Below are positions 1-64,000 of a DNA stretch of 64,000 nucleotides, one piece after another. Position 1 is the first letter of the stretch. Every line of letters starts with the position of its first letter. The DNA is from Vigna angularis. Lineage: Eukaryota > Streptophyta > Magnoliopsida > Fabales > Fabaceae. The notes under the pieces are model-generated. The model saw only the letters and a list, made by a program, of their open reading frames with translations, did no database searches and was not told the origin of the DNA. The position numbers and the translations under genes were made by a program. The stretch covers positions 20,813,501-20,877,500 of the forward strand of contig NC_068973.1 of the NCBI RefSeq assembly GCF_016808095.1. The letters run 5' to 3'.

Positions 1-126
1 GGTCCATCCGCTACATCAACAGTGTTGGGCCACAATTCGGCCAACGTTTAAGTTATTATTGGGCCAATAGTCCAATAGATGATAAAATATCTGATTAGAG
101 ATATTAATAAGCCGTTTATGAGTAAC
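1..126. other. Flank of the first element, no gene seen
   Basis: No coding or structural signal is seen here. The last five bases (122-126, GTAAC) are the left target-site duplication of the element that follows. Confidence 0.5.
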
Positions 127-479
127 TAATAATGGTTGAAAAACTGTTATTTTTATACTTAATTTTGATATTAAAAACACCCTTTCTAACTTAGAAACTT
201 GCTTCAATTCATGTTTTTGCTGTAGTTTTGTGAATAAGAGAGTTGAAGGTGAATTTAATGGTTTTGTGCTAGATTCCCTTGATTTTGTAGGCTATTGGAA
301 TGATTTGAAAGAAGAGTTAAAGTACCGAATGGTTGTGTCAACACCCAATTTCGTCCGGATTGACCAATAGATTTATTTTATTTTCATCATGAGTGTCAAA
401 TAAAAAAAAAGAGTAAAAAAACAAATAATAAAAAATAAAAACAAAAATAAAAAAATAAAAGAGCGTTCGTCCTCTGACG

Positions 480-1180
480 TTCGGCTCCGTCCTCTCCCAT
501 GCGTGACCGTTCGTCCACTGCATTGTGCGACCGTTCGTCCTCTGCCTTTCGGACCGTTCGTCCACTGCATTAAGCGACCGTTCGTCCTCTGCCTTTCTGA
601 CCGTTCGTCGTCCCCTTTATGCGACCGTTCGTCCTCTGTCTTTCTGACCGTTCGCTTCTCTGTTCCAAATCTTTTTGACGATCGGTTCCTTCCCTCTGCA
701 TGCAAACGTTCGTTCTTTATTGAATAATATCACAGACGTTCGTCTCGGTCATTTGGGACGTTCGTCCTCGGCCTCAACTGTTCGGTCATCCTCAACCGTT
801 CACTATTCGACCATTCGGCCATTCGGTCCTTTTGGACGTTCGTCCTTAGCCTCAACCGTTCGGTTGTCCACAAGCTTTTCAACCGTTCGGCCGTTCGTCC
901 TCAACCGTTCGGTCATAGTGTTTATTTGAACGTTCGGTCTTCATCTGGGCGTTCGGTCTTGGTAATGTTATTTTCTTTTGAACGTTCGGTCTCCATGTGT
1001 TTTTCTTCAGCGTTCGTGCTTAATTTCTTCCAGCATTTGGTTTTTAGCGCTCGTCCTATGCCTTGTGCGACCGTTCGTCCAGTTTGTTCTACCGCTCGTC
1101 CAAATGGTAATTTGTTTTAAAAAATGGTCGTTCGTCATATGCGTTGCTGGCGTTCGTCCAAATGGTCGTTCAGTGCGGGC
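480..1180. repeat. Degenerate CCGTTCGTCC / GTTCGGTC short repeats
   Basis: The decamer CCGTTCGTCC and relatives recur many times, at first in a period of about 42-44 bp (two half-units, one with CACTGCATT and one with CTCTGCCTTTC), then irregularly. This inflates several open frames on both strands, which show no family resemblance. Confidence 0.8.
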
Positions 1181-2831
1181 CCATACGTCTCAATTATTCC
1201 CTAATTATTCCCGTAATCTTCCACCAACCCAATAATTTCTGCATCCTCCAATCACAGTCTGCCGACAATTTCATCCAATCAGAGCTGCCGACAATTATCT
1301 CTTTTTGTCAATTTAAGCCTAGGAGAATCACCCCGAGAGGCAGGGATCTCCGTCCCGCACTTAGGCTCCTTCTCTCTGCACATCATCACAATCATCATCC
1401 ACACCCCCACGACTACCATCTTCATCAGACTACTATCCACCCCTCATAATTCCTCACCAAACCATATTGAACCTTCAACACCCATCATTCCCATCCTCAT
1501 CAATCATCAACCATCATCCATATTCACTGGCCACAGCCATCTTGACGCCCACAGCTGCTACCAACACTCTTCCAGCCACCTTTTTCCTCCACTCCTAATG
1601 CTCACACCCTAGATATTACTCTGCCTTCCCAACAAACCCATTTTTCACCTTTACTCATCATTTTCTCGTAATTCAATCAACTCATAGCACACAACAACAT
1701 AGGCTTATTGTCTCCAATCCAATAGACAAAATATGAAACAAATGAATCACTACTGAATCAATCAATAAAGGATAAAAGAAAGTGAAAAGAGGGAGAGTGA
1801 TGCTAGCGACACCAATCAGGAAACGAAGTCCGGCAAGGACAACGGTGGCCAGTTTTTGTCGCGGTGGCTGGTCCGGTTTGGAGGCGGCAGTCTGCGCGTG
1901 CTGAGACGACGACCGTGGCTCGCGGCTCGCGGCTCGCGGTGGTTGGCTTCATCGAGGTCGGCGTCGGTGTGACACAGAGAGGCGAGAGTTTCTTCCTCGC
2001 GCGAGGGAGAAGACATGGTGTGGCAGCTAGCGATCCCTCTAACCGTGAAGAACGACGCTGACGGTGGTGGAGTCGAGTTTGGTTACTGCCGTTGGTCACG
2101 TGCACCTTTGGTAGATCTGGGCCGTCCGAGAAGAAAAGAGGGAGGGAGAGATCGGAGCAGTCGTTAGGGATAGCCTTGACGGCAATCGGCGTCGCCCTCA
2201 TTGTCGGCTTGCGGTGGCCGGCGTGGTTGATCCGGTGGATGCTGTAGCGTGGGCGTGCCGCGGGAGCTATTCATCCTTGAAGGCTTCTCCATTTTGGGAA
2301 AGAAAAAAAAATGAATTGGCAGAGGCACATCCCTGATGCGCTGAAGAGATTTTGGGCAAGCATAAAGAAAAATAATAAAACTAAAAAGAACTTTATCTGC
2401 ACCCCCGGTTTCATGTTTCACACCCTATTTTCGTTTATGCTTAAGCCCAGTGCAAACAGAATTAAAAAAAAAGGGGAACTGGACCTAAGAACACTATTTC
2501 AGGATGCACCCCCATTTTCGTTCTTGCACCCCTGACAGATACAAAAGTTGGAAAGAGGGATTTTGGCCCAAACTAAGGGAGCTCTAATTTTACTCCGCAC
2601 GCAACACTGGTTTTTATCTCTGTACCCCTATTCTTGTTGGTTTTTTTTTCTTTTGCTCTTATTTTCTTAGTTGGTTTTTTTATTGTCTGTAATTCCCCTT
2701 TGTATAGTTTCCCCACCCTTTTGTTTTATTTATATCCATTGAACTTGTTTGTTTCGTTTTACATAAAAAATTACAAAATATAAAAATTAAAGATAAAAAG
2801 AAAAATATAAAATTAAAAAATTAAAAATTAC

Positions 2832-3173
2832 AAAAATATGTTTTAAAGGTTTAGGCACATGTGTGATCGCACGCATCGTCCTTGTGCCAAAAATCTTTTT
2901 TCTTTCTTCAAAATCCCAAAAATATGTTTTAAAGGTTTAGGCACATGTGTGATCGCACACATCGTCCTTGTGCCAAAAACCTTTTCTTTTTCTTCAAAAA
3001 ATGTCAAAAATACGTTTCAAAGGTTTAAGCACATGTGTGATCGCACGCATTGTCCTTGTGCTAAAAACCTTTTCTCTCTTTTAAATAAAATTGCAAAAAT
3101 ATGTTTTAAAGGTTTAGGCACATGTGTGATCGCACGCATCGTCCTTGTGCTAAAAACCTTTTCACTCTCCTAA
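2832..3173. repeat. Four tandem copies of an 86-89 bp unit
   Basis: Units start near 2832, 2918, 3006 and 3095. Each holds TTTAAAGGTTTAGGCACATG, the palindrome-like core TGTGATCGCACGCA and the phrase GTCCTTGTGC, followed by a variable pyrimidine-rich spacer. They lie inside the solo LTR. Confidence 0.9.
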
Positions 3174-4903
3174 TTAAAAATACCAAATATATAAAATCTT
3201 CAAAAACTAAAAAACATCTATTTTTCAAACTACAAACAATATCGCCTTGCCAGAACTACGTGATCCTTGATTCTCCATCAAAAGTGGAGATACGTAGGAG
3301 CAAGGCTAGTCCTTGTCAGGTTCATTTCCCCAAAAATCCAAATTTATCCATAATCAATTAAACAAATTTTCAAACAATTTCCAAACAAATTTCTCAAACA
3401 GTTTTCAAAAGAACTACGGAGCCCTGATTTCTCATTCTTAATGAGAATACGTAGGAGCAAGGTCAATCCTTGTCGGGCCCAAAAAACTAAAAAATACATG
3501 TTGTTTCTTTAGAATCTTATTTTAGGGGATAGTTAAACATTTTGAAAACCACATAATATTCGCATATTTAGTTAAAGGTACTGCCTTAGGGCAGGCATTG
3601 TAGGGTGCTAATACCTTCCTTACACGTAACCGACTCCCGAACTTAGAATCTCATTTTCGCAGACCATGCTTTATCATTTTATGGTTTTTCCGTAGTTTTC
3701 CAGAATAAACTATGGTGGCGACTCCAAATCTCTTTCAAAACCTTTGTTTCGTTATTTTTTCGGATCGTCGTCCCGTCGCGATTTCGGTTGCGACAGGTTG
3801 GAATGCAGAAAAGTCAACCAGAGTTCAGAAAAGTCAACCAGAGTACAGAAAAAGTTGCACTGAGCGCTAGTTTTGAGTGCCGCAGCTACCGTTGAGCGCC
3901 ATTTTGGCGCTATGCGCCGATGACGTGGGCTTAGACATGTTTTCTGTTATTTTTATGGGCTCGGACTTGTTTTATGTTATTTTTCTGGTCTTTTTAAAGA
4001 CTTGCACGTCCTAGGGAATGTAACTTTTGATGCCTTGAGCACAAAAACACACTTTTCACCCCTTGGGGGTAGATTTGGAGATGGTGATGGCTCTCCTCTT
4101 CTCTTTCTAGGGTTTTTCTATCTCTTCCATTCTTTCATTCCATTGTTCATCTAGTTCTTCCATGACGATGGAGAACTAAACCTTATTTGTTGTTGGAAAA
4201 GATGTAACCTCTTAAACTCTCATGTATTGAATTGATTCTTGATTATATATGCTTTACTTCATTAATTGTTAGGGTTTTTCCTCTTTACTCTTTGCATGCT
4301 TTGTTTAACTCATTCAATTGCATGATCTTTGATTTTGTCGATATGGACACATACGGGGAAATCTAGAACTTGGGAAATTCTCCAGGAAGAAATATTACCT
4401 AGAGTTAGGAATAGGAGGATCGGTTGCCTTTAAGCTTTTGTGCGAATGTAATGCATGATTAATTGTTAGGGAAACAAGACATTGTGAACTAGTAATTAGG
4501 AGTAGGCTTTCTTCACCGAGACATCGGGTTTAAGGTAAATTAGAAAGTGACATTAACATTAATGAAGAAGATGAATTCATATATGCATGAGAGTAAATTA
4601 GGTGAAATCTAAACCCGACAACAATATCATCAACTTCATCCATTAATTCTTGTGTTTAGCCTCAATTGATCAAATTGCATTCATGTTTATTTTATTGCGT
4701 TTGCATTCAAAAACCCCAAAATTTGTTCTTTAGAGTTTTAATTAGTTGAGTAATCACATAACTGTTTAGTGTCGTGAGTCTCTTGGGAAACGATACTTGG
4801 TCTTACCATTTATTATTACTTGATATGATTCGGTACACTTGGCGAAGTCGTAACAAGTTTTTGATTTTGTTTTCGGGGATCAAAAATTTTTTTATCAAGT
4901 TTT

Positions 4904-4921
4904 TGGCACCGTTGCCGGGGA
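4904..4921 (+). promoter_or_regulatory. Primer binding site (tRNA-Asp type)
   Basis: TGGCACCGTTGCCGGGGA lies six bases after the LTR end. It differs by one base from the site at 56921-56938 in the young copy. Confidence 0.8.
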
Positions 4922-4959
4922 CTCGTGATATAACTATTTTATTTTTGTGATTCTTAACC

Positions 4960-5340
4960 AATTAGACTTTTTATTTTTTTATTTTTTATTTTTATCTTTT
5001 TATTTTTATCTTTCTATCTTTTTATCTTTTTCTCTTTTTATCTTTTTATCTTTTTAGTTTTTTTTATCTTTTTATTTTTTTATCTTTTTATTTGTTTATC
5101 TTTTTATTCTTATTTTTATCTTTTCATCTTTTTATCTTTGTATCTTTTTACCTTTTTATTTTTTTATTTTTTTATCTTTCTATCTTTTTATCTTTCTATC
5201 TCTTCATTTGTTTTCTTTTTAATTTTTTTTATCTTTTTATCTTTCTATCTTTCTATCTTTCTATCTTTTTATCTTTTTTATCTTTTTATCTTTCTATCTC
5301 TTCATCTTTTTATCTTTTTAATTTTTTATCTGTTTATGCT
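4960..5340 (+). repeat. Pyrimidine-rich leader repeat (TTTTTATC)n
   Basis: A tract of nearly 400 bases of T with scattered A and C, built from TTTTTATC and TTTCTATC steps, sits between the primer site and the lost gag. All the Athila-like copies here have a U-rich leader at this place (for example 56995-57180). The phenylalanine-rich frames across it are products of the repeat. Confidence 0.85.
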
Positions 5341-5676
5341 AATTGGGTGCTCTAGTGCAGTGTTATTTAGTGTTTGCAGGATAAAATTTGAAAATTTGTA
5401 CTAGGAGTACACGATCATCAAGAGAAGAAGGACAAAGAAGGTCGTAGGGCGCGCCTGGGCGCCCCATTAAGGGCGCTGAGCGCTATCCTTCAAGTGTTAT
5501 GTTTACCAAGTTCTGTGCATGAAGTGGTTAAAAATATCAAAGAGAATGGGGTTATTGAGATTGAGGCTCCTTAGTCAAGGAGGATAAAGATGGTAAACAA
5601 GAAGATGTTGCAGATAAGTTGGTGTGATGAAAGCAAAAGGAACACCAACATCATAGATGCAGAATGTGCTTAATGG

Positions 5677-5724
5677 TGTCAGGCTCGTGACATTTAACAA
5701 GCTCTTATTGGGAGGCAACCCAAT
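5677..5724 (+). other. Conserved post-coding module with GGGAGGCAACCC hairpin
   Basis: This is a diverged copy of the module found at 58638-58686, 58895-58943, 42216-42263, 29051-29098 and 28793-28840. It has survived although the adjoining coding region is gone. Confidence 0.7.
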
Positions 5725-5764
5725 TTTTGACTTTTTGTTTTAAATTTGATTTTGCTTTGTAGAT

Positions 5765-6145
5765 GACACCATCTACTGATGGATGCTATGCTATTAAGCG
5801 TCTATTGATGGATGCTACTGATGACATCTACTGATGGATGCCGATGAAGATGAGAAAGATCAGTATCTACAAATGGATGCTGATGAGAAAGATTGGCATC
5901 TACTGATGGATGCCTTGTGATTAGACATCTATTGATGGATGCTACTGAAAGCATCTACTGATGGATGTTACTGAAAGCATCTATTGATGGATGTTACTGA
6001 AAGCATCTACTGATGGATGTTACTGAAAGCATCTACTGATGGATTCTATGATGATGAAGATTCAGATAATAATGTTTACTTATGGATGTTATTATAGTAG
6101 AGGCTGGCGATGAATGATAGCATCTACTGATGGATGCTATGAGAT
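5765..6145 (+). repeat. CATCTACTGATGGATG repeats
   Basis: About a dozen copies of CATCTACTGATGGATGCTA and variants occur with irregular spacing (about 20-70 bp). Shorter versions of this zone lie at 58780-58890 and, on the minus strand, at 28850-28965, always just after the first hairpin module. Confidence 0.85.
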
Positions 6146-7069
6146 CAGGATTTGTTTTACTTTGAACTTTGCTTATTTTGTTTTTATTAAGTTATGTACT
6201 TGGTTGAATGAATAGTTGCTGCAATGGTTTAGTGATAAACTGTTGTTTGTAATGAGTAATATTCTTGTGTTTGCTCTATTGTTCTATGATGCATGTTGAG
6301 ATAATGATTGTTTAGTTCTTAAGCACAAATGGTGGTTGCTCATAATTATTTGAAACAAATGCATGATTTCAATTGTGATTAATATGTTGGACATGATGTT
6401 TATCAAATTATGGAACTTGAGTTAACCCGTGAGATGTTGGACTCTAGAGTTTTTGTTGATTGAATACTATTGCTTTGGAAGCATGATTGATTTTGCCTAA
6501 TTTTCTATGATTGAACCACTTGCTTTCTTGTTACATGTGATCAAGGCCATGTTTTCTTCTCCCTTAGAGCCAATGCCAATAGGTGAACCCAACAAAGAAC
6601 AATGTTTCTCTTTATCCTTTGAACCTTGAACCTATATTTGGAAAGTGGAAAAACACTTTTTCAAATCTTTACCTTGAGTTAAGTAGAATATGTTTTTGTG
6701 GTGATGGAGAATGGTTCAAGTTTGGGGTGGTGAGAAACCGAAAAGAACTTTGTGAAATTCATTAAAGAGCATTGGGAAAAACAAAAAAGCAAAAGCAAAA
6801 AGCAAAAGAGAAGAAAAGAAAGAAAAGAAAAGGTTAAGCTCAATGCAAGAAAGTTTGGGAATAAGTTGAATATTGGTTTCTCACATAAAAGAAGAAAGAG
6901 AGTTGAGATTTAATGAGAATAAATGAATTGTGCACTCTCTTAACTCAAGGATTTTGTTGTCTAGAAAAACTAATTTTCTTCTTAGCCCGACCACGTTACA
7001 AGCCTAGAAAAAGTCCTTGTGATGATAACTTGCTTGTGAATGTGTTTAAATGAAAGGAAAAGTTGATTC
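6146..7069 (+). other. 3' untranslated region of the first element
   Basis: The sequence matches, in diverged form, the region before the 3' LTR of the younger copies (59400-60593), including TTGAGTTAAGTAGAA and the AAGTTTGGGGT stretch. No coding signal is seen. Confidence 0.65.
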
Positions 7070-8148
7070 CACTACTGCAAAAAAGACCTTTAACGTCACC
7101 CTTTAGACGTCTGACCCTCGAATATCCAACGTAAAAATGGACCGGTGGCATTTTTCGTAAATAAAACAACTATTTAGACGTCAGTTATGGAAGGGGCCGA
7201 CGTTTAAATACTCATACGTCGACTACCCCGAATAGACGCCAAAACTAAACGAAAAAGTTAAAAAAATAATAATTTTTTATTCTTTTTAGAGGTCTGTTAT
7301 GGAGGGAACCGACTTCTGAAGCACTTTAGACGTCTGTTAATTGGGGGAATCGACGTCTAAACCCTAAATCACGAAAATTTAAAAAGTCAATTTTTGACTC
7401 CATTTAGACGTCTGATCCCGCCACTCCGACTTCTGAAGCACTTTAGACGTCTATTAATTGGGGAACCGACGTCTAAACCCTAAATCTAGAAATTTAAAAA
7501 GTCACTTTTTGACTGCACTTAGACGTTTGATCCCGCCACTCCGACTTCTGAAGCACTTTGGACGTCTGTTAATTGGGGGAACCGACGTCTAAACCGTAAA
7601 TCCAGAAATTTAAAAAGTCACTTTTTGACTCCATTTAGACGTTTGATCCCGCCACTCCGACTTCTGAAGCACTTTAGACGTCCGTAAATTGGGGAACTGA
7701 CGTTTAAATTTTGGCATTAAAACATCGTGAACGCGAGACAGTTTCTACGCGCACTCATTGTTCATCATCTTCGTCGCGTTTTCTCTCTACGGGTTACGCT
7801 TTTCAGGTTCGTTTCTCACTTTTGCACCGTTTTAAATTAATTTTACTCCGATTACATCAGTCTTTGATGCATTATCTCTCATTTGAACCATTAAAATGCG
7901 TTTTCGTTGGGTTTTGGTGCAGTTATTCTCGTGTCTTTAGGCGGCGTTCTATGGCGGCGATTTCTTGCGTTTTGTACTCCTCTAATTCCCTCCACTACGT
8001 TTTTAAAACCATCCGATAAAAAAAATGTACAATACATTCTCTTCAACTAAAATATAAAGTTGTAAACTCGAATCACCATGAGTCAGGAGAAACCTCAGAG
8101 ACGTCTAACCTATATGGATCAGACGTCTATATAGACGTCGGACCTATA
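7070..8148. mobile_element. CACTA-like DNA element, right end deleted
   Basis: It starts CACTACTGCAAAAAAGAC, a CACTA-type terminus, right after TTC. AGACGTC motifs fill the first 650 bases as subterminal repeats. Bases 7806-7945 resemble 13345-13490 of the complete CACTA-like element at 12786-13997, which supports one family. The expected GTAGTG right terminus is missing; at about 8149 the sequence passes directly into LTR sequence, so the right end and the start of the host LTR were lost together. No transposase frame is seen. Confidence 0.65.
7321..7690. repeat. Tandem 114-118 bp repeats with GACGTC palindromes
   Basis: Units start at 7321, 7439, 7553 and 7669 (the last partial). Each begins GCACTTTAGACGTCTGTTAA and contains two AGACGTC sites and the phrase CCCGCCACTCCGACTTCTGA. 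Confidence 0.9.
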
Positions 8149-8973
8149 TAATGGTTTTGTGCTAGATTCCCTTGATTTTGTAGGCTATTGGAATGATTTG
8201 AAAGAAGAGTTAAAGTACCGAATGGTTGGAATGTAGAAAAGTCAATCATAATGCAGAAAAGTCAACCATAATGCAGAAAAGTTAAGATGTAACCTCTTAA
8301 ACTCTCATGTATTGAATTGATTCTTGATTATATATACTTTACTTCATTAATTGTTAGGGTTTTTCCTCTTTACTCTTTGCATGCTTTGTTTAACTCATTC
8401 AATTGCATGATCTTTGATTTTGTCGATATGGACACATACGGGAAAATCTAGAACTTGAGAAATTCTCCTGGAAGCAATATTACCTAGACATAGGAATAGG
8501 AGGATCGGTTGCCTTTAAGCTTCTGTGCGAATGTAATGCATGATTAATTGCTAGGGAGACAAGACATTGTGAACTAGTAATAGGCTTTCTTCACCGAGAC
8601 ATCGGGTTTAAGGTAAATTAGAAAGTGACATTAACATTAATGAAGAAGATGAATTCATATATGCATGAGAGTAAATTAGGTGAAATCTAAACCCAACAAC
8701 AATATCATCAACTTCATCCATTCATTCTTGTGTTTGGCCTCAATTGATCAAATTGCATTCATGTTTATTTTATTGCATTTGCATTCAAAAACCCTAAAAT
8801 TTGTTCTTTAGAGTCTTAGTTAGTTGAGTAATCACATAACTGTTTAGTACCGTGAGTCTCTTTGGAAACGATACTTGGTCTTACCATTTTTTATTACTTG
8901 ATACGATTCGGTACACTTGGCGAGGTCTTAATAAGTTTTTGATTCCGTTTTCGGTGATAAATTTTTTTTATCG
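8149..8973 (+). repeat. 3' LTR of the first element, internally deleted
   Basis: It matches the 5' LTR from GGTTTTGTGCTAGATTCCCT onward, then jumps near 8284 from the GCAGAAAAGTT repeats to AAGATGTAACCTC, so the palindrome and TATA region is missing. It ends just before GTAAC (8974-8978), the right target duplication. Confidence 0.75.
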
Positions 8974-8978
8974 GTAAC

Positions 8979-9189
8979 TAATCGAATCTCAAGGTAAGTT
9001 TGTTTTTATTTGATCTATGAAACACTTATAAATAAAATGACCAGGCCAAAAGCCAGGTACGTTCGACAAGAGTGCGACCCAGCGCTGTCAAGAGTGCAAT
9101 CGAACGGTACAGGCGATTCAGGCATCGGAAAGTAGGAAAGTCACGTTAGAAAGGTACGTCTCTCAGCCCTACACAAATCCCTACCGAAA
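8979..9189. other. Possible LTR remnant before a Tat-like element
   Basis: No gene is seen. It lies directly upstream of a primer-site-like motif, so it may be the tail of a lost 5' LTR. Confidence 0.3.
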
Positions 9190-9234
9190 CATTTTGGCGC
9201 CCATCGTGGAGCCGAGAGAAGGAGAAGAAACCCA

Positions 9235-10099
9235 ATGGTGACCACGAGAAAAATGGAAGAGCAAAAAAGCAACAGAGAACAACTTAGAGATATGCAAGCA
9301 CAGATGCAGGCTCAGGCGCAAATGCAAGCACAGTTCTTAGAGATTCAACGAAAGCACGAAGAAGAAATTGCGGTGCTAAGGATAGATTGAGATCGTCATG
9401 AGCCGTCTGCTCAGCACTCGGTGTCGACACCCAATCAGAATCATAACCGCGAGCATGACAATGAAGCAAGCCATAATCGCACCAACCCGAACAGTCGAGG
9501 GAAGAAGGGAACCAATGCCCCTGCAAACCGTTCTACCTACCAGTTTACTCCCATTCACGACTACCATTATACGAACTCCTGTGCCGGATAAAACTCCTCC
9601 TACATTGGATAAATATGATGGTTCAAGGGATCCAAACGATCATATAAGGACGTTCGGTAACACAATGACATTCTATACAAACAATGATCCAGTCATGTGT
9701 AGAGCCTTCTCATTATCACTCAAGGAGGAGGCATTGGAATGGTATAACACTCTTCCTCCAAACACAGTGGATTGTTTTGCCATTGTGGAAACCCTCTTTA
9801 AGAGACAATACGCGACCAATCGAAGACAAGAGTTGACACTGGTGAAACTAGTGAATATTAAGCAAGAGAAGGAGGAAACCTTAAGGGCCTTTATGAAAAG
9901 ATATAATGAGACCGCACGACGAGTCACAGATATAAATCACACCTTCATCATCAGCAACCTGCCTTCCTGCCTAAGGTCAGGATCCTTCGCTGAAAATTTA
10001 TACGCACGAACCGCTAAAACTATGGACAAACTCCAAGAAAGGGTTGTTGAGTTTATTCATATTGAAGACATAAGACGTTGGAGGAAAAAACAACAGTAA
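9235..10099 (+). pseudogene. Tat-like gag, N-terminal and capsid part, broken
   Basis: The natural start is the ATG at 9235, giving a Q-rich stretch (QAQMQAQAQMQAQ) that stops at TGA near 9388. A frameshift near 9570 brings in the frame that carries the retrotransposon gag capsid domain, with DKYDGSRDPNDHI, ALEWYNTLPP and FKRQYATN typical of Retrotrans_gag. A TAA at 10097-10099 ends this frame. Past the hAT insertion the same frame resumes at 11089 if one copy of the 8-bp duplication is removed. Gag would form the particle shell; this copy cannot be translated whole. Confidence 0.75.
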
Positions 10100-10153
10100 G
10101 AAGCTTCTGCAAACGAGAACAAAAAGGAGGGAAAACGATCGGTTGGCAATAGC

Positions 10154-11088
10154 TAGAGTTGTCAAAACGGGTAACCCGACCCGACTCGACCCGACCCACC
10201 ACGGGTTGGTCACTTAGTGAGCCAACCCAACCCGGCTCATTTACTAGCGAGCCAAAAAAATTTGAACCCGACCCAACCCACCACGGGTTGGTGGGTTAAA
10301 CGGGTTGGCTCATTGGCTCACTTAATTAACTTTTTTTCACCCTTTTCTTCTCAGATTCCTATAACATATTACTTTGATCGATCAAATTGAAACAATAATA
10401 ATTTGACCAATTGATATAAAAAAAAATGAAACAAAAGAAATATATTGTTATATATATTCTAAGCTATCAAGCATAAAATTTTGCCAATTTAGTTTAATGA
10501 GACATACACAATCGTTTGACCAAGAAATTACATATAGTTGTTAACAAAAATATATAACACAAGATAAAACTGTCAGGCTTGTAGATAGGTCTAAAAACAA
10601 GATAAAACAAATGATATATTCTTGAATTATCCAATCTATAATATTATTCATTTATTAAATTGGAATCCTGAATGGATAAATTCACAGTATTATGCTCTCT
10701 TGAAGTATCTTCTTCTTTATCTCCATCTATAATATTATTCAATCTATAATCTTAGGGTTTTATTTGTAGAGGAAAACTTTTGGAGAGACAACAACGGGAA
10801 AGGCTATTGCTAAGTAAAGGTTGTACATTTTGAATAAATAATTTAATTAATTTGATTTCAGTAATAAAATAGGATTTGAATAATTAATTTAATTTAATTA
10901 AAAAAAATTGGTGGGTTGGTGAGCTAACCCGACCCACCACGGGTTCAACCCGTGTGAGCCGGGTTCTTAGTGAGCCGGGTCAAAATTGGCTCGCATAAAA
11001 AAATTTGCATTTTTTTCCAACCCAACCCGGCTCAAACCCGTGGTAAGCCGGGTTGGCTCACGGGTTTCAACCCATTTTGACGGCACTA
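10154..11088. mobile_element. Non-autonomous hAT element
   Basis: The element starts TAGAGTTGTCAAAACGGG and ends CCCATTTTGACGGCACTA, giving imperfect terminal inverted repeats. It is flanked by the perfect 8-bp duplication GCAATAGC (10146-10153 and 11089-11096), the hAT signature. Both ends carry subterminal CCCGACCCACCACGGGTTGG-type repeats in opposite orientations around an AT-rich core. No transposase frame is present. Confidence 0.9.
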
Positions 11089-12052
11089 GCAATAGCGACA
11101 AAAACGGAGGGTACCCTCGGAGGGATACATCTTGGAGTCCAAAATTTAATAACTATACTGCCCTAAACGCATCTAGGGAAAAGGTTCTCGAAGAAGCCCT
11201 TAATGCTGAACTTCTCACGCTTCGAAAAAGATCAACACCCAAAAACGAAGACGAAAGGAAAAGCTGCAATTTCCATCAGAATCATGGCCACACTACAGAA
11301 GAATGTTCTACACTGAAGGATGAAATAGAAAGACTCATCCAAGCAGGTTATCTCCGTAAATACATAAAAGAAGAAAGGATCCAAACAAAAAGCCCTCGCA
11401 TGGAAAAGTCTCTGCGTAGAAGTCCCGAACGCTCCTATCGAAAAGATGAGCGGAGACGAAGGCACAGTCGCAACCGCAGTCGCAACCTTAGTCGCACAAG
11501 GGAGCGATCGGTTCGCGGACACATCAACACCATTTTTGGGGGTTTTGCGGGAGGACGAACATCATCCTCGGCCCGCAAAAGGCACCTAAGAAGCCTGAGA
11601 ACTGTCCATATTGTGGATAGAAAACCTCGATCTTTGCCGCTTATGACCTTCACATATGAAGATTTCCATTCTCCTGACCCTAATCAAGATGATCCCATGG
11701 TCATTAGAGCCGAGATAGCTCGGTATAGTGTCGGCAAGGTACTGGTCGACCAAGGCAGCTCGATCAACATGTTATATTGGAAAAAATTCCTTAAAATAGA
11801 TTTTTCGGAAGATATAATAGCCCATTCAACGAACAAATTTTGGGATTCGTAGGAGAGAGAGTCGACACACGAGGGTATTTAAACCTGAGAACCCGACTCG
11901 GGACGGGCAAAGAGACAAAAGAACTCAGAATGAGGTTCTTATTGGTAGAGGCAAATACCTCATACAACTTCTTGTTAGGACGACCATGTTTGAATGCATT
12001 CAGAGTTGTACAACTACAGAAGGTCGCAGGACGCCTGGTTGCCCCTTTCTAG
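11089..12052 (+). pseudogene. Tat-like gag C-terminus and protease, frameshifted
   Basis: The frame carries a zinc-binding stretch (CNFHQNHGHTTEEC), then an arginine/serine-rich segment, then the retropepsin active site VDQGSSINML near 11750. Around 11840 the frame breaks and the protease continues in the next frame to 12052 with FLLGRPCLNAF. Asp-Gln-Gly at the active site is usual for Tat-type proteases. Nothing of reverse transcriptase follows. Confidence 0.75.
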
Positions 12053-12785
12053 GGCCCTTAGTGTAGGATGTCTCGCATGGGCGCCTGATAACGGGTGAAT
12101 ATACCGTTATTTGTGATGCAATTTTGATACTAGATCAACCCTTTTTTACTTAAAAGCCAGCTTGAATTCATGTTCTTAATTTAGTTTTGTGAATAAGTGA
12201 GTAAAGGGTATAATTAATGATTTTATCACTAAATTCCCTTGATTTTGTAGGTTATTGGAATGATTTAAAAAAGGAGTTAAAGTACCAAGGAGTTGGAATG
12301 CAGAAAAAGAGATAAAGACGCATTGTAGAAAAGTCAAGTTGAAGCTGAGCGCTAGAAAGCGGTCCTGAGCGCTAGTTTCATGTATCGCACAAAGCTTGGG
12401 CGCCCTTTTAGGGGCACTGAGCGCCAGTTTTCTCGCAAGCGCTTGGGCGCCTTAAGTAGGGGCGCTGAGCGTTGGCGACGTTGGCCCATGATCCAATTCA
12501 GCTGTATATAAGGACTTGGACGTCCTAGAGGGAGTATCTCTTGATGGCTTGAGCACAGAAACACAAATTTTGCTCCTTTGGAGGCAGATTTGGGAATGCG
12601 GGAGCTCTCCTCTTTAGTTTCTAGGGTTTTTCTATCTCTTTCATTCCATTGTACACCTAGTTTCTTCATGACGATGGACAACTAATCCTATTTGTTGTTG
12701 GGGAAGATGTAACCTCTAAACTCTCATGTGTTTGAATTTGTTTTGAATTATTATATGCTTCTTTCATTAATTGTTAGAGATGTTC

Positions 12786-13997
12786 CACTAGTGCAAAATT
12801 GGGCTTTAACATCACCCCGTAGACGTCAGACCACAAAAAACCAACGTAAATTATTGACCGATGGCATTTTTGTAAATAAGTGGGCATATAGACGTCTGTT
12901 AGGAGGGGCCCCGACATCTATAATATTATTGACGTCGGGGCCCCTCCTAACAGACGTCTTAATGCTTGACAGGTAGATGAAAAGTCATTTTTTTTCCGCC
13001 TTAAAGACGTCTGATCTCGCCACCCCGACGTCTATATTCAATTATAGATGTTGGTGCCCCTCCTAATGGGGGTGTATATGTCTGACAGGTAGATGAAAAG
13101 TTATGTTTTTTCCACCGTACAGACGTCGGATCTCGCCATCCAACGTCTAAATGGCCTGACAGGGTAGGTGAAAAGTTGTTTTGGACATCATATTAGTGAG
13201 GGCCCCGGCGTCTAGGCCAGAATAGATGTCGGTTCACCTGGGGAGCCGACGTCTAGTTTGATGTTAAATCAGACATCACACCCACAGTTACGAGCACTTC
13301 ATCGTCTTTCTTCTCGCCTTTTCTCTCCGCGGCATTGCTTTTCCAGGTGCGTTTTTGTCTCTTTTGAACCGTTTAAACGTACTTTTATTTCGATTATATT
13401 AGTCTTTGGTTGATTATCTTTCATTTGAACCGATTAAAATGAGTTTTTGTTGTGTTTTGGTGTAGTTTTTCTCGTGTCTTTGGGTAGCGTAGTACCGCAT
13501 TCTCCCTTTGCTAGTTTCCTCGTAAGAAAAGCTTGCGTCTTTTGGAGGTCTTATAGCGTTTCAACCCAAAACCGAACTTCGGTCCTTGCCTAGTTCTATT
13601 GTCACCGTTCGTTTTCATTGGCGGTTTTAATGGAACTAGGCAAGGACCCAAATTCGGTTTTCGGTTGAAATGCCATAAGAGATCCAAAAGACGTAACCTT
13701 TTCTATGACAAAACTAGCAAAGGAAGAAGGTGCTACTACGATTTCCAAAGACACGAGCTGCAGTAGACGTCGGTTAATGCAATGACCGACGTCTATAGAG
13801 CCCTTTAGATGTCGGTTAATGCAATGTCTGACGTCTATGGAGCCCTTTAGACGTCGGGATCATGCAGTAACCGACGTCAGACGTCAAACCTATTTTGAGT
13901 CCGACGTTTGATTAACGTTGCCCACAAAGACGTCGATTCTGGAGCTGACGTTAAAAGGCCAAAATAACAGACGTTAAATGCCCTTTTTGCACTAGTG
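12786..13997. mobile_element. Non-autonomous CACTA-like DNA element
   Basis: It starts CACTAGTGCAAAA and ends TTTTTGCACTAGTG, a perfect terminal inverted repeat of the CACTA type. The 3-bp duplication TTC (12783-12785 and 13998-14000) fits that superfamily. GACGTC sites fill both ends, and there is no transposase frame. It interrupts the LTR at 12086-14560. Confidence 0.9.
13505..13723. repeat. Long imperfect inverted repeat inside the CACTA-like element
   Basis: Arms at 13505-13600 and 13629-13723 pair over roughly 95 bases with scattered mismatches, leaving a loop of about 28 bases. The arms share CTTTGCTAG, GTCTTTTGGA and GGTCCTTGCCTAGTTC. A transcript would form a long hairpin. Confidence 0.8.
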
Positions 13998-15925
13998 TTC
14001 TCCTTTGCTCTATGCTTATTATATTTGGCTTTCTTTGTTATTGGAAAATACCTAAAAACCAGGATCTGGAGAATTTCTCCCAAAAGCAATATTACCCAAG
14101 TGTGGTGATAGGAGGTTTGGTTGTCTTAAGCTTCTGTTCATAATGCAGAATTAGTTATTAGGGATGCAAGGGATTATGGTCTAATAATTAAGGATAGGCT
14201 TTCTTTGCCGAGGGATCGAATTTTAAGTAATTTAGAGAGTGACATTAACAATTTAATAAAGAAGATGAATTCTTATATGCATGAAAGTAAGGATGGTAAA
14301 ATCTAAACCTCAACAACATTATCATCTCATATTATGAACATCATCCATTCACTCTTGTGTTTTAGCCTCAATCGATCAATTTGCATTCATATTTACTTTT
14401 GTTGCATTTGCATTTAAAAACCAACAAAATATATTTTCAGTCTTAATTAGTTAAGTAATTACATAATTGTCTAGTGTCATGAGTCTTCTCGGATACGATA
14501 CTTGGTCTTACCATTTTATATTACTTGATACGATTTGGTACACTTGCCGAGGTCTTAACAGTGCCTGGCTGCCCTTTTCTAGAGCCCTAAGCGCAGGAGG
14601 CCTCACATCCATGCCTGAGCGCCTTTTTAGGGGCGCTGAGCGTAAGACTTCGAGTATCGCTTCACGCTGAGCACCACTTCTCTCGCAAGCTCGCTTGGGC
14701 GCCCTAAGTAGGGGCACTGAGCGCTGACGACGTTGGCCCATGATCCAATTCAGCTTTATATAAGGACTTGCACGTTCTAGAGGGAGTATCTTTTGACAAA
14801 AGGGATGCAAATTCAGATTAGTTCGACTCTCGAGTCAGAATTGGATGCAGAAGCTCTCCTCTTCAGTTTTTAGAGTTTATCTTTCATTCTCATTCCATTA
14901 TACATCTAGTTTCTCCATGATAATGGAAAACTAAATTCATTTGTTGTTGGGGAAGATGTAACCTCTAAAATCTCATATATTTAAATTGATTCCCACTACA
15001 ATAAAAGCGCGTATTACCGAAGGTTTATTACCGACGACCTTTAGGCCTTCGGTAATGTATTGGTGAACTTAAATACTGAGGGTTTTTGCCCTTCGATAAT
15101 GCCTAATGCCTCATCATATGCGAACCACATCTTCATCCAGCCATTCTCTCGAGAGATCCACCCGCACACATCTCTTTTTCTCTCGAGCCTCCGCTCGTCT
15201 CTGATCCATATTTCAAGTTCCTCCACCTCAGATCTTCAACCACCAGCCATGGTTAGTCTCTAGATCTTCATTCTCCCGTACATTTCTCCTGTGCCTCAGT
15301 CTAATCCACCATAGAATCCACTTTTCACCGATTAAACCTATCCTCACTAATCTATCTTCACTTTTTCCCGATTAAAACCTCTTTTCATTCCATTCCATCG
15401 ATTCAATCGTGGAATCCTTTCTTTCCACCGATCAAAACGTCCCAAATCCACATCCCTAGAATCTACACCGATCAAACCACTCAATCTAGGGTTTTCCTCC
15501 ATTGTCCGTCATCTGATGTTCTTCTTCTTTGATTTGCTCAATCTGTGCCAATTTCCATGGTTCCTCATCGATCCGCCTCGACCTGGAGCTATCAAGTGGT
15601 ATTCAGAGCCTAGGTTTGGCACATCTGCACGGAGCTAAGTATTTTATTTGCCTTTCCATGTTGTCTTCGATTAATTATCTTGATCTGTTTTGGTCTTGTA
15701 TTGATTCAATCTGTGCGTTGGTCGTTCTCCATTTTCTGGGTTGTAAATCTGTTTCGAGTAATTTGTCTTGTTTGTCTTCACTGTTATGAGTTTCGTGTTT
15801 AGGATTCTATAATTTTGTGTATGTGCGTTTTGTGTGCTTTGAGTTCTCTCCACATTCGTTTAAGGGTTTTAGGGCTGGCTAGGTTCATAATTGACAACTC
15901 GTTTTTGGGTGAAAATGGGTGCTTG

Positions 15926-16345
15926 ATGGTTCAAGCGTTGGTGGATTCCGAAGGGAGGTTCGTGGATATCTCAGCTGTGTAGCCAAGTACCATGAATCCT
16001 GAAACTATTTTGTGTGAGAGTATGATTTATCTCGAGGTTGAGGAATCCAAGGAATTGTTGAGTGGACCATGTTATAATCTCAACGACGGTAATTTGATTC
16101 CTTAGTATATTATGGGAGAATCCTGTTTTTCCATTTTTTCCATGGCTTTTGACGCCTATAACAGAGTATAAGAAGGATAGTTTTGGCTCTGTGCAGAGGG
16201 CTTTCAATTGTGCTCATGGTAATGCAATGAAGTTGATTGGTAATGCCTTTGGGCGGGCTTTGTGGCAGCTTCTCGCGACCTCGAGGAAGTAGAAGCTAAA
16301 GTGTATTGAGCATTTGTCGTTTGTGAATATGCTAATGTTGTATCA
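15926..16345 (+). pseudogene. PIF/Harbinger-derived nuclease (DDE_Tnp_4) fragment, decayed
   Basis: From the ATG at 15926 one frame reads VQALVDSEGRFVDIS, then a stop, then PSTMNPETILCES, EESKELLSGP and NDGNLIP. After a frameshift near 16135 the next frame reads PWLLTPITEYKKDSFGSVQ, FNCAHGNAM and NAFGRALWQLL, ending near 16345. These blocks are in the order seen in the DDE superfamily endonuclease domain of plant PIF/Harbinger-derived, ALP1-like proteins. At least four stop codons and one frameshift make it non-functional. It lies inside a CACTA-like element, so capture is the simplest reading; a decayed PIF element inserted there is the alternative. Confidence 0.65.
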
Positions 16346-16405
16346 GACTACATAGTTCTATATCAGTATTCAACTTGTTTGAGCGATTAATTTTATTTAT
16401 TTCAG

Positions 16406-16477
16406 AACACTGGCAAGTACTGGTTTGGGTGGCCAGCTTTATGGAGATATTGGATCACTGTCTGAATTGGAGATTTT
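16406..16477 (+). pseudogene. Captured leucine-rich-repeat kinase exon (72 bp)
   Basis: The exon is bounded by TTTATTTCAG upstream and GTAAGTATT downstream. It is exactly 72 bases, one 24-residue LRR unit, and starts and ends in phase 2, the usual layout of plant LRR receptor kinase exons. The readable part is STGLGGQLYGDIGSLSELE, which fits the plant extracellular LRR consensus (LxGxLxxxIGxLxxLxxL). Neighbouring exons were not found, so this is an isolated fragment inside the CACTA-like element. Confidence 0.7.
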
Positions 16478-18110
16478 GTAAGTATTTTATTCAGTATATT
16501 CTTTTGTTATATCTACCAAAGGAAATGATCAAGTCATAAATTAAGAACATGTTAAAATTGAAAATAATGAGAAATTAGATAACTGTTGTGACTCGATCTA
16601 AGAACAGTATAAGCAGAAAAGGGAACATGCATGAAAAGTCCAGTTGTAATAACTTGTACTTATCTACATATAGATTGTCTTGATTCTCTTCTGAAAACTC
16701 CAAAATGGTAATTTACATTTAGCTTAATGTTTGGAACAGAGGAAGTTACGATGAATAATTTGCTTTAAAATGTTATTGATTCATATCCAGTAATGGTCAT
16801 GCATTGCATAGAATACGATTCTCCAATAATTATCGCAGTGATGCAGATAAGTACAAGTTTCATTAAAATGTCTGAATCTATATGGAATAGTTTAAATCTT
16901 TTTGAGTATATCTGGGTTGCTTGGAATGGAAATTGAGAACTGGAAGTTGATTTAAATTGTTTCGACATAATTACATTGAATTTTGTTGAGGAATGTTTAG
17001 AATTATATCTAACTGCACCAGGCTTAGGTGGTAGTTGATAAATAAAATCTTGGCATGTTAATGTAGGAAATTTTGGCTGAAACGTGATGTTCCATTGCAT
17101 TAGACCTAGGTGGTTGCTATAATTAATACCTTAGCAAGTTAATCTATAAATTTTTGGCAGGAACGTGATGTTCCAATACTTAGGATATGTTATATTACTT
17201 TAAATTATTATATCACCTTAAAATGTATAATCGGATTCTAGTTATCATGATTTTAAAAGTAATTATTAAATTTTTTATTTATTGTTTATAATTTTTGTAG
17301 AATGCTAGTCCTTAAAGAATAAAGTTTAGTTTTGAACTTAGTTTTGAAATAGAAAGTAGACATTTCAGCTTTGATTTTAAATGCATTGTGTATATCATAT
17401 ATGTTTTGCCGCCTTCTGCAATTAATGGTCTCCAATGGAGTTTGTGTAGTTTTTATCCTTTACAATTTTGATACGACAGATGTTCACTAACATGTTAACA
17501 TGGAAAAGAAAATTTTTATAAGAAAATTAAGGGAGAAAGGGAAGTTGTGCATATTTGTGCAGATTTGGGATTGATGAGAATTGAAAAACTTATGCATCAC
17601 GTTACAATTGAGAGCAATCAAGCACCAATTGAACAACAACCGAGAAAGAGAAGTTCTTATTGCCCTATATCTTTTTGTGCAATCTGTTTTAGCTATAAGG
17701 AAATATTGATTGAAGCTTTGCTCATGTATCTTGTAGTATTGGACAAAAGATAGAAGCTTGAAGTTGTCAAGAAGTAATAGTGGAGGCACGTGAATACTTC
17801 AATAGAAGTTGATCTAGATTGTGGCCGTAACTGAACTAGTACCAGACCGTAGCATAAGATTGATTGGGTTATTTTGTTTTTTTTGTGTAATTTTGATTTG
17901 TAATAGGCTTGTATTAGCCTATTGTAGTTTTAGCTTTGTTTTGGCAGCAAGTATCTTATTTAAAAGACTATAAACATGTTATGCAATATCATTTGATATC
18001 TCCTTTTCAGCTGCCATTCTCCAGTAGAAATAGCAGTGGTTAGTTTGATGTCATGAAAAATTTCATAATCTAAACTAGTTGAATGAAACTAGAGCATCTG
18101 CCTTTGCCCT
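16478..18110. other. Interior of the gene-carrying CACTA, no gene recognised
   Basis: This is AT-rich sequence, possibly intron sequence taken along with the LRR exon. A short duplicated phrase (GAACGTGATGTTCC-like) occurs at about 17080-17095 and 17160-17173. Reading frames are short and unlike known proteins. Confidence 0.4.
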
Positions 18111-18466
18111 TCTGTAATTAACGATTTATCGACAACCTATAGGAATTACCAACGGCGTTTTGCTGTTTCCGACAGACTTGGGTCGTCGGTAATGCCCTCT
18201 TTTTTGGTAGTTCCGATTTATATATGCTTTTTTCGCTAATTGTTAGGGTTATTCTCCTATGCTCTATGCTTGTTATGTTTAACTCATTCATGACATGATT
18301 TTTGGTTTTCTTTATTATTGACAAATACCTAAAAACCTAGAACTGGAGAATTTCTTCCAAGGGAACTATTGCCTAGACATAGGGATAGAACGCTTGGTTG
18401 TCTTAAGCTTCCGTTCGTAATGTAAAATTAATTAGTAGAGATACAAGACATATAATTAAGGATATA

Positions 18467-19594
<1,128 letters not shown>

Positions 19595-22500
19595 CTATTT
19601 CCGATAAGAAAATTGATTTCTAAATTCTCTATTAAACTTTTCAAAGGATGTTTTTTTTGCTGCTATGGCAACATCATCCAGAAATCCCCTCTGAGGAAAT
19701 TCTTCAGGCACAAGACTTTGATATGTTTCAAACTGCTGTGCAGCTTCTTCAGTTTTACCCATGAGACTGTATATTATTCCCTGCAGTTTTGTTCAAAATC
19801 AATTTAGCCATTTCATGAAAGCAATCAACCATAATCACTTCTGTCTCTACCTTTAGGTTCTATGACCACAGAAAGTAGTCATTCAGTGTGAATTATCATC
19901 CAGAAGTATACTAGCAAAGTAATTGCATTAACACAAATAACAAACATATTAAAAAAACCAGACAGGTGCAGGATGGAAAATGGAAATAAAAGTTTGCTCC
20001 TTGAACACTGAAAGGAAACAAGATTTTGAAGCTTAGCGCATCTTCAGCTCCTTGAACACAGAAAAAACAGAAGGAGAAGCCATACTCTGTGAAGTATACT
20101 GGAGAAAAGTCACAAGATGGGGGGACTCTAAAGTAAAATCATTCACAGGTGATTAAGTCCATTTTTCTAAAGATACAGGCATAAGAATTTAGGAGTCCTA
20201 CTAAGTCCTCTTTTGACGAAAACACGAGCTATAGGAGAAATACCTCACTGTTTAATTTAACTATTCTACCAAGGTTTTCTTACTCTTCACACCCTAGAAA
20301 TTTTGTTACATACAATCAGAACGATAAAACTTAATAGAAAATGTCAAATATTTCCATTTAGTCAGCATTTTGTTCTTGGTTTCAAATTTTACCCTTCTTT
20401 TTTCTTTTCTTACCTGGTTCACTAAGTTCTGATTGAGATCAAAGGATTGGACTGAGCCAACTTTGAGACCATGTTAATGATTTTTTTGTCCAGCTGGCAG
20501 AGCTAAAACTCTGACCCAAGTCATTTATTTTTTATTTATCAGATAATAGTGCTTCAGCTCATAAAATGTTTCCAGTTTTGAAGTTATAAAACCAAATGAA
20601 CCAAAAATTTGGCTATATTGTGATAAAAAGCAATTTTGTCTATAAAGCATTGGCACTATCATATATGTTCAGAACGATTCTCAAAGATTAACTAATGTAC
20701 CACTGTATGCACAACTCATAATTAACCAGCTGATAAACTCACCTGACAAATATAAGGCCTAAAATCTCGAGGATTTTGGTCAATCAATTCTTGCAATTTC
20801 TTTATGCCCTCCTCCAGATTACCCTGCAAAGCACACAATGCTACGCATGTTAAATTAATTCTAACAGATATTGTGCTTGGTTAACCTGAATTGGTAGCAG
20901 ATAAGCAGAGAAAGTGGAAACTTGATTGGTAATAGACCAATTTGAAAGAATCCCACCCTAAGTTGATGGATCATCAGTTCACCTGTACAGCATGCATTTG
21001 TGCAATTAAGATTCTTATGTTTCTCTCCTCAGTAACTCTGTTTTCACGAGAAGCTAACTCTTGAGCCTTATTTAGCATTTCAAATATAGCAGGACCTTCA
21101 TGGTTTTTATGCATTGCCATAGCCAAACCCTGTAAATGATAGTATCACTCATCTCATTCATATATGGAAAAACGTAACAAATAAAATGCCATGGTATCTT
21201 ATTACATGATGTGGGATCAAAATATGAATATCGTAACCATATTTGTTTTGATATAGCAGGCAGCCACAAAATGTTGCAAAGAATAATCCAATGTATTACA
21301 TTCAAAGCTAAATCTAAACTATGCAACATATCTCTTGGCATAAATTTGGAACTAACCTAATCAAATCCTGCCTAGAGAATGCTCACAACAAAATTGGAAA
21401 AGGCCAAATTCAACAAAAAATAAAATAACACTTCAATACTATTTATGGCACAGAAATAATATCAGGAAGCTCTCTTCAAGAACTCTGAACTTCAAGGAAA
21501 ACACAAGATGTTGAAGCAAGGTTTACAGGACAATGACTAATTAACATTTTTGACAGAAATAGTACAAATAATAATAATACCAGCACGCAACATAATAAGA
21601 AACTGAAAATAATACAGTTAAACACAATAATTGAAAGGAACTTGGTAGGCTGTGGAACCATGCCAATACATAAGTAATGAATATGCTAGTAGGTCTCCAA
21701 TCAAACAGTCAATTGTTATGAAAATGAGGAAAGGAGGTAATGAAAATGGGGAGTTACGTGTTCTCCAAAACTGATTTTGTTTTAGCGGTTGTTCTAAGAA
21801 GAATAATGCATAATTTACCATACCCAAAAACATATTCTTATTTTCCGTTCACCTTCTCTCTGTTTAGTAGGAGAGTTGGAGCTACTTAGGATCAGCCTTG
21901 ACCACAAATCGTCATTTAAGTTTATGCAACACTCACCTCTCCTCTAATTTGAATCCATCCCAAAACAAATCCTTGCAGCCACACTTTCCAAATCAGTGTT
22001 ACATTACAGTATACTTATAGTAGTTATTTAAACAATTGACTAGAAGCCATCATAACTGCCACTAATATTCTTCATATAAATCTATGACCAAACAAATCCT
22101 CTTCTCAGTTTATGTTCTAAAGCTTTTGGCAGTTAAATGAACCACATTTTCAAAATTGCCAATCCCTTACTGAGAGCATACAAATAACCAAACCAAAGCC
22201 TACCTTTCTATCCACTCACCTTTCTGACCAGAACCAAAATTCAAACTTTGCAGTACACTTTCAAAATTCTAACAGCAAAAAGAAACAGCGAAAGACATTA
22301 CATGCAATGCTCTGAGTAGAAGAGGCCTTCTCTTCAAGATTTCCCTGAACAATCTTTTAGCTTTACTCAATTGCCCCACTGTCTCATAACAAAGTGCAAG
22401 CAAAAGCCTCCACTCAACCTCTTTCGGCTCCGCAGCAATTAAATCCTCCACAAACTTCAAAGCCTCCTTTGACTTCCCTCTCTTAATTTTCCCATACAAA

Positions 22501-22955
22501 ACCACCTTGAGAGCCTCGACACTTTTCGGATCCTTCTCCAAAACCTTCTCCCACATTTCCTCCTCTTGATCGCTTTCATCTTCCTCATTTTTCTCTTCTT
22601 CCGGCTTCATCTTCTCCTCCAACACAACATCAGAACTCACAGAAGGCGATGCTTCTGCAAAAGCAGCTCTCCTGCTGAAGGCCCCCGACACCAGAAACGA
22701 CCCAATGAGGAAAAATGCCACCTTTTCTGAGACGAACTTGAATAAAGCTCTTCCCGGTGAAAAATTCGAGCAGGGTGTGCAAGGGGTTTGAGAGGAAGTG
22801 AATGTCGAGAAAAGGGTGGCGCGAACCATGGCTGGTGGAACCGAAATTGATGTGGGTTTGTTGCGGTTAGGAATCAGTGGGTGGCCTAGGAAATTGCGGA
22901 ACTTTGATTGGGATTCGGAGTAGATGGAGAAAGTGGTGACTGAAGTTGAAGCCAT
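19595..22955 (-). CDS. SG1: Chloroplast TPR protein, SLOW GREEN 1-like
   Basis: Four exons can be read on the minus strand: 22302-22955, 20983-21129, 20743-20823 and 19595-19780 (stop TAG at 19595-19597). All three introns are phase 0 with GT..AG ends, and the spliced product is 355 residues. Residues 1-70 are rich in Ser, Thr and Arg and poor in acidic residues, as in a plastid transit peptide. Residues 74-100 form a hydrophobic segment (VAFFLIGSFLVSGAF), 115-133 are strongly acidic, and from 133 on there are TPR-type helices (EEMWEKVLEKDPKSVEALK, EVEWRLLLALCYETVGQLS, GNLEEGIKKLQELIDQNP). This layout fits SLOW GREEN 1, a chloroplast membrane TPR protein needed for chloroplast development in Arabidopsis. 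The name rests on recalled similarity, without a search. No break is seen; it is the only clearly intact host gene here. Confidence 0.85.
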
Positions 22956-23190
22956 TTCTTATAGATGTTATTGCCGGGAAGATACTCACCGGTTGTCGTG
23001 GGAATTTGAGACCAAGGACACCTCTTCGTCGTCTTTTATCCCTCTCCCTACTAAAAACTCTTACGCCCGGTTGCCGTGAACTCGCAGATAAAGGCAAATG
23101 TCATCTTTGCCCTTAGGACATGTGACAATATCAGGTGAGAAATTGGTTGATATTAAATTTCTTAGCTCGATAATCGATTCTAGATTATTA
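22956..23190 (-). promoter_or_regulatory. 5' untranslated region and proximal promoter of the TPR gene
   Basis: The sequence upstream of the ATG holds pyrimidine-rich text with a weak TATA-like GATAAAAG on the minus strand near 23033-23041. The Mutator-like element begins only 245 bases upstream of the start codon, so little room is left for a native promoter. Confidence 0.4.
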
Positions 23191-23199
23191 TATAATAAT

Positions 23200-23706
23200 G
23201 GATTAAATATACTTTTAGTTTGTTCATTATTAAGTAATTTTGTTTTTCGTCTCTATTTTAAATTTTGTACGTTTTGATCTCTTTTTTTAAGGAAATCATA
23301 ATTTTTTATCCTAAAAAGCAAACGGTGTTAAAAATCAGGTGAAGTGGCTAATGTTTGGTCATGCTAGAAACTTAGAAATTTTCTCTCTCTACAACGTTAG
23401 ATATTTTTCAATGCAAATTCAGAACAGTAGTCACACATGAACGCCAACACACCTCCACTAGTTCAGGCTGTCGCGGGCGACGTTTGTTGCCGCCGGGGAA
23501 GCCACCGGACTTTCCCTTCCTTTTCTTCCAAGAATTAAGGTTTCTTCCTTCTTTTTCAATCTCTGCTCATCAGGAACGATAGAGGCACCATCACGGTCCA
23601 CCCCAACCAGATTCGCCGCAGGTGGCATATGGAGCCATTGAGGTATCACCAATGTCGGTGTCTCCTTCTTTGATCTGCACCAGCCGTCGCAGCTTCAATC
23701 CCAAAA
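23200..23706 (+). repeat. Left long terminal inverted repeat of the Mutator-like element
   Basis: It pairs with 51842-52362 along its full length, with moderate divergence. Shared stretches include CCACTAGTTCAGGCTGTCGC-like text, GAACGCCAACACACCTCCACT and CTTCAATCCCAAAA. Confidence 0.85.
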
Positions 23707-24083
23707 TGACGTTGTGGCACGTCACACCACACCAAGTAATCTGGCCAGCATGGTTGTATTTTTACAAGTTAGCAAGTTTGATAATTGGGTGGATTTTTCA
23801 ATAATGATTATAACTTCTTAGTGGTGGATTTACTGTAATTTGTAAACTGATACTGATATAGATTAGTTCTCACAAAGCCTGAGATGAAGCTTGGTTGATG
23901 TTGCAGGAATGAAGAAGCTTAACGCAGATGATAGTTTTCTTCTAGACTTTGATTAGAGAAACTTTTATGGTTTCAGTGCAATGTCTATAAGTTATTCCAA
24001 TTTATGGAAAAAGCTTATCTTATTAGATTTTCCTTACTGACAATCTTCCAAAAGTTTGTATTAGAACTTCGTGACTTTATAGG
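23707..24083 (+). other. Mutator-like element interior, left part, possible 3' exon
   Basis: A TTGATGTTGCAG acceptor-like site at 23895-23906 precedes an open stretch ending in TAG at 23954-23956 (MKKLNADDSFLLDFD), followed by AT-rich sequence like a 3' untranslated region. This could be the captured last exon of a host gene; the gene is not recognised and the exon call is weak. Confidence 0.3.
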
Positions 24084-25415
24084 TGATGACAAATTTATGA
24101 ACACTGAAAAACGGCGCCACAAACTTGTTTAACCCTCCACAAGTATGACCGAATCGTATCAAGTAATAAACTCGGTAAGACCAAGTATCGTTCTCCCAAA
24201 GGACTCACGGCCTAGTTAGTTATCTAATTTGTTGATTATTTAAGACTTGTGAACGATTGATTGTAAGTTTTTAATGCAAAAGACAATAATTAAACATGTA
24301 TGCATGAGTTTGATCAATGGCAAAAAGAGTAAAACAAACACGTAATGAATTATATGGATGAATATGTTGTTGGGGTTATCAATTTCATCTTGTCCACTCT
24401 CATATATTTTAGGAATTCATCAATCTTTTCATCAATGTTAATGCCACTCTCTAAATTACCTTGTCAAGAAGGCCTATCCTTAATTACGAGTTCATACAAT
24501 TCCTAGCATCCCTAATAATTAATTCTGAAGTGCAGAAGCTTAACAGCAACCAATCCTCATATTCCTATGCCTAGGCAATATGCTATTGGGAGAAGTTCCC
24601 CAGATCTAGATCTCCCCGTACGTTCCCATATCGAGAAAATCAATAATCATCGCAATGAATGAGTTAAACAATGCAAGCATTAAGCAAAGAGGAAAAACCC
24701 TAACTAATGATGAAAGAAAGCATGTATCTTAAAATAAGATGTTAAAACATTAATTCCATATATGAGAGTTTCACAAGACTACATTGATTCCCCAACAACA
24801 ATACAAGGTTTAGTTCACCATATTCATGGTGAAACTAGATGAACAATAATGAAATAGTGAAAGATAGAAAAACCCTAGAAAGAGAAGAGGAGAGCCGTCA
24901 CCATCTCCCAATCTACCCCCAAGGGGTGAAAAGTGTGTTACTGCTTCCTCCCAGCCAAAGATACAAACCCTAGGAACACCTAAAGCTTATATACTATTCG
25001 TAAAATTACAGAAAAGTGGGCCTAAGCCCAAAAGTGTGCCGCTCAGCGGTAAACTACCGCTCAACGGTAAATGCGTGAGTTGATTCTTCCCCTCAGCGGC
25101 ATTTTCACCCCTCAGCGGATCCAACGTGAGTTCCTGAGTGCCGCTCAGCGGTAAACTGCCGCTAAGCGGTAGTTGCGACTTCTCCTTTTGCACTTTTTTA
25201 TGTATTTTCTGATTCCATCTCTATCCTTCTTCACTTCTTTCACTAAATTCACCTTAAAACCTGCATAAAACACTGAAATCAAGCATAAACCTGTCCAGCT
25301 CTCTTATTTCCAAAAATATGAACAAAACCATGATTCCAAGCTAGTTTCTAAGTGTTAAAGGTTGCTTTTAGTATCAATTTTAAGCATGAAAATAACAGTT
25401 TTTCAACTGTTATCA
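24084..25415 (-). repeat. 3' LTR of the outer element
   Basis: It is 1332 bases and reads TGATAACAG...TCATCA on the minus strand. The palindrome array is at 25039-25171 and has a different arrangement from that in the 5' LTR. Confidence 0.95.
25039..25171 (-). promoter_or_regulatory. CCGCTSAGCGG palindrome array, outer 3' LTR
   Basis: Six CCGCT/AGCGG-type sites are visible: two at the start separated by TAAACTA, two of the CCCCTCAGCGG form, and two at the end. The TATA-like box TATATAAG lies downstream on the minus strand near 24987. Confidence 0.8.
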
Positions 25416-25432
25416 CAACCCCAAAACTTAGA
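25416..25432 (-). promoter_or_regulatory. Polypurine tract of the outer element
   Basis: The minus strand reads CTAAGTTTTGGGGTTG immediately before the 3' LTR, matching AAGTTTGGGGTTG before the LTR at 60594. Confidence 0.7.
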
Positions 25433-26664
25433 ACTTTGCTTGTCCTCAAGCAAACAAGATGTAACTCAATCTTCTACCAATCAATACAATGGTTTACTCC
25501 ATTAAAAAATCCTCTTTCAAAATAAGTAAAAACTTCAATTAAGCTCATGACAAAGACTTCAATCAAGACATACACATGCTTTAGTGTTCACAAAGTCACT
25601 TAATATCCAACAAATGCTATTTTTCATGAATGATCAATCAACTAAGCATGGATGTTCATGTGTTCATGGAATCTTTCCTCACTAAGTAAAGTGTTTCACT
25701 CAAATACAAGTGTATAAGAGGTAATCACTCATTCGCTCTACTATCACAATGTCACATGAATTGACTTTTCCTTTCATTTAACCACAATCAAATAAATTCA
25801 CAATCATGCATCATCACAAGGACTTTTCAATGGCTTATAATGTGGCTGGGCTAACAAGAAAATTGGTTTTTCTAGATCACAAAACCCTTGAGTTAAGAGA
25901 ATCATATAAACACAATCATTCTTACTTTTCCGCAACTTTCTTTTGCATTGAGCTTTGCTTTTTCTTTTCTTTTCTTTCTCTTTTTCTTTCTCTTTTCACA
26001 TACTTAATTCTTAGCTCTTAGCTCAATGCTTTCAAATTCCCTTTCTATTTTCCAACAACCCCAAACTTGAACATTTGTCAATACCACAAAATATTTTCTA
26101 CTTAACTCAAGGTAAAGCTTTCAACAAGGGTTTTAAATTTATGTTCAAGGCTAAGGGTTCAAATGATAGAACACATAGTGTTCTCTTTTAGTGGCTTATT
26201 TCATGCAAATTGGCTAATATAAGGGCTACCAACAAACGACCTTGATCATATGATGCAAACAAGCTAGTAATTCAATCATAGAAAACCTGGGCAAAGTCAT
26301 TCATCCTTTCAAAGTAATAGCACTCAATCACAAAACTCTGGAGCTCAAAACCTCACATATAAGCTCATTCACATTTGACATACACATCCTACTTAATATC
26401 ACAATCACAATAACTTGCATTTGTTACAAAGCTTGTGAACCACCTGTATAAGCATGTAATGTGCACATCTCAACATCAATCCATATCAAAGCATCATCAA
26501 GCATTACTTATCAAACAATCACAATCATAAGCAAACCATCATAACAGATAAAGTTTCCAATTGAGTACATCAAACCCTATTCTAAAAACACAAATAAATA
26601 AGTTTAGAAAATCAAACAAAAACATCAGTCCTGCTTTAGTTATGATAACATTCATCATGAAATG
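25433..26664 (-). other. 3' untranslated region of the outer element
   Basis: This is noncoding sequence of about 1.2 kb, closely matched by 41016-42180 (minus strand) and 59400-60593 (plus strand). It includes an A/G-rich run on the minus strand near 25960-26000. Confidence 0.75.
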
Positions 26665-27939
26665 CTATCTCAGCTCCTCATCAATCTGAGCTGTCATCTG
26701 TATCGTCCTCTTCTTCCTCATCTTCAGCATCCTCAAATGCATCATCCTCATCATTATCAGCATTATCTTTTCATCCATCTCCATAGCTGAAGCTTCAGCT
26801 GCTTCAACTCTATCTCCTTGTACCTGCTCTTCTGGCCAGGCTACCACATTATGAAACTCCTCCATAGTCCACCTGTGTGCTGGAGGTGTATCATACATTC
26901 CAACAATCATCTCAGTAGTGGCCACCTGCCCTCTATGGATAGACTGTAACTGTGCACCTATAAGAGACATGTACATGTCCCTCATCTGGAAAGGTTCTGC
27001 TTCATGTGTCTCAGCAAATGCCTGACTCTATGCTTGCCCTTTTTCTCTGCGAGTACGGCGTGGTGGAACTGGCTGAGCTGCCTCCTCACCTCCACAGTAT
27101 TGTCTATAATAGGCCTCATCAATTGCTTTCCTTGGCCTTTCAAATGGTGGAGCAGAAGTATCCACCCCAGCTATCTTACAGAGGTGTGTAATCAAAGAAG
27201 GATGTCCTAAGGGTGCTTTGCTGTTTGTTGTGTTGGCACACATCCTTATCTCATCAGCTATTACCTGTCCAATATTGACATTCAAGTTCCTGATTGCACA
27301 GTAAAGGAGGAGTGCCCTACTAAGAGTGATGTCTGACACATGAGAACATGGCTGAATGTTGGCATGAGAAAATGTCATCCAATACTTTGCAAGAGAAGTC
27401 AAATCAGTCCTCCTAATGTTTACCACAGAGCCAGTTCTATTCCTTTGAAAATGTCCTCCAGGTATACATAAAACTCTCTCTACATCATCAAAATCAGTGC
27501 CTTCTTCCATACATAGAGCAAACTGGCACTGCTCACCAGCCCACACAGTGTTCAAGAAGTTGTTGATGGACTCAGGATCATACCTAATAGCATGGCCTCT
27601 GACATAGCCTAGGTAATTCTCAGCTGGATAATCACCAATCTTCCTTGCATTGGCGTAGAATTCTTTCACCACAGCTATATTGGCAGGTGTAGGATATATG
27701 GCTAGCTTCCCCCAATCATTTCCCAACAATTTCTCTCCAAATTGAGGAGCAAAGTTAGGGATCATTCCAACCTTCCTCTCCATAAAGAATCTCCTATCTT
27801 GGACCACCTTAAAGTGCTTCTCATGTTTGCGAGATAAGAACCTACTAGAATGGGGTTGTTTTGGTTCCTTTTCTTTTCTTTTGGAAGCCATGGTCTTCAT
27901 TCTTTTGCCTGAAGAGGATGCCATTCCTACATCAAACAC
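26665..27939 (-). pseudogene. ORF2: putative plant transposon protein, one in-frame stop
   Basis: The frame runs from ATG at 27939 (another ATG follows at codon 6) through about 303 residues to TAG at 27028-27030, then continues in the same frame to 26665 (about 424 codons). The N-terminus is basic (SSGKRMKTMASKRKEKEP). The middle carries FYANARKIGDYPAENYLGYV, HAIRYDPESINNFLN, DIT and LLLYCAIRNLNVNIGQVIAD, and HPSLITHLCKIAGV, the style of the 'putative plant transposon protein' domain found in many legume gypsy elements. The tail after the stop is acidic. It occupies the position of the env-like gene of Athila elements, but no convincing membrane segment is visible. Its role is unknown. Confidence 0.7.
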
Positions 27940-28792
27940 AGATTACAAAACCACAAAACCTTTTGTTAATCATTAGTAAACCATAAACAACACCTTATTT
28001 CGAAGCTAAACCACCGCTGAGGGTCAAAATCACCCCTCAGCGCCACCAGCATAGTAATCCAGTACACAACTCAGCAAAAACAACATGTCTGTCAGAGTGC
28101 CGCTCAGCGGCAGTTTACCCCTGAGCGGTGACTCTGCAGATTTTTGAAAAATGCATTTTTAACCTGTCCTAACTCCACCCACATGCACTTTTCAGTTTTC
28201 CAGATCACAATCATTCAGTTTAATCGGTTCAAACATCAATTAAATCATCAAATCATGCATAGAGATCAAAACCCCTAAAAATTCATGCTTTAACAAACAA
28301 ATTCAAACTTAAGAACCCTAGAATGAAAAATGCTTGACTTACTTGGGTGGAGATGCTAGATGAATGGAGAATGCTTTCAAGCTTATGATGCTCTCTTCCA
28401 ACCCCAAACTTAGATGGAAAACTAGTGATAAAGTGAGTGAAAGGGAAATTTTCTCAAGAGAGATGACGAAAAAATTGTAGAGAACCTTGAAAAAGTATGT
28501 AGGAGTGTGTGTGCAGAGAAGAGTCTAAAAAGAGAAACCAATGCGCAGCTTAGGGTATAAAAATACCCTAATGGGCTCGGGTTCCGCTAAGGGGCAACCT
28601 AAGCCCAGTCTGCGACACTACCGCTCAGCGGCACTTACGGGAAGTGCTCTCCTTCTCCTTAGCTTAACCTAAATGCGTCCTAAACATACCCCTCACTGGC
28701 TCCCTGCAATAAAATTCTCAGATCACTCATGCACAACCCTATTATGTAACTAAAACAGAATCAAAACAAACAATACAGATAAAAGCAATCAA
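27940..28792 (-). promoter_or_regulatory. Putative internal promoter region upstream of ORF2
   Basis: On the minus strand, CCGCTCAGCGG-type palindromes near 28619-28632 are followed by the TATA-like GTATTTTTATACC near 28555-28567, then by pyrimidine-rich leader text. More palindromes lie at 28013-28130 just before the ORF2 start. The order palindrome then TATA copies the layout of the LTR promoter. The same block is kept at 59100-59230, although ORF2 is lost there. Confidence 0.5.
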
Positions 28793-28840
28793 CTAGGTTG
28801 CCTCCCAGGTAGCGCTTGTTTAACGTCACGAGCTTGACCC
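28793..28840 (-). other. Hairpin module, second copy, outer element
   Basis: On the minus strand it reads GGGTCAAGCTCGTGACGTTA, then AACAAGCGCT and CTGGGAGGCAACC. It lies after the CTACTGATGG repeats. Confidence 0.8.
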
Positions 28841-28849
28841 AAAATCCTC

Positions 28850-28965
28850 CAACACCCTTCAGTAGATGCAAATCTTTCTTACCAACACCCATCAGTAGGT
28901 GTATACAAACATAGTATCCTTTAGTAGATACTGTTCCGCCTAACATCCATCAGTAGATGTAAACC
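28850..28965 (-). repeat. CTACTGATGG repeats, outer element
   Basis: Four degenerate copies occur on the minus strand with almost the same order and spacing as at 58780-58890. Confidence 0.8.
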
Positions 28966-29050
28966 CTGTAACAAATTTATAACAAAAACAAAAATATCCA
29001 AAAGTTCAAAATTACATCACCAAACCAAAAATTAAAGAGTTCTTAAATCA

Positions 29051-29098
29051 CTGGGTTGCCTCCCAGCAAGCGCTCTTTTAACGTCACTAGCTTGACCC
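29051..29098 (-). other. Hairpin module, first copy, outer element
   Basis: It starts a few bases after the stop of the gag-protease frame and reads GGGTCAAGCTAGTGACGTTA, then AAAGAGCGCTTG and CTGGGAGGCAACCCAG. Confidence 0.85.
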
Positions 29099-29106
29099 AA
29101 TAAAGC

Positions 29107-30964
29107 TCAAGTTCCTTCTTCATGATTGGTGTCTCTATCCCACCAACTCCTCAACTGCTTCCAGTGTACTGTTTTGACTCTTCTAGAATGTGGAGACTCT
29201 ATCGCTATCATCTCCTTTTCTTTGTAGCCTTTCACAACCCACAACTTGTTTTTGAATCTCATAGGTGTACCAAGTTGGAGTCGTTCTTTCATCCAGTCAT
29301 TAGGAACTTTTCTTTCTCTTCCAATCTTTTCTTCTTCCTGTACCTGAAACAACAAACAGTGTTTACCTTTAACCTTGGGCTTTTCATCTTCAGGGCTAGT
29401 CATGAGTACATCTTGAAATGCAGCTTTATGACTAGCTTCTTCCTCCTGCATCTGTCTCTCTTCTTTGAAGACATCTACAACAACCCTTTCTTCTCGGTCT
29501 TGGAGCACCACTATACCTTCAATCACATCAATGATGGCTTTGGCCGTTTTCATAAACGGTCTTCCGAGAATAATGGGTATCTTTTCAGGCTCCATCTCCA
29601 TCACCACAAAGTCTGCCAAGAACTATAGTTTGCCTACACAAACTATAATATCCTTTACTATTCCATAGGGTTTCTTTGATGATCCATCTACAATTACTAA
29701 GTCAACCTTTATAGGTTTCACATCAACATCACCGATCTGCTCAAGTAAAGAATAAGGTATCAAGTTAACACTTGATCCTAAATCAAGTAAAGCTTTTCTT
29801 ATCCTTTTCTTCCCTATTGTGCATGGAATGGAAAATCCTCCTGGATCTTTTGCTTTTGGAGGGAATGGCTCCTTTTTAACAGTTGTATACTTCTTTGTAT
29901 CTTCATCTCTACGTCTTTTCTTTGTAAAGACTTCTTCCTCAGGTTTAGTATAAACTGCAATCTGCTGTAGTATCTCCTTCCAAGGTACATCATTGTCCAC
30001 CATCTTGAATAGTTCAGTAAAATCAAATTGTTCCTCTTGATTTATTGGAAAAGGAAAAATATCCCTACTCTTTATCTCTCTTCTTTCTCCTTTCTCTTTT
30101 CTCTCTTCTTTTTCTTTTTCTCTCTTTTCTCTCTTTTCTTTTTCTTCCTCTCCTTTTTCTTTCTCTTTGTCTAACTCAACTATTTCATCATTTGTACTCT
30201 CCAACACTTTACATTCTTCCTTGGGGTTAACCTCAGTATTAGCCTCAAAACTTTTGTCAGGCCTTTCTTCCACTTGCTTGGTAATTTGACCCATTTGAAT
30301 CTCCAAATTCTTAATAGCAGCATCAGTACTCTTTTGAGAAGATTCAGTTTTCTGTATAAATTGATGAAGAGTTTCTTCCATCCTTATGGATCTTTCAATA
30401 AGTATAGAAATCTGTTGCCATAAAGTTGGTTGTTGCTGTTGCTTGTTAAATTGCCTAGTTTGTCCAGCTTGCCCACTTTGTCCTTGACCAATGCTTGGGT
30501 GTGGTTTCCACCCTTGATTGAAATTCCCCTGACGGTACGAAAATTGATTGGCCATGAAGTTAACATCCTCCAAAGCTTCTGCTGGAAAGGCGCATTGACC
30601 ATTGAAATGGTCACCTCCACATAATTTACACAACTGTGATTGAACCTGTGCAACAGTCTTTAACTCTTTTGGCAATTGTGCAAGTGTTTTTGTGAGAGTC
30701 TCAAGTTGTTGAGTTAGTATCTTATTCTATGCTAGCAAGGCGTCATGGGATTGCAGCTGTAGAACTCCTTTTTGTTGAATAGGAGCTCCTCTTTCACTGT
30801 TAAGCTCATTATCACTAGTAGCCATGTTTTCAATTATTTCTGTAGCTTCCTCTGGAGTTTTCCATTTGATATTTCCTCCAACTGAGGCGTCAAGAATCAT
30901 CTTGGTTTGTGAACCAAGACCTCCAATGAAGATCAAGACTACTTCCACTTCGTCAAAACCATGC
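29107..30964 (-). pseudogene. Outer element gag C-terminal part and protease
   Basis: Reading starts at the copia insertion (30964) with EVVLIFIGGLGSQTKMILD. It meets TAG at 30727, then continues from about 30700 through a zinc-knuckle-like CKLCGGDHFNGQC, a Gln-rich segment, a Lys/Glu-rich stretch, and the retropepsin region with LLDLGSSVNLIP, to a stop at 29623. It resumes in an overlapping register with ILGRPFMKTAKAIIDV and ends at 29107 with KLWVVKGYKEKEM, which may be the tail of the lost polyprotein. The young copy at 57236 has CAG where this copy has the TAG at 30727. Confidence 0.8.
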
Positions 30965-31899
30965 TGTTGGTATCAGAGGGGGTATTTGTCGAAGAGTATA
31001 GTGCAGCGGAATTAAAACTCAGAGAGCGGAAAGCGTGTTCGATCACAATTAAAAATAATTTGGTCCTTTTAGTAAAAATAATTTTCTTTCACAAAATTAA
31101 TCAAACAGTTGATATACGTAAAATAATATGAGTGTAGGGAATGGAAAAATCACACAGATATTTTTATACTGGTTCGATTCAACAGAATCTATGTCCAGTC
31201 GTTAATCACTATAAATAGTGATTAACAGTTCCACTAAAAATGGTTTAACAGATTACAATCAAATGAACAGGAATAAAACGAAAAGAACCACTCTACCAAC
31301 TTGAAGAGAACCGCTCCGACAATCGACCAACGATTCGCAAGCTTCTCCTTTCACAAGACCAGGCAGAGTACCTTGCTAACTTGAAGAGAGTCTGCTCCGA
31401 CTATCGACACACGATACGCAAGCCTCTCCTTTCACAAGACCAAGCAAGGGAACAATGAACAAAAAGCTCTCTAAGAACGTTCCTCTGACACACAGTGTTC
31501 TAAGCTTTCTTAGTTCAAAAAACGTTACCTTCTGATTTCTCCAAATCAAATTATATAGCCAAGTAAACTGAATGCCAAAGGTCAGCTCCCAACTGCCATG
31601 AATAATCGATTATTGTAAGTGATAATCGATTATTCAAGTCCATTACAGAGTTTTCAAAAAAGTGATAATCGATTATATGAAGTGATAATCGATTATTCAA
31701 GTATGACTTGTGATAATCGATTATTGCTTAACCATAATCGATTATACTAGTAAAAATTACAGTGTTTAACATTTTCCTACTACATTCAAAATCTACAAGT
31801 TGCTTTTTTTAAATATTTTCCTACTACATCCAAAATCTATAAGTTGCAGCATCATCAAAACACATCTTCAGGTTTTACCAGTACTCCTTATTGGTAACA
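30965..31899 (-). repeat. 3' LTR of the copia element
   Basis: It is 935 bases and contains six near-perfect copies of the palindrome ATAATCGATTAT at about 31600-31750. Confidence 0.95.
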
Positions 31900-31985
31900 A
31901 TCTCCCCCTTATATTTCTTTCCTTAATCCTCCCCTTATATTTCTTCTCCCCCTTTTTTATCATAAGCAAAAAGAATAATGGAATA
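31900..31985 (-). promoter_or_regulatory. Polypurine tracts of the copia element
   Basis: The minus strand reads ATATAAGGGGGAGAT directly before the 3' LTR. Further AAAGGGGGAG blocks lie at about 31945-31955 and beyond. Confidence 0.8.
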
Positions 31986-32147
31986 ACCTCCCCCTTAATA
32001 TGAGCTCCCCCTCAAAAATGGAATATATGCACAAAATAAAAGCTCATTATATTAAGAACAGAAAGGAATTACATGAAATTCATAAAGATTAAGAAACTAA
32101 ATACCATAAAGAAAATAACATAACAATCAAACTTAGAGGCCTAAAAC

Positions 32148-33419
32148 CTAGAATTCAGGACTAGGAGCACGTTCAGGAGGTGGGATATTAAGATGACCCT
32201 CGATGTTGGATAAGCGAACATCAAGATCAAGAAATTGATCAACCATGTACTCATCAACAGATCGCTGCCACTCATAAATCTCCTCAAAGTGAGTCTTTTG
32301 TGCAAGACTCATATCCTCCAACTGTTTAGATAACCTTGCAAAATGTTCTTCCATAGAAGTTGAGGAAGAGGAGGGTATGTTGGATGGTCCAGCATCAGAC
32401 GGAGCAGCAACACTTACTGGGTCAGCCATATGAGTTTCCATGTCATCATCTTCCTCTACATCAGGATGGTCATCATCTTTGTGAATAAGGACTCTGCCTC
32501 TAGTAATGAATCCTATTTGACGAAAGGTAGTATCTCCAATTTCTGATCCCACAACTTCAATAGTTTGAACGAGTTCTCCTTCAACAGTTACACCTTTGAA
32601 TTCTAAAATCCTAGAAATAAGAAGAGCATAGGGAAATTGATATGAATGGGATTTCTTGGCTTTTACCATTGTGTCAGCAATGAGAGCAGGCCAGTCGATG
32701 TGTATGTGATTTAGAATCCCATACAACAGAAGTAAATCCTGCTCAGAGCATTGAGCATGGTTGGTTGCTCTAGGACATAAAATCCAGACAATCAAGTAGT
32801 GGATCATCCTTTCTTCAACTCTAAAACCTCCAACCAGTAATTGCCTTCTATTGGTTTGCCGTTCAGGATGACGCAGGAAGGATTGAAAAGTCATCATCCT
32901 GTTGAAATCTTCTAGTCCTAAATGGACTTTGACAGCATCATCCCAGATGGGAAGTTGAGCAACATTGGTCCATACGTCATCATCTAAAATTATGCGTACT
33001 CCCTTGACCTTAGTAGATATTATCCCATCTCGATAGTGCAAGTTGAAGTAGAAGACTCTTATAAGATCAGGATAAATGCATCCTTTTTGTTCTAACAGAT
33101 GCGTTAACCCCTACTCAGCAAAAGTGTTTGGAAATTGAAAGCCATAGAAGCGGAAAAAGTCAAGACGAATAAACTTTACCGCCATGATCTTCCTTTCTTG
33201 CCAAGAATTAACAAAGTCTGCATATTTTTCTTGATCTGAAATCCATCCATCTATGTTTGCAAGACGTGGTTGAGAAGAAGAGGAGGCTCCAGCTGTTCTG
33301 CGACGGTGCCTTCTTGAGTCAGCCATGGAGGAAGAATGGGAAAATGAGATTTTGAGAAGGTGAAGAGAAATGAAGAAGATTTGAGCTCTAGATTTGATTT
33401 CAGCAGTATTTGGGTGCAA
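32148..33419 (-). pseudogene. SIRE-type extra ORF downstream of pol, one in-frame stop
   Basis: The frame runs from 33419 to a TAG at 33111-33113 and on in the same frame to 32148 (about 423 codons). The likely start is the Met before ADSRRHRRRTAG near 33324. After the basic N-terminus it has DQEKYADFVNSWQERK, HYRDGIISTKVKGVRI, LLLLYGILNHIHIDWPALIA and SYQFPYALLISRILEFKGV, then a Ser/Asp-rich and coiled-coil-like C-terminus. SIRE elements carry an 'env-like' ORF here, but no transmembrane segment is obvious. The middle resembles ORF2 of the outer gypsy element in motif order. Confidence 0.7.
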
Positions 33420-33429
33420 AGGAGTGTCT

Positions 33430-33715
33430 AATAATCGATTATGGGGGGCTATTTATAAGAAAAATGGAAAAACTAGCCGTTTATGGCCATTTATAGCCGT
33501 TATGGGATGCTCCAACGGCTCTATTTTTGAAACTGTCAACGCGATAATCGATTATGGCTCGTGATAATCGATTATCAGTTCAATAATGACTGCCCAGAAT
33601 TGCATGATAATCGATTATGCATAATGATAATCGATTATCTGCTCAAGATTTTCCAGAATTGAATTTTATGCATGAATAATCGATTATAACTTAGTGATAA
33701 TCGACTATGAAGCGT
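33430..33715 (-). repeat. ATAATCGATTAT palindrome cluster between pol and the extra ORF
   Basis: About seven copies of ATAATCGATTAT or one-base variants occur here, most preceded by TG. This is the same motif as in the LTR. Confidence 0.85.
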
Positions 33716-33756
33716 TAAGTTTACGAAAAATGCAAAAATTTGCATAGATTTTGATT

Positions 33757-33976
33757 CTAAGATATGTCTAACACTCCTAACTCTCTTCTAAGCTCAAAAA
33801 ATCTATCTTTAGGTAGAGCCTTGGTAAAGATATCAGCTAATTGATGTAAGGTATCAACATATTCAATTTGACAATCCCCCTTTTGAATATGATCTCTTAA
33901 GAAATGGTGCCTAATTTCTATATGCGTAGTTCTTGAATGCATTATGGGGTTCTTGGTCAAATTTATCGCACTAGTA
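33757..33976 (-). pseudogene. End of copia RNase H, out of frame with pol
   Basis: This segment carries the last RNase H part (SRTTHIEIRHHFLRD, LADIFTKALPKDRF) typical of copia pol C-termini. It is in a different frame from the main pol frame. The break is in an A-run near 33985-33990, where one extra A appears to have been gained, just at the third catalytic Asp region. Confidence 0.85.
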
Positions 33977-33979
33977 TTG

Positions 33980-36840
33980 TCACATTTTTAGAGGAATTTT
34001 GTCAAGGAAGATATCAAAGTCTTCCAATTGTTGTTTCATCCACAAAATTTGGGCACAACAGTTTTCAGCTGCAATATATTCAGCTTCGGTGGTAGACAAA
34101 GCTACACATGCTTGTTTCTTTGAGTGCCATGACACTAAAGAACATCCCAAGAAATGACAGGTTCCACTAGTACTTTTTCTATCAATTTTACAGCCACCAT
34201 AATCTGCATCAGAGTATCCTATTAAACTAGGTGAGGCATCAGAGGGATACCAAAGTCCAAATGAAGTAGTTCCCTTAAGATATTTTAGAATTCTCTTAAC
34301 TGCAGTCAAATGAGATTCTTTAGGATTGACTTGGTATCTAGCACATACACAAACACTCTGCATAATACCTGGTCTACTAGCAGTTAAGTATAGAAAGGAT
34401 CCTATCATGCCTCTAAACATGGTTTCATTCACTCCTTTTCCAATTTCATCCTTATCTAAATAACATGAAGTACCCATGGGTGTACTAGCTTCCTTGCAGC
34501 TATCCATACCAAATTTCCTAAGAATTTCTCTATAGTATTTAGTTTGGGAGATGAATGTTCCACCATTCATTTGTTTTATCTGTGGTCTTAAGAAAAAGTT
34601 TAACTCACCCATCATAGACATCTCAAATTCACCTTGCATTATTTTTGCAAACTCTTCACACAAAGAATCATCAGTTGACCCAAAAATGATATCATCTACA
34701 TAAACTTGCACGATTAAAATGTGTTTTCCTTCTTTCTTAATGAATAAGGTTGAATCAACCTTTCCTCTAGAAAATTCATTTTCAATTAAAAAGGTACTAA
34801 GTCTTTCATACCAAGACCTAGGTGCTTGTTTAAGACCATAAAGGGCCTTTTTCAACTTGTAAACATGATCAAGAAATTTAAAATCTTCAAAGCCAGGAGG
34901 TTGACTAACATACACTTCTTCTTTTATAAAACCATTTAAGAAAGCACTTTTTACATCCATTTGATATAGTTTAAATTTCATCAAAGATGCATATGCAAGT
35001 AATAATCTAATTGCTTCTAACCTGGCTACCGGTGCATACGTTTCATCATAATCTATACCTTCCTCTTGACAGTATCCCTTAGCAACTAGCCTTGCTTTAT
35101 TCTTTGTGATGTTTCCATCCTCATCAAGCTTGTTCCTGAATACCCATTTTGTTCCTATGACTTGGAATTCTTCTTGTTTTGGAATAAGTTCCCAAACTTC
35201 ATTCCTTTCAAATTGATTTAGCTCTTCTTGCATAGCAATGCACCACTTGTCATCTTGAAGAGCTTCCTTTATATTTTTAGGTTCTACCTGAGACACAAAA
35301 GCAATAGTTAGACAAAAATTATTTAAATTATGTCTAGTAGTTACCCCTTTTGATATATCTCCTATGATGTTGTCCAAAGATAGTCCTCTTGGTTGTTGAT
35401 AGCTTTTCGAATCAACGACTTGGGGTGTTTCTTGAAGCTCCGGAGGATAATTTTCATTTAGATACATCTCCTCAAGGGCTTCTCTTAAGTAATCCTCATC
35501 ACCTGCAATGGGTCTATTTGACTCAAGAGGATTTACCTCAAGGTATACAATCTCATCAAAGACAACATGCATTGATTCTTCAATTATCAGTGTTCTTCTA
35601 TTGAATACTCTATAAGCTTTGCTAGTCAAAGAATATCCTAGAAAAATTGCTTCATCAGATTTTGCATCAAATTTTCCAAGATTATCTTTTCCATTATTTA
35701 AGACAAAGCATTTGCATCCAAAAATTTTCAAATGAGATATATTTGGTTTTCTACCATTCAACAGTTCATATGGAGTTAATTTTAGAATTGGCCTAATAAG
35801 CATCCTATTTAACACATAAGAAGCAGTACTTACTGCATCAGCCCAAAAGTATTTTGGCACATTAGATTCATTCATAAGCGTTCTAGCTAATTCTTCTAAT
35901 GATCTATTTTTCCTTTCAACAACACTATTCTGTTGGGGAGTTCTAGGTGCAGAAAAATTATGTGCAATGCCAAATTCTTCACAAAATTTTCCAAACGATT
36001 CATTTTCAAATTCACCACCATGATCACTTCTCAAAGTTTTGATTTTCAAATCTTTTTCATTTTGAATACGTTTAGCAAAAGTTTTAAATGCTTTGAAAGC
36101 TTCACTTTTCAGAGTTAAAAAGGAAGTCCAAGTAAATCTAGAGTAATCATCAACAATTACAATAGCATAGTAGTTTCCACCAAAACTTTTAATTCTAGAT
36201 GGACCAAACAAGTCCATATGCAAAAGTTCTAAAGGTTTTGATGTTGAAATCATGCTTTTAGATGAAAATGAAGATTTGGTTTGTTTACCCTTTTGACATA
36301 CAGAACAAAGTTTATCTTTCTCAAATTTTAGTTTAGGCAAACCAATCACAAGATCCTTAAAGATTAATTTATTTAAGTGTTGCATGTGAATATGTGCAGC
36401 TCTTTTGTGCCATAGCCATGGATTTTCTTCTTTAGCAACTAAGCATGTTATACTATGACTAGATGCACTCTCAATATCAATCAAGTATATGTTATTATGC
36501 CTAACACCTTGCAAAGCAATTTCAACAGAATTTTTAAAATAAACAGTACATTTGTCACTCTCAAAAGTTACCTTGAAACCTTTGTCGCATAGTTGGCTTA
36601 TGCTTAGAAGATTATGTTTGAGGCCTTCAACGTATAAGACGTCTTTTATTGTCAAAGTGTTTCCTCCTCCAATGTTTCCAGTACCCATTATTCTGCCTTT
36701 GTTGTTATCCCCATACGTTACAAATCCTTGCTTCTTCTTCTCAAAAGAGATGAATCTTTTCTTGTCACCAGTCATGTGTCTTGAGCAACCACTGTCAAGA
36801 TACCACAGTGACTTCTTGGACTTAGATTGATCCTACAAAA
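33980..36840 (-). pseudogene. Copia pol: protease end, integrase, reverse transcriptase, RNase H
   Basis: From the Met at 36775 the frame gives 931 residues. Just upstream in the same frame is the protease active site LDSGCSRHM (near 36775-36800). Then come the GAG-pre-integrase part ([15 protein letters not shown], about 121-137), integrase with D188, D251 and E287 ([13 protein letters not shown]), reverse transcriptase with D607 and YVDD at 692-695, and RNase H with D856 and TTEAEY at 895-900. It stops at 33980 through the frameshift described for the RNase H tail. The polyprotein copies the element's RNA and inserts the DNA. Reverse transcriptase and integrase motifs are complete; the protease-gag link upstream is broken. 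Confidence 0.92.
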
Positions 36841-38534
36841 CAAGTTAGCAAGAATTTTAGGTCCCCAATCTCAATATGGGTCCTTGGGGTTAGTTTTTGC
36901 AAGTTTACATCATCTCACAACTTTAACCCAAGCATATTTGCCACTTGGAACACAAACATGTTTGATATTGCATTTGTTTGATGTGTGACCATGCTTCATA
37001 CAGTAAAAGCAACATACATCACTAATTTTATTTTTAATAAAAGTTCCTTTAACAACCCAAATTTTTTGAGTTCTTCTTACCTTGGATTTAAAATTTTGAT
37101 GCATGTTTCCATTGCTCTTATTAAGGTTTGTTTTAGCATGTGAATTAGCTTTAGTTGCCTTAGCAAGTAAGTTTTCAAGTATATCAATATCAAACATATA
37201 ACTTTTGCATGACAAGCATTCAACAGGTTCAACAGTAGCATTTGCGTCTGATAATTTAATTTCGAAGGTATTAACTCTATTTCTTAGAACAACTTCATTA
37301 TCAAGCAGTTTATCATATTTTAACTTCAATTCATTATGTTCGTTTTTTAAATTTTATGAGCAGCATTAAGTTTCTCAGATTCATTCATCTTTTCAAAGAA
37401 AGCTTTTTGTAAATCTAATTCACTAGATTCAAAGCTGGAATCGCTTACTTGACTTCTAGTTTCTTCAGAATCTGCCATAAGTCATAGATTGGCTTCTTCT
37501 TCTGTGTCACTTGAACTCGTTGAGCTAGAGGAATTATCCTCCCAAGCTATGTATGCTTTCTTTTTCCTTTGAAATTTTCTTTCCTTCTTGTCTTCACTTT
37601 TCTTGCTTTTTGGACACTCAGATTTTACGTGCCCTCTTTCTCCACAACCGAAGCACTTTACGTTTGATGGAGATTCTTGACTTTCTTTCCTATCTTTGTG
37701 AAACTTGTCCTTTCCCTTTGCTTTCATGAACTTTGCAAATTTCTTTATCATCAAGCTCATGTTTTCTTCATCATCAGAATCATCTTCTTCGATCCTCTTA
37801 GAGCTTTTTCCTTTAGATATTTCAGACTTGAAAGCTAGAGTTTTCCTTTTGCCTTGATCCTCTTCAGCAGTAAATTTCCTCAGCTCAAGTTCATGCTCAC
37901 GGAGCTTTCCAAACAAGATTGGCATTGACATCTAAGTAAGATTTTGAGACTCCGAGATGGCAGTCACCTTTGGTTGCCAAGACCTGTCCAGAGATTTCAG
38001 AATTTTCACATTAAGTTCATCAGTATCAAAAGTCTTACCCAACCCTGTTAAATGATTCACAATATGAGTGAATCGTTTTTGAACGTCAGAGATTGTTTCT
38101 CCAGGTTGCATTCTGAACATCTCATATTCCTGAATGAGAATGTTCTTCCTAGCGCGCTTCACGTCCTCTGTTCCTTCATGAGTGACTCTGAGGACTTCCC
38201 ACATTTCCTGTGTTGTCTTACACACTGAAATTCTATAAAATTCATCAAGTACAACAGCAGATGAAATTATATTGCGAGCTTTAATATCAAACTGAGCTCG
38301 TCTATTTTCTTCAGCAGTCCAATTAAAATAAGGTTTTTCAGTCTCTACACCATCAACAGTATTCATAGGAATATAAGGGCCATTTTGTACAGCTTCCCAG
38401 ATACCTCTATCAACAGACCCCATAAAAATCTCCATTCTCACTTTCCAAAAAGCATAGTTATCACCAGTAAACAATGGAGGTCTGTTAATGGAAGCACCCT
38501 CAGCATATACATGGTTTTGATTGTGACCGGCCAT
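36841..38534 (-). pseudogene. Copia gag, several stops and a frameshift
   Basis: The frame starts at ATG 38534 (MAGHNQNHVYAEG) with the UBN2-type gag part (PLFTGDNYAFWKVRMEIFM, MWEVLRVTHEGTEDVKRAR). It meets TAG at 37932-37934 and continues in frame through a Lys-rich part with a CCHC knuckle (CFGCGERGHVKSEC) and an acidic Ser-rich stretch to TGA at 37482. A frameshift near 37350 leads into the 36910-37329 segment, which holds a second Cys/His cluster (CCFYCMKHGHTSNKC). More stops follow before protease. This long gag with two knuckles fits SIRE/Maximus elements. Confidence 0.85.
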
Positions 38535-38571
38535 TTTCGCAAATATTTTTTTTGAAAAACTATCAAAGCAA

Positions 38572-38583
38572 GCTCTGATACCA
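38572..38583 (-). promoter_or_regulatory. Copia primer binding site (initiator tRNA-Met type)
   Basis: The minus strand reads TGGTATCAGAGC two bases after the 5' LTR end. Confidence 0.9.
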
Positions 38584-38585
38584 AT

Positions 38586-39498
38586 TGTTGGTATCGGAGG
38601 GGGTATTTTTCGAAGAGTATAGTGCAGCGGAATTAAAACTCAGAGAGCGGAAAGCGTGTTCGATCACAATTAAAAATAATTTGGTCCTTTTAGTAAAAAT
38701 AATTTTCTGAAAGAAAATTAATCAAACAGTTGATATATGTAAAATAATGAGTGTAGGGAATAGAAAAATCACACAGATATTTTTATACTGGTTCGATTCA
38801 ACAGAATTTACGTCCAGTCGTTAATCACTATAAATAGTGATTAACAGTTCCACTAAAAATGGTTTAACAGATTACAATCAAATGAACAGGAATAAAACGA
38901 AAAGAACCACTCTACCAACTTGAAGAGAACCACTCCGGCAATCGACCAACGATTCGCAAGCTTCTCCTTTCACAAGACTAGGCAGAGTACCTTGCTAACT
39001 TGAAGAGAGTCTGCTCCGACTATCGACACACGATACGCAAGCCTCTCCTTTCACAAGACCAAGCAAGGGAACAATGAACAAAAAGCTCTCTAAGAACGTT
39101 CCTCTGACACACAGTGTTCTAAGCTTTCTTAGTTCAAAAAACGTTACCTTCTGATTTCTCCAAATCAAATTATATAGCCAAGTAAACTGAATGCCAAAGG
39201 TCAGCTCCCAACTGCCATGAATAATCGATTATTGTAAGTGATAATCGATTATTCAAGTCCATTACAGAGTTTTCAAAAAAGTGATAATCGATTATACAAG
39301 TATGACTTGTGATAATTGATTATTGCTTAACCATAATCGATTATACTAGTAAAAATTACAATGGTTAACATTTTCCTACTACATTCAAAATCTACAAGTT
39401 GCTTTTTTTAAATATTTTGCTACTACATCCAAAATCTATAAGTTGCAACATGATCAAAACACATCTTTAGGTTTTACCAATACTCCTTATTGGTAACA
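38586..39498 (-). repeat. 5' LTR of the copia element
   Basis: It is 913 bases, 22 shorter than the 3' LTR because one ATAATCGATTAT unit is missing near 39295. Confidence 0.95.
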
Positions 39499-39728
39499 CA
39501 TGCGTGGGAGTTTTTCGTAGTAAGCTTTTATATCTGTCCCACGCATGACCTATTGATTTATCCATACCTTGCCTGAAAGATGAAATCTCTTGCTTTCCTT
39601 TATTTACCTTTGATTGTGGAAAGTATTTGTTTAGGAACTTTGTCACCACTGCTTCCCACTCTGTAAAGCTTCCTTTTGGGAAAGAGTTCAACCAAAGCTT
39701 AGCGTTGCCTCCTAATGAGAATGGAAAC
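39499..39728 (-). pseudogene. Outer element gag, middle segment between two insertions
   Basis: This segment of about 225 bases codes for FPFSLGGNAKLWLNSFPKG to KSLLRKTPTH, the capsid part of gag. It joins the 48951-49413 part on the right and the 30964-29107 part on the left in the same frame. Both breakpoints show 5-bp duplications. Confidence 0.9.
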
Positions 39729-41015
39729 TGATGGACAAATTTATGAACACCGAAATACGACGTCACAAACTTGTTTTACAATCGGCAAGTATGACTGAAT
39801 CGTTTCAAGTAATAAACTTGGTAAGACCAAGTATCGTTCTCCCAAAGGACTCACGGCCTAGTTTAGTTATGTGATTCGTTTATTAGCTAAGACTTAAGAA
39901 CGAAATAATTGGATTTTATATGCAAAAGACGAAAATAAACATGTATGCATGAGGGTGATCAATGGCTAAAACAAAATACAAATACTTTCAATGGAATATA
40001 TGGATGAGTATATTGTTGGGGTTCATCAATTTCATCTTATCCACTCTCATATATTTTAGGAATTCAACATTCAATTCATCATTGTTAATGCCACTCTCTA
40101 AATTACCTTTCAAGAAGGCTTCTCCCTAATTACGAGTTCATACGATTCCTAGCATCCCTAATAATTAGTTTATTCAGCGCAGGAGCTTAACGGCAACCAA
40201 TATACTATTGGGAGAAATTCCCCAGATCTAGACTTCCCCATACGTTTCCGTATCGACAAAATCAATAATCATGCAGTGAATGAGTTAAACAAAGCAAGCA
40301 TTGAGCAAAGAAGGAAAACCCTAACTAATGATGAAAGAAAGCATAGGTCTTAAATATAAGATGTAAAAGCAAATTCCATATATGAGAGTTTCATAAGACT
40401 ACATTGATTCCCCAACAACAATACAAGGTTTAGTTCACCATATTCATGGTGAAACTAGATGAATAATAATGAAAGAATGAAAGATAAAACCCTAAAAAGG
40501 TGAAGAGGTAGCCTGAGCATCCGAGATCCTCCTTCAAAGGGGTGGAAGAGAGAGTATTTGCTTCGTCACAGCCAAAGATACAAACCCTAGGAAACCCTAA
40601 AGCTTATATACTATTCGTAAATTACAGAAAAATTAGGCCCAAGCCCATAAGTGTGCCGCTCAGCGGTAAGTGCGCGAGCTCGGTTCTTCCCCTCAACGGC
40701 CATTTTGCCCCTCAGCGGATCCCCCGTGAACTCCTGAGTGCCGCTCAGCGGTAAACTGCCGCTGAGCGGTAGTTGCGGCTCCTCCATTTGCACTTTTTGA
40801 TGTCTTTTTTGATTCCCTTTCTCTCCTTCTTCACTTCTTTCACCAAATTCACCTTAAAACCTGCACAAAAACACTGAAATCAAGCATAAACCTGTCCAGC
40901 TCTCTTATTTCTGAAAATATGAATAAAAGCATGATTTCAAGCTAGTTTCTAGGTATAAAGGTTGCTTTTAGTATCAATTTTAAGCATGAAAATAACAGTT
41001 TTTCAACTGTTATCA
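39729..41015 (-). repeat. 3' LTR of the inner element
   Basis: It is 1287 bases. The palindrome array at 40656-40771 lacks the 18-bp unit present in the 5' LTR. Confidence 0.95.
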
Positions 41016-42215
41016 CAACCCCAAACTTAGAACTTTGCTTGTCCTCAAGCAAACAAAATGTAACTCAATCTTCCACCAATTCATATGATGGTTCACTCAT
41101 TCAAAATTCTTCTTTTCAAGATAAGTAAAAACTTCAATCAAACTTATGACCAAGATTTCAATCAAGATGTGCACATGCTTTAGTGTTCACGAATTTATTT
41201 AATATCCAACAAATGCTATTTTTCATGAATGATCAATTAATTAGGCATGGATGTTTATGTGCTCATGGAATACTTCCTCACCAGGTAAAGTGTTTCACTC
41301 ACACTCAAGTGTATAAGAGGTAATCACTCATTCACTCCACTATCACAATGTCACATGAATTAACTTTGCCTTTCATTTAACCACAATCAAAAACATTAAC
41401 AAGCATGCATCATCACAAGGACTTTTCCATGGCTTATAACGTGGCTGGGCTAACAAGAAAATTGGTTTTTTTGGATCACAAAATCCTTGAGTTAAGCGAA
41501 TCATAACAACACAATTATTCTTATTTTTCCCAACTTTCGTTTGCAATGAGCTTTGCCTTTCTTTTCTTTTCTTTCTCTTTTTCTTTTCACATTCTTATCT
41601 CTTGGCTTCTTAGCTCAATGCTTTTCCCTTTCTCTTTTTCATGCTTTCCCAACAACCCCAAACTTGAACATTTAACAATACCACACAAGATTTTCTACTT
41701 AACTCAAGGTAAAGCTTTTCAACAAGGGTTTTCAATTTATGTTCAAGGCTAAGGGTTCAAAGGATAGAACACAAAGTGTTCTCTTTTAATGGGCTAACTT
41801 TATGAATTTGGCCAATAAAAAGGGTTCCAACAAATGGCCTTGATCATATGATGCAAAACAAGTAATTGATTCAATCATAGAAAACCTGGGCAAAGTCATT
41901 CATGCTTTCAAAGCAATAGCATTCAATCAATAAAAACTCTGGAGCTCAAAACCTCACATATAAGCTCATTCACATTTGACATACACATCCTGCTTAATCT
42001 CACAATCACAATCGTAATATCTTGCATTTGTTCACAAAGCTTGTGAATCACCTGTATAAGCATTTTATGTGCACATCTATCTCAACATCAATCAATCAAT
42101 AATCATCATCAAGCATTACTTATCACACAATCACAGTCAATAGCAAACCATCATAACAAACCAGGTTTCCAATAGAGTACATCAAACCTAACACAAAATA
42201 AATAAGTACAAAACA
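41016..42215 (-). other. Polypurine tract and 3' untranslated region, inner element
   Basis: The minus strand reads AAGTTTGGGGTTG directly before the LTR. The remaining 1.2 kb matches the 3' regions of the other Athila-like copies and holds no gene. Confidence 0.75.
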
Positions 42216-42263
42216 CTGGGTTGCCTCTCAGTAAGCACTTGTTTAACATCACGAGCCTGACCC
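42216..42263 (-). other. Hairpin module, inner element (single copy)
   Basis: It begins just after the integrase stop. The stem is weakened in this copy (CTGAGAGGCAACCCAG on the minus strand). No second copy and no CTACTGATGG repeats follow. Confidence 0.75.
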
Positions 42264-42269
42264 AGACTT

Positions 42270-44984
42270 TCAAGGATCAACCAACAGCATCATTGTGGAC
42301 AATTGTTGCACTTCTCCCCCTAGATAGGGCTTGAGACGTTGACCATTCACCACCCAACTTTTCTGTTGATCAGCATCAGCTGGATCAAATATTTCAATTG
42401 CTCCATGCGGATGCACTTCTTTTATTACAAATGGTCCTGACCATTTTGACTTTAGCTTCCCAGGAAATATCTTCAATCTTGAATTGAACAATAGTACCTG
42501 TTGTCCTGGATTGAAAACTCTATTCACTAACCTCCTGTCATGATAAAATTTGATTTTGTCTTTGTAAGCTTTGGATGAATCATATGCATGTAATCGCATT
42601 TCTTCAAGTTCCAAAATCTGCCTTCTGCGTGTGCATTGAGTTTCATAGGGATCAAAATTCAAGAATTTCAAAGCCCATAACGCTCTATGCTCCAATTCGA
42701 CTGGCAAATGACATGCTTTCCCATAGACTAATTGAAATGGTGATAATCCCATAGACGTCTTCATTGCTGTCCTATAAGCCCAAAGAGCATCATCCAATTT
42801 GAGAGACCAATCCTTTCTTGATGTAGTCACTGTTTTTTCCAGGATCCTTTTTATCTCCCTGTTAGACACCTCAGCTTGTCCATTGGTCTGTGGATGATAA
42901 GGTGCAGCTACCTTATGTTTCACTCCATAGTGTTTGAGTACTTTCTCTAGCTAATAATTGCAAAAATGAGATCCTCCATCACTAATAAACTCTCTTGGAG
43001 TGCCAAAACGTGAGAATATCTGCCTCTTCAAGAATTTAATTACTGTGCTAACATCATTTTTAGGACAAGCTAACGCTTCCACCCATTTACTCACATAATC
43101 TACTGCTACCAGAATGTATTCATTGTTGAAAGATGGAGGGAAGGGTCCAACAAAGTCAATACCCCAGCAATCAAAAACCTCAACCTCTAAAATACCTTGT
43201 AAAGGCATCTCATGACGTTTAGTAATCGTCCCTGCTCTTTGACATTTATCACAATTTCTAGCATGATTATGGGCATCTTTAAATAAAGTTGGCCAATAAA
43301 ATCCTGATTGAAGGACTTTTGCTGTTGTTCTTTCTCCATTAAAATGTCCTCCATAAGGTGAATCATGACAATGCCAGAGAATTCCTTCTGCTTCTTCATT
43401 TGTCACACATCTCCTCAGAAGATTATCTGCTCCAATCTTGAACAAATAAGGATCATCCCAAACAAACTGCTTGGCATCATGAAAAAATTTCTTTCTTTGT
43501 GGCCAAGTTAAGTCTTCCGGCATGACCCTTGCAGCTTTGAAATTAGCCATATCAGCAAACCAGGGCCTCTGTTGAATATACATGAGTGTTTCATCTGAAA
43601 AAGATTCCCAGATTTTGGATTCCTTGCTAGTGACCTCATTGTTGACTAACCGTGACAAATGATCAGCAATCAAGTTCTCACTTCCTTTCTTATCACGAAT
43701 TTCTACATCAAATTCTTGCAACAGTAATACCCATCTAATCAGACGTGGCTTAGAATCTGGCTTTGTCAGTAAGTATTTGATAGCTGCATGATCTGTGTAA
43801 ACAATCACTTTAGATCCAATAAGATAAGGTCGGAATTTCTCTAAAGCATATACAATAGCCAGGAATTCTTTTTCTATGGTAGCATAATTCAGTTGAGCAT
43901 CATTCAAAACCTTGCTAGCATAATAAATTGGATGAAACTTTTGTTGTTTTCGCTGGCCAAGAACGACTCGTACTGCATAATCACTTGCATCACACATCAA
44001 TTCAAAATTTTGATTCCAATTAGGTGCTACAATTACTGGAGCCGAAACTAATTTATTCTTTAATATGTCAAAAGCTTTCAAACAGTCTTCATTCATCACA
44101 AAAGGAGCGTCCTTCATCAAAAGATTACTCAATGGTTTGGCAATTTTTGAGAAATCTTTGATGAATCTTCTATAAAATCCAGCATGACCGAGAAAACTCC
44201 TTATCCCCCTCACATTTGTTGGTGGAGGCAGTTTCTCAATGACTTCTACTTTAGCTTTGTCTACCTCAACTCCTTTAGTAGAGATTTTATGCCCTAGCAC
44301 AATTCCTTCAGTTACCATAAAATGACATTTTTCCCAATTAAGAACCAGATTTGTCTGAACACATCTTTTGAGAACAATGTTCAAATTAGCCAAACATCTT
44401 TGGAAAGAATTTCCAAAAACTGAGAAATCATCCATGAACACTTCAATACATTTTTCTAAGAGATCTGCAAAAATTGCCTGCATACACCTTTGAAATGTGG
44501 CTGGAGCATTACATAATCCAAATGGCATCTTTCTATATGCAAAGATACCGAAAGGACAGGTAAAAGCCGTCTTCTCTTGGTCTTTTGGATCTACCACAAT
44601 TTGATTGTACCCAAAATATCCATCTAGAAAACAATAGAAAGCTTGACCTGATAATCTTTCTAACATCTGGTCCATGAAAGGAAGAGGAAAATGATCCTTT
44701 CTAGTAGCTTTATTCAGCTTTCTATAGTCAATACACATACGCCAGCCAGTAACTGTACGAGTAGGAATGAGTTCATTTTTATCATTATGAATTACGGTCA
44801 TCCCACCTTTCTTTGGAACCACCTGTACTGGACTCACCCATTCACTATCAGAGATTGGATAGATGATACCAGCTTCTAGCAGTTTCAACACTTCTTTTCT
44901 AACCACTTCCTTCATAACAGGATTTAACCTTCTCTGTGGTTGAGCACTTGGTTTATAATCTTCTTCCATAAAAATCTTGTGCAT
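42270..44984 (-). pseudogene. Athila-type reverse transcriptase, RNase H and integrase, one internal stop
   Basis: The 677-residue frame from 44984 has the RT fingers-palm with D121 (FLDGYFGY) and FMDD at 183-186, RNase H with D332, E372 and D398 (YTDH), and integrase with the His/Cys zinc part ([12 protein letters not shown] at 578-581), D610 and D669 (ISDGGSHF). A TAG at 42951-42953 then interrupts it. The same frame continues from 42950 to 42270 with the third acidic residue ([12 protein letters not shown]) and the integrase C-terminal part ([15 protein letters not shown]). All catalytic residues are present; the stop separates the last integrase Glu from the rest. Confidence 0.93.
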
Positions 44985-45035
44985 GCAATACGTCGGGCTA
45001 ATACCTTTAAGATCTGATATTGACCACCCAATTGC

Positions 45036-46589
45036 TTATTTGTTGGCTTTTAAAATTTCTATCAACTGCTCTTCTTCTTGTAGAGATAAAGAGTTATTGA
45101 TGATGACTGGCTTTGTTCCATCTTCTTCTAGAAAAACATATTTCAGATGTGATGGCAATCTTTTCAATTCTGGCGTTATTGCTTTGACTTCTTCTTCCTT
45201 ATCAATTATTTCAAAGATTGGATCTTCCACTGGACTCTTTTTCAATGTTTCCAAATCCATCAGACATTCATCAATTAATTTCTCGTCTTCTTCATCTACA
45301 TCTTCACAAGCATCAATGAGAGTTTTCTCTAATGGAGAAATATTTCGCACCATTCTTTCTTGCACCATACAAATTTCATCAAGTTCATCAAATTGAAAAC
45401 ATGCTTTGTCATCATTTGGATATGTCATAGCCTTGGATACGTCAAAAGTGACTTCTTCATCATCAACTCTTAATTTAAGCTTACCATTCTCTACATCAAT
45501 TAAAACTCTAGCAGTCTTCATAAAAGGTCTCCCAAGAATAAGAGGAACATCACTATTTCTTTCCATCTCCATCACAATAAAATCCACTGGGAATACAAAT
45601 TTATCAACCTTTACTAGAATATCTTCAATCACTCCATATGGATATTTAAGAGACCTGTCCGCCAGTTGAAGAGCCATTCTGGTAGGTTTGATTTCTACAC
45701 CCTGAATTTTTCTGCACATGGATAGCGGCATTAGATTAATGCTAGCTCCTAAATCAATCAATGCTCTTCCAACCTTCAAATCTCCTATGGTGCATGGAAT
45801 AGTGAAGGTTCCTGGATCTTTAAGTTTAGGAGGTAGTTTTTGTATGATTGCATTGCAGTTACCCTGTACATTGATAGTTTCCTTTTCAATGTACTTGTTT
45901 TTCTTTGTAAGAAGTTCCTTCAAAAACTTTGCATATGCTGGCATTTGTTGCAATGCTTCCGAGAATGGTATAGTGATCTCCAGCTTTTTAAATAACTCCA
46001 TGAATCTTTCTAACTGCTTTTCTTTCTCCTTCCTTGAATAACTCTTTGGATAAGGAAGTGACTTTTCACCCTCTTTTTCTTTTTGTCTCTCCTCTCTCTC
46101 TTCTCTCTCTTTTTTTTCTCTCCTCTCATCTTCTTCTTTTTTCTTTTTCTCTCTCTCAACCCTTTCTTTCCACTCACATATTTCTTTTTCACTCTCATTT
46201 TCTTTTTCTTCTTTTTCTTTTTCTCTCTCCTCTAACACTTTACCACTTCTGGTCACAACAGTTTTAGATTCCTCTCTGAGATTATCATGTTTCATCTTGT
46301 CAATTATTTGCTTAACATAGATCTCCATATTTTTAAATGCAGCATCCATAGTCTGACAATAAGATGCATTCGTCTTCAAGAATCTTTGGAAAGTCTCGTC
46401 AAGTTTTGTTGTCTTCTCAGATGGAGCAGATTGCATTTGCCATTTTTGTTGTTGCCCTTGAACCATTGAGACCTGTTCTACTTCTTGTGGTATTTGAGAA
46501 ATCTTCATAATTACTTCTTCCAACTGTTGAGAGATAATTCTATTCTGTTTTAGCAAGGCATCATGTGTTTGTAATTGAAGAACTCCCTT
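45036..46589 (-). pseudogene. Athila-type gag C-terminus and protease, inner element
   Basis: This is in the same frame as the gag upstream, after a TAA at 46590-46592, and ends at TAA 45036-45038. Counting from the Met at 46556, residues 105-190 are an extreme Glu/Lys/Arg tract, and the retropepsin has ALIDLGASINLMP (Asp at about 268) and LILGRPFMKTARVLID. Asp-Leu-Gly at the active site is shared with the outer copy and is normal for this lineage. The Cys/His knuckle found here in the outer and 57-kb copies is missing. Confidence 0.88.
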
Positions 46590-47444
46590 TTATTGCATAG
46601 GAGCTCCTCTTTCACTGTTAAGTTCGTTGTCACTAGTAGCCATATTTTCAATAATATCTGTTGCTTCCTCTAGAGTTTTCCATTTAATGTTTCCTCCTGC
46701 TGAGGCATCAAGAATCATCTTGGTTTGTGAACCAAGACCTCCAAGGAAGGTTAGGACTACTTCCTCCTCTTTGAATCCATGCATAGGTGTTTTTCGTAGC
46801 AAGCTTTTGTATCTATCCCATGCATGCCCCAGTGATTCTTCCATGACCTGCCTGAATGAAGAAATCTCTTGCTTGCCTTTAGTCACCTTAGATTGTGGAA
46901 AGTATTTGTTTAGAAACTTGATTACCACTGCTTCCCACTCTGTGAAACTTCCTTCTGGGAAAGAATTTAACCAAAGCTTAGCATTGCCTCCTAATGAGAA
47001 GGGAAACAAGCTAAGTTTGATCGCTTCATCTAGCACCCCATTGATTTTGACTGTGTTGCAAATCTCATTAAATGTAGTGAGGTGCTCATATGGGCTTTCA
47101 TGAGATAACCCATTGAATTGATTTCTCTTTACCAGTTGGATCAACGCTGGTTTGACCTCCATATTAGTTGCATTGACTCTAGGTCTAGCTATACTGTTAA
47201 AGTGTTGAGGTCTAGCTATATTGGTGTAATCAGCAAAAGTTCTTCTGTTATTATTGTTCTCCATATTTTCTGTGCTATGGTCAGAACCCTGTGGTGATGG
47301 TTGCAACAGAGTTTCCGGAGAAGGAAAGAGTTCTCTAGATGTTCTGATTCTTCTCCTCCTTCTACTCTCGTCCAAACCTTCAAGAAGAGGTTCTGTACTT
47401 ATCTTGCTCCTAGTTCGAATTGCCTCCTGCATACACAAGAACAC
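46590..47444 (-). pseudogene. Athila-type gag, inner element
   Basis: The frame opens at GTG 47444; the more plausible start is the ATG at 47432 (MQEAIRTRSK). It encodes the gag capsid region with YEHLTTFNEICNTVK, FPFSLGGNAKLWLNSFPEG, WEAVVIKFLNKYFPQSK and LGGLGSQTKMILDASAGG (Retrotrans_gag type). It ends at TAA 46590-46592. At this codon the copies at 30.8 kb and 57.7 kb have CAA, so the stop is a C-to-T change. Gag packages the element's RNA. Confidence 0.9.
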
Positions 47445-47616
47445 AAAACCTTAGAATTCTTTTTTAGCACAAAAAGATATAGGAGAAGATAAAATAAAAA
47501 CAGAAAAATAAAAGCAGAAATAAAATAAAATAAAAACAGAAAAAATAAAAACAGAAATTCAAAATTAAAGTCAAAGATAATCAATAATCACACAAATTAA
47601 CCAGTTAAACCACGAG

Positions 47617-47634
47617 TCCCCAGCAACGGCGCCA
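47617..47634 (-). promoter_or_regulatory. Primer binding site, inner element
   Basis: The minus strand reads TGGCGCCGTTGCTGGGGA six bases after the 5' LTR, one base off the tRNA-Asp-type site of the young copy. Confidence 0.85.
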
Positions 47635-47640
47635 AAAACT

Positions 47641-48945
47641 TGATGGACAAATTTATGAACACCGAAATACGGCGTCACAAACTTGTTTTACAATCGGCAA
47701 GTATGACCGAATCGTTTCAAGTAATAAACTTGGTAAGACCAAGTATCGTTCTCCCAAAGGACTCACGACCTAGTTTAGTTATGTGATTCGTTGATTAGCT
47801 AAGACTTAAGAACGAAATAATTGGATTTTATTTGCAAAAGACGAAAATAAACATGTATGCATGAGGGTGATCAATGGCTAAAACAAAATACAAATACTTT
47901 CAATGGAATATATGGATGAGTATGTTGTTGGGGTTCATCAATTTCATCTTATCCACTCTCATATATTTTAGGAATTCAACATTCAATTCATCATTGTTAA
48001 CGCCACTCTCTAAATTACCTTCCAAGAAGGCTTCTCCCTAATTATGAGTTCATACGATTCCTAGCATCCCTAATAATTAGTTTATTCAGCGCAGGAGCTT
48101 AACGGCAACCAATATACTATTGGGAGAAATTCCCCAGATCTAGACTTCCCCGTACGTTTCCGTATCGACAAAATCAATAATCATGCAGTGAATGAGTTAA
48201 ACAAAGCAAGCATTGAGCAAAGAAGGAAAACCCTAACTAATGATGAAAGAAAGCATAGGTCTTAAATATAAGATGTAAAAGCAAATTCCATATATGAGAG
48301 TTTCATAAGACTACATTGATTCCCCAACAACAATACAAGGTTTAGTTCACCATATTCATGGTGAAACTAGATGAATAATAATGAAAGAATGAAAGATAAA
48401 ACCCTAAAAAGGTGAAGAGGTAGCCTGAGCATCCAAGATCCTCCTTCAAAGGGGTGGAAGAGAGAGTATTTGCTTCGTCACAGCCAAAGATACAAACCCT
48501 AGGAAACCCTAAAGCTTATATACTATTCGTAAATTACAGAAAAATTAGGCCCAAGCCCATAAGTGTGCCGCTCAGCGGTAAACTACTGCTCAACGGTAAG
48601 TGCGCGAGCTCGGTTCTTCCCCTCAACGGCCATTTTGCCCCTCAGCGGATCCCCCGTGAACTCCTGAGTGCCGCTCAGTGGTAAACTGCCGCTGAGCGGT
48701 AGTTGCGGCTCCTCCTTTTGCACTTTTTGATGTCTTTTCTGATTCCCTTTCTCTCCTTCTTCACTTCTTTCACCAAATTCACCTTAAAACCTGCACAAAA
48801 ACACTGAAATCAAGCATAAACCTGTCCAACTCTCTTATTTATGAAAATATGAATAAAAGCATGATTTCAAGCTAGTTTCTAAGTATAAAGGTTGCTTTTA
48901 GTATCAATTTTAAGCATGAAAATAACAGTTTTTCAACTGTTATCA
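47641..48945 (-). repeat. 5' LTR of the inner element
   Basis: It is 1305 bases with TG...CA ends. The palindrome array is at 48568-48701, and the minus-strand TATA box TATATAAG is at 48515-48522. Confidence 0.95.
48515..48701 (-). promoter_or_regulatory. LTR promoter of the inner element: palindrome array and TATA box
   Basis: Six CCGCTSAGCGG-like sites, some with one changed base, lie at 48568-48701. The TATA box TATATAAG follows at 48515-48522 on the minus strand. RNA should start a short distance further left. Confidence 0.7.
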
Positions 48946-48950
48946 GAAAC

Positions 48951-49430
48951 AGGCTAAGTTTGATTGCTTCATCCGACACCCCATTTATCTTTACTGTGTT
49001 GCAAATCTCGTTAAACGTAGTGAGGTGCTCATATGGGCTTTTGTGAGACAACCTATTAAATTGGTTACTCTTAACCAGTTGGATTGATGCTGGTTTCACC
49101 TCCATATTAGCCGCATTGACTCTTGGTCTTGCTATGCTATTGAAATGCTGAGGTCCAACTACATTAGTATAATCAGCAAGAGTTCGTCTGATATTATTAT
49201 TCTCCATCTCCTCAATGCTATGGTCAGAACTTTATGGTGATGGTTGTAACAGAGTATCCAGAGAAGGAAAGAGTTCTCTAGATGTACGGATTCTTCTCCT
49301 CCGTCTACTCTCGTCCAAACCTTCAAAAAGAGGTTCTGCAGTTTTCTTGCTCCTAGTTCTGATTGCTTCCTACATACAAAAGAAAACAGATCCCTAGAAG
49401 AATTGGTTAGCACAAAGAAAAGATATAAAA
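48951..49430 (-). pseudogene. Outer element gag, N-terminal segment
   Basis: In the frame matching the inner gag it reads EAIRTRSKKTAEPLFEGLD, RRRRIRTSRELFPSLDTL, then TAA where the inner copy has Gln, then MENNNIRRTLADYTN through VSDEAIKLSLF. The inner element interrupts it there. The two gags are very similar in this part. Confidence 0.85.
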
Positions 49431-49659
49431 AAAGATATAATATAAAAGATGAGAAGATAAAAACAGAAAACAGAAAAATAAAAACAGAAAATAGAAAAAT
49501 AAAATAAAAACAGAAAAATAAAATAATAACCGAAAAATAAAAACAGAAAATAAAAACAGAAATTCAAATTTCAAAATTCAAAATTCAAGTCAAAGATAAT
49601 CAATAATCACACAAATGAACTAGTTAAACCACGAGTCCTCAACAACGGCGCCAAAAACT
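49431..49659 (-). promoter_or_regulatory. Leader and primer binding site of the outer element
   Basis: The primer site is at 49636-49653 (minus strand TGGCGCCGTTGTTGAGGA). The leader is U-rich on the element's RNA and made of TTTTTATTTTCTG-like steps. Confidence 0.8.
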
Positions 49660-50979
49660 TGATGACAAATTTATGAACACCGAAAAACGGCGCCACAAAC
49701 TTGTTTAACCCTCCACAAGTATGACCGAATCGTATCAAGTAATAAACTTGGTAAGACCAAGTATCGTTCTCCCAAAGGACTCACGGCCTAGTTAGTTATC
49801 TAATTTGTTGATTATTTAAGACTTGTGAATGATTGATTGTAAGTTTTTAATGCAAAAGACAATAATTAAACATGTATGCATGAGTTTGATCAATGGCAAA
49901 AAGAGTAAAACAAACACGTAATGAATTATATGGATGAGTATGTTGTTGGGGTTATCAATTTCATCTTGTCCACTCTCATATATTTTAGGAATTCATCAAT
50001 CTTTTCATCAATGTTAATGTCACTCTCTAAATTACTTTGTCAAGAAGGCCTATCCTTAATTACGAGTTCATACAATTCCTAGCATCCCTAATAATTAATT
50101 CTGAAGTGCAGAAGCTTAACAGTAACCAATCCTCATATTCCTATGACTAGGCAATATGCTATTGGGAGAAATTCCCCGGATCTAGATCTCCCCGTACGTT
50201 CCCATATCGACAAAATCAATAATCACCGCAATGAATGAGTTAAACAATGCAAGCATTAAGCAAAGAGGAAAAACCCTAACTAATGATGAAAGAAAGCATG
50301 TATCTTAAAATAAGATGTTAAAACATTAATTCCATATATGAGAGTTTCACAAGACTACATTGATTCCCCAACAACAATACAAGGTTTAGTTCACCATATT
50401 CATGGTGAAACTAGATGAACAATAATGAAATAGTGAAAGATAGAAAAGCCCTAAAAAGAGACGAGGAGAGCCGTCACCATCTCCCAATCTACCCCCAATG
50501 GGTGAAAAGTGTGTTACTGCTTCCTCCCAGCCAAAGATACAAACCCTAGGAACACCTAAAGCATATATACTATTCGTAAAATTACAGAAAAGTGGGCCTA
50601 AGCCCAAAAGTGTGCCGCTCAGCGGTATTTTGATCCCTCAGCGGCATTTTGATCCCTCAGCGGCATTTTGATCCCTCAGCGGATCCAACGTGAGTTCCTG
50701 AGTGCCGCTCAGCGGTAAATTGCCGCTGAGTGGTAGTTGCAACTTCTCCTTTTGCACTTTTTTATGTCTTTTTTGATTCCATCTCTATCCTTCTTCACTT
50801 CTTTCACTAAATTCACCTTATAACCTGCATAAAACACTGAAATCAAGCATAAACCTGTCCAGCTCTCTTATTTCCAAAAATATGAACAAAATCATGATTC
50901 CAAGCTAGTTTCTAAGTGTTAAAGGTTGCTTTTAATATCAATTTTAAGCATGAAAATAACAGTTTCTCAACTGTTATCA
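49660..50979 (-). repeat. 5' LTR of the outer element
   Basis: It is 1320 bases. The palindrome array at 50614-50733 contains three tandem 19-bp units (CCCTCAGCGGCATTTTGAT) starting at 50635, 50654 and 50673, which are not in the 3' LTR. The minus-strand TATA-like box is at 50562-50569. Confidence 0.95.
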
Positions 50980-50984
50980 ATAGG

Positions 50985-51841
50985 TAGCAGGGAGAGGGAG
51001 AATTGCTTTGATTTTTAGTCAAGTTTTAGTGATTCATTTTAGACATTAATTGAAACTTAAATGATGTTGATAAATAAATTCTCGTATTGATAAGATCTAT
51101 TGTAATATTAAGCTTTCCTACATTATATCTCTGCATAACAGGTTCATTTGTTTGCTTTGTGATTGGCTAACTTAGATTTGTGATAATTTTCTTGATTTTT
51201 AATGCATTCCTTAGATTTTTCAGGATTAGAAGCCATGTTTGTTGGTCTCAGGCACTTTTCTCAACTAAGACAATGACTAAGAGGAGTTATCTTCATTGAG
51301 TGTAACCAGACACATAAGAAATCCACAATTAAGATTTGGACTTGGAACACGAAGGGATCTCATTCTACAGAAAACATGGTCAAAAGCTTATCCAACAAGT
51401 TGGAATCTTGAAAGGTTCCATCCTTTGTAACATGTCTGGTTCTGGAAAATTCTTGAAAATGAAATGATACTCCGATTTAGTGCTCATTTCTCATGACCCC
51501 ATCCATGATGTCGAGTTTTCCAGAATTCTCCACACCTCCTTCTTCAAAGTTCTATTCTATATATATATATCACAAAAAACCTTCCTTCTCCACATTTAAA
51601 CGCCACACTTCCACCAATTCATTAGATTAATAACCTTAATTTTTCTTCTGTGTTGCGATCTCAACAGAAAGAAAACGACACTCCTCACAAATGGCACACA
51701 CTTTGTCCTCTAATCTGGATCTTAACCTTCCCACATCGAGGTATCTTCTTCACTCCAGACCAACCCAATTGAAGCCAGTGAAGTTCATGGTGATCGGAGA
51801 TGCGAGAGAAAAGCTTGACCGGAAGATTTGACTGTTTTGTG
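50985..51841 (+). other. Mutator-like element interior with a promoter and short ORF
   Basis: A TATA-rich run (TATATATATATAT, about 51558-51570) is followed by 5' UTR-like sequence and an ATG at 51691. The ORF ends at 51831 after 46 residues (MAHTLSSNLDLNLPTSRYLL...), close to the inner edge of the right TIR. The N-terminus is Ser/Thr/Leu-rich and might be a plastid-targeting start. It looks like the captured 5' end of a host gene; the source is not recognised. Confidence 0.45.
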
Positions 51842-52362
51842 TTTTGGGATTGAAGCTTGAAGTTGCGACGGCCGGTGTGGATCGATCGAAGAAGGAGACG
51901 TTGGCGTTGACGACACCCCGATGGCTTCATATGCCACCCGCGATGAATCTGGTTGGAGTGGACTGTGATGGTGCCTTTATCGTTCCTGATGAGCGTTGTA
52001 GAGATTGAAAAAGAAGGAAGAAACCCTAATGCTTAGAAGAAAAGGAAGGCAAACTCCGATGGCCTCCCCGACGGCAACAAACGTCGTCGGCGATAGCCTG
52101 AGTTAGTGGAGGTGTGTTGGCGTTCATGTGTGACCACTATTCTGACTTTGCATTGAAAAATATCAAATGTTGCAGAGAGAGAGTTTCTAAGTTTTCAATG
52201 TGGCCAGGCGTTAGCCATCTCACCTGATTTTTAACGTCGTTTGTTTTGGAGGACCAAAAATTATAGTTTCCTTAATGAGAGGGATCAAAGCGTACGAAGT
52301 TTGAAATAGGGACGAAAAATAAATTCGCTTGATAGTTGAGGGACTAAAAACATATTTAACCC
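51842..52362 (-). repeat. Right long terminal inverted repeat of the Mutator-like element
   Basis: This is the inverted counterpart of 23200-23706, ending TATTTAACCC before the 9-bp duplication. Confidence 0.85.
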
Positions 52363-52371
52363 TATAATAAT

Positions 52372-53592
52372 CTACATAGTTAATCTGAGACATTGCTTCG
52401 TACATCACGAGTATGTTACTGTGCCTGGCTACTGGCTTATGCGGTGATCTTGGAATGGAGACTGGTGTGTGGTGATCCTGGAACATCATTGATTCCATAA
52501 GAGAACGTTAAGATGCATTGAAGATGGGGAAGGAAAGCTTGAAGCAAGAGGAGGCGTTGAAGATGGAGAAGCAAAGCTTGAAGATGAAGTTGTGTATTCG
52601 GTTCCAGAAGTTGTATCTGGTTCCATTGCTCAGAAGACATTGAATGTAAGGGTGTATTCAGTTATGGGGTGTGAGTATTCGGTTACGCTGCAGAGGAAAG
52701 CTGGGTGTATTCGATTCTGCCACAAATTGTCTTCGGTTCCAGCTTATTGGCTCAGCGTGGTGTAGACTTGGATTCGGTTAGGGGTTGCCTTATTCGGTTC
52801 CAGCAAGCTTCATCCTTCTTCCATGCTTCGTCCATTCGCTCATGTGCATCTGTAACATGGTTGGTGTTGCGCGTTGTGAGCGTGAAGAACTTTGAGGACA
52901 TGCAGCGGTCCATGGAGAAATCCAGCAAGCTTCATTTGGCGATAGGAGTGTGTTATGGGAAAAGCAAGAGATAACTAGTGTTATGGGAAAATCAAGAGAT
53001 AAAATAGAAGGAAGGGGATGGGGCTTGGTAAAGAGTAGTTTTAGAAGCAAAGGAAAGAATAGGTTAGAGTGAAACAGTGGAGTTGATGGGTGTGGGTTTT
53101 GCATGAAGGATCACATGGGGGAGAATTGGTTTTTTAAGATTTAGTAGAAGAAAAAGGGTAGTTGGGAGGAAGGAAGAAGAGGGCTCACGTTAGGGGTTAT
53201 AAGGAAAGGGAATTGAATTGGAGCAAATGGTTGCAGAGGAAGTGTAACAGGATGGTGAATGGGAGAAAGAAAAGTACATGGGAAAAAGGGGTTTATAGGT
53301 TACGTAAATATTAAAGTGTATAGAAAGAAAATAGAAGAAAAAGGGTGGAGTGTTTTGGGTCATTGATTTAGAGAAAATATGGGAGATGAAAATTAACATG
53401 TAAGGGGAGTTGGTGTGTGGATGGTTATGGTGTGTGGATGTTGGATGCATAGAAGTATGTGCGAGAGAGATAAAGATTGAGGAAGAAAGGGAGGCCGTGA
53501 GTGTTACTGGTAGGAAATAGAAGAATGAAGTTTAGTAGAGGTGTATTTGATATGAATATAAGTTTAGGGTATGGCAAAGAAGAAGAGAATAA
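52372..53592. other. Repetitive non-coding stretch with TATTCGGTT phrases
   Basis: The phrase GTATTCGGTTCCAG or a variant occurs at least six times between 52590 and 52800. No protein family is recognised in any frame. Confidence 0.4.
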
Positions 53593-53902
53593 GGCTTTGT
53601 GTATTTAATAATTGTTTTAAATTTTTTACTCTTTATAAACATTTTTACAATTAAATATAACATTAACAAATATAATTTTATATTAATTTAATAACTAGGG
53701 GCATTTTGGTAATCTTTAATTTCTACCAATTAAACAATTATTTTAAATCTGTCACATCAATCAAATCCTATACTAATTCTCACAAACTTTACTTCCAAAT
53801 CTACTCTCAATTATCTCCAAATCCACTCAAACAAACAATAAAAAATTTCCCCTCAAATCCATTCAATCAGTGTCTCCCAAATCATCTTAAGTGAACAAAG
53901 CA
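53593..53902. mobile_element. Possible AT-rich MITE
   Basis: It starts GGCTTTGTG and ends GAACAAAGCA, short inverted termini around about 310 AT-rich bases. No clean target duplication could be fixed, so the class is open. Confidence 0.3.
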
Positions 53903-54003
53903 TTAATGGACTAAAATCTCTCATTATTTACTTTTAGAATGATAGGCGCCTGCATTTCAATTATACTATGTATTCCTATTATATTAAATGATAACATCAA
54001 GTA

Positions 54004-54013
54004 CAACACACAC

Positions 54014-54064
<51 letters not shown>
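54004..54064. repeat. (AC)n(AT)n compound microsatellite
   Basis: About 20 AC units with one interruption (CGCAC) pass directly into about 10 AT units. Confidence 0.95.
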
Positions 54065-55000
54065 AAGTTAATATATTTGGAAAAAAATTTAAAATGATAA
54101 AAAATATTAGTGATAAAAACTACAAAAATATAATAAAAAAGACAAAAAAAAAATCTGTAAATTCAGGGAAATTAAGGACTTTAAAATTAAAGTAGTTTTG
54201 AGACTTTGGATTTTTGTTTGAAAATTAGTGTTGTTGAGTGTATATTTTTGTTAAAACCTAATTGTTATATTATTTCCTTATTTTTATATTTTTGTCTAGG
54301 GACAAAAGGGTCTTTTACCTTTATTTAATTGATGTAGAAATTAATTAAGAGACAGTTTGGTGTTTAGAAACCCTAGAAACTCTAAATCAAAGAGAGAAAA
54401 CAGAGGAAGAGAGGAGATTGACATTTTGAGACAAGAAGAAAGAGAGCAACAAGAAACTCTTAGTGTAAAGGAAGATTGGTATTACTTTAGGATTGTAGAT
54501 AAAGCCTTATTATTGACCAAGGTATGGGGAAGCTTACCTTTGTTTTGTTTATGGTTATATGTTATATGTGTTCTTAATTATCTTGATTGGTAATCCTTGT
54601 TTTGATACATGTGTATATGATTAGGATTATTTGTGGTTATTGTTGGGTAAGAGTTTGTGTATAAATGGGCATAGGGTTTATGTAATATTTGTTATGACTT
54701 TTCCCTATGAATGTATTATGTATGTTTTGTTGGGTTATCCCAACAAAGGGTTTGATGCTAAGGGAGAACAAAATTATGATGTTTCGGGGTTTCCATGCAA
54801 ATATATGTTGTAAGTGTTGGATTATTGGGTTCCCTTCTTGTATGGAAAATAGGAAAAATAATGTGAATCATTATGTCTCACTTTGTTTTAATAGAGATGA
54901 GTAAGATTAGTATGACACATTAAAGTCAATTGAAGAGGGGGGGAAACAAGTGAAAGAGAAAGGAAGAGAAGAAGTGATTCTCGCATAACATAAAACCAGC
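54065..55000. other. No gene recognised
   Basis: This is AT-rich sequence with short open frames only. A purine-rich stretch at 54370-54460 could be a leader of an old retroelement, but nothing supports a coding region. Confidence 0.35.
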
Positions 55001-55312
55001 ACTGGTGTTTTCGTCATTGTGAAGTCGTTCACCGTTGGATCGGGTTGAGTTTTGGACAGTGGGTTCTAAACGTATGGTTCTTCATTTTGACCGTTAGGAT
55101 CATCAATCAAAGGTCTAGTTGGGGAGAAAATCCCCTCGCATCAACAACTTTATTTTAAAGAACTAGTGTTTTCGTTGTTCACCGTTGGATCGAACTGATT
55201 TTTGGATAGTGGGTTCCAGATGTATGGTTCTTCATTCTAACCATTCAGATCGTCAATTCGAAATCTAGTTTAAGAGAAAACAGCCTTGCATCGACAACTC
55301 TATTTTAAAGAA
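55001..55312. repeat. Tandem duplication, units of about 160 and 150 bp
   Basis: Both units contain GTGTTTTCGT, GTTCACCGTTGGATCG, ATGGTTCTTCATT and CAACTNTATTTTAAAGAA in the same order, with noticeable divergence. The second starts at about 55163. Confidence 0.8.
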
Positions 55313-55610
55313 TTTTCATCTTATTGGTTCTCATTTTTAAGCATTATGCTTAGTTAGTTTGGTTGATTGAAAACCTTATTAGGTGTTTATATCGGAGACT
55401 CTTTTGCACCCTATTATTGGGGTATAACATGTCAATGATTGGATCTGGATTATTCAAGTGATGTATTATATGTGTTTGAATATGTTTACATGGGTATGTG
55501 ATGTTTGACTGCATGTATGATGTTTTATTTATGTTTCCACGTGATCTAGGGTTGATGTATGTATGCTTCAATGCTTGAATCATGTCCAAGAAGTGTTTCA
55601 ATTCGGCAAT

Positions 55611-56914
55611 TGATAACAGTTGAAAAACTGTTATTTTCATGCTTAAAATTGATATTAAAATCAACCTTTAGACTTAGAAACTAGCTTGAAATCAATGCTT
55701 TTATCTATATTTTCAGAAATAAGAGAGCTGGACAGGTTTATGCTTGATTTGAGTGTTTTTGTGCAGGTTTTGAGGTGAATTTAGTGAAAGAAGTAAAGAA
55801 GGAGAGAAGTGGAATTATAAAAGGAAGCAAAGAGTGCAAAAAGAGAAGTCGAAGGCACCGCTCAGCGGCATTGTACCGCTGAGCGGCACTCAGGAGGTTG
55901 CGGGAGTCACGCTGAGGGGCAAAATGGCCGCTGAGGGGAAGAAACGTGACGCGCACTCACCGCTGAGCGGTATTTACCGCTGAGCGGCACTTTTTGGGCT
56001 TGGGCTTTTGTAATCTTTTGTAACTCTAGAATAGTATATAAGGACTTGCACGTCCTAGGGTTAGACATCTTTGGCAGAAACGAGGCAAACACTCTCTCTT
56101 CCACCCCTTTGAAGGAGGATCTTGGATGCTCAGGCTACCTCTTCGCCTTTTTAGGGTTTATTCTTTCATACTTTCATTGTAATTCATCTAGGTTCACCAT
56201 GAATATGGTGAACTAAACCTTGTATGCTTGTTGGGGAATCAATGTAATCTCTTGAAGCTCTCATATATGGAATTTATGCTTGCATCTTAATCTAAGATTT
56301 ATGCTTTCTTTCATCATTAGTTAGGGTTTTTCCTCTTTGCTCAATGCTTGCATAGTTTAACTCATTCAATGCATGATTATTGGTTTTGTCGATACGGACA
56401 CGTACGGGGAAGTCTAGATCCGGGGAATTTCTCCCAATATTATATTGGTTGTCGTTAAGCTCCTGCACTTATGAACTAATCATTAGGAATGCTAGGAATT
56501 GTATGAACTCGTGATTAGGGAGAAGCCATCTAGAATGGTACTTTAGAGAGTGGCATTAACAATGATGATTTGAATGTTGAATTCCTAAAATGTATGAGAG
56601 TGGATGAGATGAAATTGACCCCCAACAACATATTCATTCATATATTTCATTGAAAGTGTTTATCTTTTGTCTTTGCCATTGATCAAATTTCATGCATACA
56701 TGTTTATTTTCGTCTTTTGCATAATATAATCCAAATATTTCGTTTGTAAGTCTTAGTTAATCAAGAAACCACACAACTAAACTAGGCCGTGAGTCCTTTG
56801 GGAAGAACGATACTTGGTCTTACCAAGTTTATTACTTGAACGATTCGGTCATACTTGCCAATTGTGAAACAAGTTTGTGACATCATATTTTGGTGCTTAC
56901 AAATTTGTCCATCA
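55611..56914 (+). repeat. 5' LTR of the young element
   Basis: It is 1304 bases. It contains a palindrome array at 55858-55988 and TATATAAGG at 56035-56043, directly followed by the small inverted repeat AGGACTTGCACGTCCT. Confidence 0.97.
55858..56056 (+). promoter_or_regulatory. LTR promoter of the young element
   Basis: The perfect palindrome CCGCTSAGCGG (or its half with AGGGG) occurs six times at 55858-55988. TATATAAGG lies at 56035-56043. AGGACTTGCACGTCCT at 56041-56056 sits where transcription should begin. Confidence 0.75.
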
Positions 56915-56920
56915 AGTTTT

Positions 56921-56938
56921 TGGCGCCGTTGCCGGGGA
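56921..56938 (+). promoter_or_regulatory. Primer binding site (tRNA-Asp type), young element
   Basis: TGGCGCCGTTGCCGGGGA lies six bases after the LTR. Confidence 0.9.
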
Positions 56939-56994
56939 CTCGTGGTTTAACTAGTTAATTTGTGTGATTATTGATTATCTTTGACTTTAAATTT

Positions 56995-57190
56995 GAATTT
57001 CTGTTTTTATTTTTTCTGTTTTTATTTTATTTTATTTTATTTTATTTTATTTTTCTATTTTTATTTTATTTTATTTTTCTGTTTTTATTTTATTTTATTT
57101 TTCTGTTTTTATTTTATTTTATTTTTTCTGTTTTTATTTTATTTTATTTTCTGTTTCCTATCTTCTTATCTTTTCAATTATATCCTTTGA
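56995..57190 (+). repeat. U-rich leader repeats
   Basis: Tandem steps of TTTTCTGTTTTTATTTTATT and TTTTATTTTATT occur here. Frames rich in Phe and Tyr across it are repeat products. Confidence 0.9.
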
Positions 57191-57235
57191 TTTTTTCTCT
57201 ATCTTTTTGTGCTAACAAATATTTCCTAGAGTTTT

Positions 57236-58693
57236 GTGCCTAATGTTTGCAGGATGCAATTTGGTCAAGAATTTAACTATATGGGCACTCAATTCTACCA
57301 AAGTAATCTCAACCAATGGTGGGAACCTCACTCAAGCATGGATCAAAGCCAATTTTGGCAAGCTGCCGGACAATTTGAGAACCAACCACAACAACAATGG
57401 CAGCAACAAAGCTTTAAAATCAACAAAGGGAAGCAAGAGATCTCTTCATTTAGACAAGGCATGGAGGAAACACTAGGTCACGCATGGGACAGGTACAAAA
57501 GCCTATTACGAAAGACTCCCACGCATGGATTTAACGAAGGAGAAGTAGTCCTAATCTTCCTTGGAGGTCTTGGTTCACAAACCATGATGATGCTTAACGC
57601 CTCAGCTGGAGGCAATATCAAATGGAAGACTCCAGAGGAAGCCACAGAAATAATTGAAAACATGACTACTAATGACAATAAGTGGAACAGTGAAAGAGGA
57701 GCTCCTATTCAACAAAAAGGAGTTCTACAGTTGCAATCCAATTATGCCTTGATAGCTCAGAACAAGTTAATAACTCAACAATTGGAGAATCTCACAAAGA
57801 TACTTGAACAACTGCCAAAAGAGTTAAAGACTATTGCACAGGTTCAATCACAGTTGTGTGAATTGTGTGGAGGTGACCATATAAATGGTCAGTGTGCCTT
57901 TCCAGCAGAAGCTTTGGAAGATACGAACTTCATGGCCAACCAGTTTCCGTACCGACAAGGGAACTTCAATCAAGGGTTCAAACCACACCCAAGCATTGGT
58001 CAAGGGCAGAATGGGCAGGCTGGACAAAATGGGCAATTCAACAAGCAACAGCAACAACCAACTTTATGGCAACAGTTTTCTGCATTTAATGAAAGGTTCG
58101 TAAAGATGGAAGAAACTCTTAATCAATTTATGCAGAAAACTGAATCTTCTCAAAAGAGCACTGAAGCTACTATTAAGAACTTGACGATTCAAATGGGGCA
58201 GATTACCAAGCAGTTGGAAGAAAGGCCTGACACGGATTTTGGGGCTAATACTGAGGTTAACCCCAGGGAAGAGTGTCAAGAGCTAGTGAGTGTAAATGTT
58301 GAAAAAGTTGAGTTGGAAAAAGAAGAGAGAAAAGAGAGAGAAGAGAAAATTTGTGTGAAGATTGAGAAGGTGAGTAGAAAAAGAAAAGAAAAAAAGAAAG
58401 TGAGAGAAAAGAAAAAGAGGACGAGAGAAAAAAAGAAAGAATCATATGAAAAACCTCTTCCTCATCCAAAGAAGTATCATAGGAAGGAAAATAAATTTAA
58501 GTGCTTCATGGAAATCTTCAAGAAATTGGAGATTAAAGTTCCTATGATTGAGACACTACAACAGGTTCCTGGTTTGATCAAATTTCTGAAGAAGTTCAGT
58601 AGAAAGAAGAAAAAGAAGATGGAACATGAGCTTTATTGGGTCAAGCTAGTGACGTTAAAAGAGCGCTTGCTGGGAGGCAACCCAGTGATTTAA
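57236..58693 (+). CDS. Shortened Athila-type gag, young element
   Basis: One open frame of 485 residues. The first 60 residues are Gln/Asn-rich (FGQEFNYMGTQFYQSNLNQW) and do not match the other gags. From about residue 62 (NKGKQEISSFRQGMEETLG) it matches their C-terminal capsid part, then has the Cys/His knuckle CELCGGDHINGQC, a Gln-rich linker and a Lys/Glu/Arg-rich tail. It runs on into the first hairpin module and stops at 58691-58693. The capsid N-terminal half and all of protease are deleted, yet the frame is open throughout. If translated, it could only act with proteins from a complete relative. Confidence 0.75.
   Translation: MPNVCRMQFGQEFNYMGTQFYQSNLNQWWEPHSSMDQSQFWQAAGQFENQPQQQWQQQSFKINKGKQEISSFRQGMEETLGHAWDRYKSLLRKTPTHGFNEGEVVLIFLGGLGSQTMMMLNASAGGNIKWKTPEEATEIIENMTTNDNKWNSERGAPIQQKGVLQLQSNYALIAQNKLITQQLENLTKILEQLPKELKTIAQVQSQLCELCGGDHINGQCAFPAEALEDTNFMANQFPYRQGNFNQGFKPHPSIGQGQNGQAGQNGQFNKQQQQPTLWQQFSAFNERFVKMEETLNQFMQKTESSQKSTEATIKNLTIQMGQITKQLEERPDTDFGANTEVNPREECQELVSVNVEKVELEKEERKEREEKICVKIEKVSRKRKEKKKVREKKKRTREKKKESYEKPLPHPKKYHRKENKFKCFMEIFKKLEIKVPMIETLQQVPGLIKFLKKFSRKKKKKMEHELYWVKLVTLKERLLGGNPVI
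58638..58686 (+). other. Hairpin module, first copy, young element
   Basis: GGGTCAAGCTAGTGACGTTA, then AAAGAGCGCTTG and CTGGGAGGCAACCCAG. The last part can form a 5-bp stem with an AGGCAA loop. Confidence 0.85.
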
Positions 58694-58779
58694 GAACTTT
58701 TAATTTTTGGTTTGGTGATGTAATTTTGAACTTTTGGGTATTTTTGTTTTTGTTATAAGTTTGTTGCAGGGTTTACATC

Positions 58780-58890
58780 TACTGATGGATGTTAGGCGGA
58801 AGAGTATCTACTGAAGGATACTATGTTTGTATACACCTACTGATGGGTGTTGGTAAGAAAGATTTGCATCTACTGAAGGGTGCTGGAGGA
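58780..58890 (+). repeat. CTACTGATGG repeats, young element
   Basis: Four degenerate copies lie between the two hairpin modules. Confidence 0.8.
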
Positions 58891-58894
58891 TTTT

Positions 58895-58943
58895 GGGTCA
58901 GGCTCGTGACGTTAAACAAGCGCTACCTGGGAGGCAACCCAGT
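58895..58943 (+). other. Hairpin module, second copy, young element
   Basis: GGGTCAGGCTCGTGACGTTA, then AACAAGCGCTAC and CTGGGAGGCAACCCAG. Confidence 0.85.
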
Positions 58944-59094
58944 TGATTAATTTTTCTATATAACTTTTGTTTTGATCCTGCTTTAGTTGCATAATAGGGT
59001 TGTGCATGAGTGATTTGAGAATTTTATTGCAGGGAGCCAATAAGGGGTATGTTTAGGATGCATCTAGGTCAAGCTAAGAAGGAGAGCACTTCCC

Positions 59095-59260
59095 GCAAGT
59101 GCCGCTGAGCGGCAAACTACCGCTGAGCGGTAGTATCGCAGAAGGGGCTTGGGTTGCCCCTTAGCGGAACCTGAGCCCATTTGGGGTATTTTTATACCCT
59201 AAGTTGCGCCTTGGCCTCTCTTTTTAGATTCTTCTATGCACACACTCCTACATACTTTTC
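59095..59260 (+). promoter_or_regulatory. Putative internal promoter retained without ORF2
   Basis: Two CCGCTGAGCGG palindromes (59102-59138) and a CCCCTTAGCGG half-site precede the TATA-like GGTATTTTTATACC near 59184-59197. A pyrimidine-rich stretch follows. In the outer element the same block leads to ORF2; here it leads straight to the 3' region. Confidence 0.5.
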
Positions 59261-59399
59261 CAAGGTTTTCTACAACTTTTTCCTCACCCCTCTTGAGAAA
59301 ATCTTCCTTTCATTCACTTGCTCACTAGTTTTCCATCTAAGTTTGGGGTTGGGAGAGAGCATCATTGATGGGGTTGAGTTTTTCAAAGCACTAGAGTAG

Positions 59400-60593
59400 G
59401 ATTTGTTTTATCAATCACTTATGTTTGTAGAATAGGGTTTGATGTACTCAATTGGAAATTTTGTCTGTTATGATGGTTTGCTTATGATTGTTGTTTGATA
59501 AGTAATGCCTGATGATGCTTTGATATTGATTGATGTTGAGAATGTGCACATTATATGCTTATACAGGTGGTTCACAAGCATTGTGAACAAATGCAAGGGT
59601 TTATGATTGTGATTATGATTCTAAGCAGGATGTTATATGTGGAATGTGAATGAGCTTATATGCGAGGTTTTGAGCTCCAGAGTTGTTATTGTTGAATACT
59701 ATTACTGTGAAAGCATGAATGACTTTGCCCAGGTTTTCTATGATTGAATTACTTGCTTGTTTGCATCATATGATCAAGGCCATTTGTTGATAACCCTTCT
59801 ATTAGCCAAATTCATAAATTGAGCCCACTAAAAGAGAACACTATGTGTTATATCCTTTGAACCTCTAGCCTTGAACATGATTTGACAACCCTTGTTGAAA
59901 AGCTTTACCTTGAGTTAAGTAGAAAATATTTTGTGGTATTAACAAATGTTCAAGTTTGGGGTTGTTGGAAAATAGAAAGGGAAATTGAAAGCATTGAGCT
60001 AAGAGCTAAGAATTAAGTATGTGAAAAGAAAAAGAAAAAGAGAAAGAAAAGAAAAGAAAAAGCAAAGCTCAATGCAAAAGAAAGTTGGGAATAAATAAGA
60101 ATGATTTTGTTTCTCTTAACTCAAGGGTTTTGTGATCTAGAAAAACCAATTTTCTTGTTAGCCCAGCCACGTTATAAGCCATTGAAAGTCCTTGTGATAA
60201 TGCATGCTTGTGAATTTATTTGATTATGGTTAAATGAAAGGCAAAGTCAATTCTTGTGACATTGTGGTAGTAGAGTGAAAGAGTGATTACCTCTTATACA
60301 CTTGTGTTTGAGTGAAACACTTTACCTAGTGAGGAGATATTCCATGAGCACATGAACATCCATGCTTAATTGATTGATCATTCATGAAAAATAGCATTTG
60401 TTGGAATTTAAATGACTTTGTGAACACTAAAACATGTGCACATCTTGATTGAACTATTGGTCTTAAGTTTGAGTGAAGTTATTACTTATCTTGAGAAAAG
60501 GATTTTGAATGAGTGAACCATCATATGAATTGGTTGGAGATGGAGTTACATTTTGTTTGCTTGAGGACAAGCAAAGTTTTAAGTTTGGGGTTG
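59400..60593 (+). other. 3' untranslated region and polypurine tract, young element
   Basis: This is about 1.2 kb of noncoding sequence shared with the other copies, ending in AAGTTTGGGGTTG directly before the LTR. Confidence 0.8.
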
Positions 60594-61880
60594 TGATAAC
60601 AGTTGAAAAACTGTTATTTTCATGCTTAAAATTGATATTAAAATCAACCTTTAGACTTAGAAACTAGCTTGAAATCAATGCTTTTATCTATATTTTCAGA
60701 AATAAGAGAGCTGGACAGGTTTATGCTTGATTTGAGTGTTTTTGTGCAGGTTTTGAGGTGAATTTAGTGAAAGAAGTAAAGAAGGAGAGAAGTGGAATTA
60801 TAAAAGGAAGCAAAGAGTGCAAAAAGAGAAGTCGAAGGCACCGCTCAGCGGCATTGTACCGCTGAGCGGCACTCAGGAGGTTGCGGGAGTCACGCTGAGG
60901 GGCAAAATGGCCGCTGAGGGGAAGAAACGTGACGCGCACTCACCGCTGAGCGGCACTTTTTGGGCTTGGGCTTTTGTAATCTTTTGTAACTCTAGAATAG
61001 TATATAAGGACTTGCACGTCCTAGGGTTAGACATCTTTGGCAGAAACGAGGCAAACACTCTCTCTTCCACCCCTTTGAAGGAGGATCTTGGATGCTCAGG
61101 CTACCTCTTCACCTTTTTAGGGTTTATTCTTTCATACTTTCATTGTAATTCATCTAGGTTCACCATGAATATGGTGAACTAAACCTTGTATGCTTGTTGG
61201 GGAATCAATGTAATCTCTTGAAGCTCTCATATATGGAATTTATGCTTGCATCTTAATCTAAGATTTATGCTTTCTTTCATCATTAGTTAGGGTTTTTCCT
61301 CTTTGCTCAATGCTTGCATAGTTTAACTCATTCAATGCATGATTATTGGTTTTGTCGATACGGACACGTACGGGGAAGTCTAGATCCGGGGAATTTCTCC
61401 CAATATTATATTGGTTGTCGTTAAGCTCCTGCACTTATGAACTAATCATTAGGAATGCTAGGAATTGTATGAACTCGTGATTAGGGAGAAGCCATCTAGA
61501 ATGGTACTTTAGAGAGTGGCATTAACAATGATGATTTGAATGTTGAATTCCTAAAATGTATGAGAGTGGATGAGATGAAATTGACCCCCAACAACATATT
61601 CATTCATATATTTCATTGAAAGTGTTTATCTTTTGTCTTTGCCATTGATCAAATTTCATGCATACATGTTTATTTTCGTCTTTTGCATAATATAATCCAA
61701 ATATTTCGTTTGTAAGTCTTAGTTAATCAAGAAACCACACAACTAAACTAGGCCGTGAGTCCTTTGGGAAGAACGATACTTGGTCTTACCAAGTTTATTA
61801 CTTGAACGATTCGGTCATACTTGCCGATTGTGAAACAAGTTTGTGACATCATATTTTGGTGCTTACAAATTTGTCCATCA
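60594..61880 (+). repeat. 3' LTR of the young element
   Basis: It is 1287 bases. The palindrome array at 60841-60954 is one 17-bp unit shorter than in the 5' LTR. The TATA box is at 61001-61009. Confidence 0.97.
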
Positions 61881-61885
61881 GCAAT

Positions 61886-62520
61886 AATCAATTATTTGTG
61901 CGTTGGTATTGATTGTGGTTTCGGGAATAATCGATTATCTGGGATGATAATCGATTATCCCTTCCTGCGTGATGTTTTTGGGTAAATTTCACTGAGAAAA
62001 TCAATTATCTTAAGTGATAATCGATTATGACAATGCATTTTGGTGAAAAATGACGAATTTGATGAAGAAGGGGCATCAACCAAGCTTGAGGAGCTGTGGA
62101 ACATAATGATAAACATGGATTTAGGTTAGCGGTTATGTTTAGGGTCAATTTGACTTATGGTTAAGAGTTGGGCATGAGTGAGTGTTGGGATGTACCTGAG
62201 TATGTGATTGATGAGCATGAGAGTGAAAGATAAGTATATTCTTGTACCTCGTAAATCTTGGTTATAGTTGCAGATATGTTCTTCTTTTTGCCATGTGTGC
62301 ATTGGAAGGAGATGAATTGTTGGGAAGGCTACATATGTCCTATAGGGGAGGCTACAGGTGGACTGTAGGAGCGACTACAATAAGTGAGGTAGGGTACAAG
62401 AGTGAGATGAACTCTTTCCATTATGGTATTATGGTACGATGATGCTCATTGTGTTGTTCATGATTGAATTGTTTATGTTAGAGGATTAAGAATCCTATTG
62501 TTATTAATACTATGTATGAG
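61886..62520. other. Repeat-rich flank with ATAATCGATTAT palindromes
   Basis: Perfect or near-perfect ATAATCGATTAT motifs occur five times between 61884 and 62030, as in the copia LTR. The rest shows no gene; it is probably part of an old retroelement that the young element entered. Confidence 0.5.
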
Positions 62521-62745
62521 GTGTTTGATTATGGTTGATATAATCAGAAGGTATGTATCTTGTTGTGTGTTTGGTTACTATTGGTATAATCAGAAGATAT
62601 GTATCTTGTTGTGTGTTTGATTATGGTTGATATAATCAAAAGGTATGTATCTTGTTGTGTGTTTGATTATGATTGGTATAATCAGAAGATATGTATCTTG
62701 TTGTGTTTGATTATGGTTGATATAATAAGTATGTATGCATCTCGT
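62521..62745. repeat. 46-bp tandem repeat, about five copies
   Basis: Units start at 62521, 62567, 62613, 62659 and 62703 with GTGTTTGATTATGGTTGATA, then TAATCAGAAGGTATGTATCT. Confidence 0.95.
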
Positions 62746-62945
62746 TGATATGATTGTTTTATCGGTAGCTTACCCCATTCATGTTTGTATTTGTGAAAGA
62801 AATTATCGACGGTGATCGTATAATGTGTTATACATGAGAAAATAATGTTATAGATGTTCTAGAGGCGTGATTGACTCGAGAGAGGATGTGGAATAACCTT
62901 GAGATTCATTTAAAGCTATTTTGTTTTACAAGTTAAGACAATATA
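62746..62945. other. No gene seen; retroelement-like sequence
   Basis: Phrases such as GGTAGCTTACCCC and GAGGATGTGGAATAACCTTG look like the 3' part of a plant gypsy LTR, but no boundary can be proven. Confidence 0.3.
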
Positions 62946-64000
62946 TGTAAGAACCTAGAAAATGGAGTATTAGAGTAGATAGGTGTATTAAAAGAATGAG
63001 ATTGAGTATTTTATTATAAAATAATTTTATAATATAAATAGAAAACTCTAAAGCTCGTCTCATTATCTAAATACTTTCTATCTCTCTAAAATATTGTTCT
63101 CTTCCCTTTCTCTCACATTTCTCTAAGTTTTCTCACGCTTGGAGCATCTATTTGATGATCAGGAAGTACTTAGACAATCACGACCATCAGGGCTACTAAT
63201 TTGAACGATCAATTGGTCGAATCGAGCGGGTAAGCGGTTAACCCTTTTCTCTAGTGTCTAGGGTTCTTGATCCTACGAAATGACTCTATTTGCATGGATC
63301 AAGAGTTTCTTTCCTTCAAATTTTGACTCAAATTGGGTTCTAAAAGTTATCTTCTATCACTATCCGGTGATTTGTAGGTGTTTTTAGTGGTTCCTTGAGG
63401 TGCAAGTCATGGTCGGGGTGTTTTAGAACAATGTGAGGTTTCTAGAGGTAAGGGAAGCTAGTTAGCTTTTTTGAAATTTTGTAATATGCTGTATGAATTT
63501 GATAGTTATTATAATTAAGCTGTTTAAATTGAAATTGTGATTTTGTAAGTAGTAATTGGATGGACGCATGCTTTGTATGTTGATTGATGTTGATCATGTG
63601 TGGAATCTGATATATATATGTTCATGATGTTGTAGTTGATGTGCTTGAGCTGAATTGTACCAAAAGTTAGACTGTTATAATAGAAGAGTAAATCTTGGTT
63701 TGGTGGTTTGGGTCTAAAATGAAGGCTTAAGATAGTAAAAAGGGTGAGATAGGGTTGTTGAACTAAATTGGTGGAATTGAGGTTGTTTATGAACTGAATT
63801 GGGTTTTATTTAACATTTGGAATGGTAAAGAATTGAGTTAGTAGAGTGTGTTAGTAAAGAAGTAGAGTTCTACTTGTGTTAGAACTCAATTTGGAGGAAG
63901 TGAGGTAGTAAAAACTTGAGTTTGGGGTTCTGTGTGCAAATAGTCAATTTAGGCAGTCTTGGTAATTCATTTGGAACTTGTTAGAGTCCCTAAGTTGCTT
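62946..64000 (+). repeat. Possible LTR start of a gypsy element, cut by the window edge
   Basis: TGTAAGAACCTAGAAAATGG at about 62947 resembles the start of chromovirus-type legume LTRs. It is followed by an AT-rich leader, a pyrimidine-rich stretch at 63060-63130 and no long frame. The other end is outside the window. Confidence 0.35.

Follow-up and report, generated by a model that had tools for sequence, protein, structure and literature searches.

The six Athila LTRs in the 64,000-nt stretch of the Vigna angularis genome analyzed here (the window) all carry arrays of the palindrome CCGCTSAGCGG, and the same motif recurs inside the elements. This raises the question of whether one site serves two promoters, one for the genomic RNA and one for ORF2, as the original prediction proposed, and which protein would read it. 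Our main reading, to which we assign a probability of about 0.7, is that these are Athila-type Ty3/gypsy elements with two putative Pol II promoters sharing one regulatory site.

Palindrome arrays in the LTRs of three Athila-type elements

Self-BLAST, TSDs, and domain searches delimited three Athila-type elements. E1 (24084 to 50979, minus strand; TSD ATAGG; LTRs at 24084 to 25415 and 49660 to 50979) carries gag-PR and, before its 3′ LTR, ORF2. It is interrupted by E2 and E4, and domain searches gave no RT, RH, or integrase match in it. E2 (39729 to 48945, minus strand; TSD GAAAC), nested in E1, is organized as gag-PR-RT-RH-integrase, with the Ty3 pol order of RVT_1, RT_RNaseH, Integrase_H2C2, and rve in one frame; between integrase and its 3′ LTR we found no internal box, palindromes, or ORF2. 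E3 (55611 to 61880, plus strand; TSD GCAAT) holds gag and an internal box, and domain searches returned no RT/integrase or ORF2 match in it. The Ty3/gypsy assignment is by pol for E2 and by common LTRs and gag for E1 and E3. In all three, the LTR is followed by AGTTT and then TTGGCGCCGTTG, a candidate PBS region; that of Calypso and Diaspora is of the tRNA-Asp type with a 5-base offset (excerpts of PMC1142308).

Allowing up to two mismatches, each of the six LTRs has 5 or 6 sites at LTR positions 247 to 371, of which 2 to 4 are exact. The minus-strand arrays lie at 25039 to 25169 (E1 3′ LTR; 6 sites, 2 exact; TATATAAG box at 24986 to 24993), 50615 to 50733 (E1 5′ LTR; 6 sites, 2 exact), 40656 to 40769 (E2 3′ LTR; 5 sites, 3 exact), and 48568 to 48699 (E2 5′ LTR; 6 sites, 2 exact), with TATATAAG downstream of both E2 arrays. 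On the plus strand, the E3 5′ LTR array spans 55858 to 55987 (6 sites, 4 exact; TATATAAG at 56035), and that of the E3 3′ LTR, at 60841 to 60953 (5 sites, 3 exact), has one 17-base unit fewer. The four to six sites per LTR originally predicted are thus found when near matches are counted (5 to 6) and not among exact sites (2 to 4). Their predicted position, 50 to 180 bases upstream of the LTR box, agrees with the approximately 45 to 180 bases separating sites from TATATAAG in five LTRs; the box of the E1 5′ LTR reads TATATATG in place of TATATAAG. Sites in the middle of the arrays are regularly asymmetric (CCGCTGAGGGG or similar). Units have been gained or lost in steps of 17 to 18 bases, as seen in the E3 and E2 LTR pairs, and one locus (L028) has seven palindrome units in a row.

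The window contains 20 exact CCGCTSAGCGG sites (expected, 0; 0 in 100 shuffles) and 47 with up to two mismatches, versus 2.0 expected. Across the V. angularis genome, the motif occurs at 11,010 sites (reversed control, 9), the site before TATATAAG at 2,763 (control, 0), and the site before an internal GGTATTTTTATAC box at 555 (control, 0). These genome-wide counts rule out chance. The arrays at Athila-like elements are therefore real, and internal palindromes preceding a box, for which the original prediction had proposed a check across family copies, are more frequent than expected by chance. Of the 11,010 listed sites, the initial 25.9 Mb of contig C1 accounts for only 13, and three clusters hold 11 of these.

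An internal promoter-like unit upstream of ORF2

Internal sites were located in both elements for which they had been predicted. The E1 unit (28554 to 28631, minus strand) consists of palindromes at 28621 to 28631 and 28584 to 28594 (2 mismatches), followed by the box GGTATTTTTATACC at 28554 to 28567. It leads, as had been proposed, to ORF2 (27924 to 27031, minus strand), by way of a predicted 5′-UTR intron (27927 to 28342, minus strand; donor CAA|GTAAGT, acceptor GATGTAG|G). E3 has palindromes at 59102, 59120, and 59157 (together 59102 to 59167) before a box at 59185 to 59198 (unit, 59102 to 59198, plus strand), with no ORF2 downstream of that box. The internal box is TATA-like and not a perfect TATA. 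Further palindromes lie within the predicted E1 intron, at 28014 to 28043 and 28100 to 28128; these intron palindromes (28014 to 28128) were absent from the list made at first reading.

Many copies have the same arrangement 3′ of the box: a short leader, a predicted 5′-UTR intron with more palindromes, and then ORF2. Thirty box loci were selected by site plus box, so that the first site is given; additional sites recur in them at repeated distances. ORF2 was found nearby in 18 of the 30, and these 18 all have a second site cluster at +438 to +621 from the box and a CAA|GTAAGT donor at +225 or +233; in 16 of them, the ORF2 start codon falls between +598 and +721. An acceptor-like sequence stands directly 5′ of the ORF2 ATG in the copies inspected. 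The remaining 12 loci have no ORF2 within 1.5 kb, and the box therefore outlives the gene. Five loci (L014, L022, L025, L027, and L030) lack most of the intron, but the missing segments end at points other than the predicted splice sites, and the loci are therefore no evidence of spliced retrocopies.

Conservation was measured on the 27 box-to-ATG stretches that remained after 4 identical ones had been removed from the 31 recovered. The site columns scored 0.927, versus 0.845 for shifted masks, and none of 752 shifts scored as high; as judged by dN/dS (0.076 to 0.089 at dS >0.3; 23 copies retained from 38 sources), ORF2 is under purifying selection, both analyses being of related copies of one family, some near-identical or overlapping, and not of independent events. 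CpG columns scored 0.916 within sites (18 columns) and 0.735 outside them (16 columns). For the proposed two promoters, the gene-like unit (leader, donor, acceptor, and ORF2 start) and the conservation of its sites are supportive, whereas retention of the box without ORF2 is not.

A nested copia element with the same layout

Nested in E1 is E4, a Sirevirus-like copia element (30965 to 39498, minus strand; RVT_2/rve; TSD CATGC) with four AGGGGGAG repeats at 31902 to 32005. E4 places a different palindrome, ATAATCGATTAT, at the same two positions as the Athila-type elements. Its 3′ LTR array has six copies (31602 to 31745, minus strand; TATATAATTT at 31548 to 31557) and its 5′ LTR array four (39221 to 39344, minus strand; TATATAATTT at 39167 to 39176). 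The internal promoter-like unit (33449 to 33687, minus strand) comprises five palindromes (33544 to 33687) and then CTTATAAATAG, a good TATA box, at 33449 to 33459. This unit lies upstream of E4's own PF20167-type ORF (32148 to 33326, minus strand), which is broken by at least one stop and scores 34.1 of the 45 bits at the PF20167 cutoff; a relative, P0122, passes (50.8 bits).

ORF2 and its apparent separation from pol

E1 ORF2 (27031 to 27924, minus strand) is open to an in-frame stop at 27028 to 27030 and has a basic N terminus. Only PF20167 (Transposase_32) passes the Pfam cutoff, and domain searches revealed no recognized DNA-binding domain in PF20167. In the best 20 PF20167 loci, ORF2 is 67 to 91% identical to P0013, and one of these loci (L041) lacks a CCGCT-type site within two mismatches. 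AlphaFold models were poor both for ORF2 (P0013 with A1; mean pLDDT, 44.1) and for the Sirevirus-type protein (P0122 with A2; 43.4), and profile searches of solved structures returned one match for each protein (E = 0.52 and 0.56), neither a real match. Because HHalign aligned the Athila and Sirevirus PF20167 families only weakly (probability, 38%; E = 3.3e-4), their kinship rests on the common Pfam model.

No locus with both RT/integrase and ORF2 occurred among those fetched, which were small and partly biased samples. A perfect split between pol and the internal promoter is ruled out by L069, which has integrase and the internal box without ORF2; what stands is a split of pol from ORF2. If true genome-wide, this separation of pol-bearing from ORF2-bearing elements would be an unusual way for retrotransposon families to cooperate.

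A proposed regulatory circuit and its alternatives

The palindromes are most likely sites for a dimeric nuclear regulator common to the two promoters. A dimeric nuclear DNA-binding protein would read CCGCT-S-AGCGG; the 5 to 6 U3 sites immediately ahead of the LTR TATA box would serve the promoter of the genomic RNA, and one to three sites starting 27 to 83 bases before the internal TATA-like box, with more in the predicted intron, would serve that of an ORF2 mRNA that starts at this box and from which the 5′-UTR intron is spliced out ahead of the ATG. We consider it quite probable that transcription starts at the internal box and nearly as probable that one protein binds both arrays. ORF2 itself, with its PF20167 domain and basic N terminus, is a plausible candidate for that protein, at somewhat less than even odds. 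It might then be a self-encoded activator or anti-silencing factor working in trans on the LTRs of partner elements, including those with pol but without ORF2. More speculatively, PF20167 proteins may be element-encoded readers of palindromic arrays in two unrelated groups, Athila and Sireviruses, each family with its own palindrome both at the LTR promoter and at the one driving the reader gene. Such a layout could form a positive feedback switch against silencing, with the reader, in this genome, on pol-less elements acting in trans on pol-bearing partners that have the same LTR arrays. Were this so, a single retrotransposon would be divided in two, one element supplying the enzymes and the other the regulator.

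Onsen, which uses heat-shock elements, exemplifies a retrotransposon that has accumulated a host site. A host transcription factor could likewise bind the palindromes here, the elements having merely accumulated its site and ORF2 being otherwise employed, e.g., as an envelope-like or packaging protein; we regard this as rather unlikely. It would accord with the lack of a known DNA-binding domain in PF20167, and a comparison of Sirevirus motifs with known plant sites gave mainly stress-factor sites (excerpts of PMC2829016). However, the initial 25.9 Mb of contig C1 is almost free of the motif (13 of 11,010 sites), and motifs vary with the family: CCGCTSAGCGG in these Athila elements, ATAATCGATTAT in the copia element E4, and GGCGCTSAGCGCC near Athila-like LTR sequence. 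Because motifs differ between families, element-specific factors fit better than one host factor, and this divergence together with the common PF20167 ORF speaks for a putative self-encoded factor. We think it improbable that ORF2 is made only by splicing of the genomic RNA from a donor near the 5′ LTR, a route proposed for env-like genes of other plant elements, the internal box being no promoter. There is a report of splicing in Bagy2 (PMC7264820), and predicted acceptors have been described in BAGY2 and Athila (PMC2829016), both in excerpts, and an acceptor-like sequence adjoins the ORF2 ATG in inspected copies; yet the donor lies just 225 or 233 bases past the box (18 of 30 loci), palindromes are repeated immediately before that box, and E4 has the same layout with the good TATA box CTTATAAATAG.

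That the arrays are functionless relics, multiplied as elements amplified and as units duplicated locally, would be in keeping with common descent of copies within one family and with units that come and go in 17- to 18-base steps, seven in a row in L028. This is harder to reconcile with site columns that beat every shifted placement despite their richness in mutable CpG and with two unrelated elements, the Athila type and the copia element E4, each having its own palindrome in the same pair of places, and we judge it quite improbable. Least credible of all, and very improbable, is a role at the RNA level, with the palindromes forming small hairpins in the 3′ U3 and genomic RNA: by reasoning, CCGC-TSA-GCGG could give a four-pair stem, but the copia palindrome ATAATCGATTAT would give a very weak one, one cluster lies inside the predicted intron, and the LTR arrays are upstream of the TATA box.

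Relation to known systems

The comparisons below draw on excerpts of the papers cited. The two-place palindrome layout is already known in Sireviruses, Ty1/copia elements whose repeated motifs (RM) led Bousios et al. (2010; PMC2829016) to suggest an internal promoter. There, too, most copies of a repeated palindrome occupy the LTR's first half, ahead of the TATA box, and elements that contain env have additional copies 5′ of the env-like gene; here, palindromes precede the LTR TATA box and recur before an env-like gene in both the Athila type and E4. The Inga motif AGCGGTASTACCGCT has the same half-site letters as the motif described here, and that of E4, ATAATCGATTAT, is similar to the motif of Tnd-1, an exception among those tabulated in PMC2829016. 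In contrast, the elements here are Ty3/gypsy of the Athila type, E4 alone being copia; their half-sites are oriented oppositely (CCG...CGG as against CGG-CCG); the internal unit is made up of a box, a leader, and a predicted intron; and pol and ORF2 are seen solely on separate elements. The comparison in PMC2829016 was with other Ty1/copia elements and not with Athila. Limited literature searches found no report of the two-place layout in Athila, and among the matches listed in a search for the literal motif, none concerned retrotransposons by title.

VANC, the anti-silencing protein of Arabidopsis VANDAL elements (PMC5735166), is likewise element encoded and associated with a short motif that lies in noncoding parts, upstream regions, and introns, differs among related families, and gains and loses units by tandem duplication. 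We likewise find motif arrays in noncoding sequence and the predicted intron, with gain and loss of units. VANDALs, however, are DNA transposons for which VANC binding and demethylation have been demonstrated, whereas binding is a proposal here, and PF20167 is, by Pfam assignment, a different family. Traits of the Athila/Calypso/Diaspora lineage are also treated by Wright and Voytas (2002). These elements have a PBS, apparently of the type seen here, 5 bases past the LTR, the Ty3 gene order, and, in most, a sense ORF after pol, although env-less members such as Diaspora exist; the available portions of PMC1142308 make no mention of palindrome arrays or an internal promoter. The aORF(+) of sunflower Athila encodes the same PF20167 (Transposase_32) domain with predicted nuclear localization, and, unlike here, regulatory sites are not described in the excerpts of PMC11728184. 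Maize Grande, to judge by the title of Gomez-Orte et al. (2013, cited in PMC11963269 and PMC7264820), has in its 3′ internal region an accessory gene with its own promoter and a nuclear protein product. Grande is a different element from those here and is not known to have a shared palindrome.

What the extra env-like ORF of plant retrotransposons does is a long-standing question, and a matter for future study is whether these ORFs, in Athila, affect the epigenetic landscape of the elements (excerpts of PMC12844716). The present elements offer a tractable system, with one protein and an 11-base site at two promoters in thousands of natural copies, and with a second element family whose different motif serves as a specificity control.

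Another palindrome, GGCGCTSAGCGCC, occurs at 640 places genome-wide (control, 11); an ORF2 of this family was not found. All three of the loci sampled from these 640 places hold some Athila-like LTR sequence. In L060 the LTR-like match is 70 bases long and approximately 0.85 kb from the GGCGCTSAGCGCC site, and in L058 the exact site lies beyond the end of the match, with two weaker sites before it. Only in L059 is a GGCGCTSAGCGCC array situated directly upstream of the LTR-like match.

Palindrome arrays upstream of LTR and internal boxes

Self-BLAST and flanking sequence delimited four LTR elements in the window (C4:20813501-20877500; genome-wide counts refer to the 448-Mb assembly). E1, of Athila type (LTRs 24084-25415 and 49660-50979; 5-base duplication ATAGG; K2P LTR divergence 0.032), encloses the Athila-type E2 (39729-48945; GAAAC; 0.014) and the copia element E4 (30965-39498; CATGC; 0.023), which is unrelated to E1 to E3; the Athila-type E3 lies at 55611-61880 (GCAAT; 0.002). 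A period-46 tandem repeat of about five copies occupies 62521-62747.

Exact CCGCTSAGCGG occurred 20 times in the window (0 expected), and 47 times with up to two mismatches (2.0 expected). All six Athila-type LTRs carried five or six sites at LTR positions 247-371. The sites are mostly paired, with a spacing of about 18 bases within a pair and about 51 between pairs (the E1 5′ LTR is the exception), and the middle ones show a regular asymmetry (CCGCTGAGGGG and the like). Of 134 CCGCT-N-AGCGG sites from the window and loci L005 to L037, overlapping loci left in, 133 had C or G at the centre. Downstream of the array, TATATAAG lay at LTR positions 408-427 in five LTRs, replaced by TATATATG in the E1 5′ LTR. 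Genome-wide, the exact motif was found at 11,010 places (9 for the reversed control), with TATATAAG 35 to 65 bases downstream in 2,763 matches, where the same LTR may match twice, and with the internal box at that distance in 555 (control 0 for both). The original prediction that such arrays precede both the LTR box and an internal TATA-like box thus held across family copies.

Palindrome units differ even within LTR pairs: those of E3 are two substitutions and one 17-base unit apart, those of E2 18 substitutions and one 18-base unit. At positions 957-1069 of locus L028, inside the predicted ORF2 intron, seven CCGCTSAGCGG stand in a row at 17-base spacing. Gain and loss of the same kind is reported for VANC targets in PMC5735166.

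A gene-like unit around the internal box

We examined the first 30 loci listed on contig C1, chosen for a site plus an internal box. Many had sites starting near −80, −63, and −27 relative to the box; L027 had a single site within two mismatches. ORF2, the extra ORF with a PF20167 (Transposase_32) domain, followed within 1.5 kb in 18 loci. All 18 showed the splice donor CAA|GTAAGT, placed at +225 or +233, as well as a second palindrome cluster between +438 and +621. The ORF2 ATG lay at +598 to +721 in 16 of these (only a later ATGGC was visible in L011 and L032), immediately preceded in the copies displayed by acceptor-like TGTAG or TGCAG. Given these flanking signals, the second cluster probably falls within an intron, and the unit as a whole resembles a compact Pol II gene; the predicted 5′-UTR intron of E1 spans 28342-27927 on the minus strand. 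The proposal that the palindrome drives two promoters, the internal one serving ORF2, is partly supported by the sites, box, donor, acceptor, and ORF2 of these 18 copies; against it, 12 of the 30 box loci have no ORF2 within 1.5 kb.

L036 and L037 (C1, 31.205-31.2595 Mb) include compact elements ordered LTR, internal box, ORF2, LTR, with a tandem LTR-ORF2-LTR-ORF2 in L037, and two oppositely oriented internal boxes lie about 0.6 kb apart in L007/L008 (C1, 31.151-31.155 Mb).

Conservation of sites and of ORF2

The alignment comprised 27 distinct box-to-ATG stretches, left from 31 after removal of 4 identical ones (mean pairwise identity 0.845). Site columns had a mean conservation of 0.927; sliding their mask along the alignment gave 0.845, and none of 752 shifted masks equalled the site columns. 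CpG is expected to decay quickest in silenced DNA; conservation of CpG columns was 0.916 inside sites (18 columns) versus 0.735 outside (16 columns).

For ORF2, we compared residues 30-245 of the Athila-type protein P0013 in 23 copies from 38 sources, some overlapping (15 were excluded for a stop or incomplete cover). dN/dS was 0.48 at dS below 0.05, 0.20 and 0.17 in the bins between 0.05 and 0.2, 0.10 at 0.2-0.3, 0.076 at 0.3-0.5, and 0.089 above 0.5. On these values, recent copies drift and old lineages were constrained.

RT/integrase and ORF2 on separate elements in the loci examined

E1 carries gag-PR and ORF2, with no RT/integrase match; E2 has RT/integrase and neither ORF2 nor internal box; E3 contains only gag and the box. 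No RT, RH, or integrase was detected upstream of the internal box in 50 fetched loci (about 1.5 kb searched in 30; 0.66 kb, to the expected box position, in 20), a set with at least two duplicate pairs (L018/L044 and L007/L045, each the same place). The same search detected the positive control L069 (integrase plus box), also when cut to 660 bases. Matches to gag/PR lay upstream of the box in 44 of the 50; two short matches, found in L069 too, are not discriminating. In 41 of the 50 a gag/PR match lay at L069's integrase position, a few via a short stretch.

The eight integrase loci, E2 among them, were the best matches to the E2 integrase, a sample that leans towards E2-like elements. In all eight, integrase led into the region that in E1 lies 3′ of ORF2, with the LTR beyond it. 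Among the 12 integrase matches listed on C1, compared by eye, only L069 had a listed internal box within 1 kb downstream; its ORF2 is deleted. First-look candidates numbered 3,032 for PF20167 and 3,362 for integrase, with 150 of each scored. No locus examined (window 24084-61880, L005-L034, L038-L057, L061-L069) combined RT/integrase with ORF2. Both kinds of element have common Athila-type LTRs and 3′ regions, and an element carrying both may exist.

Candidate binders of the arrays

Most likely, a dimeric nuclear protein would bind the arrays and open or activate both the U3 promoter, which makes genomic RNA, and the internal one, which would serve ORF2. ORF2 itself is a reasonable candidate because the P0013 N terminus is basic (15 K/R among the first 50 residues) and a sunflower relative is predicted to be nuclear (PMC11728184); it would then act in trans on elements without ORF2. 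Against this, the internal box persists in copies lacking ORF2, PF20167 has no recognised DNA-binding domain, and structure models and structure searches for PF20167 proteins yielded no support. Binding by a host factor is a serious rival, although C1 nearly lacks the motif over its first 25.9 Mb, a region of unchecked gene content (13 of 11,010 sites, 11 of these in three clusters).

The layout in a Sirevirus-like element and a third motif

For Sireviruses, PMC2829016 describes palindromes ahead of both the TATA box and env, their lack in the other Ty1/copia elements compared, multiple PPT copies before the 3′ LTR as a Sirevirus feature, and an internal env promoter suggested without conclusive identification. 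The literature searched yielded no report of the two-place layout in Athila.

E4 has four AGGGGGAG repeats ahead of its 3′ LTR and its own palindrome, ATAATCGATTAT (19 in the window; 0.01 expected). Its LTRs carry six (31602-31745) and four copies ahead of TATATAATTT. Internally, five precede a clear TATA box, CTTATAAATAG (33431-33687), just upstream of a PF20167-type ORF, and one more lies between box and ORF. The ORF matches PF20167 weakly (34.1 bits, under the 45 cut-off); its full-length relative P0122 passes (50.8). By this comparison, two unrelated retrotransposons have the same layout and, as far as Pfam classification goes, the same domain, with different palindromes. Three further ATAATCGATTAT at 61927-62028, outside the four elements and just past E3 on the plus side, perhaps belong to another copia remnant.

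A related Athila-like LTR family has GGCGCTSAGCGCC-like sites (3857-5483, 12342-12472, 14584-14724; also L058-L060); GGCGCTSAGCGCC occurs 640 times genome-wide versus 11. An ORF2 of this family was not found. Some Athila-like LTR sequence was present in all three GGCGCTSAGCGCC loci examined, with the array directly upstream of it only in L059. Relative to CCGCT, both arms have changed together, which fits a dimer-binding site. In L060, GGCGCTSAGCGCC-like sites alternate with GCGCCTAGGCGC-like palindromes.
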